Positions 1-64,000 of a DNA stretch of 64,000 bases are shown in pieces; the stretch's first letter is position 1; each line of letters starts with the position of its first letter. The translations under genes were made by a program, and so were the position numbers. The stretch is from Branchiostoma floridae. Taxonomy: Eukaryota > Chordata > Leptocardii > Amphioxiformes > Branchiostomatidae. Below the pieces are notes generated by a model, which was not told where the DNA came from, did not search any database, and saw only the letters and a list, made by a program, of their open reading frames with translations. Where the stretch lies: positions 17,976,647 to 18,040,646 of the forward strand of contig NC_049991.1 of NCBI RefSeq assembly GCF_000003815.2. The letters run 5' to 3'.

Positions 1-2159
1 AGCAGAAAGTGACGGGGTTCTACGTTTACATCGTCGACACAACAAAAAATGGCTGCTCTATCAGTTGCAGTTCTCCCCTGGGCTCGGACCCTCCCTCCTC
101 TTCACCTGTTTTGCCTCCCGTATTTTTCTCCCGAAGTACCCTTGTCAGTTGAGGCGTCGTCTCATTTGTTCTCCCTCTCTGGTTGCGTTGTCATGGAAAC
201 GCTACGGTCGTCTGCAGCAAAGTCGTCTGTGACAAACTCAGCTGGACACTGTTTTGGGTTTTCCCAACTCACTGACCCTGCTCCACTGAGCTATATCATA
301 GTGTTTTGTGGACACGCCTAGAGTTGTCATTCCGGTTCTGACAGGGATGACTAACAAACTAGCTAGCCTCAGGGAAGACAGACAACCATCCCTCGTATTT
401 AAATTGTGGTAACAACCTTTGGGGTCAGAGGCCAAATTGTCTGAGTTGAATGACTTTTTACTAGTGCTTCAATCTTTCTCTCTCTCTTTCTTTCGCTCTC
501 TCTCTCTCTCAAACACACACACACGCACACGCACACACACAAAAAGTATCCAGGTGTGCCCTCATTCTTTTTAAGAAATCTAACGGAAGCGTCGTCTTCT
601 GAAAAGGTGGAATGGGAGGCTCATTGGCATACCTACAATCACTGGGATACTGCCAGAATCAGTAATGTTCTGACTTGCTAATTGCATGCATAAATGTGTA
701 CGACCGCTAGAGGGCGCTATTTTGCCACAAACCAACCGTCACCGTTTCTCAGTTCCAGTGCTAACAATTAGCACGATAAAGTACTTTAAAACCATCTGTG
801 GTTATCTTTTCTTTTCAAGCAGAGAAAGTAGTCCATCAATTTCTTTGTCAAGTCTTCAATAATACAGGTGTTCTACATCATATACAGAAACGCATTATGA
901 TTGGCTATTACTAGGTTTGTACGGAAAAAGAAAGAAGTATTAATTTGTTAATTTTTTTAGAGTAACCTAAGTCAGCGTCGGGTAATATTGCACTTTTCTG
1001 CCTATCCCGCTAAAAGCTCATCTTCCAAAATAACCTATCCTTACAAAACATGATAGAAATGGGAGAAGGGCCCTTGTTTGAAAACCCAGTACTACAGCCT
1101 AAATAGTACAGTACATACTATTTTCAGTACGTATAACAATGATAAATGTTATCTATTTGTTCATTTCTGTTTTCTTTTGCTATGGTGGGTCTCTCAATGG
1201 CTGCGCACTACTGTTTCAGAGATATGCACTGATCGACTACTTAGTATAGATATACATACAAGCAGTATATACAAGACAACTAGTTGTTTGGTCACGGTTT
1301 AATCAAAAACGATTTCAGTCCACAGAATTTTTTTTGAATATATACATATTGTTAGATATATACATATGTATAACAAATTACTCATTTTGAAATTTGTCAG
1401 GAATATTCCAAGTAAAGGTGAAGGGGTGCTCGATATTTTCACTGAAAGCAAAAATGTAAAAATAAGAAAACGTCAAGTTAACTTTACAAGAGAGGGGGTA
1501 TTTGTATGCATCCTTCTAAAAACTTTCACATGGAATAGCCATCAATATATATATAGAAACGTTATATCATTGTAAATTTACAGCCTCATTCGATACTTTA
1601 CAGACAGTATACAAAAATAGAGGATGAATACCCATGTTAACTACATTATACTAGTAATAGCCAAAAAAAAACTGAGTTTCATTGACCTTTAGTGTAAAAA
1701 AAACACAAGAAATATATAAAAATGTTACGTGCAATATTTGGACCAGGAGTAGAATTTATGTCAATATCCATTACTAGCCAATATGACAAATGATACAATC
1801 ATCACATTTGTACAGATATGACATGTGCATATGAAGGTTTGTATGGCACATTCCCCACGAAATTCCTCATAGATTTTTGGAATGTTCACAAAAAAAATCT
1901 CTCATATCTTTAGCAGTGTGCGAATGTACTCAATAATTTCTGACAGCTTTTGGCAATGTTCTTGGAATGTTTTTGTAAAAAAAAATATTCATATTCTTTT
2001 TATGAGTCGAAGCTAGAGTTATTTTGCTTAAAATGACTATTTACAGCTTCTTGTTGTGGAAATATATATCTTTAGTTCTGTAAATATACAGTTCTCTGTT
2101 GGCATTTTGTAAGAATACTATAGAAATCTCTTCCTAGCTCGTCGGTGGTCTGTGAACTG
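1..2159. other. 3' flank of the constant exon; no gene seen
   Basis: AT-rich DNA downstream, on the minus strand, of the constant terminal exon. It probably includes that exon's 3' UTR. I found no convincing poly(A) signal on the minus strand. Open frames on both strands at 40-430 have no domain, no good splice sites and no neighbour support. A pyrimidine/CA microsatellite lies at about 475-540. Confidence 0.4.
475..540. repeat. CT-rich then CA-rich microsatellite
   Basis: A run of ctctct-type sequence passes directly into cacaca-type sequence. It is low-complexity DNA with no coding potential. Confidence 0.85.
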
Positions 2160-2382
2160 CTAGAGTTTCTCGTTGACTACTGTGCTGTACGCTGGTGGTG
2201 GCGGCAGATCGCTGGTACCAGCCGAGTACTGCGTGTTGTAGTTGTCCGAGGTGTTGTAGGTAAAGCCGTACTGAGGTGGGGGTGCTGGTCCCGAGGGCGG
2301 TGGTGCCGAGGGCGCAGGACCGAATCCCCCGGCCGCCGCTGGTCCTGGGTAGGGTTGGGATCCAGGGTACGGCTGCCCCGCA
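2160..2382 (-). CDS. Constant terminal exon (PPxY tail) of the V-exon locus
   Basis: A 3' coding exon of 223 nt that begins after a strong acceptor (pyrimidine tract then ttacag, read on the minus strand; AG at 2384-2383) and ends at a TAG stop at 2162-2160. It encodes about 73 residues, rich in Pro, Gly, Tyr and Ala. PYPG is repeated near its start, and the C-terminus reads PPPPAYSTVVNEKL. PPAY is a PPxY motif, the usual ligand of WW domains such as those of Nedd4-type ubiquitin ligases; such a role here is inference. The first base completes a codon begun upstream, so the incoming intron is phase 2. That phase matches the donors of V1-V5, V7-V10 and V14. No second copy of this exon is visible between the V exons, so it is the best candidate shared 3' end. 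Confidence 0.75.
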
Positions 2383-2486
2383 CTGTAAGAGGAGAATTCA
2401 GTGTCATTATCTTGACGGATAACTTCATTAGAGGAACAAACGCACGATAAAGATAAAGGTAACATCAGTCCCATAGCCATCTTTAA

Positions 2487-2690
2487 GGCTAAGGTCACAT
2501 TTCCAAACCGGGGCCCGGCCGGACAGCTTTTGGAAGCGAAAGGAATGACATAAAAGACATCAAAATACACAAAATGTGAAAATACGATTCATGGGCATGA
2601 TATGTGCATATTTCTAGATATACATTTTAATTTTTCGTTTCTTAAAACATCCCTGCCGGGCCCCGGTTTTGAAATGTGTCGACCTTAGCC
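2487..2690. mobile_element. MITE with TAA target duplication
   Basis: A 204-bp non-coding element with terminal inverted repeats. The left end reads GGCTAAGGTCACATTTCC and the right end is its near reverse complement, followed inward by a ggccccgg-rich stretch on both sides. It is flanked by TAA on each side (2484-2486 and 2691-2693). Three-base TWA duplications and GGC-type ends are typical of PIF/Harbinger non-autonomous elements. It lies in the putative intron just before the constant exon. Related end fragments are visible near 23400-23515 and 26375-26470. Confidence 0.75.
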
Positions 2691-2693
2691 TAA

Positions 2694-3678
2694 GGCCGTA
2701 AGGGCAGTGGGTTGTTATACATTGTGTCTAGGTATTGGAAGGCTGAACCCAAAGCTCTCCTCCCACCGCTGTTAACATCATCAACCGCGACGTCAGGCAC
2801 CTAATTGCACACCTATAGGGAGAAGAGTCATGCGGGATGTCAAGTGCCTTTCAAGCTTACGTCATAGTGTCATGAGCTTGAATGATAACTTCACTAGACG
2901 ACCAGACGTATTGAACCCTCGGGAATAGTACTGTGAAGATAAAATGAATCGGTTAATGGTCATCTCCATCTGTCCGGTTAAGGGCTGGAACCCTGAAAGG
3001 GTGGGGGGGGGGGGTGGCTTATTGTCAACAACTTTTTCAAATAAGTATTCTAAATGGAAATGGTCTATCTAAGCACGGAGATCACAAATGATAGGCAAGT
3101 ATTGAGAAGTACACACGCACGCACGCATACGTCAACTTCGTCATTATAAAAAAAGTAAGGTGATCTCGCCATGAATACTACACATGACCCCGGCTTAATA
3201 TGTACATATTCTACAAGAGTTTTACGAAATATCCTGTTCCCTGTCCACAATTTCTATAAATACCCCTCCCCCCTCAGTGTACCCAGAGTGCAGCGCGCGA
3301 CAGTTCATCCGTGACCTTGCCGACATTTTGTTCTTCTTTCGCCATTACGTACGTGTACAACTTAACAACTTCCCAAGAAAACTTTCTAACGTTACTAACA
3401 AAGAACTCAAACTTGACACACGTAATGGACATACATAGAAGAACACTTCGCTGAACATTGTAACTGTAAATGTACTGCACTTGGCTTGATGATAATCATT
3501 TCTAATCCGTTAACGTTAGTCAGATAAAAAAAGGTTAAAACCTTCTTGGTCAGACGAAGACATGCTATTTTTCAGTGAACGAAAACTACTTGCTGCTTTG
3601 TTTTCGTATGACAAAAGTGAAACTTTGGAAAGCCCTTAAAATGTAGGTAGCTAATCTTCCTGGACGTACAAACTGCCA
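2694..3678. other. Putative last intron between V1 and the constant exon
   Basis: AT-rich non-coding DNA with a G-run at about 3001-3013. At 3280-3330 there is a block (gtacccagagtgca...ccgtgaccttgccgac) that recurs at 6716-6766, and in part at 5019. It appears to mark the edge of the duplication unit that carries V1, V2 and V3. No additional exon was recognised. Confidence 0.5.
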
Positions 3679-3712
3679 TTATAGGATTTCATGATATATT
3701 TTGCCGTGATAC

Positions 3713-4215
3713 CTTGGGTAAGAAAAGTCAGCCATCGGCTGTCCCGGTATCGTTCCACCGAATGCCGTAGGATCGGGAGCCGTGGGCTGTGCGCCCTGTG
3801 GGGGCTGGGGAAGGGTCCCTGCTGCTTGCTCAGGCTGGGAAGTAACTGCCTCCTGTCCGGCCGGACTAGTCGCCGCCTCCTTCGCCGCCCTGCGTTTACC
3901 GCGGGCGCACAAGAACACCCCCGCCACAAGCAGTGCTCCTCCAATGCCGAACATCATCAAAGGCATTAAACTGACGTCTGCCAGTAGGACAATCACGGGG
4001 ATTCCTGACAGTATTATGAATACCGCATGAATAAGGAAGCATACGCCCAGGGTAGTGTATGACCGCGCAGCGCCCGGTCCCGAGAAACTGAGCGGAACCC
4101 CGCCGCCACCGCCACCCCTTCGGCGACCACCACGGCGTTGAAAGTGATGATGATGATGTCGGGCGCGGCGGCCTGCTCGGCCTGCCCGGCCTCCCCTTCT
4201 CTCTCCTTTACCCAT
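3713..4215 (-). CDS. V1: two-TM variable exon, ends at phase-2 donor
   Basis: The start is the ATG of MGKGERRGG; an upstream in-frame GTG also opens the frame but lacks family support. The exon codes 167 residues plus two bases. Residues 1-40 are Arg/Gly/His-rich with five consecutive His. TM1 is about 56-77 and TM2 about 84-103, ending FLCARGKRR. A Pro/Gln/Ala-rich tail ends GQPMADFSYP. The donor is AG|GTATCA, with GT at 3712-3711 splitting an AGG codon after two bases. If unspliced, the frame runs on only to 3679, which would add a short tail. The charged flanks predict a small double-spanning membrane protein. The family is unknown to me, and no catalytic motif is visible. V1 is the closest V exon to the constant exon (about 1.3 kb). 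Confidence 0.75.
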
Positions 4216-4374
4216 CTTGGCATGCACAGAACTTAAGTTAAGACACGGTGACCGACTAATAGCAGCGCCTTACACCTCTTCACAAAGCCGCGTTTCAAAG
4301 TTTGAAACGCAGGTGTACTTCAAAACGCCTCAAGGAAAAAAACAACCTACAGGCCGCCATTATACCTTCGTGAC

Positions 4375-4458
4375 ACACACTGCGTTTACCTGGCGACGAG
4401 GATTGCTCATGTGTCCACAGGAACAATAGTGGCAGATCGGGTTACAACTGAGCTAAAA
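4375..4458 (-). promoter_or_regulatory. Conserved upstream block of V1
   Basis: A block shared with the DNA upstream of V2 (6161-6232) and, more weakly, V3 (7921-8000). Shared features are gcgtttacctggcgacg, then a tccacaggaacaatagtgg-type stretch, gatcgggt, and a CAGCTG-like box with ggataaa. It lies about 160-240 bp upstream of the V1 ATG. Conservation inside otherwise diverged DNA suggests a promoter core for subfamily I. Confidence 0.45.
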
Positions 4459-5486
4459 GAAACCTATCCGTTTGCTCCAATCCTTTTGATTACTTAAATC
4501 TACGGCAATTGTGTAAGAAGAAGACGTAAAGTAGCTTAAGGAGTTGACAACAGTCGTCGACAACATTTCTGTGGTCCGTTGTAACTAGAAATGTGTAAAA
4601 TAGCGTGAACCTTTCACTACACGAAAGAAGTCACCTGTAACTGACCACAACATGGCTGTCAGCGTATTCAGCACATGTGACAGGTAAACAAAGGTGCGGT
4701 ATATAAAGACAAGAAGACCACGTGAGAACGGGCGTGTCGTCTGTGAACACTGTCGGCTTACATAGAACGGGGTACCGTTACAAATGTTGAACTATTGACC
4801 GCGATTGACGTCAACTTTCGAGAGGGATACACATAGACGCAAAAAAACATCTGATCATAAATACAACTAACACCAGAGATACATGCCTCCACTACAAGAT
4901 ATAGTCCCTTTCTTATAAGAAGATTATTTTGACAGGTAGAAGATAGCTATAAGGCCTTACTCAAGTTAGTCTAGGAAGGCATTTATGATGTGCATAAAGT
5001 CAACATAGAGGCCATGACTGTACCCAAAGTGCAATGCACTGTCCCCAAGTCGTCATGAAATACATCAGATTCTACAAATATATATATAACTTAAAAGCAG
5101 TGCAAGCTTTCATACTATGAACGAATGACACGAAAAAAAAAATGAAACTCTCCACTTCTATACCATAACCAACTCTCTGGTCAGGGGAAGTGTGCTTATG
5201 ATTACTGAGAGAAGCATACGCAGGACAATTGCTATGTTGCTTTGTATTGCTGCTGCAGTGTTTTAGGGTAAGGTTGAAGCATTCTTTGCATCGTCCTTGT
5301 TTACCTTGGTCAGAAGGTCATGTTTTGGATAGTGTTCGTATGTGTCTGTCTGTGTGTGTTTTAACACGACAACTCGTAAAGGCCTGAACGAAGTGCCTTG
5401 ATATTTGTTATATGAGTAGGTCTTGATGGCACCTAAAAAGTATTAGATTTTAGACCCCCTAGCTACAACACAATACGCTGTAATAC
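4459..5486. other. Intergenic, V1-V2
   Basis: No gene is recognised. The segment 4651-4735 (catggctgtcagcgtattca... followed by ggtatataaagac) has a clear paralogue at 6382-6465, so the duplicated unit extends at least 450 bp upstream of each coding exon. The rest is AT-rich. Confidence 0.5.
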
Positions 5487-6025
5487 CTCGGATACGAAAG
5501 TCCTGACATAGCCATCGGCTGTCCTGGCATTGCTCCACTGAAGTACATGGGATCGGGAGCCGTCGGCTGTGCGGGTTGGAGAAACACCCCTGCCGTTTGC
5601 GGAGGCCCTGTGGGTCCCACTGTCCCAGTAGTGTCCTGTGTGGTCGGATTTGTAGCCGCCGCCTCCGCCGACTTGCGTTTGGCGCGAGCACACATGAACA
5701 TGGCCGCCACAAACAGTGCACCTCCGATGCCGATCATGATCAGCGGGTAGTAATTTCCTGAGTCAAAGCCCGAGAATATAACAGTCATGGGGATTCCGGA
5801 GAATAGCAGAAATAAGGAGATCATGAACAGGCTGATGCCGGCGGAATAGTATCTCGCTCCAGCGCCCTGCGACCCCGAGAAGTTGAGCGTAATCCCCCGG
5901 CCACCTCCACCACCTCGACGACGGTTCAAGCCACCACCAAGACGGCGGCGCTGTTGAAAGTGATTATGATGATGTCGAGCGCGGCCTGCTCTGGCTCGGC
6001 CACCCCTTCTCTCTCCTTTCCCCAT
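5487..6025 (-). CDS. V2: two-TM variable exon, ends at phase-2 donor
   Basis: ATG of MGKGERRGG. The exon codes 179 residues plus two bases. The head (1-45) is Arg/Gly-rich with HHHNH. TM1 is about 62-84 and TM2 about 94-112, followed by MCARAKRK. The tail is Thr/Gly/Pro-rich and ends GQPMAMSGLSYP, like V1. The donor is AG|GTATTA with GT at 5486-5485, phase 2. The frame continues unspliced to a stop at 5459. V2 is V1's closest relative, and the two share upstream DNA as well as coding sequence, so a whole unit of about 1.7 kb was duplicated. Confidence 0.75.
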
Positions 6026-6160
6026 CTTGGCACAGAACTTAAGACACGGTGATCGACTGCTAGCAGTGCCTCACAGCTCCTCACAAAGCTCTGAAACGCA
6101 GCCGGACTTCACAAGGTCCAAGGAAAAACTACAGGCCGCCATTTTACCTACATGTACGTG

Positions 6161-6232
6161 ACTCACACTGCGTTTACCTGGCGACGCGACCACAGGAACA
6201 ATAGTGGCCGATCGGGTTACAGCTGGGATAAA
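6161..6232 (-). promoter_or_regulatory. Conserved upstream block of V2
   Basis: The paralogue of the V1 block: gcgtttacctggcgacg, ccacaggaacaatagtgg, gatcgggtt, then CAGCTG and ggataaa. It lies about 135-205 bp upstream of the V2 ATG. Confidence 0.45.
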
Positions 6233-7115
6233 GGGAATCTAGCACGGAATGCTCCAATATGTTTAACTTCTTAGGTTTACAACAATTGTGTAAAGAAGCG
6301 TAAGAAGTTGTATAGTAGTCAACATGATACCTGTAGCTAACAAAATGCGTGAATATTAAAATTGCATGTAACAGACCACAACATGGCTGTCACCGTATTC
6401 ATTACACGTGACAGGTAAACAACTGTGCGGTATAAAAACAACCTGACAAGAAGACCATGTGACAGCTTATAAAGAATGGGGCACCGTTACAACTGTTGAA
6501 CTGTTGACCGTGCTTTCGGCAAGGTTTTGGAGACTTACACGCAAAAGCTTTAATTCGTCACGAGATGATCTGACCATAGATACAACTGTGACACTGGCGA
6601 TATAAGACTCCGTTTAAGAGATGTCCTCCTTGTTGCCATCAGTTAATCTGAAAGCTTTTAGGAGTCATTTGAGATATGTGATTGCTGTGCGTAATGTCTA
6701 CATAGAGGTTATGATTGTACCCAGAGTGCAACGCGCGTCAGTGAATCCGTGACCTTGCCGACATTTTGGACCCAAGTTGCCATTGAGATCATTTACGACT
6801 TTTAAAAGAACTGCCAAGCAAGCGTTATTCTTAAAAAAAATACTTCTAGATCTGCTATAAAGAACCTGGGATACGTGTTGGAAATACATGAAAGAAAACG
6901 CTTTTAAACTCTCATCTCCGCTGTTAGACTGTAACTAATCCTCTGGTTAGGTGAAAGTGAATCTGTGCTATTTATGAGTGAAGCAAACAAGACAATTGCA
7001 TAGAGCTAATCATGACAATTGCTCTGCTGCTTTATAATAGTACTGCATTTTGGGGTATGGCTGAAGAATTTTTTATGGCCATTTTCATTACATGTATCAT
7101 TACATGCTGAAATAC
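6233..7115. other. Intergenic, V2-V3
   Basis: Contains the paralogue of the V1 upstream DNA (6382-6465) and the unit-edge block at 6716-6766. No gene is recognised. Confidence 0.5.
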
Positions 7116-7618
7116 CTTGGTTGGGAAATGCCGGACGTGTCCATCGACTGCCCCGGCATTGTGTCACCGTGGGGCATAGCATCGGAAGCCGGTGTTTCTG
7201 TAGGTTGGAGAGACGTCCCTGTCGTTTGATGAGTCCCTGAGTCCCGTTCGACTGCGTTAGTGTTGGCTTCCGCCGCGGTCGGGTTAGTCGCCGCCGCCGC
7301 TGCCTTGCGCTTGGCGCTAGCGCACATGAACACCGCCAACGCCATCAACACTCCTCCGGCGGCGACCATTATCAAATGGTAGTACGAGTTGAAGTTCGTG
7401 GAGAAAACGACGGTGAGAGTGATTCCCGCGATCGTCAGGAATGACGCGAACGCGAACAGCCATATGCCGAAGACATAATGTCCCGTTCTAGAGCCCCGCG
7501 CCATGCCGATGGTACGGTGCAGGTAGGACCCTTGGGGACGATGGCGGCGGTGCTGGTGATGGTGCACGCGGCGACCGCCTGCCCTGGCCCGGCCGCCTCG
7601 TCTCTCACCCTTCCCCAT
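7116..7618 (-). CDS. V3: two-TM variable exon, ends at phase-2 donor
   Basis: ATG of MGKGERRGG. The exon codes 167 residues plus two bases. The head holds VHHHQHRRH. TM1 is about 48-72 and TM2 about 81-101, followed by ASAKRK. The tail is Ala/Thr/Glu-rich and ends MDTSGISQP. The donor is AG|GTATTT with GT at 7115-7114, phase 2. The unspliced frame ends at about 7100. Sequence and upstream DNA place it in subfamily I with V1 and V2, slightly more diverged. Confidence 0.73.
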
Positions 7619-7920
7619 CTCGGCACAGAACGGACACAGTCACCTACGTCTGAATGCTAGCCCAATACTAGTACTCCTCTGTGGTCTGCTGCTGCAATGG
7701 CATGGACACTCTGCAGCTGCAATCAGTCGATCTTCAACTCTCTCCACTGTGTCTTGTTCTTGTTCATCGCGAGCTTCCTTAGCTCCCGTGTTGTAGTATT
7801 CTTTCTGACCGCAACGATCCTGGTCCAATGTCTTTCAGGTCTGCCCCCAGTAGGCTCGGTGTCTCACTATCTCATTGAACAACCGCGTTTACAAGTCTAC
7901 ATTACCTGTATGCATGTGCC

Positions 7921-8000
7921 ATACTCTGTGTTTACCAGTTGAACTTGGTTGCGTCCACAAAACCAACAATGCCTGATCGGGTGTCAGCTGGGATAAAAGA
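7921..8000 (-). promoter_or_regulatory. Diverged upstream block of V3
   Basis: Recognisable from tgtgtttacc, gcgtccacaaaaccaacaat, gatcgggt, CAGCTG and ggataaaa in the same order as upstream of V1 and V2. It is farther away here, about 300-380 bp from the V3 ATG. Confidence 0.4.
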
Positions 8001-8047
8001 GGCCTTGCAGTACATTGCTTAAAATCTCTTTGCCCCCTTGTTCAAAG

Positions 8048-8171
8048 TACTGTAAATGCAATGGCATCCATTTAAGTTTGCGGGGACTTATTTTCGCGGT
8101 AGCGGGAAAATGGAGTGTTTGCGGTGGTTTTGAGCGAAGCGAACACCGCGAAAGTTTCTGCATTTACAGCA
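8048..8171. mobile_element. Palindromic MITE, TACTGTAAATGC ends
   Basis: Ends are TACTGTAAATGC on the left and GCATTTACAGCA on the right, with cgcggt/accgcg-rich internal sequence. The same ends bound a longer copy at 17209-17430. Non-coding. Confidence 0.6.
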
Positions 8172-9050
8172 CAAAAAATATTGCAAGCTTAAGGCGTCGT
8201 GAATAGTTAGAAACTTCCGTGTCGCATTGTAGCTGAGAAAAAGCACGGACCTTTTACTTTGTAAAAGAAGTGACAGCCGAGTACGACACCGAATACTGCC
8301 GTATCACAAAAACGGGATACCGTTACAACGGTCGAGCTATTGACAGTGCCTTTGGCAACGTTAATTAGACATGGACACAAAGGAAGCACTACGTCACATT
8401 TGTGTGGGGTCAAAGGTTACAGACCTTTGACCCGTCCGACATTCAAAAGGAGAGCAAGATTATAACGACTAAAAACCACAAATAGACTGAAGTAATGGTG
8501 ACAGCACATAAGCCTCCTTGAACTGTTACTTATGAGATATTTGCTGTTGTTGTCCTCAGACCATTTAGGTGATAACTGAAGGTTTAGAAGGACAATACAA
8601 CAAGGTTTGATCACTTAAGTTAGAACATGACGGGGTTGTGTAACAGGTGTCAATATCTCCATATGCAGAGGGTAAATGTTGGCGAAGCTTGCTGCATGTA
8701 GATTAGTCATCCCAAAACAACAGCAGGTAATTCTTTAGTTATTTTAATCGTTTATCACAGATTTTATGACCCTTACGACAATGAATAGTTGTTAAAGTTA
8801 AAATAATTAATGGCTTTGGGCATCACGTCTTTTTGGACAAAATATATCTGTTTACAAAATATAGACATATGTATAATAATAGAGCTGAGTGTTAGCTTGA
8901 CATTCCCTCTGTGACGGTATGATCTATTCTGAAGCAGGACTTAGCTCCGAATTTTAGAAAAATGAAAAGTTTGACCTATCTATTTTCGACTTAACAGTTA
9001 AGTGTGTTTAACACTTAACAGGGGATATCAAAAATGGACATGGTCTGTAC
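8172..9050. other. Intergenic, V3-V4
   Basis: AT-rich. No gene, RNA gene or PPxY-type terminal exon seen on either strand. Confidence 0.45.
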
Positions 9051-9619
9051 CTGAAGTCGGGATATGGAGGGGGTTGCTGGAAGCCTGGGTCCGGAAGCGA
9101 CTGTTGCAGTCCCCCGACAGATAGGGTTTGCATGGCGGTTCCCTCTACCTGCGGAACCCCCTCCTCCACTTGTTGCACCTGTGGCGTGGCGTCGTTGTTT
9201 TGTGCGCCGTTCCCAGCCTTACACCGGAGACCCCACGCCACCAGAATCTGTAGGATCCCGAAAGCCAGCATGGCGTAACCAAAGTAGGGGAGAACGCCAC
9301 CCGATCCTCTGTACATCACCGTCAGGATGATACCAGGAATCAGACAGAAGATTCCAAACGCGACAAGACGTGACTGTATCTGCGACCGTGCCGACTGATT
9401 TCTTGCAAAGACGACGTTGGAAACGCCCGTCGACGCCCCTTCCCCCGTACGGCAACTAGAACTAGAACTAGAACTAGAACTAGAACTAGAACTAGAACTA
9501 GAACGACCCTGGCGGTGTCTCCGTCGGTTGTTGTTGCGGCGGTGGTGCTGGACTCGGATTCTCCTGCGGCGACCCGCGGCCCGGCGACCCGCTCTACCCC
9601 TCGCCTCACCCTTACCCAT
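9051..9619 (-). CDS. V4: two-TM variable exon with Ser tract, phase-2 donor
   Basis: ATG of MGKGEARGR. The exon codes 189 residues plus two bases. The head is Arg-rich with QHHRRNNNRRRHR, followed by about 16 consecutive Ser (residues 40-55) encoded by a hexanucleotide repeat. TM1 is about 84-103 and TM2 about 109-131. The tail ends LPDPGFQQPPPYPDF; PPPY is itself a PPxY motif, unlike the other V exons. The donor is AG|GTACAG with GT at 9050-9049, phase 2; the unspliced frame ends at about 9008. It shares GIILT and the TM spacing with its neighbours but no upstream block, so it stands alone between subfamilies. Confidence 0.72.
9454..9505. repeat. Hexanucleotide microsatellite (aactag)n inside V4
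   Basis: About eight copies of aactag on the plus strand. Read on the coding strand it is AGTTCT, giving poly-Ser. A multiple-of-three repeat can change length without breaking the frame. Confidence 0.9.
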
Positions 9620-10534
9620 GCGTGCGTAGACTTTGTCTGTGTATCACAAACTCCACTGTCCAGGGCCCCTGGCCCCTCCCGGTAATGTTGTTCGGGTCGC
9701 TATAAGCACTATGTAAATGTAATCAGGGTTTAACCGTAGCTTTACAAGCCTTTATGGCTGCTAACTTTCAGCAAATCACGAACAGGTAGTCTCAGTGCAC
9801 TTGTTGGAGTACCGATGACACACTGGCATATGCACCGATTGCACAATGTTAAGAACTGTCTATTCATTGATAGGCTGCAAATAGGTGTTTGCTAACCCGT
9901 CGTTCCGGTCCACAGGAGTTGGAATCCAGGGGGAAAACAAACAAGAACCTGCGTCACTGACCAGGACATGCTAGAGGTCAGAGGTCAATAATGGAGTGCC
10001 ATACTGAATAGACGATGATATACGAGTCCACATGACTGGTTTAAATAAATCGTTTTCAGCATTACTGCCTTAGTGAAATCTAATTTTTGCTGATTGTGTA
10101 CAGATTTTAAATTGGTGGTTATTAGCATAACTTATGGCCTAAGTTTAACGCTTGTTGAGCTTACGAATCAATTTCTGTGATTAAGATTTTATGGACAGAA
10201 GGAAGTCGCTTTCTTTACATTACCTCCTTGAAAAATAACATAACACATCCGAGTGTAAAGTGGAGAAGATATAACCCAAGTTACGCGTCCTCAAGACGAC
10301 ATATAAAAACGAAAAAGGCTATTGAAGCAAGAGATGCAACCTCTTAGATCAAGAAAGGACAAGGAAAAATCCACCTGTACCGTAAACATAATATAGACCT
10401 GTTTTTTTCACTCCGTTTGTATCCCGTTGTATGCAGATGTATTTATGTATGTATGTATGTAGAAGACCGTAAGAAAGTAGCGGTACCTTTGTAGTGCCAT
10501 TAAAGATTTTAAAGCATATGGCCATTTGCGTTAC
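9620..10534. other. Intergenic, V4-V5
   Basis: AT-rich, with a tatgtatg run at about 10444-10462. No gene is recognised. The part near 10255-10500 is related to DNA found downstream of V6 and V7 (11800-12070 and 13920-14220), so it is a 3' flank shared by subfamily II units. Confidence 0.5.
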
Positions 10535-11127
10535 CTTTGCTGTCCTAGGTTTGACATCATCTCTTGATATTGGGGGCTGGACATTGCTTGTTGAAGCTGA
10601 GGGTTTTGCTGAGCGAGGTTTGCCATCATCTGTTGATACTGAGGATTGGCCATCATCTCTCGCTGTTGCTGTTGAACTTGAGGGTCTTGAATTTGCTGGA
10701 AGAGCGCAGACATCATCTGCTGAAGCTGAGGGTTTTGCTGCTGCTGCTGCAGGCCTACAACAGTCAGACCGTGCATGGTTGTGCCGTCCGACTGCACCGT
10801 CACTCCTCCAACCTGTTGCGCCTGGGTGGTGGGGTTGTTCCGGGCCTCTTCCCTGACCTTATGCGACAGCACGATCGACACCAGAAAGAGTAGACCCGCG
10901 AACCCGAGACAGCTGTACCCGATGATGGCCGGACCCTCCGGATCGCAGCAGAATAACGCTGTCAGGGTGATACCAGGGATGAGGAGTAAACAACTCATCA
11001 AACCGAGTCGTATCTGGATTCTTTGTGTCCGTGTGAGTGGTCCTGCTTCAACACCGAGACCGGGTGACGTCCCTCCCCAGGCGCGGTATCCAGAAAAAGG
11101 GTGGTGCCGTCCTGCTGTCCCACTCAT
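10535..11127 (-). CDS. V5: two-TM, Gln-rich variable exon; canonical start lost
   Basis: The usual MGKGE start is absent. The homologous DNA reads aatagtaaaggcgag, one base shorter than V7's aatgggtaaaggcgag. The first ATG in frame is four codons on (MSGTAGRHHPF). The open frame extends further upstream, but only from a TTG. From this ATG the exon codes 197 residues plus two bases. TM1 is about 41-60 and TM2 about 67-87. A Gln-rich tail of about 11-residue repeats (NPQLQQMM, NPQYQQMM, SPQYQEMM) ends SNLGQQ. The donor is AG|GTAACG with GT at 10534-10533, phase 2; an in-frame stop follows at once if unspliced. Whether the shortened head is functional is unclear. Confidence 0.65.
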
Positions 11128-11196
11128 CTCGCCTTTACTATTAACACGTTGAAACGCCTGGCAGCGGCAGTGGCATGGCTTACTGTGGAATCGACT

Positions 11197-11365
11197 TGCC
11201 AATGTCAGTGTCGAAATAATCTTATGCTCAGTTCAACTTGCGCGGAACGCGCCGAATGTACCGACACCTTCGGTACTGCCTTCTATAGAATAGCTTTGCG
11301 TTCTATAGAACAGATACTTATAAAGGCGCGAGGCCACTGTAGGGCCAATGTAAGAAAAACGTCAG
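11197..11365 (-). promoter_or_regulatory. Conserved upstream block of V5
   Basis: Nearly identical to 12746-12912 upstream of V6. It contains cgccgaatgtaccgacacc, the palindrome TTCTATAGAA twice (11281-11290 and 11301-11310), and an A/T box cttataaagg at 11317-11326. A promoter role is inferred from position, conservation and the A/T box. The box reads better on the plus strand, so the direction is uncertain. Confidence 0.4.
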
Positions 11366-12077
11366 TACTAAAAGCAGCAAAGACATTCAGTTTTGAAGCG
11401 TCGATGTCCCAGAGTGCACACAATGACTATGTATATATCGTATATATCCATACTCATAGATGTGACAAACAAATGACAAATTGTCACCAACCGAGCGTTA
11501 TGGCATACAGGCTGCACCGTCAAAGTTAAACAAGACTCGACGTTACGTTAATGACCGTGGTAGGTCTGTATGTACGTAGGTAATTAACAGTAGACGAGTA
11601 GTTCAGAGAAATCAATTTTCAGTATTATTGCCTTGGTGAGATGAAATTTTTGCTGATTATGTACATTTCTTAACTTACTGGTCCTAAGCATATCTATTAT
11701 TCTTACCGCCAAAGTTTAGCGCTTGTTGAGCTTACAAGTCAAGGACTTTCTGGACAGAAGGAAGCCGTTTCCATAGAAAAATTTACATATCCGAGTGTTA
11801 ATTGGACAAGACACGAACCCAAAGATGTCCTCTTACGCGTCCGCAAGACGACATATTAAAACGACAGTGCCTATTGAAGCAGGGGGATGTAAGCTCGGAG
11901 TTAAAGAAAATACAAGAACAAAGAGAGTTGTACCGTAATCGTATATAGACCTGTCTTTCACTCCGTTTGTATCCGCTTGTTTGCATATGTATGTGTGTAT
12001 GTATGTAGAAGACCGTACGAAAGTCGCTGTTCCTTTGTTCTGTCAATAAAGATGATCAAGCATATGGCCATTTGCAT
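11366..12077. other. Intergenic, V5-V6
   Basis: Duplicated unit sequence with close copies at about 12925-13249 and 13813-14220. At 11697-11699 it preserves the empty TTA target that is filled by a MITE in the copy at 13247. No gene seen. Confidence 0.55.
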
Positions 12078-12676
12078 TTATCTTTGCTGTCCTAGGTTTG
12101 ACATCATCTCTTGATACTGGGGACTGGACATCATCTGCTGAAGTTGAGGGTTTTGCTGGGCGAGGTTTGCCATCATCTGTTGATATTGTGGGTTAGACAT
12201 CATCTGCTGAACTTGAGGGTTCGACATCATCTCTCGTTGTTGTTGCTGCATCCTCTGTTGAAATTGAGGGTCTTGCATTTGTTGGCTGAGCGCAGATAGC
12301 ATCCGTTGCTGGCCTACCACAGTCAGACCGTGCATGGTTGTGCCGTCCGACTGCACCGTCGGCCCTCCCACCTGTTGTGCCTGTGTGTGTGGGTTGTTCC
12401 GGGCCTCTTCCCTGACATTATATGACAGTGCGATCGTCACTAAAAAGAGGAAACCAGCGAAGCCGAGACAGCAGTACCCTGCAATGGTCAGACCCCCCGG
12501 TTCGCAGCAGAACATCGCTGTCAGGGGAGGAGTAGCATGAAGGTCAACAAACCGGCCAGTCTCTGGATTCTTTGTGTCCGCGTGAGCGGTCCTGCTTCAA
12601 CACCGAGACCGGGTGACGCCCCTCCCCAGCCGCGGTATCCAGAAAAAGGGTGGTGCCGTCCTGCTGTCACATACAT
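12078..12676 (-). pseudogene. V6: decayed two-TM variable exon
   Basis: A close copy of V5/V7 with three lesions. First, the MGKGE start is replaced by AACAGTAAAGGCGAG, as in V5, leaving only a downstream ATG at 12676. Second, where V7 reads gtcagggtgataccaggg, V6 reads gtcaggggagg on the plus strand. This is a net 10-base loss that shifts the frame between TM1 and TM2. Third, the donor is AG|ATAAAT instead of AG|GTAA, at 12081-12080. The remaining open frame, 12515-12078, holds TM2 and an intact Gln repeat tail. It is most likely a pseudogene. A sequencing error could explain the deletion but not all three changes. Confidence 0.75.
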
Positions 12677-12745
12677 CTCGCCTTTACTGTTCACCCGTTG
12701 ATACGCCTGGCAGCGGTAGTGGCATGGCTTACTGTGGGATCGGCT

Positions 12746-12912
12746 TGCCCATGTCAGTGTCGAAATAATATTATGCTCAGTTCAAATCACACGAAACGCG
12801 CCGAATGTACCGACACCTTCGGTACCGCCTTTTGTAGAATAGCTTTGCGTTCTATAGAACAGCTAATTATAAAGACGCGAGGCTTTAGGGCTACTGTAAG
12901 AAAATCGTCAGT
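12746..12912 (-). promoter_or_regulatory. Upstream block of V6 (paralogue of V5 block)
   Basis: Shares cgccgaatgtaccgacacc, gaatagctttgcg, TTCTATAGAA and attataaaga with the V5 block at almost the same distance from the coding exon. Confidence 0.35.
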
Positions 12913-13249
12913 ACTAAAAGCAGGAAAGACATTCATTTTGAAGCGTCGATGTCACAGAGTGTACACAAGAAGGACTATGTATATATCGTATATATCCATA
13001 CTCATAGATGTGACAAACAAATGACAAATTGTCGCCAACCGAGCGTTATGGCATACAGGCTGCACCGTCAAAGTTAAACAAGACTCGACGTTACGTTAAT
13101 GACCGTGGTAGGTCTGTATGTACGTAATAGGTAATTAACAGTAGACGAGTAGTTCAGAGAAATCAATTTTCAGCATTATTGCCCTGGTGAGATGAAATTT
13201 TGCTGATTATGTACATTTCTTAACTTACTGGTCCTAAGCATATCTATTA
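12913..13249. other. Intergenic, V6-V7, proximal part
   Basis: Unit sequence homologous to 11366-11700, interrupted at 13249 by a MITE. No gene. Confidence 0.5.
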
Positions 13250-13812
13250 GGCCCCGTTCATGATGCAAAAATTAATGCGGATGCATCCGCATGTGCGTCC
13301 ATCCGATCATGATCCGCATGCAAACGGTTTACAGTTTGTGTCCACGATGCCAACGGGCAATCCGTTTCAGATCCGCGTCAGGGAATTAGAACATTACGCA
13401 ACAACAGAACATTGCGAAAAAGATGGCGGATCCCCAGCTGTTCTTGTTAGTGTTTTTCCTGAAAATGCTGTGTGCCCGCGGAAGGGAACGTACGAGGCGG
13501 CAGCGACGAAAGGTTTTGTGCCTTGACCTGGCTGCCGCCAGATGCGGCCGCTAAAATTTCACAGTTTCCCGCGTCACGGCGCGAACTTTGACCCCACGTT
13601 ACCCGGATGTAATGCGGATTCACGCCTCATTTGCGTTCATGATGACAGTTCGCAAATGCGGATTTAAAAAAATCCGTTTCAAATCCACCTCCCGAGGTGG
13701 TCCCGAAAAATCCACATCAAATCCGTTTCGGAGCATTCATGATGAGAAATTTATCAGCATCGGCCAAAAATGCGGATCCATCCGCATTAATTTTTGCATC
13801 ATGAACGGGGCC
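13250..13812. mobile_element. PIF/Harbinger-like MITE, 563 bp, with paralogous empty site
   Basis: Terminal inverted repeats of about 40 bp, with ends GGCCCCGTTCATGATGC and its reverse complement. Inner repeats of atgcggat/atccgcat occur. It is flanked by TTA on both sides (13247-13249 and 13813-13815). The paralogous unit at 11691-11705 reads ctattattctta with a single TTA, so this is a clean insertion. The open frames inside have no transposase features. Confidence 0.88.
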
Positions 13813-14229
13813 TTATTCTTACCGCCAAAGTTTATCGTTTGTTGAGTTTACAAGTCAAGGTCAATAATTACGACTTTCTGGACAGAAGGAAGCCTTTTCC
13901 ATAGAAAAATTAACATATCCGAGTGTTAATTGGACAAGACACGAACCCAAAGTCGTTCTCTTACGCATCCGGAAGACGACACATTAAAACGACAGTGCCT
14001 ATTGAAGCAGGGGGATGTAAGCTCAGAAGAAAATACAAGAACATACAAGAACAAAGAAAATACAAGAACAAAGAGAATTGCACCGTAATCGTATATAGAC
14101 CTGTCTTTCACTCCGTTTGTATCCGCCTGTTTGCATATGTATGTATGTAATATGTAGAAGACATTGCGAAAGTCACTGTACTTTCGTTGTGTCAATAAAG
14201 ATCATTAAGCATATGGCCATTAGCATTAC
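13813..14229. other. Intergenic, V6-V7, distal part
   Basis: Continuation of the duplicated unit (compare 11700-12077), with a short local duplication of acaagaacaaagaaaat at about 14035-14075. No gene. Confidence 0.5.
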
Positions 14230-14858
14230 CTTTGTTGCCCTAGGTTTGACATCATCTCTTGATATTGGGGGCTGGACATTGCTTGTTGAAGCTGAGGGTT
14301 TTGCTGAGCGAGGTTTGCCATCATCTGTTGATACTGAGGACTAGCCATCATCTCTCGCTGTTGCTGTTGAACTTGAGGGTCTTGCAATTGTTGAAAGAGC
14401 GCAGACATCATCTGTTGAAGCTGAGGGTTTTGTTGCTGCTGTTGCAGACCAAGAACAGTCAGACCGTGCATGGTTGTACCGTCCGACTGCACCGTCACCC
14501 CTCTCACCTGTTGTGCTTGAGTGGTGGTGGGGTTGTTCCGGGCCTCTTCCCTGACCTTATGCGACAGCACGATCGAGACCAGAAAGAGTAGACCCGAGAA
14601 GCCGAGACAGCAGTACCCGGCAATGGCCGGACCGTCCGGTTCGCAGCAGAACATCGCCGTCAGGGTGATACCAGGGATGAGTAGCATGAAGGTCAACAAA
14701 CCGACCTGTCTCTGGTTTCTCTGTGTCCGTGTTAGCGATCCTGCCCCGGCACGGAACGCGAGTGACGCCCCTCCTCCACCATGGTGCCTCCGATTGTGGT
14801 GGTGTCGTCCGCCAACACGGCGTCTTCCCGCTCTTCCCCGCCTCTCGCCTTTACCCAT
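14230..14858 (-). CDS. V7: two-TM, Gln-rich variable exon, phase-2 donor
   Basis: ATG of MGKGERRGR. The exon codes 209 residues plus two bases. The head contains GGRHHHNRRHHGGGG. SLTRTQRNQR precedes TM1 (about 52-71), and TM2 is about 78-99. Then HKVREEARNNP, a VTVQSDGTTMHGLTV segment shared with V5, V6 and V9, and a Gln-rich tail of NPQ/SPQxQQMM repeats ending SNLGQQ. The donor is AG|GTAATG with GT at 14229-14228, phase 2. It is the only subfamily II member with an intact canonical start, so it is the reference for the damage in V5 and V6. Confidence 0.75.
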
Positions 14859-15680
14859 TCTTAAGACAAAGCTTTAGAGTCACCTTCAGCAAATCGCCAA
14901 CACTAGAAGCGGATTGAACACTTACGTTTGGAAGCGCCGGTGTCACAGAGTGCTACGAGAGCACACAATGAGGATTATGTATGTAGATGTATCCACGTGA
15001 CATAGAAAACAAACAGGTGTTGGTACGCCAGCCAAGCGTTACGGCCTACAGGACGTACTCAGGTTAAAAATAAACAAGCCCTACGTCACTCTCTGACAGG
15101 ATAGGATTATCTGCAAAGGGATATCACGGTAGTTGAAGGAAGAGGGGGAAGCAATGCTCGTTACAATATCTTGGACGTCAACATGCTGTAGAAAGCCCAC
15201 ACACCAACTTTTACATGTCACATTGTATTAGGGTTGCGACAGGGGCACGGAATTTGCGTGCCATTCCAGGGTGATAAACAGACAACCATCCATTACCAAA
15301 CAAAGCTATGCACGCTATGCTGTGTGTTGGTTAGTGTCATTGCTTAGATCATACTATTTTATGTTGAAGAAATAGTACACATGGGATTAGCTCTAATAAA
15401 CTCGTCAAACTTCTTCGAAGGGCGGGATGTAATAAAGCGTAAATACAAGCCCCGCCCATCCCATTACGTGTTGTCCAGGCCATTTGAAACTGTTTAAATC
15501 TTCACCAGGGTACGCAGAAAATCAAGTAAAAGTAATTTTGATTATGACTGCATTCCCTATTATGTTAATTACTTTTTCATTTTAGTATTTTACAGTGTAA
15601 ATTTTACAACTTATTATTTTCTCTGTATTATCTTAGATATAGTAGTACATTTGTAACTGTGGAAACATACTTTGACTTGA
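14859..15680. other. Intergenic, V7-V8
   Basis: No gene is recognised. It lacks the long upstream block seen at V5 and V6, so V7's promoter must differ or is truncated. Confidence 0.45.
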
Positions 15681-15776
15681 TTTGAATTACTCGGCTGTAT
15701 AGAGAGAAATACAGCCAGGGATACCCAGCTAGCCGGAGGCTATTATCAAGGGCTAGCCTGGGTAACAATACAACAA
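15681..15776 (-). repeat. Dispersed repeat (inverse copy of 36411-36512)
   Basis: About 95 bp containing gccggaggctattatcaagg and a ggctgtata...tacagcc stem. It matches 36411-36512 in the opposite orientation. It has the size and tail of a short retroposon end, but no promoter boxes are identified. It overlaps the non-spliced extension of the V8 frame. Confidence 0.6.
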
Positions 15777-15832
15777 AACAATATCTCTGTGTTTGGGGAG
15801 GTAACAAAGGAAAATACACCAGAGATACATAC

Positions 15833-16425
15833 GTCATGTTTGACCAGTCGGTCGCAGCATTCCCGCCAGTTTGGTTAGACATGGCTGTCATCATGTTTGT
15901 CACCATGTCAATGACAGTTTGCCCGTCTTGGTTGACGGTTGTCGTGGTCACGGTCGCCGTCCCCGTGGCGTCGCTGATGACGGTAACCCCCGGCTGTCCC
16001 TGTGCTTGTGCACCGGCGGCGCGATTCTCTTTCCACTGCCGGTTACAGGACCACAAGCCGACCAGGAAAAGCAAAAATCCGACGCCTAGAACACATGCAC
16101 CCACAGCTACCACGCCGCTACCCGTGGAGGCGAATATAGCCGTAAGCATGATGCCGACTCCGATCATGAAAAATCCAAAGAAGCACAGACATATGCCGAG
16201 AACAGTTTTCTGGGGAGTCCCGGGCCCAATATGTATCGTCCCTCCGCCTCCACGTCTCGCCCCTCTACTGCGAAAGATATGTCCTCGGCGGGCTCGTGCG
16301 TGGTGGAGGTGCCCGATGTGATGCCGGTGGCCGGCACGGTGACGGTGGCCGGCAGCTCGGCGGTGCCCCCCGGCCCTTCGCCCGCCGGCCCTTCGCCCGC
16401 CGCCCCGCCTCTCACCTTTCCCCAT
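15833..16425 (-). CDS. V8: two-TM variable exon, phase-2 donor
   Basis: ATG of MGKGERRGG. The exon codes 197 residues plus two bases. The head is exceptionally rich in Arg/Gly/His (residues 1-60, with HRHRAGHRHH). TM1 is about 75-98 (ending GIMLTAIFAS) and TM2 about 104-126 (VAVGACVLGVG), followed by CNRQWKENR. The tail is Thr/Val/Asn-rich with VNQDGQTV and few Gln. The donor is AC|GTATGT with GT at 15832-15831, again splitting a codon after two bases. Unspliced, the open frame runs to 15628 through repeat DNA, which argues that the spliced form is the real one. First member of subfamily III. Confidence 0.72.
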
Positions 16426-16851
16426 CGGAAATCACTGATTGTTGTTGATGTTGTCAACGGTTGTAGTAGTCTGTAGTCCGTTGTAGCAACCACCTGTCGT
16501 GGGTGACAGCTCTTTACGACTCTTGAAGTCTTGTTTTAACTGCTCTGCTAAAGAAAGTCTCCAAGTTCCAGCTTTCGACACTCGAGCTCTCTCAACTTTT
16601 CGTTTAGCTGAGCATCACCTACACCAAGAGCCCTGTAATGCGTACTAATGGTTTACAAACGTCAACTCGTCTCTCCCCACCACTTGTTGATGGTTGTCGT
16701 GGGTCAGTGCCCTAATTAAAGGTATTGTCCTGGGATCCGGTGACGCCTCCTTATTAGATCCAAGTCAAACACTCCAACCTACTGCACATACGAGGCACTA
16801 CGAGGCAGAATACAAACTACGCTATATAGCAAATACAGGAAGTTTGGGAAG
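16426..16851. other. Proximal upstream region of V8
   Basis: Shares segments with DNA upstream of V9 (gatccaagtcaaacactc and gaggcactacga). No gene. Confidence 0.45.
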
Positions 16852-16890
16852 GTGTGGCCTGACCCAGAAAGGTCACAGAATCCCAGAATG
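16852..16890 (-). promoter_or_regulatory. Conserved TGACCC-n4-AGGTCA element upstream of V8
   Basis: TGACCCAGAAAGGTCA at 16860-16875, within gtgtggcctgacccag. It is repeated upstream of V9 (18945-18960) and in altered form at 21015-21030 and 21325-21340. Two AGGTCA-like half-sites point away from each other with a four-base gap, a nuclear-receptor-like arrangement; that reading is inference. Confidence 0.4.
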
Positions 16891-17208
16891 GTATCGCACC
16901 GGAGTTTTGCCTAGCTCCTGTCAGCCACGGTGCCGTCTGTGTAGGATCTATGGTACTAAATGTTGCTTGATGTGTACTTAAAATATGTTTAGTTTCTCAG
17001 CAGACAGAATAATCGCAAATTCAGCCGATAGATGAAAACCGGAATCTAATGAATGAAGACCTTTCTTGCACATTTTTGCCCCACTTGGCTAATAATGAAG
17101 ATGCCATGATGATGACTTCTGCAAAGTAATGGGTCTCAGCGAATGGTTACCAGATATCTTGTGACTGACTGGCCAAGAGTCAATTGTTCAAAGCCGTCAA
17201 CCCAGGAA
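16891..17208. other. Intergenic, distal upstream of V8
   Basis: Nothing recognised. Confidence 0.4.
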
Positions 17209-17430
17209 TACTGTAAATGCAGACACTTTTGCGGTGTTTTGATATTCACGGTTTTGGCAGCAGTGGCCGCTTTATCGCGAACTTAAAACCACCGTGAATA
17301 TTTTTCCATGGCAGTAAGAGACTACAGTGTATGGTGCTACCGCGAAATTAAAACCGCCGCGAAAAGTCCTTTTCCCGCTACCGCGAAAAATAAATCCCCG
17401 CGAACTTAAATGCTAAACCCATTTACAGTA
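17209..17430. mobile_element. Palindromic MITE, TACTGTAAATGC ends
   Basis: TACTGTAAATGC at the left and ATTTACAGTA at the right, with multiple accgcgaa/ttcgcggt motifs inside. It is longer than the copy at 8048-8171 and related to it. Non-coding. Confidence 0.7.
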
Positions 17431-17711
17431 TGCGTTGCACGGGTATAGTTTTACATACAACTCAGTAAGATGCGTTGTTGATAATACGTATAAGGGCAAT
17501 CATTCGTGGTTGTATACAAGGTATATGACAAGCAAGTGACAATGATAATAGATAAGATCAATAATACACATAAAATGACATACTCTTTCTGTGCTTAGAT
17601 CTATATTCTATCTACCAATTTTCATACGAATACCTGTGACACATACTGTCATACCATTCTGATTTAGTCTGCCCCTCCCTTTATCATCATTAAAATAGGT
17701 ATGATCCATAC

Positions 17712-18529
17712 CTTTGCTGACCCATGCTTGACATCATCTGTTGAAATTGAGGGTTTTGCTCGGCGAGGTTTGACATCAACTCTTGGTATTGTGGGTTAGA
17801 CATCATCGCTTGTTGTTGTTGTTGCATCATCTGTTGAAATTGCGGGTTGGACATCATCTCTTCCTGTTGTTGGCTTAGCGTCTGTTGGAATTGAGGGTCT
17901 TGCATTTGCTGAGCCTGGCTAGACCACATCTGTTGAAACTGAGGGTCTTGCATCATCTCTCGCTGTTGTTGTTGAACTTGAGGGTCCTGCATTTGCTGGA
18001 AGAGCGCAGACATCATCTGTTGAAGCTGAGGGTTTTGTTGCTGCTGTACGCCGACTACAGTCAGACCGTGCATGGTTGTACCGTCCGGCTGCACCGTCAC
18101 CCCTCCCATCTGTTGTTGCGTGCTGCTGACAGTTTGACCATCTTGGTTGAAGGTTGTCGTGGTCACGGTTGCTGTGTCTGTGGCGTCAAATCCCGGCTGC
18201 TGTCCCTGTGTATTGGCGGCGGAACGATCCTTATTCCGCTGTCGGTAACAGCAGCACAAGCCGGCCAGGAAAAGCAGAAACCCGACGACTAGTAAACAGG
18301 CACCCACAGCTACCACGGCGCCACCCGTGGAGGCAAATATAGCGGTGAGCTTGATGCCGATTATGATCATTACAACTCCAGAGATGGACAGACTAATGGC
18401 AATGCCAGTTTTCTTGGAAGTCCCGCGGCCGGGCCCGATACGGTAGCGGACAGCTCTGCGGTGCCCCCCGGCCCGGGCCCTTCGTCCCCCGGCCCTTCGA
18501 CCGCCGCCCAGCCTCACACCCTTCCTCAT
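17712..18529 (-). CDS. V9: two-TM variable exon with longest Gln-repeat tail
   Basis: ATG of MRKGVRLGG, a variant of MGKGERRGG. The exon codes 272 residues plus two bases, the longest of the tandem V exons. The head is Arg/Gly-rich. TM1 is about 43-67 (ending LTAIFAS) and TM2 about 72-94 (VAVGACLLVVG), followed by CCYRQRNK. Then VNQDGQTV-like FNQDGQTV, the VTVQPDGTTMHGLTV segment, and many NPQFQQMM, DPQVQQQQREMM and DPQFQQ repeats ending SSMGQQ. The donor is AG|GTATGG with GT at 17711-17710, phase 2. It combines subfamily III membranes with the subfamily II tail, so it may be a recombinant. The repeats look like STI1/ubiquilin-type NPxxxxMM repeats, which is only a resemblance. Confidence 0.75.
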
Positions 18530-18938
18530 CGTGAACCACCGATCGTTGTTGTTGTAGTCTAGTAGTTGGTTGGAGCAACCACTTGTCGTGGCCGTGGGTG
18601 ACAGTTCTTCACAACTCTTTAACTCTTAAAGCTTGTTTAAACCGCTCTGCTAATCCAAACTGTTTCTTTCCAAACTCCCTATCTGTTCGTTGACCCGAAC
18701 AACACCTTCACTTTAGCCTCGTAATGGTCTACAAACGTCAACTGGCGTCTCCCCGCCAGTTGTTGATAGTTGCCGTGGTTCAAATCCTTAAAGGTACTGT
18801 CCTGGGGTCCAGTGATGCCTCATTATGAGATCCAAGTCAAACACTCAAATCTATACTTCACAGAAAGGACATACGAGGCACTACGACACAGAGTACAAGT
18901 ACGCCGCAGATATAATCAAACAGGAAGCTCGGATAGGT
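18530..18938. other. Proximal upstream region of V9
   Basis: Homologous in patches to 16480-16850 upstream of V8. No gene. Confidence 0.45.
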
Positions 18939-18975
18939 GTGGCCTGACCCAGAGAGGTCATAAAAGCCCAGAGTA
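18939..18975 (-). promoter_or_regulatory. Conserved TGACCC-n4-AGGTCA element upstream of V9
   Basis: TGACCCAGAGAGGTCA at 18945-18960, followed by taaaagcccaga as at V10 (21031-21042). It is about 415 bp upstream of the V9 ATG. The V8 copy has the same spacing. Confidence 0.4.
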
Positions 18976-20022
18976 GTCACGCAACCAGGGTTTTGTCTCG
19001 CGCCTACTAACTACGATTGTTGCCGTGTCAATTTGATTTTTTTGCTGAATTATTAACGCAAATCTCAGGCGATTGATAAAAACCGGGATTTAACAAAATA
19101 TCTTACATGCGTCAAGGTCATATCATGGAAAACAGTGTAATAGTAGAAGTTCCTCATTATTCATTCCAATTAACTGTCAATTTGCATAAATTGCATCTCA
19201 TTGTCGATGTCTTTGTTTAAGCTACAAGTATACCGATTATTTTTGAAACCCTTTGTTTCTTTATTAGGTTATCCTCCTTGAAAGGATCATTCTAAACAGC
19301 CCTGCAGTTCCAGACCGAGCTGCTAGGAGGCCGAAAACTACATTTTCTTCTTCATTACATCACAAGCTATTTGTCACCTGAAAAGCAGAACCATAGCATG
19401 TCCAGGTCAAAAGATACTGCTGCAGTGCCAAGATCAAACACCAGGGGCCCCCTAAAGTTACCTCGACCTTTGTCTTCCCAACATTTATCTACATACGAAG
19501 TATAATTACAATCCATCCAGAGGTTCTAAAGTTATGCTGACCACAAATATCCGGACACACAACCACACAGACAGACAGACAGTCACACCAAAAACTATTC
19601 CTCTATTTTTCATGGAGGTAATGAAGATGGTGATGACTGTCTCACAGCAAAAGGGTCAGGGAATAGTCCTTTACCTATCATGAGACTGACTGGCCAGAAA
19701 GAGTCATTTCAAAGCCGAATCCATTAGAGATATGCATTCAACGGATATCATTTTATAGCTATTTTGTATGAATTATAATGCTACATTTAAGATGCGTTGT
19801 TGACGCGACATTAAGGCCGATTATTTGCGTCAGCTATGTTTAATATTTACGCAAACCGGTGAACATTGCGTAAATAGTTTACAATATAAAACGACAAGCA
19901 AATGACAAGAATCATTATTATACATGTACACAAAATGACACACTCACCCTGTGCTTAAATATTCTATCAATTTTCATACGAATACCACTGATTTCATGAT
20001 GTACATTATAGTAGGTCCATAC
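18976..20022. other. Intergenic, V9-V10
   Basis: AT-rich. A short acagacagacag run lies at about 19568. No gene or terminal exon seen. Confidence 0.45.
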
Positions 20023-20639
20023 CTTTGCTGGCAAATGCTTGACATCATCTGCTGAAATTGAGGATTTTGCTGGGCGAGGTTGGATATGGTCTGTTGAAAT
20101 TGAGGGTTAGACATCATCGCTTGTTGTTGTTGCCGTATCATCTGTTGAAATTGTGGGTTGGACATTATCTCTTGTTGTTGCTGGCGTAGCGTCTGTTGGA
20201 ATTGAGGGTCTTGCATTTGCTGTGCCAGTTCGGACCACATTTGTTGAAACTGTGGGTCTTGCATCATCTGTTGTTGCACGCTGGCAGTTTGCCCATCTTG
20301 GTTGATGGTTGTCGTCGCTGTCCCCGTTGTGTCAATCCCCGGTTGTTCGCGTGCCGCATTGGTGGTGGAGCGCTTGGCATTCTGCTGTCGTTTACACAGC
20401 CAAACGCCTGCTCCTAAAAGCGCAGCCCCGACGCCTAGAACACAGGCACCGACAGCTACCACTCCGCTACCCGTGGTGGCAAACATAGCTGTGAGCATGA
20501 TGCCGATTATGATCATTAAAAATCCAAAGAATGGCAGACAAAATCGAGGATCAGTCTTTCTAGGAGCCATTCCTGTGTGTCTCCCGGTCCTTCGTACATG
20601 TACGCCGCCTCCCCACCGAGCACCTCTAGATCTCTCCAT
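20023..20639 (-). CDS. V10: two-TM, Gln-rich variable exon, phase-2 donor
   Basis: ATG of MERSRGARWGGG; the MGKGE head is replaced. The exon codes 205 residues plus two bases. The head is short and basic. TM1 is about 33-53 (GIMLTAMFAT) and TM2 about 59-81 (VAVGACVLGVG), followed by CKRQQNAKR. Then INQDGQTA, and MQDPQFQQMW, NPQFQQM repeats ending SSICQQ. The donor is AG|GTATGG with GT at 20022-20021, phase 2. It lacks the QSDGTTMHGL segment of V9. Subfamily III. Confidence 0.72.
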
Positions 20640-21530
20640 CTCTTGAAACGCAAATTGTTGCTGTGACTTTTCTCGCGCTGTACGTTATAAGCCCTTAATT
20701 GTTGCGGAGGCCACACAGCTCTATTGAACTGTCGAAGTGTCGTTTAAAATGCTTTACCGAGAACTATTTCCTGTTCCTTTCCAAACTCTGTCACTGACTA
20801 TGCTCTTCGCTGAGTGGATGAGTCACACCCATAACTTGGCAACCTCAGTGCTTATATACGTCAGCAAGGTTTCCTCACTAGTTCTTGTAATACATGTAAC
20901 TGTCGCCAGGGGTAGACAAAATCTATTATTCACTCCAGGTTGGTGTAATATTTTGGTGTTTATTTAAGCCACGCTATGCAATAGTGGGTCAAATTAAAAA
21001 GGGTGACATTAATGTCACCCAGAGAAGTCATAAAGCCCAGAAAGACACCAAGGTTTCGCTTACTACTTTCAACAACGCTGCTTTTAATAGAAACACATAG
21101 ACAATTGTTTTATTTTATTTTATTTTATACGCAACTCACATGAATCCTACGGTGCGCACAAGTGTTTACAAACGGACCCTAAGATTCGTAAGTCATACAC
21201 TTAGGCTGCTTCACAAGTCTGATAGAACCACATAGGAAATATGTAGACTGCTATGAGGTTTGGGAACTACCCACTACGATACCTAGTACAAGACAGGAAG
21301 TTGGGAGAGTGCGAAATGATGACGTCACCCAGAGCAGTCAAATCCAAGAATGGTCTCGCACCGAGGTTTGACTCGCTCTTGTCAACCAGCGGCACAGTTA
21401 GAAATACTGGGAAGTTTTTAATCAAGATGGTGTCTCTGATAAACAACACTTCGTTTACATTTACAGACGAGAGGGTCAAGATGAAAGAAGATATGCCCTG
21501 GATTTTCTATTTGCTAGACATAATTTCTTC
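20640..21530. other. Intergenic, V10-V11
   Basis: No gene seen. It carries two altered copies of the subfamily III upstream element (21015-21030 and 21325-21340). The second may be the relic promoter of a lost exon between V10 and V11. gggtgacattaatgtcaccc at 21001-21020 is a perfect palindrome. Confidence 0.45.
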
Positions 21531-22046
21531 TTATTGTGCGTTATCCTCATTTGTTGATACTGAAGGTCTTGCACTTGTTGATACTGAAGGTCTTGCATTT
21601 TTTGCGCCAGACTGTACCTCGCTTGTTGAAATTGAGGATTTTGCCACAGAAGCTTGCTTTTTCTGCTTTTGTTCCTGCATGGTGGTTACAGTATGTTGAC
21701 GTTTGGATGTTGTGGTCAATGGCGTTGTCACTGTCGCTGTAGCTTCGCTGATGACGTCACCGTATGGCTGTCCCTGGGACTGTTCACCAGCGGCACAGTC
21801 GTCCTTCTGCTGTCGGTTACACGACCACAAACTGCCTCCCAAAAGCAACGCCCCGACACCTAGAACACAGGCGCCCACAGCTACCACTCCGCTACCCGAG
21901 CTCGAAGCAACAAACACAGCGGTGATGCCGGCTCCGATCATGAAAAACGCCACGAAGGCCAGACGTATGCCAGCAATGGTCTTGTAATAGTTCGGCCGTC
22001 CCTCCCATCGGCGGTGAGTCCCACCCCACCTCTTCCCTTTCCCCAT
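21531..22046 (-). pseudogene. V11: two-TM exon with shifted Gln tail and no usable donor
   Basis: ATG of MGKGKRWGG. The head and both membrane segments (about 24-47 and 53-72) are intact, followed by CNRQQKDD. The open frame gives 171 residues, but its tail is Ser/Val/Lys-rich and unlike the family. Read in another frame, 21640-21541 encodes family repeats (NPQFQQ, MQDLQYQQ, VQDLQYQQ), so the tail is frame-shifted. At the position of the family donor, V5 reads AG|GTAACG while V11 reads AG|GATAACG. The head and membranes could still yield a stand-alone protein, but as a member of the spliced array it looks inactivated. Confidence 0.65.
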
Positions 22047-24006
22047 TAGGTACCACTGACTTCTTAAAACGTCGTAACTGTTCGACTTGTCGCGGACCAC
22101 AGCTCTATGCAACCATCGATGTCTTCTTTATGCCCTTCTGCTGTCAGCGACAAACCCTACCTGTCTGTTCCTTGCCAAGCTTAAAATAGTCTCTGCGTCA
22201 CGCAAGTACTAATACTTTACAATGTCAACAACTGGTCTTCTTACCACTCATGGTCGCCAGGGCTGGTTTAAATCCTTAAAGACATTGTTATCGTGCCCTA
22301 GACCACCTCCTGAAACGATCTGGATCGATCACGTAGAACTTTTTGGACACCAAGAGGCCTTATGGAACATTGACATTTTCTGTGCTGCAAGATTAGCACG
22401 CTATTCAGCAAAGTCCCTGTCGTACATTTAGGACCTGCCACCGACCTTACTGCCGAACCTTGACCACCCAATTACTATCCAAGGTCGGTTGTAAGTCGGG
22501 CGCAGTTTGGCAGATTTCAGACCACACCTGTCTTTCGAGACTACTATCTCACAACCAACCTATACCAAACTGAGTCCCGATTACATTCGGACCTACCATG
22601 CTGAGGTATAGCCTCCGATGCAGTCTTCGAACCCGGCGCGAATTTTAACGTAGGTTTGTTTCTTTTATGCCGGAAAAGGGAGTTTGTCGCAACCAGCGCC
22701 CCCCTCCCCCCAAAAATAACGTTGTTGGAAGACAGCAACGGAGGCTAGCTAAAGTCTTGCGGCACAAGTCCGACTCCGTATATGGCTGATTCGCAGCCAT
22801 CTCTCCAACGAATTGGAAAGTACACGACCAGCGTTTCTAATAAAAGAGTTTTACCATTTGTCTTTTGGAATCAGAAAGATTCAAACTTCTCTGACTCTGT
22901 TGTAAACATGGAGAGACCAAATTGGGTGACACCATTAGCTTCAGGCAACCCTAATTATATACTTAGCTTTACGGACTCAATGTAACTTAATTGACAGATC
23001 CGGTTTTCAGGTCGTCGATCTAAAAAAAAATGACACAGTATGTTTCTATTTTAGGCAGAAACCGTCCCACGTTTAGTTCTTTGACAAAAAAGTACAATAT
23101 AAGAACACCTTTATTGACACGTACAACAAACGCACAGAGACTTTCGTACGTTTCGTGAATCGCCAAATCTCTAGTGATCCACAGGTCATCGGTCGTATTT
23201 GGCCAAATATTCTAATTTGGAGCTCGCCGGCACATGGACAGAGCTCAGTTCTTTACTTGTGACGGGGCCTTAATTAGCATCCAGTACAACTGAACGTAAC
23301 TGACGTCAGGTCTACGTCACATTTCCTATACCCGGGACCCAGGCTGATTGCGGAAACGACCAAAAATCAAGACTTGTGCTCGTGAATAAAGACAAGTCAT
23401 GCTATTGAATTAATTTTGGCCCGTTTTGTGTTTTTGTTGTCTTTTATATCATACTTTTCTTTCCCTAAAACTGCCCGCCTGGGCCCTTTGTGGAACGTGA
23501 CGTTAGCCTTAATAGGTATTTTGCTGATTTTGCAATCCACACTAACAAACAAACAACAACGTACTGCGTAAACTACCTGCACCAAGCTTATAACACTATA
23601 AACTATTAATATGTCACCATAGCGTAACATAACTTGAGCTATCCATTTGCACCACACTTACAATACTAGAAACAGATAAGTTAATAGAGTCTCTCAGTGC
23701 AACAGAGGTCAGCCGGTTTGGGCCGTGTGTGGCCGCTAAAAAACAAGTTATAACAACTTTTCAACTATCACGACTTCTGTTATAAAACACTATTCGGGGC
23801 TAAATGAATGTGTTGAATAATCCTATTCTTTCATAGGAACCCGTTGCCCTTATAAAGAAGATTAAGTGACTACATTTGCCTCAAACCTGCTGTTCTTCGT
23901 ACGTGACACCGCTAAAATGCAGAGCTACATCGTCCTTGTCTGTCAAAAGTAAAATCTAAAAAAAAGTACGTATGATCCATTCTGGCTGACCTTTGCTGAC
24001 TCAGGC
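22047..24006. other. Upstream region of V11 with repeated promoter-like units
   Basis: Contains one copy each of two long repeats. The first is gaccaccca...ccaaggt...gtttggcag...ttagacca...cgagactac at about 22460-22560. The second is agcgtttct...tgtaaacatggagagaccaaattgggt at about 22825-22930. Both recur at 25100-25870 and 28000-29280. The end of a decayed MITE related to 2487-2690 lies at about 23400-23515. No gene. Confidence 0.5.
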
Positions 24007-24456
24007 CTATAGGCGTGACATCATTTGCTTTTGTAGCATCTGTTGAAATTGAGGGGTTTCCATAATCAGCTCCAGGCGCTTTTCTTGCTGCTTGGTGAGG
24101 AAAGTATGTTGAAGGCTGACTTTTGGGGTCAGTGGTGTTGTCGCTGTAGGCTCGACTTCACCGATGATGTCACTCGCCGTGGCGTCGTTGGCGGCACAGT
24201 CGTTATTCCACTGTCGGTTACAAAACCACAAGCCGGCTCCAAGAAGCACAGCCCCGACGCCGAGAACACAGGCACCCACGTGCACAGTTACCGCTCTGCT
24301 ACCCGAGGCGGCAAGCATAGCTGTGAGGATGATGCCGATAACAAATATGAGAAATGCCGCGTAGAGCAGGCGGATGGCAAGAACGGTCCTGTAATAAGAC
24401 GGCCGCTCGGCCCCTCTGCGGCGATTCCTGGCCCCTCTTCTAGCGCACCGCCCCAT
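24007..24456 (-). CDS. V12: two-TM exon, stops before the relic donor
   Basis: ATG of MGRCARRGAR; the open frame extends upstream only from a GTG. 149 residues. The head is Arg-rich. TM1 is about 27-48 (ending GIILTAMLA) and TM2 about 57-78 (VGACVLGVGAVLLG), followed by CNRQWNND. The tail keeps only one or two repeats (TPQFQQMLQKQMMSRL) before a TAG. Past that stop the DNA still reads GTCAGCAAAG|GTCAGC at 23989-23998, matching the family donor but in a shifted frame. It is either a self-contained single-exon gene or a decaying array member. Confidence 0.6.
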   Translation of the reverse strand: MGRCARRGARNRRRGAERPSYYRTVLAIRLLYAAFLIFVIGIILTAMLAASGSRAVTVHVGACVLGVGAVLLGAGLWFCNRQWNNDCAANDATASDIIGEVEPTATTPLTPKVSLQHTFLTKQQEKRLELIMETPQFQQMLQKQMMSRL

Positions 24457-26920
24457 CACTCCACCAGGAAGCACGGACTCGGACTATTGTTGAAATTGTT
24501 CCACTTGTCGCGTACCACAGCTCCAGCTTTGCAACCGTCGATTAAATCGTTTGTAAGCCGTCCTGATGACAAATCCTCCCAACCTGCATGCTCCTAGCTT
24601 GCCAAGCTTGAGGCAATCTCTCCGTCGACTCACATCAGGCTGAGGTACTTCAGTTGGAAATTCCAGAAATTGGCCTCCTCACTACTCATGATCGCTAATC
24701 CTGAGTGGTTTGAATCCTTCGGACACTAACACCTCCGTGAACTATCTGGATCAGTCACGTAGTCGAACTTACTTCATGCATGAAGGTGTAATTTGTCACA
24801 CGTGTTGTGCTGTACGACTGCCACGTCATCTGTAAAGTCTCTGTTACAAATTTAAGACGTCCCCCGATCTAGTTTTTGCTGAAAACCCCTCCTTGCTTGT
24901 TGCTAAGCTTGAGACAATTTTGTCGTTGAGTTACATCCACAAACTAGTCTCAGTCCTGGTGCCATCAACATTACCGTACGGGGTATTTAGGCGTGAACTA
25001 AACCCACGAAGCCACTGGCCTCTGACCCTATCCCACATTCTTAAACGATATGGATCAATTAAGTAGAAAGTCCAGTACTGCAGTATGTAATACCACGTCA
25101 CAAGTAAACTTTATGACGGTTGCCTGTCACACAAACAGAACCTTTCCCTCCCTAGCGCCATCGAAGCGTGACCACCCAGTTCCCACCCAAGGCTTGCGGT
25201 AGGTTGGGAGCATTCGACAAATTTTAGACCAAATTTCGAGACTACAACCATTTCAAAACCTGTACATGACTTACTTCAAACCGAATTCTGTATAATTTCG
25301 GACCTAGTACCGACTTCTCCCAACCGTTCCGACAACTTGCCACACAGTGCCGTGTCTGTCCTGACTGATTAGGACCAATTAAGTAGAAAGTCCAGAGCTG
25401 CAGTATGTACTGCCACGTCACCAGTTAACTTAATTACGGTTTTCTGTCACACACTCAGAACCTTTCCCTCGCTAGTACCATCGAACCGTGACCACCAAAT
25501 TCCCAAGCAAGGCTGGCGGTAGGTTTACAAGCAGTTTGGCAAATTTTAGACCGAACCCGTCTTTAAAGCGTACCTGTGTTTCGAGACTACCATATTTACA
25601 TCATCTTCACAACAAGTTCCCAACCTTTACATGGCTTATTTCCAATCGAGTTATGAATGCTTTCGGACATACCACCAATTAGTACTCCCAAAGGACACGC
25701 AATGCTTTGTCTGCCCTGAATAATTCGCAACTGATCGCCATCAGTCTCTCCAAAGATTTGAAAAGTACATGACCAGCGTTTTCAAAAGGATCGATCCCAA
25801 TTTGTTGTTTTTTATCAAAATGATCCAGATTTCTATTTTGTAAACATCGAGAGACCAAATAAGTCCATTTTTAGCTTGAGATCTATCATAAATAGCTCTA
25901 AGGCCTCAATGTAGCTGGATTGGCACCCCATGTTTTGAGTTCGTCGATCGAGCTTAAGAAATGACTCAATGTGTTAGCATGTTTCTATTTTAGGCAGAAA
26001 TCATTGCCATGTTTAGTTCTACGAGACAAAATACAATTATCAGAAGCCCTTTATTGACACAACAAAAGTACGGCGACTTTCGTAAACCCTGCTACAAACA
26101 CATATGTTAACAAACAAGTGTATACAATGAATTACCTGCATGAATGTCTTTGAATAAGTAACATTATATACATATGTTAAGACTATAAGCTATGGCAATT
26201 ATAAGCATTGCTGTTTGTGTATACAATGAATTACCTGCATTAATTTTATGAATAAGTACCATTGTATAGATATGTTAAGACTACAAGCTATGGCATTAGC
26301 ATTGATATTTACAGAAACGAATAACTAAGGCTTATTCCAATTAATATGCACAAGGTATGCTATTGAATTTTTTTTGTCCCGCCTTGTGTTTTGTTGTCTT
26401 TTATATCGTAATTATTCCGCCAACCTGCCCGGTCGGGTCCTTTGCGAAATGTGTCGTTAGCCCTAATAGGCATATTGGTCAAAGTCTGATTTCGCAATAC
26501 ACAAGGTACGCTAACCATATACACCAAGCTTATAATTATACTAAAAACAAATACGTCACAATATCGTCACACAACTTGAGCTATCCACTTACACTTCGCT
26601 TACAAAAGTAGAAACAAAGAAGTTAATTGAGTCTTTAGTGCAGCAGATTCACCTGGTCTTGGTCGAGCGGCAACTGCTTGTCAAGAAACGCTGATGATCG
26701 GGTGGCATCAACAATGTCCGTGTACCCCACAAATAATGCGTCCTTCCTTAACAAGGACTGGGCTACCAAAAAGGTCGTATAAACCCAGGGAACTGAACTA
26801 CCTGCTGTTCTTTGTGTGTGGCACTGCTAAATAAAGTGCCACATTGTCCTTGCCTGTCTAGAATTAAACTTTAAAAAAATCCTGTGGGTATGATCCATAC
26901 GTACGTTTGATCGCCTAGGC
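24457..26920. other. Upstream region of V12 with degenerate repeat units
   Basis: Several degenerate copies of a unit: a ggatca(g/a)tcacgtagaa-type motif, the gaccaccca...ccaaggc...cggtaggt unit (about 25165 and 25490) and the tgtaaacatcgagagaccaaat unit (about 25835). At 26095-26310 there is a local duplication (tgtatacaatgaattacctgca twice). MITE end remnants are at about 26375-26470. No gene. Confidence 0.5.
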
Positions 26921-27364
26921 CTATAGTCGTGACTTCATCTGTTGACATTGAGGAGGTTGGATCATTACAATTAAGTGCTCATGTTGCAGCATGGTGACGA
27001 CAGTAGGTTCGTGGCTGGCTGTTGTGGTCAGTGGTGATGTCGCTGTAGGTTCGAACTCGTCGATGATGTCACTCTCCGTGGTGTAGTCGTTGTCGGCATG
27101 GTCGTCTTTCCACTGTCGGTTATAGAACCACAGACGGACTCCTAAAGGCACAGCCCCGACGCCGAGAACACAGGCACCCACAGCTAACCCTACGCTACCC
27201 GAGGCAATAAACATAGCGGTGACCAAGGTGCCGATAACGAACGTGCAAAATGCCGAGAAGAACAGACGGATGGCAAGAATGGTCCTGTGATAAGATGGCC
27301 GCTCGGACCCTCTGCGGCGCTTCCAGGCCCTTCGTCTTGCACGCCGCCCCTGCCCTTTCCCCAT
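26921..27364 (-). CDS. V13: two-TM exon, stops before a donor
   Basis: ATG of MGKGQGRRAR. 147 residues. The head is Arg/Lys-rich. TM1 is about 29-53 (FVIGTLVTAMF) and TM2 about 58-80 (AVGACVLGVGAVPLG), followed by YNRQWKDDH. The tail is Thr-rich and ends PPQCQQMKSRL before a TAG. V12 has the same CTATAGGCCT context, so the stop was present in their common ancestor. The shortened tail may therefore be a stable form rather than random decay. No clear in-frame donor. Confidence 0.6.
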   Translation of the reverse strand: MGKGQGRRARRRAWKRRRGSERPSYHRTILAIRLFFSAFCTFVIGTLVTAMFIASGSVGLAVGACVLGVGAVPLGVRLWFYNRQWKDDHADNDYTTESDIIDEFEPTATSPLTTTASHEPTVVTMLQHEHLIVMIQPPQCQQMKSRL

Positions 27365-28344
27365 CACTGCATCAGAAAGCACTGAATAGAGTTAAAATTG
27401 TTGCACTTGTCGCGGACCTCAGCTCTAGCTTTGCAACAGTCGATGTCGTGATGACAAACCCTCCCTGCTTCTTAAAAGCTTACGGCAATCTCTTCGTCGA
27501 GTCACACTAAGCTCAGTTACTTCAGTTGAGGCTGCCAGAACTTGACCTCATCGCTACTCATGATCGCCAGGAGTGGATCAAATCCCACAGACTTCACCAC
27601 ATTCTCCGCGAACCATCTGGATCAGTCTCGTAGAACTTACTTTACACGAAGGAGCCATTCGGCACACTTGTTGTGCTGCAAGACTGCCACGTCATCCGTA
27701 AAGTCCCTGTCACAATTAAAGACGTTTCCCCGACTTAATTGTGCTTCTTACCAAGCTTAATTAGAACAATTTCGTCGTTGAGTTACACCCATAAACCAGC
27801 AGTCTCAGTCCTGGTCCCCTCAACACCAAATTGTCCATGTTTTTCAGGCATAGGTTAAATCCATAAAGACAGTTGTCCTTTGGTCCTACATTGTATAACA
27901 CCGGTACGGAATGATCTGTATCAATCACATAGAAAGTCCAGTGCCACGTCAGCAGTAAACTGTACGACGATTCGTTGTCACGTCTTTAGGACGGCTTCCC
28001 CGACCTAGTGTCATCGAACCGTGACCACCCGATTCCCATCCAAGGCTCGCGGTAGGTTGCGAGAAGTCAGAATTTTAGACCAAATCCATCTTTCGAGTCT
28101 ACCATATTCTACCACCATTATCTTCACAACAAGTTCCCAACCTTTACATGACTTCATTCCAACCGAGTTCTGAATACTTTCGGACTTACTCCCAACTTCT
28201 CCCTACTATCCCGACACCTTGCTACACAATATATGCCGTGTCCACCCTGACTGATTCGCAACTGATCGCCATCTCTTAAACGAATTGAAAAGTATATGGC
28301 CAGCGCTTTTAATAGTATTTTCCATTTGCCTCTTTAATCAAAAT
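27365..28344. other. Upstream region of V13 with degenerate repeat units
   Basis: Repeats the unit order seen upstream of V12: an atctggatcagtctcgtagaa motif at about 27618, the gaccacccgattcccatccaaggc unit at about 28022, then the unit cut by the LINE insertion at 28344. No gene. Confidence 0.5.
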
Positions 28345-29223
28345 TTGTTTATTTGTTTATTTGTTTCGCACTTTGAAAACGATATCAGTAAGTACATATA
28401 GTGAATTGTGAAACATAAACAGTGCTAGGGAGGCCGGAAGCAAAAGCTTATTAAAAGGCCTTCCTATACTAACTTATTACATTCATATAAATTTAACCAA
28501 AAAATAAGTATGAACCTAAATAAGTATGGATAATAATTAACGGAAATCATGGAATGAAAAACAAATTACACAAAATAATTAAACGTAACTTAGGAAACAA
28601 TAAATGAATATAACTATAGATTGAAAGTTAACGTTACCAGAACTATACAACGAAGTACATAAAAAAAACCAGTATGGATAATGCATGACGGAATCAATAG
28701 AATGAAAACACATTGCACTGAATAATAAATGGATATAGAGAAATTGAAAGCTACCAGAAGGAAACAAGGAAGTGTAAAACCAACTAACAGAAAGTAGGGT
28801 TATTTATAAATTCAGCTTTAATGTGGCATTTGAATATAGCAAAGGTGGGACTTAACTTTAATGTATTAGTCAAGCTGTTCCAAACTGTGGGACCTCTGAA
28901 CATAAAGGAGAATTGCCGTTGGTTAGTTTTTGCATTAATAGGCCTGCGATTTCTTGTATGATGGCTGTGGATATCTGAGTTTGATAAAAAAATATATTAA
29001 AGTAGATATTAGGAAGGCAGGGACATTTTCATAAATTATCTTATACATCAAAAAACTAGTTTGAATTCTATTTATGTCATATACTGTTAAGATCTTTAAC
29101 TTTGCAAACAGCGGGGCACTGTGGAACGTAAAGGGAACATTTGATGCTATCCTGATGAATCGTTTCTGAAGTAAAAAGAGTGGTCTAAGTGGTGTAGTGT
29201 AGGTACTTGCCCATACAATGTTG
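28345..29223 (-). mobile_element. 5'-truncated non-LTR retrotransposon (RT C-terminal end)
   Basis: An 879-bp insertion flanked by CAAAAT on both sides (28339-28344 and 29224-29229). It splits a repeat unit that is whole at 22825-22930 and 25770-25870. On the minus strand, 29223-28935 encodes the typical end of a LINE reverse transcriptase: LFLLQKRFIRIAS, then SAPLFAKLKIL and an INRIQ/MYKI segment. The 3' end is an (aaacaaat)-type short repeat. Such tails and this RT end resemble the CR1/L2/Daphne-like clades; the exact clade is not decided. Inactive. Confidence 0.85.
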
Positions 29224-29229
29224 CAAAAT

Positions 29230-29639
29230 GAACTATACTTCTCGGTTGTAAACATCGAAAGACCAAATTGGGTCTTATCTAGCTTCGAGCCACCTTATTT
29301 ACATATAGCTTTAAGGCCTCAATGTGGCAGAATTCGTACTCTATGTGTTTACACCAGGTGTTTAGATCGTCGATATAAAAACAGAATTCTTAAAACAGCT
29401 TAGTGAAAAGAGAAAAGTATAGTTAGCTTCATGCCACCCATACTTTTAGATATAGACCTCAATGTAACAGCGTTAGTATGCCGGGCATTCAGATCGTCAA
29501 TCAAAAGAATGACAAAAGATCTCATTGTCGCCGCTGGGGCTCCGTGACATGTTTTTACGGGGCGTTGTCTGCAAAACTCTGCATACTTGCGCACGCGTTT
29601 ATTTTTTTCAGCCTGAACTCACTAACGCTGGACCTGTGG
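29230..29639. other. Remnant of V-array upstream repeat
   Basis: The right half of the unit cut by the LINE (tgtaaacatcgaaagaccaaattgggt and a following ggcctcaatgt, then a second partial copy at about 29455). This marks the upstream end of the tandem array's repeat territory. Confidence 0.55.
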
Positions 29640-29938
29640 GAAAAAATGAAGAGCTGTCACCACATGTGAAGTTTCGATCTTCGCAAACGTGGTTTTGTTT
29701 TGTATATATAACCCCAATACATTTTTCAATGAGGTTTTTTTTAGAATTATCTCTCCCCGCCATTTTGTAGTATTAGCAGCGCCTCTTGCGGTTGACCTTA
29801 CACTGCAAGCTGCAGAAAGTCTGACTGGCCCTGGAGGCTCAATTATCTCAGTTTCTGACTGGCAATAATCTATAAGGTCATCGTTCTGTCCCAAAATCAT
29901 CGGGGAGGCTTTGGGGGTTTCAGAGCGTACTATTTGAA
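29640..29938 (+). repeat. Direct repeat, copy 1
   Basis: About 300 bp, matching 29970-30283 closely from gcctcttgcggttgacc through gaggctttggggg-type sequence. Coding nature not seen. It could be a diverged transposon pair or a local duplication. Confidence 0.75.
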
Positions 29939-29969
29939 ATGAATACACATGGCAAACAGCCTTACTCGG

Positions 29970-30283
29970 GGAAAAAATGAAGATCTGTCACCTCATGCTC
30001 GTGAAGGTCTTCGGAAACGTGGTTCTATTTTGGATATATAACACCAATTGTATGAAAATTAAGATTTTTTTTTCAAATTCAAATTCAGCCCTCTCCACCA
30101 TTTTGTAGTATGAGCAGCTCCTCTTGCGGTTGACCTTAAACTGCAAGCTGCAGAAAGTCTGACTGGCACTGGAGGCTCAATTATCTCATTTTCTGACTGG
30201 CAATAATCTAAAAGGTCATCAGTCTGTCCCAAAGTCATCGAGGAGACTTTGGGGATTTCTGAGCGTCCTGTTTGTTTCGAAAA
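29970..30283 (+). repeat. Direct repeat, copy 2
   Basis: The second copy of the 29640-29938 unit, with small indels. The copies are about 30 bp apart. Confidence 0.75.
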
Positions 30284-31366
30284 TACGTGGACAACGACGT
30301 TCTATATGACCAAGCAACTTAACCGTCATACATAGTTTCTTCTTTAAAATTATTTCATCGATGTTTTACTAAAATGTTTTTTACAGTCCCTACTTTGAAA
30401 CAAAGGCATGCTCGCTTAACCACATGTATAGCCGCATGCAACTGATAAGTCCACTTTAAATATTCATCCAAGCAAGGCGGCCACTAGTAGAACGTGTGCG
30501 TGTGTGTGCATGCGTGTGTACTCTGGAGATATACTGTCAAGGCCATTTGTGACACTGGAGCTTAAGGTAAAGATGAATCGATAGGTTTGATTTGATTCAT
30601 AACACTGCTTTATTGACGTAAATCTCAGCTCGAGCCTGGTGGACTTTAACGATTAAAGGGCGGCTCACTTGGTCAATTAAAACATGACCCAGGGGCCAGT
30701 TAAGGTTATGGGTTGCGTCACCAGGACTCAGTGGACAATATGTCTTCGTCCTGGGTTAGTAACACCATGCCTGACCATCAAAATGTTACAATCTCTGCTC
30801 GGGAAATTCCCTGCCCCATTTTAGCCGAAATAGTTTTGGTCCACCTACCAAGTGTAAGGACTGCACTCTTTTCTCAGTTAAACGTGCTCGATGTGTGTCT
30901 GTCCTTAAACAAGGGAATGTTACTATATCTTAGTGTATAGAGGAAACTTGCGTCGAACCGAAACACTCTTACCATTGCGCCACATAAACGTACCTTTTGT
31001 AACATGGTTGCTTCGTGATTACTGTGTGTAGGGCCTTTGTGTGCACCCTGGTGCCTGTTGGAGGGAGTGTATCACAGTTATTGTCAATTCGCTGAACATA
31101 TCGGATGTTAATTGAAAAGTTGTGCATGTTGTATCTGTATCTGCATATATAGACATCTCTAGCAGGCATAACCGCCCTTCGGCGTAACACACCGGCATTT
31201 GGTAGACTTGTTGGACGACTGGTGTTGAAACTTAATTTTGCCGTGTTAAATTTCAGTAGGGGGAACTCAAGAAGCACAGGTGAAGAAGGCTCATTATTTT
31301 CTTATCAGTTGACTTCTTTGCTCCTTGTCACATTTCTGTATCGTTGATTTGGAAGGATGATTCCTT
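30284..31366. other. Intergenic, upstream of NXPE-like gene A
   Basis: No gene seen. It may hold the non-coding first exon of gene A, because exon 1 of the coding region starts at an acceptor. Confidence 0.35.
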
Positions 31367-31611
31367 ATACCCCCTTTTCACTAGGACGGCACTCTCACCG
31401 CGCTCTCTATGCGACCTGAAATTTGACATATCGTTCAACGAATTGTATAAATAAGAAACGAATCTTTTTAAACTTTGTGTGTTTTGTTGTCTTCTCGGTC
31501 GCAATTCTACATTTTGTATGATATACCCAGTGTGAAAGCGAAGGCTACACATATCCTATTTAGGTCGCAGTGAGAACGCAGCGCGATCGCAGTCTAGCGG
31601 AAAGGGGGCCT
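31367..31611. mobile_element. MITE, related to 55221-55465
   Basis: Ends are ATACCCCCTTTTCACTAG on the left and a ctagcggaaagggggcc-type right end. Internally it has gcgctctctatgcgacc on the left and ggtcgcagtgagaacgcagcg on the right. The copy at 55221-55465 has the same parts in reverse orientation. It lies just upstream of NXPE-A coding exon 1. Confidence 0.65.
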
Positions 31612-31670
31612 TTTGTGTATGAGTTGTTTGAAACAAATGTTTGTAAAGTATGTTGTCTTGTTTTGCAGCC

Positions 31671-34600
31671 ATGATGGCCATGCGATTCCGCCGTCTGACG
31701 GCAGCGTTCGGCACTCTGTCCCTGGTGGTGCTGTTGGCAGTGGTGGGTTATTATAATCACTCCCAGACTCATTCGGAGGTAATACTCCCCTCACATGTAG
31801 CGACAATCGATCGGACGACGAGTCTGCGAGCTCTAAATTACGAGGAGGCATGACCATGATGCCGACGAAGAAAGAAATGGCAGAGTTCCACCCTTCCCGT
31901 TAGGGTCATGCCTCCTCGTAATTTAGAGCTCGCAGACTCGTCGTCCGATTGAGTTTCGCTACTTGTGAGGGGGGTATAAACAATGAATGGTAGAAATTGG
32001 CCAAATTGTATGCATAATTTGCCAGGGCCGGCCAACTCCCCAGGCAAATTCTGTATCTGTGTTTCTATAACCGGTATATCCACTTCTCTGCGCAACACAC
32101 CAACTCAAAAGTACCCACCCTATTTGGTGGCAAATCTCTACTATTCACTTCTATGGCTGGTTTTCCATAAAACGTTAAGTTGGAATATCCAGACAGTGAT
32201 AATCATTGAAATTAGATTTGTTTTTCCGATTGTCGCGCAATAAAGTTCTTCTATAGATCACGAAGAGGTAAATATAACAACAGGCCTCGTGCTTAGCTTG
32301 GAGGCCAGTAGATCTTAGTAGAAATCTTAAAAAGAGAGCTGAACTCTATAGACTGATAGAACCCATGTTCCTCCACTTCATACAGCTAAGTAGCATAGAC
32401 AAATTTATATTCCTTATGTTCAATGTTCAATGTTTTTTTATGAATTTAGACAAACCTTTACTTATAAAGCATATCTGTTTCTATATTTTCAATATCACAA
32501 AGAAACGAGAAGAAGTCAAATTCACGTAGTAGAATACGATTCTTGGGTATTGCAGATTCATTCATTCTACATATTCCATGTATACCTTGTTACGACCTGT
32601 ACTGAACCCATTGGGTATGTATGTACAATAAAGGTGAAGCACGGTGTAACTGCACATTCCAACAAAGGGGGGGGGGGGGGGAGGGGGGGGGGTTGATAGG
32701 CCCACAGTTTCAACCTGACAGCACCAGCTGTTGTCAGAGAATGAACTTCTGACCTCATTGACATTTCTTTGACGTCTGTGAACTTCTGACATTTCTGTGA
32801 CGTCATGTACTGTGTTGGAATTTGCACTGCTCATGGGCGGCAGTGTGTGTTGATAATAACTATGTAGATTGTTTCTTATGAACGTTTTGTGTTTTCAGTT
32901 TGTTATAATGTAAACATGTGCGAACATGTGTGATCACGTCAACCGATGATGATGATGTTATAATTACGAAATACCCTTAATCAATATACCTCAAGAAGTA
33001 TGTATTGCATCATCACCAGACATCATTATCCATAGCCCACTTGGTCGGACTTAGCTTCGCAGACTTGACTCCACGTGGTTCTGTCTGGCTTATCAAAAGT
33101 GTTACATAAATTAAACATGGGGTATGTCACAGATATTATATAATGCATTACCCTTTTAAAAGATAGTCGCAAATGAAAAAAAAATATAAAGCGACCTGCA
33201 GGCCGATTTAAACTTCTAATCGCTAGAATAAGCCTCTATTAGTGTCCACATGTCGCTGAAAAATAGTTAAAATTTAAATACTAGTAGAAATTGGCCAAAC
33301 AGACAGAGAACACACCAGAGGAGTTGGCCGGCCCAAAACTACAGTTTGAAACTTCAAAGGGTATAAATTAAAAGTAATCGCCAACAAAAGAATTACCTGA
33401 GCGCTGAAGGTTATTTAAGAATTAAATCAGTCGTCTAATGTGCTATTGATCCCTTGACAAAGACTGGTGCTGTTTAGTCGAAAATTTTTGTGAGTCCATT
33501 TTTGTGTGTTGGAAATTACAGTTAAATTCCTTCAATAATGACTTCTAGCAACACAGGATGAACTATCTAATTAATGTGCTAACTATTTTAGCTTGTTAAT
33601 GTGCTATCAGTTTATTTGGCCGATTTCTACTACTTTTCCAGCGATATATGGAGCCTGGTAGAGGCTAGACTTTGCCGCTAACGTAGTGGAAGTAAGTGCG
33701 TGCCTGCAGAAGTTGTCTGATGATGCTCTGGCCTTTCGCTGTCCATAATGTGAAACAAATCGGAGCAAAGGTCGTTTGCTTAGACAAAGCTTTCTTTCCA
33801 GGCGGATCGACGACATTACCGTATTGTTTCCAGCACAGTGGGTATCTCCAAGCAGATACCATTCTAAAGCCCGAGGGGTTAAGGGGATAGGCCGATATGT
33901 TTTTTTTTTATTTGGCTCGCGAGGGAGGACATAAAGATATAGCCCACAGGGCTGAAGACTTTATCAATGAAGACATCGTTGATGCATGGCAGATATGAGT
34001 TATAAGATAATATGTCGATAATGGTTAGACTAGGTAATATGATAGATAGGGGCATATTTTTTGGTGTAGGCTTGCTTTTGAATAGAGGGATGTACGTCAC
34101 TGTAAAATTGGTAATTGTATATGAATTTGTGACCTTTTGGAAGTGTAATTTCTTCAGTATACAGTTCTGATTTAAGGACTTGACCCTGTTGAAACAAAGA
34201 ACACCAGTATTGCAATTATGAGGGAGAAACATGAGAAGAATACTCCGAAATACTGTCGAGCTGATATAAACTGGATATTTTTATGACCTTATCATACGTA
34301 TCTTGATGTTTACAAAATGTTTGCAATTTAAGGTCTTAAATGCACAACTTAATTGTCCTTTGAAAGTAAAAATGGAAACTTTCGAATGTTTTAAAAGATA
34401 TAAATAATCTAAAATATGCTGTGCGTTTTTTTCGTCCCGTTTATTCAGAATGGTACATTCTACTATACAAGGATGCAAAATGATACGCACAACTCTCGTC
34501 AACCTTTGAGGCTTCCGGCATTCCGGGAAAACGAGCTTCAGGAAAATGAGCCGATGGAAGAAGAGACGAGCCCCCTGGAGGCCGAGGCCATATATCCAGA

Positions 34601-37238
34601 CATCCCGGCACACGAGAAGCAAAGCCCTACCGAACAAGACACCCGCGAGCAAGTCACGCACCCCCACTTCACCAAGTTCGCTGTGCTGAACACACAGCGG
34701 GGGTACCGCCAAGGAGACGTTCTTACTGCAGTCATACAGGCGAGAGACGCCAGTGGAAGACCGAAGACGTACGGTGGAGACTTTTTCCGCGCGAAGCTTG
34801 TCAGTGTCCGGCCTAGAGAGGCCAGTAGCGCTGGGCACGTGACCGACCATGGGAACGGTACCTACACGGTGCAGTTCCCACTGTACTGGACAGGGGAGGC
34901 CAGGGTGAGTGTTCATCTAATAAGCTCTTTCATAGAGTTCACTACGCATGCGTAGGTGACAGGAATTATGGGTAATATGTCAAAGTTGAAAGCCCCATAC
35001 GTAAACATTCCCCCATTTTGCAGGCGCCATTGCGTTCACGACATTGCCAAGCAAATAAAAAACAATGGTGTTTCTACTGTGCTTGTTGATTACAAATTTC
35101 ACTATACGATAGTTCTTGGAAATAAGAATGGTGTAAAGTCCATAAAGCAGCTCACGATGCTGCAAATATTTAAGCTCAAATGTCTGGAAATACCTTTTGA
35201 TGTTTTTATGCCATTTCCCAGGTATCGGTGCAGCTCGTCCATCCAAGCGAAGCTGTGAAGGTTCTGCGGCGCGTGCGGGATGTTCCCGCCAAGAGATCCT
35301 TCACCTGCATGTTCATCGATGCCAAGAGCGGCGACAGGGAGAAGCGGCCGTGTTTTACCGCCCAACCTCCGGAACTGCCGCCTGAGCGACTCTGCGATTT
35401 CTCCAGACACGAAGCCAACGGGACTTGGTTCTGCGAGAAGCCCGAATCTCTGCCCTGTGATGCCATCGTCGCTTGTCGACGCGAGGTCAGCCTGAAGACC
35501 GACCAGCCGACAATTCTGGTGTCAGAGGATGAATGGAAACTCTTTCTCAGGTAGCAAAGTGCCCTACTTTTTATTTTCACTATCCTAATGAAACTTCATG
35601 ACATTATTGTTAGGCTTTGGGTTATTTCAACTTGATAAGGATCTGAGGACTGATCGAAAGCTTGTTGATAAGGGTTCTATTTTGTGCATGGATACAAGGT
35701 TTGAAATTGTAACATAACTATGGAAACCAAGGTTAATGAAGATTGAAGAATAGAGATGATATAAAAGGCATGGCCAAAGCTGTAGTGTTGATAAAAATTA
35801 GGTGTTAACAATAGTCAATACTGACACAAGTTGGCCATGAAAGTTGTAGAAAGTTCTCTCAAAGCTGATAGATACTGGGACGTCTAAGATTTGTCTTTTA
35901 GAAAACTTTTTTCCTGTCCTTACAGTCCGTATGTAGACACGGAGCTGGAACAAGACGACCCAGTTGTGATAAACGTGAAGGAATCGGAACAGCCCCTGAC
36001 CGACCGTCTTCCCGAATGTTCTGGACAAGCACCCGACGCCATGACCAACGGCTACTGGTCCGGCAACGGCTGGAACTCGACGGTCTGCAATGTGCGACAG
36101 TTTACCAGAACGGACATGCGCCGATGTGTTGCCAATAAGACGCTCTACCTACAAGGCGATTCCACCATCAGGAAATGGTTCCAATGGTTCGCCGGGAAGG
36201 AGCAGAGCAGGCATAAGGGAAGCCTGAAAGGAGGTGGGTCAGTCAGTTAGAAAAATAGACCATATGTGTTGTTTAAAACTGTACGACTGCTAGGCAACCT
36301 TGTAAACAAAGATCTCTGTATTCAAGGTATCCGTATCTTGCGTTGCCTGTATAACCTAGTTCGAAAAGCAAACCTCATATATCGGTAGACATGATGCTGT
36401 TCTTGTATATTGTATTGTTGCCAGGGCTAGCCCCTGATAATAGTCTCCGGCTAGTTGGGTAGCCCTGGCTGTATTTCTGTCTATACAGCCGTATGAATAA
36501 AAGAAAATCAAACAAAACTGTTACCTAACACAAAAATAGTTAGTGGAAAACAATCAAATCGGTCTTTGTCTTGGTTTATGGCCATTTTTATTTGCCCAAA
36601 ATTGTCTTCGATTAAAATTTTGATACATTAGTATAAGTTAAAGTTTATCACATTTCCTAGAGAGAATGATTGTGCGTCAATGAAGTATTTATTAGCTACC
36701 ATTTATGTTTTTCGTTCCAGGCCCAGCAATCTTATCGGACAAAGATAGTAACAGCGTGGTGACCTACCGTGCTCACGGCCTGCCCGTACTGGGGTCGGAG
36801 TGGATGAACATCTCCAAAATCAGGTACATCGCGGACGAGCTGGACTCGATCAAAGGCGGTCCAGATACGCTCATAGTTCTGGGCCTGGGGGCACAGTTCA
36901 CTACCGAGCCTATAGAGATGTTTCGGGCTCGGCTCTACGCCATACAGAACGCCATACGCCGTCTTCTCCAGCGCAGTCCCGGCACGCGGGTGTTCGTGAG
37001 AACTGGAACGACGCGAGACCACAAAAGTCAGCGACTCTACCTTCGCGGAAGCGACTGGCTGGCGTATCAGATCGTGCAAGAAATCAGACAGATCTTCGGG
37101 CCTGACAGGAACGCCGTGGTTCTGGACACGTGGGACATGAGCGTGTGCCAGTGGGAGGTGGAAAATCTTCACAACGGAACCGCTATGATGGATGCTCAGA
37201 TGAACATGTTTCTGTCTCACATATGTCCTAAAGCCTAA
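31671..37238 (+). CDS. NXPE-like: NXPE-like gene A (neurexophilin / PC-esterase protein)
   Basis: Exons 31671-31778, 34449-34904, 35222-35550, 35926-36233 and 36721-37238, with GT/AG junctions and phases 0, 0, 2, 1. They join to 572 codons plus stop. Exon 1 is an N-terminal signal anchor (FGTLSLVVLLAVVGYY), so a Golgi/secretory type II protein is predicted. Exons 2-3 hold the neurexophilin-like region (RQGDVLTAVIQARDASGR; DHGNGTYTVQFPLYW). Exons 4-5 hold the PC-esterase domain, with the nucleophile motif QGDSTIRKW (Ser about 377) and VVLDTWDMSVCQW. The expected C-terminal DxxH reads ENLH here, followed by NGT rather than PGP, so activity may be altered. Exon 2 is extended by an acidic segment absent from B and C. 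Substrate unknown. The acceptor just before the ATG implies a 5' UTR exon upstream. Confidence 0.85.
31782..31977. mobile_element. Foldback element abutting the exon 1 donor of gene A
   Basis: Inverted arms 31782-31855 and 31904-31977 (ATACTCCCCTCACA... and ...TGTGAGGGGGGTAT), including a near-perfect stretch with cctcctcgtaatttagagct. It begins three bases after the end of NXPE-A exon 1, so the donor's outer bases come from the element. Non-coding. Confidence 0.75.
32665..32693. repeat. G-run in intron 1 of gene A
   Basis: An almost unbroken run of G at about 32667-32692, possibly quadruplex-forming. It lies in the 2.7-kb intron 1, which otherwise shows no gene. A long minus-strand frame at 33880-34230 lacks any recognisable domain. 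Confidence 0.7.
36411..36512 (+). repeat. Dispersed repeat in intron 4 of gene A
   Basis: Matches 15681-15776 in the opposite orientation: ccagggctagcccctgataa, tctccggctagttgggtag, a ggctgta...tacagcc stem, then an A-rich tail (gaataaaagaaaatc). It has the appearance of a short retroposon. Confidence 0.6.
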
Positions 37239-37618
37239 CAAAATCTTTTTTCCCTAAACCCTACCCGAATCCTTTTTCTCTAAACCCTAAATAAATGTAT
37301 AAATGTAATTTCTCTCAAAATATTTTCCTGGTAACAAATGGCACCTGCTACAAAAAAATTATGTCAAGAAAAAGAAATACAAAACAGCAAAATTGAACGT
37401 TCTGCTGGGCAACAGAACCGCTATGACGAATGTCCAGACGAATATGCTTTTGTCTTACATATGTCCAAAGTAGAAAACGTCCACAACGGAACATATGTCC
37501 TAAACCCTTACCAAAATATTTTTTCCTGCCATCAAATCCCATCTGCTACAAAAAATTGCCACATCATGCCCATAAAAAGAAATACAAAAAGCCATCTGCT
37601 GCACAGCGGAATCGCTAA
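37239..37618 (+). repeat. Degenerate tandem copies of the gene A 3' end
   Basis: After the stop, an AATAAA lies at 37290-37295. Partial copies of the last coding segment follow. The first, at 37407-37470 (cagaaccgctatgacgaatg ... cttacatatgtccaaag), matches 37174-37232. The second, at 37470-37500, is gtagaaaacgtccacaacgg. The third starts at about 37600 and is cut by the MITE. None is open. Confidence 0.65.
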
Positions 37619-37863
37619 AGGCCCCCTCTCACTTGACGTGCGGCACGCTTGCGGCATTGCTGCGTTCGCAAGATGCTCAACGAATTTCAGAGATAAAGAA
37701 CGAATTTTCTACTTGTTGTGTATTTTGTGGTCTTCTATGTCACACTTTTACGTATTGCGCAATATCTGAATTATAACAAATCGGAGAAAATAACAAAACA
37801 GTACCGCAGTGAACGAACGCAGCAATGCCGCAAGCGTGCCGCACGTCAAGTGAGAGGGGGCCT
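37619..37863. mobile_element. PIF/Harbinger-like MITE (AGGCCCCCTCTCAC ends), copy 1
   Basis: 245 bp with inverted ends of about 50 bp (AGGCCCCCTCTCACTTGACG and its complement) and TAA on both sides (37616-37618 and 37864-37866). A second copy is at 47764-48009. It is inserted in a degenerate copy of the gene A 3' end. Confidence 0.88.
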
Positions 37864-40470
37864 TAAGATGCCCATATGAATATGCTTTTGTATCACATTT
37901 GTCCCAAGTAGGCTATTATGTCAACCCGTAAGTTTCAACAAAGTTTCAACACGCAATGTTTCAACACCCCAAGAAATATTACAGAACCACTCCGCTATTA
38001 ATGATGTAGGTATATTTGGGAGAAACCAGACTTATGAGTATGGTAGAAGAAAAGCGTATCCTGGAAAAAGAACTTTGCGACAGACCTGAGTCAGCTAACT
38101 GATGTACCCTATGTGACGGAGACTGTCATGTTCGTATAGAACTGTTTGCCACAGCCGACGCTGTAGGGCTGATATCAATTAGGATTTTACCATCATGGTC
38201 AATATTGACCGAAGGGGGTCATGTATAAAAAATCAGGTTCAAATGACCAATTTTATGCAGAATTGCCGGCCGAATTTGCCGGAAGGTTATAACCCACCTT
38301 CTCTACTTGTCTTTAGTTATGTTCGAATTGTTTTTGTAATATGATCTCACAATGATCATCTTAAATCTTTATTGGCAAACTCCCACAAAGGACATTAAAA
38401 GTGGAGGCATAGATAAGATAACGTAAAAGAAAGTTTATCAACGTAAAAAAGATATCTTTCACAGATAGTCTATGGTCAATAATCGGTGTCACAACGATGA
38501 CTAGTTATGTTTATTTTAATCGACTTGTGGCAGAATAAGATAAAAAGATATGACAATCTTAGAAGAATTTTAATCTTAGAAATGGCTCCAAAATTATAGG
38601 AGGATAAATGAAAGTGCTACGTATATATGGGTACTAAGAATGTGTACAAATTTGCTGCTGGTTTGCCTATTGGGTTATGGTTTAATATGGATTGTTCCTG
38701 GTCAGGCAACTAGATTATGATATCATAATTATAGTAAATAATTGGTTATGGTCGACCAGTCGGATTGTGGCTTGATATTGATACATGATTTTTGAAAATT
38801 CTCAATAAAGATTCCTGTTGAGAAATTCATGCCCCGAAGACGAGTTCTGAGACCTTGCAGAAGGTCTTTGATTAGCGTTATTTATTCTCTAGCCAAATGA
38901 AATGTATTTTGCATGCCCCAAATCATAAGAATCTAGTTTTCCCTTGTCAAATTATCCTCTTTCAAAGATTTTAGTGAATAGAAATACCCCTGCAGTTCTA
39001 GTATAAAAAAAATCGGATATCAAAACAAAAGCCATCTTTAAAAAAAAAGATCAAGAGAAAAATATGTCCAGGACAAACAATACAAACAAGCATAAATTCT
39101 GTTTCCGTACCAAGGAAAGCCAATCCCAAGACCCACACACATACCAGTCACATTGCAGTCCATCCAGAACTTCTTACTTTATGCAACAAACATGTGAAAA
39201 TTTGAAAACATACACACACAAATACACAGACACATCCACTCACGGGTTTAGTTATACATTCTTTGTCATCGAGGTGATAAACCATTTGACCTGTCACAAT
39301 ATTCTTCGGGAGATTAAGATGTTAAACTGGTTTTTGCTCCAGGCCAAAAATGCCACCGAGGGTGAAAGGGCAAGGTTTAAAGTAGTCAGAGCGGTCGGTA
39401 ATGAAAGAGTGTTAACTATCTGTATCTGTATAGCCGGTATAACCAACCTTCGGCGTAACACGCAAGTTTCGTAGGTGTGCCACCAGCTGGTTATATTACG
39501 CTGAGCGACGTACGCGTGTCACACCTAACCTTTGCACATTTGACTGCAAATGTGTAAAGCTATATCTAGTGAGGATGCCTCTACTGTACTTGATGGCGAC
39601 GAGTTCCACTGTACGATTGCTTTTGGACAGTAAAAATATCTTATACAACACCTCTGTATGATGGACCTCTGAGGATATATAATGTTAATCTGACAAGTTC
39701 AATTTTCAAACTGAAGGCTCCAGTTTTATATCGGAAATTCCCGTCGTAAGCACGTCATGTCATCACGTCACCACTTTATTTGATACGCACGGCTGCACCA
39801 GTTAATTTGTGCAGCACGTTGCTCCACAGGTTTCTCATGGCCAGGTTAATTACTAGGTGACCTCTGATTATCTGTAAAGGTCGGGAAACAATGGGGCTGC
39901 TTAAGGAGTTAACAGTATGTTTAACCTTACAAAACCTGTTTAAAAACACACAATTTACAATTTCAATTGGAACTCCATGCGTAATATATCATTTCAAATT
40001 ATTGTATGGATGCATGAACTGAATATTATTCATTAGGATCCAGATTTCTCAATGAAGACGTCTTCGATTAACCTCATATTTAGCCTTTTGCAGAAAATAT
40101 ACCTACTTTGAACATTTTATCACAGGACATGTTGTTAGCAACAGAAGCATACACGTGTGTGGACAACGTTTTGTGCCAACTTTCATGACCATTCATGACA
40201 CTAGAGCGTAAGGTATGGATACACTGGTTACCTTTAATCTCTGTTACGTTACCATACTGTAATTTACATGTATCAATACAGCAGTGAGTTGTCACTATTA
40301 TGTGCGTTTTGACTTTATGACTATGTTAAATATGCTGTTCAAAGGTTTCAGAAGGCAAATACGTGTATCTAATTATTCCAAGATGCTAACAGATGGTATG
40401 TATGTATATGTCTGATGTTAACGTAGCAGAACAATTTATATTCTTATGTAACCACGTCTGTTGTTGACAG
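37864..40470. other. Intergenic, NXPE A-B
   Basis: 37864-37915 continues the interrupted gene-A repeat. A dispersed repeat lies at 38078-38226. The rest is AT-rich, with no gene seen. Open frames near 39064-39474 lack domains. Confidence 0.45.
38078..38226 (+). repeat. Dispersed repeat, copy 1 (other copy at 52771-52922)
   Basis: About 150 bp shared with 52771-52922, including gacgctgtagggctgatatc and caatattgaccgaagg. Identity is moderate. The element class is unknown. Confidence 0.65.
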
Positions 40471-40476
40471 GTAGAG

Positions 40477-43454
40477 ATGACCTACTCTCGAAGGCTGGGA
40501 GCGTTTGTAGTGCTCATCGCCTTCAACATTGTTGTGTTTCTAGCATTGGTAAGTTATTTCAAACGTTCGTGAGTGAATATGTAAAAATCTGCTGATAGCT
40601 CTTCTTGGTATTAATGATTTTAATAAGCGGACGGGTTTTTTAGTAGTCTGTTTCAAAATATATTTATTCATGATATTAAAAGATCTATAAAACACAAGTT
40701 TGCAATGTAGTCAAAGTATAGTTACAATATATTAAACATTATAAGATAGTCTGTGAATAAAACTGTGAATAAAATGTGTTTTTCCTCCTGTTCATACAGC
40801 ATGTGACCTTCTACTCTTCGAGTCGAGCACATTTTCTGACACAAAAGCGAGGTCACTTAATTGGACGGGTTAATAGCCGCCTGGCCCTGGAGCGAGTTAC
40901 ACACACAAACAGCACCACGTTTGTAGTGCTCGGCAGAGAGCGGGAGTACCGCCAAGGGGACGTTCTTACTGCAGTCATACAGGCGAGAGACGCCGGTGGA
41001 AGACCGAAGACGTACGGAGGAGACTTTTTCCGCGCGAAGCTCGTCAGTGTCCGGCCCAGGGAGGCGAGTAGCGCTGGGCACGTGACCGACCATGGGAACG
41101 GTACCTACACGGTGCAGTTCCCACTGTACTTCGTAGGGGGCGTCAAGGTAAGTGTTAAGCAACCTCATTTCTAACTTCTTGAAACTGACGAATGGTAGTG
41201 ACTATCGTTTGTTGATAACGGAGAGGTCTGTCAGCATATGATAACTAGAAAACGCTATGGTGGATTGTTATGACATTTTATGTTTGGGTAGGACTTCATA
41301 GGTTCTTGAAATGATCGGATTATAAGCCCCATAGCGGCTTGTTATGGTACTGCAGCATAACGTCCGGTTTCATATTTTGTATCTTCCATGAATCTGTCAT
41401 ACTGTTGGGTCGGCTCAAAGGTCATTTTTGCTTGTCACTGATAATCATAAGCTGCTATAAATATTTAAAAAAAACTGTCCTGCACATACTGTGTATGTAT
41501 ACGGTCATACTATTTGAGTCTCGCATCTAATCAGCCGATATGCCCGATGTCAAATGACATCACAATGACGTCACTTGGCTGTATCTATAATAAAAAGAAA
41601 TGTCATTCATCGAAGGTGTCGATCGAACTCGTGCACCCTAGCGAGGCAGTGAAGATACTGCGGTGCATACGAGAGGTCCCTGCAAAGAGAGGGTACGAAT
41701 GTATCTTCATAGACTTCCAGCGGGGCACCCGAGAGGAACGACCATGTTTCACCTCTCAACCTCCGGGACGGCCACCGCACCAACTGTGCGATCTGTCCAG
41801 AAAGGAGGCGAACGGGACTTGGTTCTGCGAGAGACCGGACTCTTTGCCGTGCTCTGCTATCGCAGCATGTCGTCGAAACGTGACCGAGAAGGGAAAGGGG
41901 TCATCGACAAGACTTGATGTAGCGTCAGAAGACGAAATGAAACTCTTTCGAAAGTAAGAAAAACTCTATTCATTCTGATTTCTGCTGCATGCATAAATCA
42001 ACACTAAATATATGATATTGTTATTAGACGTTTTCACTAACGAAATAAAAAAATGACAAGAAACTAGCTGCTAGCCTGGGTAAGATTTTTCGTTGTAACC
42101 GTTGACTCAATCGGTCCGTCGCTGGCAAGCGAAAGGATTGAGCCAGCGGTTACAACGATGGTACCCATGCTAACTAGCTTCAACGCCGTTCAGAATAACA
42201 AAGTCAAATGACAGTTTTATGATTTCACAAAGTTATCTTGATGTAAGAAATAAGTTTATGCCTTTTAATAGACTTTTTTATCTTCTTACAGACCGTATGT
42301 AGAATCAGAGCCTCTGAAACAGGACAGCCCAAGACCCATAGATGTCAAGGAATCAGTATCGCCCATCTTCCACAGTCTTCCCGCATGTTCTGGGAACTCA
42401 CGCGAAGTTTTCGGTCATGGTTACTGGTCCGGCAACGTCTGGAAATCCTCAATCTGTAGAGTTAGACAGTTTACAAGGACGGACGCGCGAAATTGTCTCG
42501 TCAATAGGACAATTTACATACAAGGGGATTCAACCATCAGACAGTGGTTCTTATGGTTGGCGGCGGGACACAGCAAGGGAAGCCTCAAACCAGGTAAAGT
42601 AATATATATAACGTTACATATACACTCCAAAATTAAAAAAGAACATGATCCTAGTTTTCTGCCTTTGTTATGTTCCGGCGCACTAACGCGTGAGTTTTCA
42701 GCACAGTGACACAAAGTCGTTTTAATGTACTCAAAGTCTGTATCCCGCTCCACGTCACAGGAGTTGATAGGCCTTTGTGTAGAAGGTCTCCCCCACCCTT
42801 CGCAACGAAATACTAACTGTAAACTCGGTATGCGGATGTTTTTTTCCTTGTGTCCAACAAATCTTAGCCGACAACATGTTATCTATGATCAAAAATGAGT
42901 TATTGTTTTAGGTCTCGCTCGTATGCTTTGTTGTTCCAGGCCCTGCAATTGCTGTCAACAAAGAACTGAACGTCGCTGTTCACTACCGTTCTCACGGCCT
43001 CCCCGTATTGGGATCGCAGTGGATGAACATCTCCCGAATCAGATACGTTGTAGACGAGGTAGACTCCATCCATGGCGGCCCAAACACGGTCATAGTTCTG
43101 GGTCTATGGGCTCACTTTACGGCTGAACCTCTAGAGATGTTTCGGGCTCGACTCTACGCCATCCAGAACGCCATACGTCGTCTTCTCCAGCGCAGTCCCG
43201 GCACGCGGGTGTTCGTGAGGACTGGAACGACGCGAGAACACAAAGGCATGTCCTTCTACCTGCGCGGAAGCGACTGGCTGGCGTATCAGATCACACAAGA
43301 AATCAGAAAGATCTTCGGGCCTGATAGGAGCGTGGTTGTGTTGGACACGTGGGACATGAGCGTGTGCCAGTGGGAAGCTGATGATGTTCACCCGGGACCT
43401 GCTATGGTAGACAGTCAGATGAACATGCTACTGTCTCATATATGCCCCGAGTAG
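40477..43454 (+). CDS. NXPE-like: NXPE-like gene B (neurexophilin / PC-esterase protein)
   Basis: Exons 40477-40548, 40800-41147, 41616-41953, 42292-42593 and 42940-43454, with the same phases as gene A (0, 0, 2, 1). They sum to 524 codons plus stop. The N-terminal anchor is GAFVVLIAFNIVVFLAL. The neurexophilin-like region has REYRQGDVLTAVIQARDAGG and ends FPLYFVGGVK. The PC-esterase region has QGDSTIRQW (Ser about 333) and VVLDTWDMSVCQW, and the C-terminal DDVHPGP supplies the DxxH pair. All motifs expected for an active esterase fold are present. The start lies six bases after an acceptor (ttgttgacag), so a non-coding 5' exon is expected upstream. Substrate unknown. Confidence 0.87.
42071..42177. 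repeat. Palindromic element in intron 3 of gene B
   Basis: Inverted arms 42071-42112 and 42136-42177 (ctagcctgggtaag... cgttgtaacc and ggttacaacg... acccatgctaa). Foldback-type, non-coding. Confidence 0.7.
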
Positions 43455-45099
43455 GGAAATCTAATATCAAATATATATTAAGCAAGCACAATCAGACACT
43501 ACGTTACCTCTCATAGCAAAGAGTTGATAAGTGATTTAAAAACACGAAGAAGACTCGATGAATGTTCCATGTCCATGGTTTAGCCCTCTTCAGGTTTGGA
43601 TGACCAATCCCTTAGAGCACGTGACCTCGCGTGACGTCAGGAATTGGTGAAGGTGCAGGGATGTTTTACCCACCCGGTACCCCCGTCTCTGTTTGGCAAT
43701 GCCTGTGTTTTTGTTATACTCTGAAAAATCACTGTTTGATGGTGAATCATTACGATATTCTTATTGTTTATGTTGACAGTTTGAGATTAAAGAAAACAGA
43801 CTACTTGCTGCTTGGAAGCAGATGATATTTGTTTGATATATCGTTCAGCTCTACAGAAGATTGTGAGGCCTATGACGTCGCATATAGGGTATGGCTTTTC
43901 GTAATAAGAAGACCGATAGTATGTTTTCCCAATCACCGAAGTCTTTTGACCGGAGCGCCACCGTCAGGGAAATCATACCGCCTAAATCGTTTTTGTTGTT
44001 GTTTTCGCCCACCTTCCATTAGGCTTTAAAATCCCACCTGATCTTCCTGACTATCTCTAAACAAACTCATACACTTACTCCAAATGTTCTTCAAGCAATG
44101 ACTGTTATAAAAGTAAGGTACATACCTACATATTTTCGGCGGCTAACAGTCCATCTTGCTCAGGAGAGTGACCTAGTCTCGATCTCGCGAGAGAGCACGA
44201 GACTAGGTCAGGCTTGCGTAGATATACTATACAAGTATTGTGCACAGCTTTGGTATAGTCACAGTCAAACTCAAACTCATTTATTTATTTAGCCAGGTGA
44301 CGGAGAATAACGGAGAGAGAGATGGAAAATTACGTCACGTATAACAACATACCCATCCATATGCCTTCCAAATCCTGACATACCAGGCAAGTTTTGATTG
44401 CAACAGCTTAACGTTACTCTCCGTACAGTCACGTATCGAAGCCTGTGGCGCTAGGTGGCGAAAGCTAGCTAACGCACACGGTCAACACGTGCCTTCGAGC
44501 CTGAGCCAAACAATATCAACATGCATATGAAGGGGGCACTGAGAACTTCTCTTTTCCTTAATTTATGTGTCTATCGCAGTTTTAATGAGATGTTCATCAG
44601 AGGAGAGGGTTTTGCGTTGAGAATCCCAGTTATTTACGATCATGGCTGCTGATTACATATTCTGCCAAGGGAGGCTACAATAACCTTCTTGATTTCTGGT
44701 TGCCTAATAACCTTGCCCCAGTCACCTGATACGACCCTCCAAAATGGGGGGATCTTTCGCAATCAGATGGCTTTTATTATTACATGTAAAATAGAACATT
44801 TTTTTAGTTCAGAGCTGCAGGTCCCACGTGAATAAAAGAGATGTACAATCATGTGTATTGTTTTACCTGCGTGACATAATCTCCCCCACTGTGACGGAAG
44901 GTAGGTCACCCTGTGTGAACAGCTTCACACTCCCAGTCACCCATGGAGTCAGGTGTTGGGCTGGGGTGTAACCTAATCTGTCTGTTACACACAAGAACGA
45001 CTTGAAACGTCAACAGCTCCCTCCGCGACGTGTGTACTCCATGGACATTTTCACGTTGATTTACCTGTACGCACGTAGAACAAGGCGGTGTAATTCGGG
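43455..45099. other. Intergenic, NXPE B-C
   Basis: No gene seen. A short palindrome at 44170-44209 (gacctagtctcg / cgagactaggtc) can form a hairpin. A possible retroposon end (aactcaaactcatttattta) lies at about 44270-44290. Confidence 0.4.
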
Positions 45100-45150
45100 C
45101 TCAGTCATTCGAAAGACATGCAGGCGTGGCCGGCTAAGGAAGAAAATGCG
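45100..45150 (+). other. Possible non-coding 5' exon of gene C
   Basis: The sequence ends in AATGCG|GTAAGT at 45150/45151, a near-perfect donor. It is 0.67 kb upstream of the acceptor that precedes the gene C start. The 5' limit is unknown. Transcript evidence is needed. Confidence 0.3.
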
Positions 45151-45821
45151 GTAAGTCGTCCTTTTTCTGTTTAGAGCAAACCCTAAATGTAGGTACACGA
45201 TTGAAACAGTAAAAGACTAATCATGTACAAATACATCTGTTACAATTGTTTTAAGAGGAGGGAGGCATGTAAACGATAGATTTACTGGTACATAGCAAAT
45301 CTGTAGTTGTTCTGTTGCTCCAATAATTAAATGACAGCACTACAAGTAGTGGTATTCTACGTTTAGTGTCTAACGGCAACGTAATAGTATAAATACTGCA
45401 TTTAGTCCATGTAAGCAAAACATGCATATAAAATTATTGTTGGAAATACTGTATGTTAGTCATGGGGAACACTTGACTCTCTGACTGTTAGAAATTTAAA
45501 AAAAGAATAGCTTTGGTTGGGGTTAGGTTAAACATTGTTATATGTAAGAAAATCCTTCGACAGACAGTGAAGCAAGATCCATTTCTGCGAAGCAATACAG
45601 CGCTCATCATGTTACCAACTTGTTCCCGATCCTTGATGCTAATCAACATAGGTGAACCAAATTTTAAAACAGGCATAATGTTCTTGTTCTCAATAATACT
45701 TTACTGCTTCTCGTATGTTTTAGATTCATTGTTTTGTCCTTGGCCCCTGGCTTTTTCGTGACCCTACATGACCTCTGGTTACCTCTCTGTTATTTGTCCT
45801 TTTATTTTTTTGTTGACAGTA

Positions 45822-48800
45822 ATGCGATCTTCTCGGATGGCGACGGTGTTGGGGACGCTCACTACTGTGATGCTTGTGTCCCTCATGGTAACGTTTTTAT
45901 TGTTTCTATCAATGCTTGTCTAAGTGTTACTAATGTTGTTTCTTGACCAACATGCGAAGAGTCTTTATCCTTGTCGCTTACTTAAAATCGTTGCCGTACT
46001 TCTGAAAGACAGCCCACTACTTAATACCTTCTGTCCTGTTTCTAAACAGAGCTAATAGCAGTCGGAATCTAATCTACGAACTCACATTCAATAGTTCAGG
46101 GTTTTACCATGAGTAAATAATCAGCATAGTCCTTTGTTTTAACCAAGAAGGTTGCAAACCTCCTTGCTTTGACACACATCTCTACGTTACGCCTCGCGTA
46201 TTTATTAACCAAATATTCCGGGTAACCTTCGACAAGTATGTTGAGTTCTTTAATGCTTCCTGTGGTATTTATCAGTAATATTTACTTTATTTCAATTCGT
46301 GCCATGCAGAGTTTGGAACTATTCTACTCTACCGATCAACTGGATCTTCCGCCGTCACACAGGTGGATTCACCTGTTTGAGCAGGTCACGCACCCCAACT
46401 ACACCACGTTTGTGCTGAACAGAGAGCGGGAGTACCGCCAAGGAGACGTTCTTACTGCAGTAATACAGGCGAGAGACGCCAGCGGAAGACCGAAGACGTA
46501 CGGAGGAGACTTTTTCCGCGCGAAGGTCGTCAGTGTCCAGCCCAGAGAGGCGAGTAGCGCTGGGCACGTGACCGACCATGGGAACGGTACCTACACGGTG
46601 CAGTTCCCGCTGTACTGGACAGGGGGCGTGATGGTGAGTGCGCTTTCCATTGACGTCATACTAATAATAATTTGAACCTCCCAATGTCCATATTGGCGGG
46701 TGATTGTTTTAACTTTATCAAAGACATCTTTGTGTGATTTTACCGGCGTACACTGTAATCCAACAAGGCGCAGATGACGTTAAATAAATAGCATGTTTAT
46801 AAGCTAGTTCACGATTTGGATTGCGCATGTGCAGCGTAATGTATTGTGGGTAATAGGTCAAAGGCCATGGCCATTGGCATTCAACTTTGACCTATGACCC
46901 ACAATGTATCACAATGCATGCGCACGTTAAACCATGCTTACTGTCGACTTTGCCGGGTCCTCTACAAAAACAATCTACATAAATTTTGACGGTTTAAGAA
47001 AAACGAATACCAAACATTTTCATTTACGTGTTTATGTGTTTAATTCCAGGTGTCGGTGCAACTTGTCCATCCAAGCGAAGCAGTGATGGTACTACAGCGT
47101 GTGAGAGAGATCCCGAATAAGAGGATCTTCTTCTGCTCATTCGTTGACGTTAAAGCGAACATCGTTGCAGTTCAGCGGTGTTTTAGTTCTAAGCCTACGA
47201 ATCTACCCTCTAACCGACTGTGTGGTGTGACAAAACACGACACGAACTTCCAGTGGTTTTGTAAACGACCTGCCAGACTGCCTTGCTCTAGTATGTTAAA
47301 GTGCTGGTGGAAACAGAATGAGACATACGACCAGGTCACGACTCTCGTGTCTCCAACTGAAAGAAAACTCTTTGAAAGGTATCATTCTCGATTTTCCTCA
47401 TTTGTCCAATGTCTTTTGCTACATCTAGGTATGGGGGTATAACTTTCCATTAACTAGTTACATTCAAAAACTAGTTAACAAAAATGAATTAAACCTTTAG
47501 AATAATAAAGTTCCATCAAAAGGTTTGTCTTTACTCATAACTCATACTTTGTCTCCAAGATATTTCTGTTTTTTTTTTTCAAGATTTCGGTCTTTTCTTT
47601 TCTCAAAGTTTTGTATTTGCTATCTATTCACTGATATATATATGACATGACTACGTGTCTGAATTGTATTCTTGTTCTTGTTTTGTTACTGGTTAACACC
47701 CCTTGTGTTTGTTAGGGCAATCCACCCAGGGCGCGGTACTGCTGTTTTATTGGCCGTTCCTTAAGGCCCCCTCTCACTTGACGTGCGGCACGCTTGCGGC
47801 ATTGCTGCGTTCGGAAGATGCTCAACGAATTTCAGAGATAAAGAACGAATTTTCTTACTTGTTGTATATTTTGTCGTCTTTTATGTTATACTTTTACGTA
47901 TTGCGCAATATCTGAATCATAAAAAATCGAAGAAAATAACAAAACAGTGACGCAGTGAACGAACGCAGCAATGCCGCAAGCGTGCCGCACGTCAAGTGAG
48001 AGGGGGCCTTTAGGTGTTGTAACACCTCTTCCTTGAACTTGACGGGGTCTGTATTCTGACATACCACCTTCCTTCCAACAGTCCTTACTTAGAGGCAGAG
48101 CTGGAAGAAGACACCCCAATTGCAAGACAACCTATTCATGTCATGGTGCCGAGACAGTCTGCTGCTAAACGTCTTCCCGAGTGTTCTAATAAGACCACGC
48201 CTGACGCCCCACACCAAGGGTACTGGTCCGGAAATGTCTGGAAGTCCTCAGTTTGTAGTGTCAGGATATTCAAGAAGCAGGAGATGTCGAGGTGCCTTGC
48301 CAAGAAAACGGTTTACCTTCACGGCGACTCCACCCTCCGACAGTGGTATCTTCGGCTGGTCAGGGTTATACCGACGCGCAGGCGTGGAAACGATCATGCA
48401 GGTCGGACTATGTTTCCTTTTTCTTTTGATTGACTGATCGATCAATTGATTCATTGATTCTTTTTTCATCCAATCAGCAGTCGCATTAATCAATCAGTGG
48501 AATAATAAATCAAATGGCGTTTATTGATTATGAAATGCATCCCTATTGTACGGTTGTTTCGTACGTTAACAAGACATATTATGCAAACGGTTTCGTGATT
48601 TTCGTTCATACAAGCATTATACGACATATCCTCTCAAAATGCGGCTATCGGAAAACAGTTGTGTTGATTCTTAGTTTAAAACTGAATAGACCGTTTTCAC
48701 ACTTCCCATAATACATTGCGACAGGGTTCCGGATATGGATGTTGACTGGGATGTACCACCCTTGCCCAGGGTGCGAAACCAGGGTGAAACCAGCTAAAAC

Positions 48801-50001
48801 CTTCAGTACGAGGGCGGCAAAGCATATAAACTTATGACTTGTCCGGGAAATATAGTAAAACTATTATTAGGGCTGAGAATTTTCCAATTTTTGTGGTCAG
48901 AAGTATAAACTAGCAAGCCGGCACCACTGTGGCTGTTAGTTGGTTTCACCCGATGACCTCATGGGTCACGACTTGCGTTTCGTCTCAGGCCTTTGTTCTT
49001 TGTTGTCAGAAAGTGATTTTTACCATGTCCCGTGCACTGTAACTATATTTGCTAGACAAATCATTAGTTTCATTAGTAATATATGCTTTGCCGCCCTCGT
49101 ACTGAAGGTNNNNNNNNNNNNNNNNNNNNNNNNNNNNNNNNNNNNNNNNNNNNNNNNNNNNNNNNNNNNNNNNNNNNNNNNNNNNNNNNNNNNNNNNNNN
49201 NNNNNNNNNCCCTGGTTTCGCACCCTGGGCTGAGCTACAGAATATCCCAGTCAACATCCATATCCGGAACCCTGTCTCAATGTATTATGGGAAGTGTGAA
49301 AAGGTCTATTGATTTTTTATCTTAATCATAGATTATCAATCTATATTTTACAACATAACACACACGATGGTGGCTATCATCTGGAGGCTGTGATTGAGAC
49401 TATTCTTACTCCCCCTATACATATACTATACATCCCCCTTCCGAGGGGCAAACTAATAACAGAACTCTTTATCGTTACAGGCCCGGCAACAGCTGTGAAC
49501 AACCGCTGGAACATCGCCATCCACTACCGCTTTCACGGATTTCCTATACAGGTCACGACAGTGCTGAATTTTCGGCAAATTCGTTATGTTGTTGACGAGC
49601 TCAACTCCATCCGTGGCGGCCCAAACACAACCATAGTTCTGGGTCTGTGGGCTCACTTTACGGCTGAACCTCTAGAGATGTTCCGGGCTCGAGTCTTCGC
49701 CATACAGAGCGCCATACGTCGTCTTCTCCAGCGCAGTCCCGGCACGCGGGTGTTCGTGAGAACTGGAACGACGCGAGAGCACAAACATTCCAAGTTAGAG
49801 TATTACCTGTTAGCAAGCGACTGGTTGGCATATCAAGTAACCCAGGAAATAAGGGAGATATTCAGGACAGAGAAGAACGTGGTTGTGTTGGACACGTGGG
49901 ACATGAGCGTGTGTCAATGGGGACATGATAATGTTCACCCGGGACCCGCCATGGTAGACAGTCAACTCAACATGCTACTGTCTCATATATGCCCCAAGTA
50001 G
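45822..50001 (+). CDS. NXPE-like: NXPE-like gene C (neurexophilin / PC-esterase protein)
   Basis: Exons 45822-45887, 46310-46633, 47050-47378, 48082-48401 and 49481-50001, phases 0, 0, 2, 1, 519 codons plus stop. The anchor is VLGTLTTVMLVSLM. The neurexophilin-like region is very close to A and B in exon 2, but exon 3 is clearly more diverged. The PC-esterase region has HGDSTLRQW (Ser about 323) and VVLDTWDMSVCQW, and DNVHPGP supplies DxxH. An AATAAA lies at 50212-50217. Intron 4 contains a large inverted repeat with a 100-N gap, so intron length and the exon 4-5 link rest on phase and homology. Confidence 0.84.
46822..46924. repeat. Palindromic element in intron 2 of gene C
   Basis: Arms 46822-46863 and 46885-46924 (gtattgtgggtaataggtca and tgacctatgacccacaat, with gcgcatg ends). 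Foldback-type. Confidence 0.7.
47764..48009. mobile_element. PIF/Harbinger-like MITE (AGGCCCCCTCTCAC ends), copy 2
   Basis: 246 bp, nearly identical to 37619-37863, flanked by TTA (47761-47763 and 48010-48012). It sits in intron 3 of gene C, about 70 bp before exon 4. Confidence 0.88.
48685..49310. mobile_element. Long inverted-repeat element in intron 4 of gene C
   Basis: Outer arms AATAGACC...ttcacacttcccataata and its complement ending GGTCTATT. Arms of roughly 110 bp include ggatatggatgttgactggg / cccagtcaacatccatatcc. A further arm pair, gtacgagggcggcaaagcat / atgctttgccgccctcgtac, lies inside. The centre holds the N gap. This is a MITE-like or foldback transposon. Confidence 0.75.
49110..49209. 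other. Assembly gap (100 N)
   Basis: Exactly 100 Ns, the usual placeholder for a gap of unknown size. It lies at the inner edge of a long inverted repeat, which probably caused the break. Confidence 0.95.
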
Positions 50002-50576
50002 CACAACTGTTTTAGCCACCAAATCAAGCTATCTGAGAGAGAGAGAAAAAACTCAGCATAAAGTTCTAAATTGCAGATTCTTTTAATGACATGGTTGTAA
50101 AATGCAACTTACCATATTAAAGGAGTTTATGTAAAATGCCAATGAAAAGAAATTTATATAAAATGCTAATGATAAATTCAACTAATAGTTCTTTCAAATA
50201 TTTGACTTGTAAATAAAAACATCATGACACTGACAACAAGCTTGCGTTAAATGCGAAACTTACACATATTCGATTAATATCTTCACACATCAGGTAGAGT
50301 GTTTGTGAACCGAGCAGTCCTTCATCTTACTTTATCGTTGTTTCCTAGTGTCCTATGAAAAACTTCCTCAGTCGAGATGAATTAGCCAAGCACCATGTTT
50401 CTTGGAGCTTACAAGAGTTTGTGCAAATCAAAGATTGTCCCTTCTAGAATTCAACCAACTAAGGTCCGTTATGTTTAGTGCAGTATTTTGATTACACCGG
50501 ACTAAGGTTCATTCTACTTTTCCAGGCGTCATTTTCCTTCATGATGTTCTGTTTAATATGTTCTGGTTTATTTTAC
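50002..50576. other. Between gene C and V14 (convergent 3' regions)
   Basis: 3' UTR of gene C with AATAAA at 50212-50217. No terminal exon for V14 is visible here. Confidence 0.45.
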
Positions 50577-51856
50577 CTGTCTGCACAGTCTAGCCTGGAG
50601 TCCAGTCCTGTTCGCTGAGTAGCGACCTTGGGGAGCGGAACAAAGCGAACAGGACTGGACTCCAGGCTAGCACAGTCTGCTTCGGAAGATGAAGAAGAAC
50701 CGCTTCCTTCTGTTTCGTCAATAAAGCAGATGTCCTCAGCACTCACAGTACTCTCTGTGCTTTGGCTCGACGTGAGCGCCTCAACAATCAATGATCTTTG
50801 TGTCGTGTCGTCTTCTGTACTCGAATCAGAGTCATCATCTGTTGGTACTACTTCAACCTCTACAGGCGGTATGACAATGTTGTCAGTGAATGAATCACAG
50901 TCTTTATCCTCTATTGATGGAATTTCTATGGTAAGGACGTCCTCTTGGAGTTTTTCAGTCAGCAGCTCCTCTATGTTGACGTACGTTGCACCGTCGTCTT
51001 TAGAAGAGGCGCGCTGTTCTTGTATGGTTAAGATGATTTGCCGCGCCGCGCCGACGACAATCATGAGAAAACAGAGGGAGACGAGGACCGGGCCGATGAT
51101 GTTGAGCGGCACCAGGGGATGATCGTACAGCGTGAAGGCCAGGAGGGTCATGAGGATGCTGGGGATGAGGAGGACTGTACCGCAGATCAGCGGCCCCTGG
51201 CGACTGCACTGCAGCTTGCCGGCGTTGCCACACGTTTCAAGTTTCAAAGCGCGCCTCCTACGTTTGCGAAACGGGCTCCCCTCTCCTCCGTCGTCCTCCG
51301 AAGAACAGCCATTTGGGTAAGAGTCTCCGATCAAAACGTTCCGTTCTTCTTCCTCTCCATCTCCTTCTTGCAACCCTCTCACGTCTTCTTCTACAGTGCT
51401 ACAAATTCCCTGTTGACTCTTTACTTCATTGTCCTCAGTAATATCCTCAATGATCTTGCTCCTTTCATCCTGAAGACCCATTTGTGATTTCTCGCCACTT
51501 TTGCAGCCCGGACAGTGGACATGCCTTTCTTCAGAACCCCCGGCACGTCTACGACAACAGCCCTTCTTAACTCTGCTTCTTTCTTGTAATTGTAAGTATT
51601 GCTGTATGTCTTGAGCGTTGTCGTCAAGACCGATTCTAATTCGACCCGTTCCTGTGTTATGTTTACCATGATGCCGACACGAAGGCTTGTGCTTGACGGA
51701 CTTCTGCTGACGCTTGTTTCCCTTGGTCTTGTCTTTGCTGCGGGAACGGGAACGTTTGCGACCGCTGTTCTTCGTCTTCCGCCGTCCGGTGTTCCGTTTC
51801 CGACGAGTCTTCGTCTTTGGTATGGCCTCGCGATGTCTGTAGCCAATCGGAGGCAT
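50577..51856 (-). CDS. V14: divergent two-TM exon with long basic head, phase-2 donor
   Basis: ATG of MPPIGYRHRE. The exon codes 426 residues plus two bases. Residues 1-120 are Lys/Arg-rich (RKRNTGRRKTKNSGRKR; SRSRSKDKTKG), followed by an acidic stretch at 135-190. TM1 is about 221-243 and TM2 about 250-271 (NIIGPVLVSLCFLMIVVG), with the same tight TM pair as V1-V13. The tail is acidic and Ser/Thr-rich. The donor is AG|GTAAAA with GT at 50576-50575, phase 2, so the exon continues in spliced mRNA. Its 3' exon is not identified; the constant exon at 2160-2382 is possible but 48 kb away, across three opposite-strand genes. The TM pair also resembles TMEM200/TMEM171-like proteins; I cannot decide. 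Confidence 0.65.
50590..50670. repeat. Perfect palindrome inside the V14 coding tail
   Basis: Arms 50590-50616 and 50644-50670 (ctagcctggagtccagtcct and its complement), 27 bases each, with a 27-base loop. It is translated in frame as the last part of the V14 exon. Confidence 0.85.
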
Positions 51857-54343
51857 CTTCCGACGTAAACTTGCTGATCAATGAAGCTGAAGATTCTTCA
51901 GTTTCCTTCCTCAGACTCAAACAGGACAGATGGCCGCTCGACTGTCTAGTGTAACACTCACAAAACATTCAGTGATAAAAAATAAAGACACCGGCCTTGA
52001 GGTTGACAGCATACACCGAGCGATGAGCGGCTGGGACACAAGACACGGTGCAACGTAAAATGAACTTTTCCCCTGAAATCTTCATCGTAGTTCATGTGAT
52101 TTACAATAAATATCTTGTAAATCTGTTTTAAAGAATTCAGCGACATCGACTCGTTATTCTTTGGTGAGATAGAATACAAAGGTTTGTCCTTGTGTGACTG
52201 CCTTTCGATGATTAAACGCGTTGGATTGGAAACCTTGCTTTGTCGGTTATGTCTGAAGACAGTCCCCCGCTCACAAGCCTACTGTCTATGACATTGTTTC
52301 TAAAGGTCATCTCTGTCCGTTAGTATTCTATAGCAATATATAATCTACCAATCCATCCTTCCATCTTTATCCACAATGCGTTGTTATGCTCGTGGCTGAT
52401 AGGTTTATATGGATAGCTTACCTCAACGATGTGTCAAGTATAGTGAGTCCCATATGATTTTGACCTTTTGCGTGACAATTTATGAGTTATGTATTAATGA
52501 ATAAGGCCACAATAAGTTGATGTTATGGATGACATCCCTTGGTTATTTAAAATTTAACATGCTGCAAGAGAGGAAAAGGGAAGGCAAGCAAAAACATAAT
52601 AATAAATGATGAAAACACACACACACCCCTAATTTCACTAACGCTTGTCAGGTGTCCCTGATATTGTTTCTGAGTACAAATTATCAAGACACTTCTTATG
52701 GTCACTTATTATGTAGATAATTATCAGCATTAAACACAAAGATCAAGAACCTTGTGTATAGTAAGGGCTCTGCAACAGACTTGAGTCAGTCTACAGATGT
52801 GTACAGTCCCATGTGGCAGAGACTGTCATTCTCGTATAGGACTGTTTAGCAACAGTCGACGCTGTAGGGCTGATATCAATTAGTATTTTACCATGGCCAA
52901 TATTGACCGAAGGAGGCCATATATGTATCAGCATTAAACACAAAGACCAAGAATCTTGTGTATAGTGATCACCTGCCCACATAGCCATAGACCAGATTTC
53001 AATAACCTCCTGCATGTGCGGTTTGTCTTTTTGTATAGACCGGGGCGTGGAGTAGTGTATAACACAAAGACTGTCTCCGACTTATTGTTGAATAATGATC
53101 ATATACAATGTATAGCCAATCTATCTATCCATATACATATTATGTACTATATCTATACATAAAACATCAACAGAATGTTTCACACAAAACAAAAAGCAAA
53201 GTTTAATATCATCGTCACATCCCATACTAAGTCATAAGATTCAATATAATACATACAAATATTATGTTTCATATAGTTTCGATGGATATTTCCACACGAA
53301 TAAATACGCAACAAATTAAATCGTCACTATAAGCTTTTAAAAACATAAGATATGCCCTACAGCGTCTCATTGCTAGGGGGCAGTGTTGTCTCTAATTCTA
53401 ACACACAACTTAGGCCTTAAGATATTCATTAGAGCTTCAATCTTAGAATACTGCTCTAGCTACAAGAATTGAACGTTAGTAATCAATTCTTTGAGTTCCT
53501 AAATGACAGTAACGGCCGACAATACTGTAAAATGGCAATGCCATTATGTTATGGCGTAAGAAAGTCAAATAAGAATCCCTCTCACGAACAGTCTTTGATT
53601 AAAAACTCCTATTTATATCAAACATATCGTGGGTACTGCTAGCTACTTCTGAAGAATAATGTAGCTAACCTATGGTAAATGTACATCATAGTTAAAGCCG
53701 TGAATGCGTAGTCTGCTTCCGTGTGTGCGTTTTCACGCTTTTGGCCTCTTACTCGATGGAGAAGGAAGAAAATGCACGACTTAAGCTCTGTTCTAAAGCC
53801 TAACTTAGATTATTTGAACCAATCAGATACTTTGCCGTTGACCAGATATCTGTTTTATTCTGTTCGTCTGGCTGCCTGTCTGATTTTTTTTCGTGAAAAC
53901 ATTTGCCTACCGCTTATGACAGAATTTGACAATAAGAAAATTTCACTTTTTGATGTTGGCCCAGTCTATCGTATCTGTTTGTTTCATCGTCTGTCTCTCT
54001 ATATTTTTTTTCTGTCTGCAATGGTTATCTTTTCTTGAAAATATTCGCCTACCGCATCTAAAGCTTCTGAAGTTCTGACAATAAAAGAAATTACACTGTC
54101 TGAGGTTGGCCCAGTCTTTCCTATCTGTTTGTTTCACTGTCTGTCATGCTTTTCTTCTCTGTCATGTTTTTTCTTTTCTTGTAAATATTCGCCTACCGCA
54201 TATAACACTTCTATAGGAAAATTACACTGTTTACTGTTGGCCCAGTCTTATCCTTGTTTCGCCGTCTGTTTCTCTGTGATGTTTTTCCTCTCATGTTCTT
54301 TTCGTCTGTCATGTTGTTTTTTCTCTTGACAACGTTAGCCTAC
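51857..54343. other. Upstream of V14; no gene seen
   Basis: AT-rich. A 42-bp direct duplication (52722-52762 and 52927-52968) flanks the dispersed repeat copy at 52771-52922. At 53930-54300 there are repeated ttgttggcccagtct / cctaccgc-type segments (degenerate repeats of roughly 110-130 bp). Confidence 0.45.
52771..52922 (+). repeat. Dispersed repeat, copy 2
   Basis: Matches 38078-38226 (gacgctgtagggctgatatc and caatattgaccgaagg). It is flanked by a 42-bp direct duplication containing atcagcattaaacacaaaga. Confidence 0.65.
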
Positions 54344-54645
54344 CGCGGACGCCAGGACAGTTTCTATTCCCCGCTCGACGCCCTCGAGGTACTCTAGCAT
54401 GGGCCTGTTGGTCTTGTGCTGGTAGTAGCGCGTGCGGAAGTGCTTGTCGTTGATGGTCCTCCGCACGTCGTCCCGCACGCAGTCGGGCAGGTAGTACAGC
54501 ACACGGCCCATGTCGGTCCCTAGCAGGATGCCCGCCTCCGTGTAGGTCCCGTCCTGAACCTCCTTGTACGTCTTCTCCATCTTCTCCGTCAGCAGGCTGT
54601 ACATGAACTCGTACATCGCCACGTAGTCCTTGTGGGCCATCGCAC
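54344..54645 (-). CDS. Unrecognised exon, possibly first coding exon
   Basis: GC-rich relative to its surroundings. The acceptor cccaaacag precedes the exon, with AG at 54647-54646. The first ATG is at 54640-54638 (MAHKDYVAMYEFMYSLLTEK). The frame stays open to a donor GCG|GTAGGC (GT at 54343-54342, phase 0). It codes about 99 residues, mostly helical and charged (DGTYTEAGILLGTDMGRVLY; LPDCVRDDVRRTINDKHFRT). No signal peptide, membrane segment or named domain is recognised. Strong third-position GC and codon regularity support it. The next exons should lie to the left on the minus strand or outside my recognition; the start could also lie in an earlier exon. Confidence 0.6.
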
Positions 54646-55220
54646 CTGTTTGGGAGGGAGGGGGATAAGTCAGAGGGTGAACGAAAGAGCGAGTAGTACA
54701 AGGAAAAAGTAAGTCGAATTGTTTTCTGTCAATTACTGTACATGAACCAGAATATCACAACGTAGTCTTCCATTTGCTCTAATTATTGATAAGCATTTCG
54801 TTCTTAAGCAACGGATTTCTAAATAATCTTTTGATGAAAGTTGGAAAGAACGCCCACTGTATGACGTCATGTATTGACGTGTACCTTCCTCCTTCTTTGT
54901 GTAATTTTCTTTTCCCATACTTTCGGCGTAATGTTGTTTTTTCCACACATTCCCTTCTTCCTTACATTAAGTTACAATCCATCTTGAATCGCCCCTTGGG
55001 CTTTGCCAGCCTTCGTGCATCCCAAGTAAACACGGCTGTGCCGTTTCCGGCGCCTTTCACTTAAGTTCTGTGTTCTTTATGGCTCACACAAACACCGCGT
55101 AGCTGCCCGGGTAACCTTTACTCTCCTCACATCGTTTCTCACAGGCTGCGGGGCTCGCGTGTCTAAACAGTGCGCCCTGCCATCGTACATCAACCGTGCG
55201 AATTTCTGAAGACATTCGTA
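54646..55220. other. Upstream of the unrecognised exon
   Basis: No further exon is identified with confidence. Confidence 0.35.
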
Positions 55221-55465
55221 ATACCCCAGTTCCACTAGACGGCGATCGCGCTGCGTTCTCACTGCGACATATATAGGATATGTGTAACCTTCACTTTCAT
55301 ATTGGGTGTATCACACAAAACGTAAAGGTGTGACTGAGAAGACAAAAAAAAACACGAAGTGTGAAAAGATTCGTTTTTTTTCTATACAATTCGTTGAGCG
55401 ATCTGTCAATTTATAGGTCGCAGAGAGAGCGCAGTGAGAGCGCCGTCGTAGTTGGAAGGGGGTAT
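55221..55465. mobile_element. MITE, related to 31367-31611
   Basis: ATACCCC...GGGGTAT ends with TA on both sides. Internal ggcgatcgcgctgcgttctc and tcgcagagagagcgcagtgag segments correspond to the copy at 31367-31611. Confidence 0.7.
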
Positions 55466-55466
55466 T

Positions 55467-55730
55467 AAGCTAGAGAAATATATCCAACCCCGACGTGGAA
55501 AACAAATTACTTTCGGAAGCTAGAGAATTACATTCGTAAGCTATAGAAATATATCCATCCCTGACTTTGAAAACAAATTGCATTCGTAAGCTAGAGAATT
55601 ACATCTAGTAAGCAAGAAAAATATTTCCATCCCTGACTTGGAATACAAATTAAGTTCGGAAGCTAGAGAATTACATTAGTAAGCAAGAGAAATATAGTCA
55701 TCCTTCACTTGGAAAACAACAACGCGAAAG
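55467..55730. repeat. Tandem repeat, period 71-72 bp, about 3.5 copies
   Basis: Units begin at about 55467, 55538, 55610 and 55681 with aagc(t/a)agagaaatata, followed by ccatccctgacttgg and aagctagagaattaca. It starts right at the end of the preceding MITE. Confidence 0.85.
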
Positions 55731-57110
55731 AACGAAAATGGTGGAGTTATTCCCAAAAGTTGTGATTAAAAACATCTGGTGTAAGAGAATTTCTCTTCAA
55801 TATGTATCATAAAGCAGTGAAGAACTAAATTTTCGAAAAGTTATGATTGTTGACGAAAGATAATATAACATACATCCTACACTAGGTTCAAACTTCACAT
55901 CATGATACATAGCATGTCACTTCTGAACAAACAACATGTGGCATGCCTTTCTACATCAACTATGCATTTTCCAGTCATACATAAGGAGAACTAAGCTACA
56001 GTGAATTAAAAAAAAAAAAAATTTTAAGATTTTTTTTTCACATTATACCAAATCACATGTGCACAATGATATAATTTAGCATGATACTTCGCATCAGGCT
56101 CATTAATATAAAGCAACATCATGTTTCTATTGAATTCATATATGCAATTTTTTTTCAACAATTACAAAACACACATATGAAAAACGCACTTATATGCATT
56201 ATATATCAACATAGCACCACATATATTGCTGATTCCATCCACTCTTTTACTTAAGACAATCATATTTCAAAAGCAGTTGACGGAATTATATTGTAACAAC
56301 AAAATAAAAAGAGAAAGAGAAAAATAAAAATAAAAATAAAAGTTGTGTGTGTGTGGCATGCTTACCCAGCGCATAATCCATTGTAACTGGTTGGTTGGTT
56401 CACACACACTGCAGACAAAGTAATGGTCAGACGTGCACAGCAACTCCACAGCCTAGTGCAAAGCAAGACGGTTAGCCGAGGGGCCGGCACAACACAACAT
56501 GCACAGCTACGTACGGGAGTAGCAACTGCACAAGAAATATATATACGGGGAGGAAATATCTAGTGGGGGAAATAACGTCAAAAGTTATTTTCAACGGTTA
56601 TCTTGAATAAACCTAGGCGTGTGCCCAAACCACCAGACGACCGCAGAAGTATTCCTTATAAGGCATGTGGTGCAAAAACAAGCCTGAAGACACCCCCATA
56701 CATAACTTCACCCTGACTCTTGTGTGTTGCTTGTAAGTGGAATGTTCCATTATATCAAGGGGGAGGAGCAGTAGCATAAGATTTTAATACTGTTACAATA
56801 AGTCGCCAAGAATGTACTACATGTATATTAAAACTGTCATTTTGGGAAGATTAGATTACTAGTACAATGTGAAATGCCAAAGTTTTTTGAATCTTTGTAG
56901 TGCTTGTTTAAAGAAAATATTGGTGTTTATTTTCGTCGGTGGTATTGGACACCCCTCTAGCGGAATGTATTGGGCTGCACTTGTGAACCTAGCACATTCC
57001 AGAGCGCGGTGTCGGACGTTTTCCGCTGTGTGGGTCAGAGCGTACGTCAGCGGCAACCAGAAAATATATCATGATCAACAGCGCGATGCTTAAGGGGATA
57101 GCCTTAACAC
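55731..57110. other. AT-rich intergenic DNA
   Basis: No gene is recognised. A/T runs lie near 56006-56038. A possible exon boundary near 56340-56460 on the minus strand is not supported enough to call. Confidence 0.35.
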
Positions 57111-57130
57111 CGGGTTTCTCGGTGGGCGGC

Positions 57131-57230
57131 ATGGGTACCATCCTTTTTCTATCGGGGCTCCTTACAACCCTAGAAAATTGTTTTTAGGATAGTGAGTATA
57201 AGGAGCCCCGGTAGAATTAGGATGGTACCC
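57131..57230. repeat. Palindromic element
   Basis: Arms 57133-57165 and 57198-57230 (gggtaccatcct...ggggctcctta and its complement). Hairpin-forming and non-coding. Confidence 0.75.
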
Positions 57231-57765
57231 AGAACTGCAACTTAAAGTAACGTTACAAAATAATGACTTTTTTGCATATGTAATCTAATTATTTCTAATT
57301 AATCCAATTAATTCCTTATTATTCCTTATTTTAGGCACCAACTGACACATAGTAAAACGAAAAGGAGAATATGTACGTACAAAATTCAAGAAAATATAAC
57401 AAGATAGCAATTTATATACACAGACACCTCCATAGTTTTTTAAGAAGATGTTGCCATAGAGCGAAACATACTTTTTAATCTTTCTGATTTTTTTTATCAA
57501 TTTAATGTTTGTACTGATGATAAGCAATTGATTTTTCCTAATCTTCAAGCAGTCAATAATTGGTACCATTGTGTACCTAAAACAACAGCAAGAACAACAA
57601 CATATTCATCAAAATAGCATGAAACACACAGAGAAGTCTGCCGTCGAGGTTATGACAGTAACGTGGGCGCAAGATGTGGCGTGTTTGTCGTCTGCGGTTC
57701 GATCGGACGTGACGTGCGCTATGCCGTGGGAACCTTGGGAAGCGTGCCGAGGGGCAAGTACGAGT

Positions 57766-58850
57766 CAGGGAGAAACCATTGTCAAAACACAAGTCGTTTC
57801 CTCTGATTGTTTTTGTCAGGATACGTCCCATTACGTCAGTATGAAAACATACGTCGGATAAAACGTCAGAGAATGACTAGGTTTGTGTCGTAATATAGTT
57901 CCTGTGGCTGTGAACCTTCAAGTAAAAAATGTGGCATATAATCTTTTGTTTGCAATGATAGCGGTTCTCAAGACATTTTGTGATCATAGACTACTTTCTG
58001 TTCTCGGATTTTAGGTTTCAGTTTTGTTGTTACTTATGTGTGTCTTTAGTTTGCATGTTTGTCATGATTTTCGCATTGTAACATTATGTTTTTTATCATC
58101 AATAAAAGAATGATAAAAAAACTGTGGGCCAATAGTCAGGGAGAAAACCTTTGCCAACATAAGTCATTTCCTTTGATTAAGAAGATTATCCATGTCAGGA
58201 TACATCACGTTGCGTCAGTATGAAAGCATACGTCGGATACAACGTCAACGAAGGACTAGGTTTGTGTCCTAATATAGTGCCCGTGTCTGTGAACCTTCAA
58301 GACTCAGGGACAAAACCTTTGCCAACACAAACCTTTTCCTCTGATTAAAAACAAAATGATAGCTACCTGACAAGTACCAGCCAAGGACAAACTTTTACCA
58401 ACACATGTGCAGGTCTTTTCCTCTCATTAACAAGACAATTCATGTCTAGGATACGTCATATTACGTCAGTATCAAATATTCCGTGCGTGCATACACACAA
58501 TGGATGATAGGATTTCTGTCGAATACTGTGAAAACCGCGGGAAAGGCTCAGGGACAAAACTTTAGCCAATATATATGTCTTTTTCCATTAAATGCCAAAT
58601 ATAAGTCTTTTTCCACTAATTGATCATTGCAGCGTGAATGCATTGCGCTGTACTTTACAGTTCTTGTACGTATATGTAAGCGTGCCGCAATACGTAAGTA
58701 TGAGTCGGCGAACCTGAAAGTGATAGCCGCGGGATAAGTCAGGGCCAAAACCTGTGCCAGCAGACGTATTTTCCTCTGATTAAGAAGACGACTCTTGTCA
58801 GCACAGAGTGCGCGGTTGTTTGTGAACTTCGATATAATAGCTAGGGGCTG
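57766..58850 (+). repeat. Degenerate tandem repeat region
   Basis: Repeated starts of cagggacaaaaccttt / gccaacacaagtc / ttcctctgattaa at about 57766, 58135, 58305, 58387, 58547 and 58739, of unequal length. The first two copies also share a cattacgtcagtatgaaa(a/g)catacgtcgg stretch. Open frames over it (57571-57861) are probably incidental. Confidence 0.65.
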
Positions 58851-61800
58851 AAACCGAGCCGGGGAAAACTGTGCCTGATATCTGATGAGTCCAAGGACAC
58901 AAATACCGGAGTGATGACGTCAAAACGATAACATATGTTTTCCTTATTTTTTTCTTAATCTTCCGGAATTGAATTTGAACTTCAATTAATTGATAAATTT
59001 AGATGGTCAATAGATCAACACATCAATATATCAATAAGTTTATTGCAAAATCTTGGCCGAAGGCTAATTGCAAGTAATAGACGAAAAGACAAACAGACAG
59101 TGAAAGCCATATAACTACTCTAGTTTAGATGCTGAGTCATGTTTCTAAATCCTAGCTTGTCAACATAAACTTTTTTCTGAAATAGTGAAAGATCAAAGAT
59201 CGCACATTTTCTGAGATGTTCAAAGGAAAGTGGTTCTCTTTTTGTAAAAAAAAAACGTAGGATGAATAGACAAGTCATGATTACATTCTCTGGAAGATTC
59301 TGTAGCACGGAAAGCGAACATTTCAATTTCAAGAAACGTAATCTGGGTTTCTGTGAAAAATAAACACAACTTGAGAATGTCAACACGTCAGCCAACTATA
59401 GGTATGACACATTAGCGGCGGGCCAGGAAGTAGGTAGGGGTTTAAATGTGGTAAATGACGTTATCACGAAGTCTATATTGGGTTATCTTGAAATATATAT
59501 CGCTTACGTATAGAAAACAGCAAGGAATGTTTAGATGGAAAATACAGAATTTATCTACTGTCTATGAAGCAATTCTTGGACCGTCACTTGTCTATGGGCT
59601 TCAGGGAGATGTTTTATAAGAGGCACAGAAGAAGAATGGCAAAAGTATTAGCCTGGTTTTCGTGTGCCTAGTAAAGAAATACAACTCTTTGAAGTTACTT
59701 TCTTTGCTCAAGGAAATACGCTGCCTCGATCTATTTTTTGTACCCGTGACGTGAGAGGATGTGCGTCACTGTGACGTCACTTGACATCCTTCATCCACAA
59801 TGATAAGTAACTGGAGAGTCATTCCGGAACCATATCCAGTATATATGCTCCTTGGTGCACTTATTCGTCAAGACATGTTCCCATTAGGACTAACGAATAA
59901 AAGCATGGTGTCACTTGATGTCCTGTGCATCATAATATGCTTCTTTGGGTTGGTCACACGAGCGAAATACTGCTAAATGTTGGTTTGGAAATATCATATC
60001 TACAGTTCACACGTATATTATACAATAAAAATACATTCACGTCTTACATGCTCGGATAGATATTCTTCTTAATATTTTATCATCATTATTAACTTGATAT
60101 TTTATATCGATATGCGTGCAAGCAGGGTTTACGATGACTGCCGTCGAGATGTAGATCATTATATACATGAAGATTTAGCGAGCTAGACCAAAGTAGCTAA
60201 AAGTGATAGATTCAAACACTCATAGTTTAAACGATTTTGTTCCAAAACTCTTTTTACCCATCACTTCAAAATCTAATTCAGAGTAATTATTGAACGTCTC
60301 ATGGGGTATTGCAGGGCTTACACTAAGTTACAGTAACGAAAGTAATTACTAGAAATAATCCCAATGGATTATTTGACATCTTTGTCGATTTCTTTCCTTT
60401 TTTCTAACACACCTCGTGTGTACCCTGACTAAAATGGCGCTCCTAGCGGCAGGCCTTACAGTTGCCACGACCAGGGGGGAGGGGGTCATTAACCCCAGCC
60501 AGCGAGAGATTGTGCAAACACAGGCTAATCTTCTGTGTGCCTTGTCAAAAGGGTACATGAAAAGGTACAAGATGCAATGGTGAAAGCTGCAGCTGCTTGT
60601 ATGAGTATCACTACCATATCTAGGGAAATTAAAACTGACAATGTCGAATACTAATACAATAACAAACATTTATGGCTGTACAGTCCAAAATATACAACAA
60701 GGTCCTTGTATATTGTATTGTACAATTGAAGGAAAATGTAAGGACGCAAACTAGTTGTGGACCGCTATATGTATTAGCTGCAGTTCAGGCATCAAAGACA
60801 TACACTATTTTCAAAATTGCCGACAAGGTCTGATTACTACGGTTATCATAAACGTTATGAAGAAAAATCGTCCTCGTGATTATTATCATTATTTTTTCTC
60901 ATGTTCTCTTTTGTGACATGCCGCTTTGTGATCCGTTCCTCTAAACGTCACGAAGGTCGCATGTTTACAAGAAAAAGAAAAAAAAAACTTCTAATGATCT
61001 TGGCACGATGCTGCATATGTAAAACTACGTTGGTGCATGATGACCAAACTCTGATTTCGATGAGACAGAAGGAAATCATTTCTTCTTCATTAAAATGTTC
61101 CTGACCGCATTACGCTGCAAGGGCTCCGAGTATTGTACGTCAATAAGACGATCAGGTTTGGACTACTCGTGTTAGGAAGGACCCCTTGTCTTTTCGATAC
61201 GTGTCATGGCATCGACGTGTAGCTCTACTCAAACACTGGACATTGGCATATCGTCACAGTTTTCACCTGGGTGAAGTGAGGTAATCCGTGTTAAGTGCCT
61301 TTCCTACAGGACAATCTTCAAAGGGTTGAAGAATAACCTCTTCGCAAACACTCTTAGTCTTACTATTACGTGACGCAATAAAGCTGGATTTTAGGATAGT
61401 GATGTCGCTAATAATGTAACTGCAGCGGATATATACCTACATACCTGGCCATACCTACCTAGTCCCTTGACCTCCAGGTCGTTGGGGGGACACGGTAGTC
61501 ATGAAGATGAGAGTATGTAGAATGACAGGTTATTCTCTACAGGCTCTGTTCTTCTAAAACCTCTGATCTAGATTTCCCTTTTTCACGATGGTCCAAAAGG
61601 GCATGAAAAATCCCCACTTGTGGGACATGAATATTGATGATAATTAGATGCCAGTAACTGTTGTCTCCATTGGAAACTGTCTGTGATTGGTTGAAAATTT
61701 AAAAGGCGGGCCGTAGTAATGTTTATGTTACGATATCTCCCCTGTGTCAACGTCGCTATTCATATGCGTTACCTGCCGCTGGTTCAATTGTTATTACATT

Positions 61801-64000
61801 AGCACGTTTTAACAATACCAATTCGTTGCCTGACACAAAACCAACAAGATTTTCAGTATAGTTTTGTCCATCTTATGATAGAAATACCCAAAGCAAGGAG
61901 CCTTGCCCAAAGCTATTCCATCATCAAAAAAATATCAGCTCGCCGCTGGTGAAGTTAGACGATTTATGCTGTGTTTCGACGGCAAAAGATACAATATGGC
62001 GCTAGTAGTAGTAAACTATTCCGAACTGAACGTATTTGTAATATAAACAGCTTTACCAAGCCACTTTTCAGCGACAAATTATTGACAGGATACGGTTTGA
62101 AAGTTCCTTCCGATAAAATAGAACAAGATAGCGCAACAGTTGGAACGAATTAGTTGCACCGAACGCCAGTGTGCTCAAATAGAAGACACCATTTATTGAA
62201 CTGTCCATGGCCAGTCCCAGTTTGTACGTTTTTCTCTCCAATCATAGCCCAGGTTGTAGACCAACCTTAAAGTTTATTTGTAATCCTGAACTGGCATTTT
62301 AGACCTTTTCAAAATGGTGCTTTGTAAACTGTTACGAATGATAAAAGCTCCTTGGAATTACCGACGCCGTCAGTTTTTGACAACAATCATCCCGCTTGGG
62401 TAACATCATTTGTAGCAGCATGGGTGAGTTGTACATTAAAAAAACACAGGCACCATTTATTTTGAGACCAATTATCTAATCGAGTCACATATTCTTTGAA
62501 ATGTGTCCTGGTCATTTTGAAAAAAAAAAAGTCCTGCAATTAATTAACTTATGTTCTGTTTAGTTTAATGAAGAAAACAATCCGAAACCACACGCAACAT
62601 TTCCCACCACAATACAGTAGACTATCCCATTGACCTGAGATGAACCGGCGGGCGCCATGTTTGATTTCCCAAGTCACGGAAACTCGACCCAAAAACAGAA
62701 TAAAGAAGGAAAAATACACAAAACACACACAACTTAGGGGGATGAAAACTTAAGTCTGATTCACGTCAACGATGTCCAGAATATAGTTGCGTTTAATACA
62801 CAATCAAATCAAATAACGGAACGATAGTGAAAAAAACGTGGTTCGTCCAAAACTAGCTTGAAACAAGCAGCTTTGATCAAAACTCCTTGCTTGTAACTTA
62901 CAGGGCAAAATAAATAATACTGGTTTATTGCATAATACAAGTCAAGAAATGGCAGCCGCGGCTGAATTGATTCCGGACTTTACAACCATTTTAAAAGTAT
63001 AACATTTCAAGGGCACAAAAGGCCTGATACACACACCAAACTATTTCAGAGACTTTGATTTACAGTTGAAAACCCCGCTCCCAGCACAGGCACAAAGAGA
63101 TGATTTGCATGAAAGTGCCCGCGAAGACAAAGGGGCGCTAATAAGGCTCTGTCATCTATGCCAACACCGCCTCATTATAGCTTCAAAACATCTCTTTTTC
63201 GGCGTGGAAACTCTGAATAAAGTGCACATTTCATATTTTGACCGATATCTTCCGATCCTACCGGTAAAATGAAACAAAAACTACTCCACTTGAAAGAGCA
63301 AAAGCCGCCCGCCGTCTTGATTTTCGTATTTATTTTTCTATCGGTGCGTTCAGGAATTATGGGAGAAAAAAGTATCGGTAGATAGGAACATAATTTTAAA
63401 TGTATCAGACATAAAAAAACTACACAGTAGAAATTGATTTTAGAAAGTTTGAGCTTAGATAAGGGTATAAATGTTTGATTCCAACGTAAATGAGAAAAAA
63501 AAGTTGGTGGGGTTCAGAGTTCAGCGACCGAAAGTGACTTTTGCCACGTCCCGTGAAAGCCAGGATTTGAGCACTGTATTGCACTGACACTTTTTGAGTT
63601 TTACGTCGTTTCAATGCTGACATTTTCATTTTTCATGTATGTACTTTTGTTAATTTATATCATAAACTAATCGATCGTAATCTTGGGAAATACTTCTGCT
63701 GCTTTCTGTATATATGCCTTGCGGCACTTCAGATCCGCCTGTGGGTGTGGCCTATTAGCATAGCAACGAGAAGAATAGCCTAGCAACGGACCAGCGTGTT
63801 TCTGCGTCGTTTAGACAACACAATCAAATTCATAAGAATATGCTACTATTTTTTGTTTGATTAGTAATATGAGCACATTTAATATTTCTGTAATATTGTA
63901 TTACAGAAATCTTACTTCAAATTATTTGTAATCCGTTTGTTTTCAGCTTCCCAGCCTTGTTAACGGCTCTTTCCTTCAGTTCTTTTGAAAAAAAAAGAAT
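58851..64000. other. No gene seen
   Basis: AT-rich DNA. I found no exon with good splice sites, no RNA gene and no clear transposon. A tagcaac pair at 63760-63790 is RFX-box-like but weak. Confidence 0.35.

Follow-up and report, generated by a model that had tools for sequence, protein, structure and literature searches.

A candidate variable-first-exon locus in Branchiostoma floridae that would add one PPxY tail to a family of two-helix membrane modules

In the lancelet Branchiostoma floridae, nine related exons (V1–V5 and V7–V10) lie in tandem on the minus strand, each encoding two membrane helices. The homologous exons share one orientation and are all located upstream of a single constant exon at 2160–2382, and the whole cluster extends over ~25 kb, with a constant region of one exon. 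Judging from the DNA sequence, we estimate at about two chances in three that this is a locus of the variable-first-exon type, comparable with Pcdh-alpha/gamma or UGT1 but built from a protein family unrelated to these and served by one constant tail.

Results

The cluster and its protein family

The DNA analysed was taken from assembly GCF_000003815.2 (NC_049991.1, 17,976,647–18,040,646 of the forward strand); positions refer to this 64,000-nt window. Features are listed in Table 1.

Table 1. Exons and other elements of the cluster (window positions; a slash marks the putative splice junction)
Feature	Position	Strand	Remarks
Constant terminal exon	2160–2382	-	74 codons including split first codon; PPQY and PPAY; stop codon at end
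V1 first exon	3713–4215	-	candidate donor 3712, AAG/GTATCA
V2 first exon	5487–6025	-	candidate donor 5486, GAG/GTATTA
V3 first exon	7116–7618	-	candidate donor 7115, AAG/GTATTT
V4 first exon	9051–9619	-	candidate donor 9050, CAG/GTACAG, without homology anchor; own PPPY before donor
V5 first exon	10535–11127	-	candidate donor 10534, AAG/GTAACG; ancestral start gone, next ATG taken
V6 pseudogene	12079–12760 (approximate limits)	-	broken frame; donor GT changed to AT
V7 first exon	14230–14858	-	candidate donor 14229, AAG/GTAATG
V8 first exon	15833–16425	-	candidate donor 15832, GAC/GTATGT; least certain of nine
V9 first exon	17712–18529	-	candidate donor 17711, AAG/GTATGG; mosaic of V8-like and V5/V7-like parts
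V10 first exon	20023–20639	-	candidate donor 20022, AAG/GTATGG
V11	21534–22046	-	two-TM frame, open; C-terminal region displaced compared with V10; donor unrecognisable
V12	24007–24456	-	two-TM frame; TAG ahead of ancestral donor site
V13	26921–27364	-	two-TM frame; TAG placed as in V12
53-bp element after V1	3278–3330	-	92% like element after V3 (6716–6768)

Two transmembrane peaks were found in all 12 copies examined and, taken with the charge bias, they suggest that both ends of the protein are cytosolic. When V2, V7 and V8 were used as queries against the 513-Mb genome, every match at E ≤0.001 fell inside the cluster. The ten sequences scanned against Pfam (V1–V4, V7–V10, V11 and the tail; V5 was left out) gave no family at cut-off, and cadherin and glycosyltransferase domains were absent from them. 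All Pfam matches were sub-threshold; membership of TMEM100, for example, was considered for V9 and rejected on that ground (E 2.9e-4, 20.9 bits versus a cut-off of 34). The best match in a profile search of solved structures had an E of 0.22, and an AlphaFold2 model of V7 (mean pLDDT 60) gave no Foldseek match at E ≤0.001.

Donors of the V exons

The nine donors, proposed in an earlier note on this DNA, are all present, and each cuts a codon behind its second base, leaving AG in eight copies and AC in V8. The acceptor at 2382, CTCTTACAG/TGCGG, fits the phase of every one of them, and joining each V exon to 2382–2160 produces a single open frame of 241–346 aa. This suggests that all nine V exons are spliced to the same tail.

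Scored with an approximate donor matrix, the proposed GT outranks every other GT within 150 nt, whatever the phase, in 6 of 9 copies and takes second place in V4, V8 and V10. When the comparison is limited to phase-2 GTs of the final 200 nt of the open frame, it scores highest in 8 of 9 copies; the exception is V8, in which an in-phase GT at 15670 scores 2.1 versus 0.3 for 15832. GTA is found at all nine donors, and a G at +5 is missing from six (V1–V5 and V7), a point against the model. With the copies stacked on the nine GTs from -60 to +60, invariant columns occur at -19, -7, -2, +1, +2 and +3, the G and T being invariant by construction.

Homology places the GT within V1–V3 and within V5, V7, V9 and V10 only; the V4 and V8 donors have no such anchor. 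V1–V3 share 17 invariant columns out of 45 on the exon side, 4 out of 6 from +1 to +6 and 4 out of 24 from +7 to +30; the corresponding figures for V5, V7, V9 and V10 are 32 out of 45, 4 out of 6 and 1 out of 24, and GTA is kept in both sets. Apart from V5/V7, the alignment runs through the donor in seven donor-bearing pairs and ends at +10 (V1/V2, V2/V3), +7 (V9/V10) or +3 (V5 or V7 versus V9 or V10). Identity at +7 to +36 is only 13–47% in the 13 pairs computed among 36 possible, V5/V7 apart. In V1–V3, V5, V7 and V9, the unspliced frame ends 0–10 codons past the donor, so part of this loss of similarity would be expected of unspliced copies as well.

It is conceivable that only V1, or V1–V3, joins the tail, and that the other copies are single-exon genes read through a donor-like site, as in Pcdh-beta. 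Such genes would account for the frames of V3, V5, V7 and V9, which end within 7 codons past the donor, for V5 and V7 both stopping at the donor, for the poly(A) hexamers found 178 nt past the V10 donor and 302 nt past that of V4, and for V11–V13, which look tail-less already. They fit less well with post-donor C-termini that vary in length and sequence (V1–V3; V9 versus V10) while GTA and the preceding exon are kept, or with the retention of GTA in V5 and V7 even though the Tyr codon of V9 and V10 is a stop in these two copies. The low identity at +7 to +36 also argues against them, as does the distribution of poly(A) signals: neither AATAAA nor ATTAAA occurs between 19265 and 8748, and 1.78 kb or more of DNA beyond each donor of V5–V9 is thus free of both. 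A point against the shared-tail model, on the other hand, is that the nearest hexamer to the tail itself is 857 nt past its stop. On balance we consider single-exon copies unlikely.

The tail exon and the search for other terminal exons

In a search of the 513-Mb genome the tail found itself (E 3.5e-40) as the sole significant match, with the next at E 1.86. The check for further PPxY-tail exons called for in the earlier note accordingly returned no homologue, either between the copies or elsewhere in the genome. On the minus strand of 1001–24000, PPxY motifs occur twice in the tail and once in V4. The tail exon has a GC content of 0.64, compared with 0.41 upstream and 0.31 downstream, and an alternative acceptor at 2526 would lengthen it. 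Simple criteria derived from the tail acceptor are passed by 43 of 1164 AG sites; apart from 2382, which opens a frame of 74 codons, these remain open in phase for 48 codons or fewer. In line with the earlier note, no convincing competing terminal exon was found. The genome search scores the best candidates only, and a terminal exon that is short or unrelated could escape it.

In a second alternative, the locus comprises several ordinary two-exon genes, with a distinct and unrelated terminal exon between the copies for every subfamily. Donors are indeed kept in two sets, weak or short terminal exons are possible, and in-phase open stretches are present at 6920, 8295, 12032 and 14175. However, these four stretches are pyrimidine-poor (0.35–0.59), those at 12032 and 14175 lie ~50 nt past the donor sites of the dead V6 and of V7, no tail homologue turned up elsewhere, and no other AG passing the simple criteria opens a frame longer than 48 codons in phase. 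The open frames after V6 and V7 were set aside as exons for this proximity and their weak acceptors, and none is listed after V5. We regard separate terminal exons as quite improbable. As a separate observation, in-frame AG sites that would permit V-to-V splicing precede V1, V2, V5, V7 and V9, with pyrimidine contents of 0.35–0.71.

Starts and upstream DNA

The proposal that each V exon has its own start needs a correction for V5, where the MGKGE start has been lost and the ATG at 11127 would serve. Conserved upstream DNA within subfamilies, also noted earlier, is real for V1/V2, V5/V6, V8/V9 and V12/V13 and, farther upstream, for V4/V5. Under the model, each V exon would have a separate promoter, with a choice made among them. 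Shared promoter k-mers or a motif common to the copies did not rise above shuffles, and TATA-like strings precede 2 of the 9 V exons. CTCF control, considered by analogy with Pcdh, was set aside: the 64 kb contain two sites that deviate by no more than one mismatch, a number reached in 6 of 100 shuffles. A genome search with the 53-bp element matched nothing beyond the copies after V1 and V3, and a shorter core also lies 3′ of V2 (5019–5035).

Broken copies and selection

Four further copies, V6 and V11–V13, are broken or lack a usable in-frame donor; V12 and V13 lie beyond the range of the earlier note (2160–22046). NG86 omega is 0.27–0.55 in seven donor-bearing pairs. With YN00, omega for donor-bearing pairs runs from about 0.57 (V5/V7) to 0.85 (V8/V10), close to the 0.76–0.88 obtained for V11–V13, and the selection contrast seen with NG86 is therefore weak. 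The idea that the V exons are decaying tandem first-exon duplicates of one two-exon gene, with functionless donors, draws on the broken V6, the degraded look of V11–V13 and the fairly high YN00 values, but we find it very improbable, given that dS is at least 1.19 or undefined in each of the 29 pairs that members of different subfamilies form among the nine and yet all nine frames are open, and that the 95% limits from bootstrapping NG86 omega in the four donor-bearing pairs tested are 0.39–0.76.

Discussion

The reading offered in the earlier note, of variable first exons sharing one constant last exon, is supported in part, by phase-matched donors in two homologous sets, a tail with a single significant match in the genome search, the lack of a convincing competing terminal exon in the searches made, subfamily-specific upstream DNA and the copies that are broken or without a donor. 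In such a locus, transcription would begin upstream of one chosen V exon, which would encode a basic N-terminus followed by two membrane helices and by a cytoplasmic stretch that varies among the copies. Splicing of the V donor to 2382 would skip any intervening V exons and add the common 74-residue tail. The PPQY and PPAY motifs suggest that this tail may bind the WW domains of NEDD4-family ubiquitin ligases, and the products would then act as membrane adaptors or cargoes that recruit the ligase in common and differ in the membrane module. Tentatively, and with more doubt than confidence, we take this further: in a chordate outside the vertebrates, cells might pick one of nine membrane modules for a single ubiquitin-ligase-recruiting tail and so choose among membrane adaptors for protein turnover, in a system that arose independently of the protocadherins and whose distal group dropped the tail.

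Promoter choice and protein diversity are linked in loci whose many first exons share a single end. If the model is true, a cell could swap the membrane part of a protein and leave its tail unchanged, and an unnamed two-TM family would become candidate NEDD4-type adaptors. The locus would also offer a way to test how distant donors find a single acceptor and, if its origin was separate, a simple case from which to learn the rules by which such loci originate, given its compact ~25 kb, its single constant exon and its distal members, which would have no tail.

This locus is undescribed among the top literature matches listed, drawn largely from freely available papers. The logic has precedents, two of which the earlier note named (clustered protocadherin and UGT1A loci); what would be new is the PPxY tail and the kind of protein that carries it. 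In architecture, the predicted products resemble yeast Sna3p, a small protein with two TM domains that interacts with the NEDD4-family ligase Rsp5p through a cytoplasmic C-terminal PPAY (PMC2171029); no homology is claimed, and that account of Sna3p describes no variable-exon system. Chelicerate sDscam genes are likewise found in invertebrates, have their variable cassettes in tandem at the 5′ end and use alternative promoters (as outlined in PMC5775551 and PMC4835542), but they encode Ig-domain receptors, and the cassettes supply one or two N-terminal Ig domains and not the membrane part. UGT1 and GCNT2 combine tandem variable first exons with common downstream exons, include pseudogenes or relics and turn over by birth and death (as outlined in PMC1885805), and broken copies accompany the lancelet cluster too; the constant part of UGT1 encodes the domain that binds the donor substrate and a TM segment that anchors the protein in the ER, whereas here it would be a short proline-rich PPxY tail. 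In the vertebrate Pcdh-alpha and -gamma clusters, tandem variable first exons encode the part that spans the membrane together with a cytoplasmic piece that varies, and one constant region encodes the common cytoplasmic end; Pcdh-beta members do without constant exons, as V11–V13 appear to (PMC7811963, in outline). In Pcdh the choice is stochastic, and the variable exons have promoters of their own and CTCF sites; the lancelet locus may differ on these points. A Pcdh variable exon encodes an ectodomain and one TM segment and is followed by three constant exons; in the lancelet cluster, two TM helices would be joined to one.

Joined frames and the tail exon

The earlier note had read this locus, from sequence alone, as a set of variable first exons served by one constant last exon. 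The donors of all nine V exons (V1-V5 and V7-V10, putative minus-strand first exons with two transmembrane (TM) segments) and the single acceptor lie where it had placed them, and every V exon stops two bases into a codon. When the nine were joined one by one to the tail, the proposed terminal exon with PPQY and PPAY motifs, each product kept one uninterrupted reading frame, 241 to 346 residues long, in which the tail peptide is SAGQPYPG...DLPPPPAYSTVVNEKL. The GC content of the tail is 0.64, against 0.41 in the preceding and 0.31 in the following 223 nt. The junction codon is AGG in eight of nine copies, a codon that accounts for 13% of the 142 Arg codons within the nine exons.

A search of the whole genome (513,431,437 bases, 431 contigs) returned the tail itself at E 3.5e-40, and the next of five matches had E 1.86. 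Under relaxed settings, the next local match in the window (E 0.007) fell on the opposite strand, inside V8. Searching for other PPxY tails between the exons, as the earlier note had suggested, yielded two motifs in the tail and only one elsewhere, in V4 (minus strand of 1001-24000). In keeping with its statement that no other terminal exon is visible, no convincing rival came up. The minus strand between 22046 and 2161 holds 1164 AG sites, of which 43 match or exceed the pyrimidine richness of the tail acceptor, carry a pyrimidine at -3 and lack any AG within -15..-3. In the required phase, the acceptor at 2382 opens a frame of 74 codons; the longest from any of the others has 48. Most of the longer in-phase frames listed without these acceptor criteria enter V exons. 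Non-V frames of at least 74 codons start at 14175 (83 codons), 12032 (78), 12026 (76), 6920 (74) and 2526 (122). The last is an upstream extension of the tail itself and the only one of the five preceded by a good pyrimidine tract; the site reads AAG, and the tail exon may alternatively begin there.

Coordinates of features in the window
Feature	Position	Strand
CTCF-like site, one mismatch, beyond the tail exon	704-717	+
Tail exon	2160-2382	-
53-bp non-coding element, 92% identity, after V1 and V3 donors	3278-3330, 6716-6768	-
17-base core, V2 copy	5019-5035	-
Serine run in V4, TCTAGT-type simple repeat	about 9453-9503	-
Insertion with inverted ends, 3′ of V7	about 13248-13812	
V9 exon	17712-18529	-
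NXPE-like gene pieces	34413-50001	+
Open frame, ~430 residues	50573-51877	-

The V exon family

We counted 13 family copies: the nine donor-bearing exons, the pseudogene V6, and the distal copies V11-V13. Genome-wide protein searches with V8, V2 and V7, limited to E 1, returned 13, 8 and 14 matches, respectively; all those at E ≤0.001 lie within the cluster, and three fall outside it (E 0.24, 0.69 and 0.89). Because the queries were single sequences from only these three V exons, distant members could have escaped them. Hydropathy profiles show two TM peaks separated by a short loop in all 12 copies examined (V6 left out), and the N-termini carry many Lys/Arg/His (7-31) but few Asp/Glu (0-2); the positive-inside rule would place both termini, and hence the tail, in the cytosol. 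Gln/Met-rich repeats of the NPQFQQMM type precede the donor in V5, V7, V9 and V10, and in V10 STI1/HOP matched below its threshold (E 0.0043), which offers only a lead.

The tree supports the groups V1-V3, V5/V7, V11-V13 and V12/V13, and more weakly V1/V2 inside V1-V3; it did not recover V8, V9 and V10 as a single group. Over residues 31-137, V9 shares 67% identity with V8 and about 30% with V5/V7; over residues 138-182 its identity to V7/V5 is 86-91%. V9 is a mosaic, in which a V8-like membrane part adjoins a repeat part like that of V5/V7, and this suggests exchange between copies.

NG86 omega (dN/dS; bootstrap 5-95% in parentheses) was 0.27 for V5/V7 (0.19-0.39), 0.33 for V9/V10 (0.24-0.46), 0.48 for V8/V9 (0.31-0.76), 0.44 for V8/V10, 0.40 for V1/V2 (0.29-0.58), 0.39 for V2/V3 and 0.55 for V1/V3. 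Distal pairs gave 0.86 for V12/V13 (0.57-1.31), 0.73 for V11/V13 (0.49-1.15) and 0.62 for V11/V12. YN00 values were about 0.57-0.85 in the same seven donor-bearing pairs versus 0.76-0.88 in the three V11-V13 pairs, and relaxed constraint on V11-V13 is suggestive only. V11 has a shifted C-terminal part, and V12 and V13 share a TAG ahead of the donor position. In V6 the donor GT has become AT and the reading frame is broken; the low NG86 omega of its 3′ half (0.17-0.18 against V5 and V7; YN00 0.51 against V7) indicates that it probably broke recently.

Donor conservation

Scored with a donor matrix, the GT given in the earlier note ranked first within 150 nt in V1, V2, V3, V5, V7 and V9 and second in V4, V8 and V10; six of nine donors lack a G at +5, so donor strength by itself proves little. 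When only phase-2 GTs in the final 200 nt of the open frames were compared, it was best in all nine except V8, which has a better one at 15670.

Donor-bearing exons form 36 pairs; when these were locally aligned over a stretch reaching 60 nt upstream and 900 nt downstream of the donor, the alignment crossed the donor in eight. That of V5/V7 (with V6) extends 380-500 nt beyond the donor, and the other seven end at +10 (V1/V2, V2/V3), +7 (V9/V10) or +3 (V5 or V7 with V9 or V10). Separate later blocks occur in some pairs, such as V2/V3 (V2 +200..+851) and V9/V10 (V9 +73..+185, +516..+619). Invariant ungapped columns in V1-V3 number 17/45 in the exon, 4/6 in +1..+6 and 4/24 in +7..+30; the corresponding values for V5/V7/V9/V10 are 32/45, 4/6 and 1/24. 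With all nine anchored on the GT, positions -19, -7, -2, +1, +2 and +3 are invariant, G and T by construction, since V4 and V8 were placed by the GT and not by homology.

The simplest account of the sequence is a variable-first-exon locus, in which one upstream V exon would be chosen and spliced onto the single tail. Its main rival, in which the tail would serve the proximal copy or copies alone, is made less likely by the donors retained in V5, V7, V9 and V10. Between subfamilies (V1-V3, V4, V5/V7, V8-V10) dS was at least 1.19 or undefined in 29/29 pairs; over the exchanged 3′ part, V9 against V5, V7 or V10 gave 0.56-0.60, which makes those four donors less independent than whole-exon dS implies.

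If the exons were instead read unspliced, the frames would continue past the split codon for 0 codons in V5 and V7, 4 in V3, 6 in V9, 8 in V2, 10 in V1, 13 in V4, 15 in V10 and 67 in V8; as most end shortly past the donor, loss of similarity there is partly expected without splicing. The codon following the split codon is a stop in V5 and V7 and Tyr in V9 and V10, and GTA is retained in all four. The unspliced reading does not explain why GTA is kept while the last codons of V1-V3, and likewise those of V9 and V10, differ from one another in length and sequence.

Upstream DNA and neighboring genes

Alignments bore out the subfamily-specific upstream DNA of the earlier note, at 68-93% within pairs: V1/V2 68% (516 columns), V5/V6 93% (494), V8/V9 71% (489) and V12/V13 68% (941), with V4/V5 sharing 72% (840) farther upstream. 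No promoter motif common to all nine V exons rose above shuffles. The two copies of the 53-bp element were its only matches in a genome search; its 17-base core, in the V3 version, is confined within the window to sites after V1, V2 and V3 (three matches, one by construction, versus a shuffle mean of 0.15). The insertion 3′ of V7, absent at the matching site 3′ of V6, appears MITE-like by eye. CTCF-like sites with no more than one mismatch number two in the 64 kb, a count reached by 6/100 shuffles.

The genes adjoining the cluster are animal-type, with NXPE-like exons whose tandem layout was judged by eye; two open frames scanned there gave NXPE4_C (PF24536, E 2.8e-57) and neurexophilin (E 6.3e-8). 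The ~430-residue frame has a two-TM look by eye, and a Pfam scan of it found no family at cut-off.

Comparison with known systems

In yeast Sna3p a cytoplasmic PPAY is described as mediating the interaction with Rsp5p (PMC2171029). A PPAY close to the C-terminus of a two-TM protein is common to Sna3p and the joined frames, and on this likeness we propose that the tail may link to a NEDD4-type ligase. The earlier note knew of no described locus of this kind for such a protein family; among the matches listed in our literature search there was indeed no description of this one, but the organization itself is already known, from Pcdh-alpha/gamma, UGT1 and GCNT2 (PMC7811963, PMC1885805) and from sDscam (PMC5775551), the last source describing clustered Pcdh diversity as restricted to jawed vertebrates.
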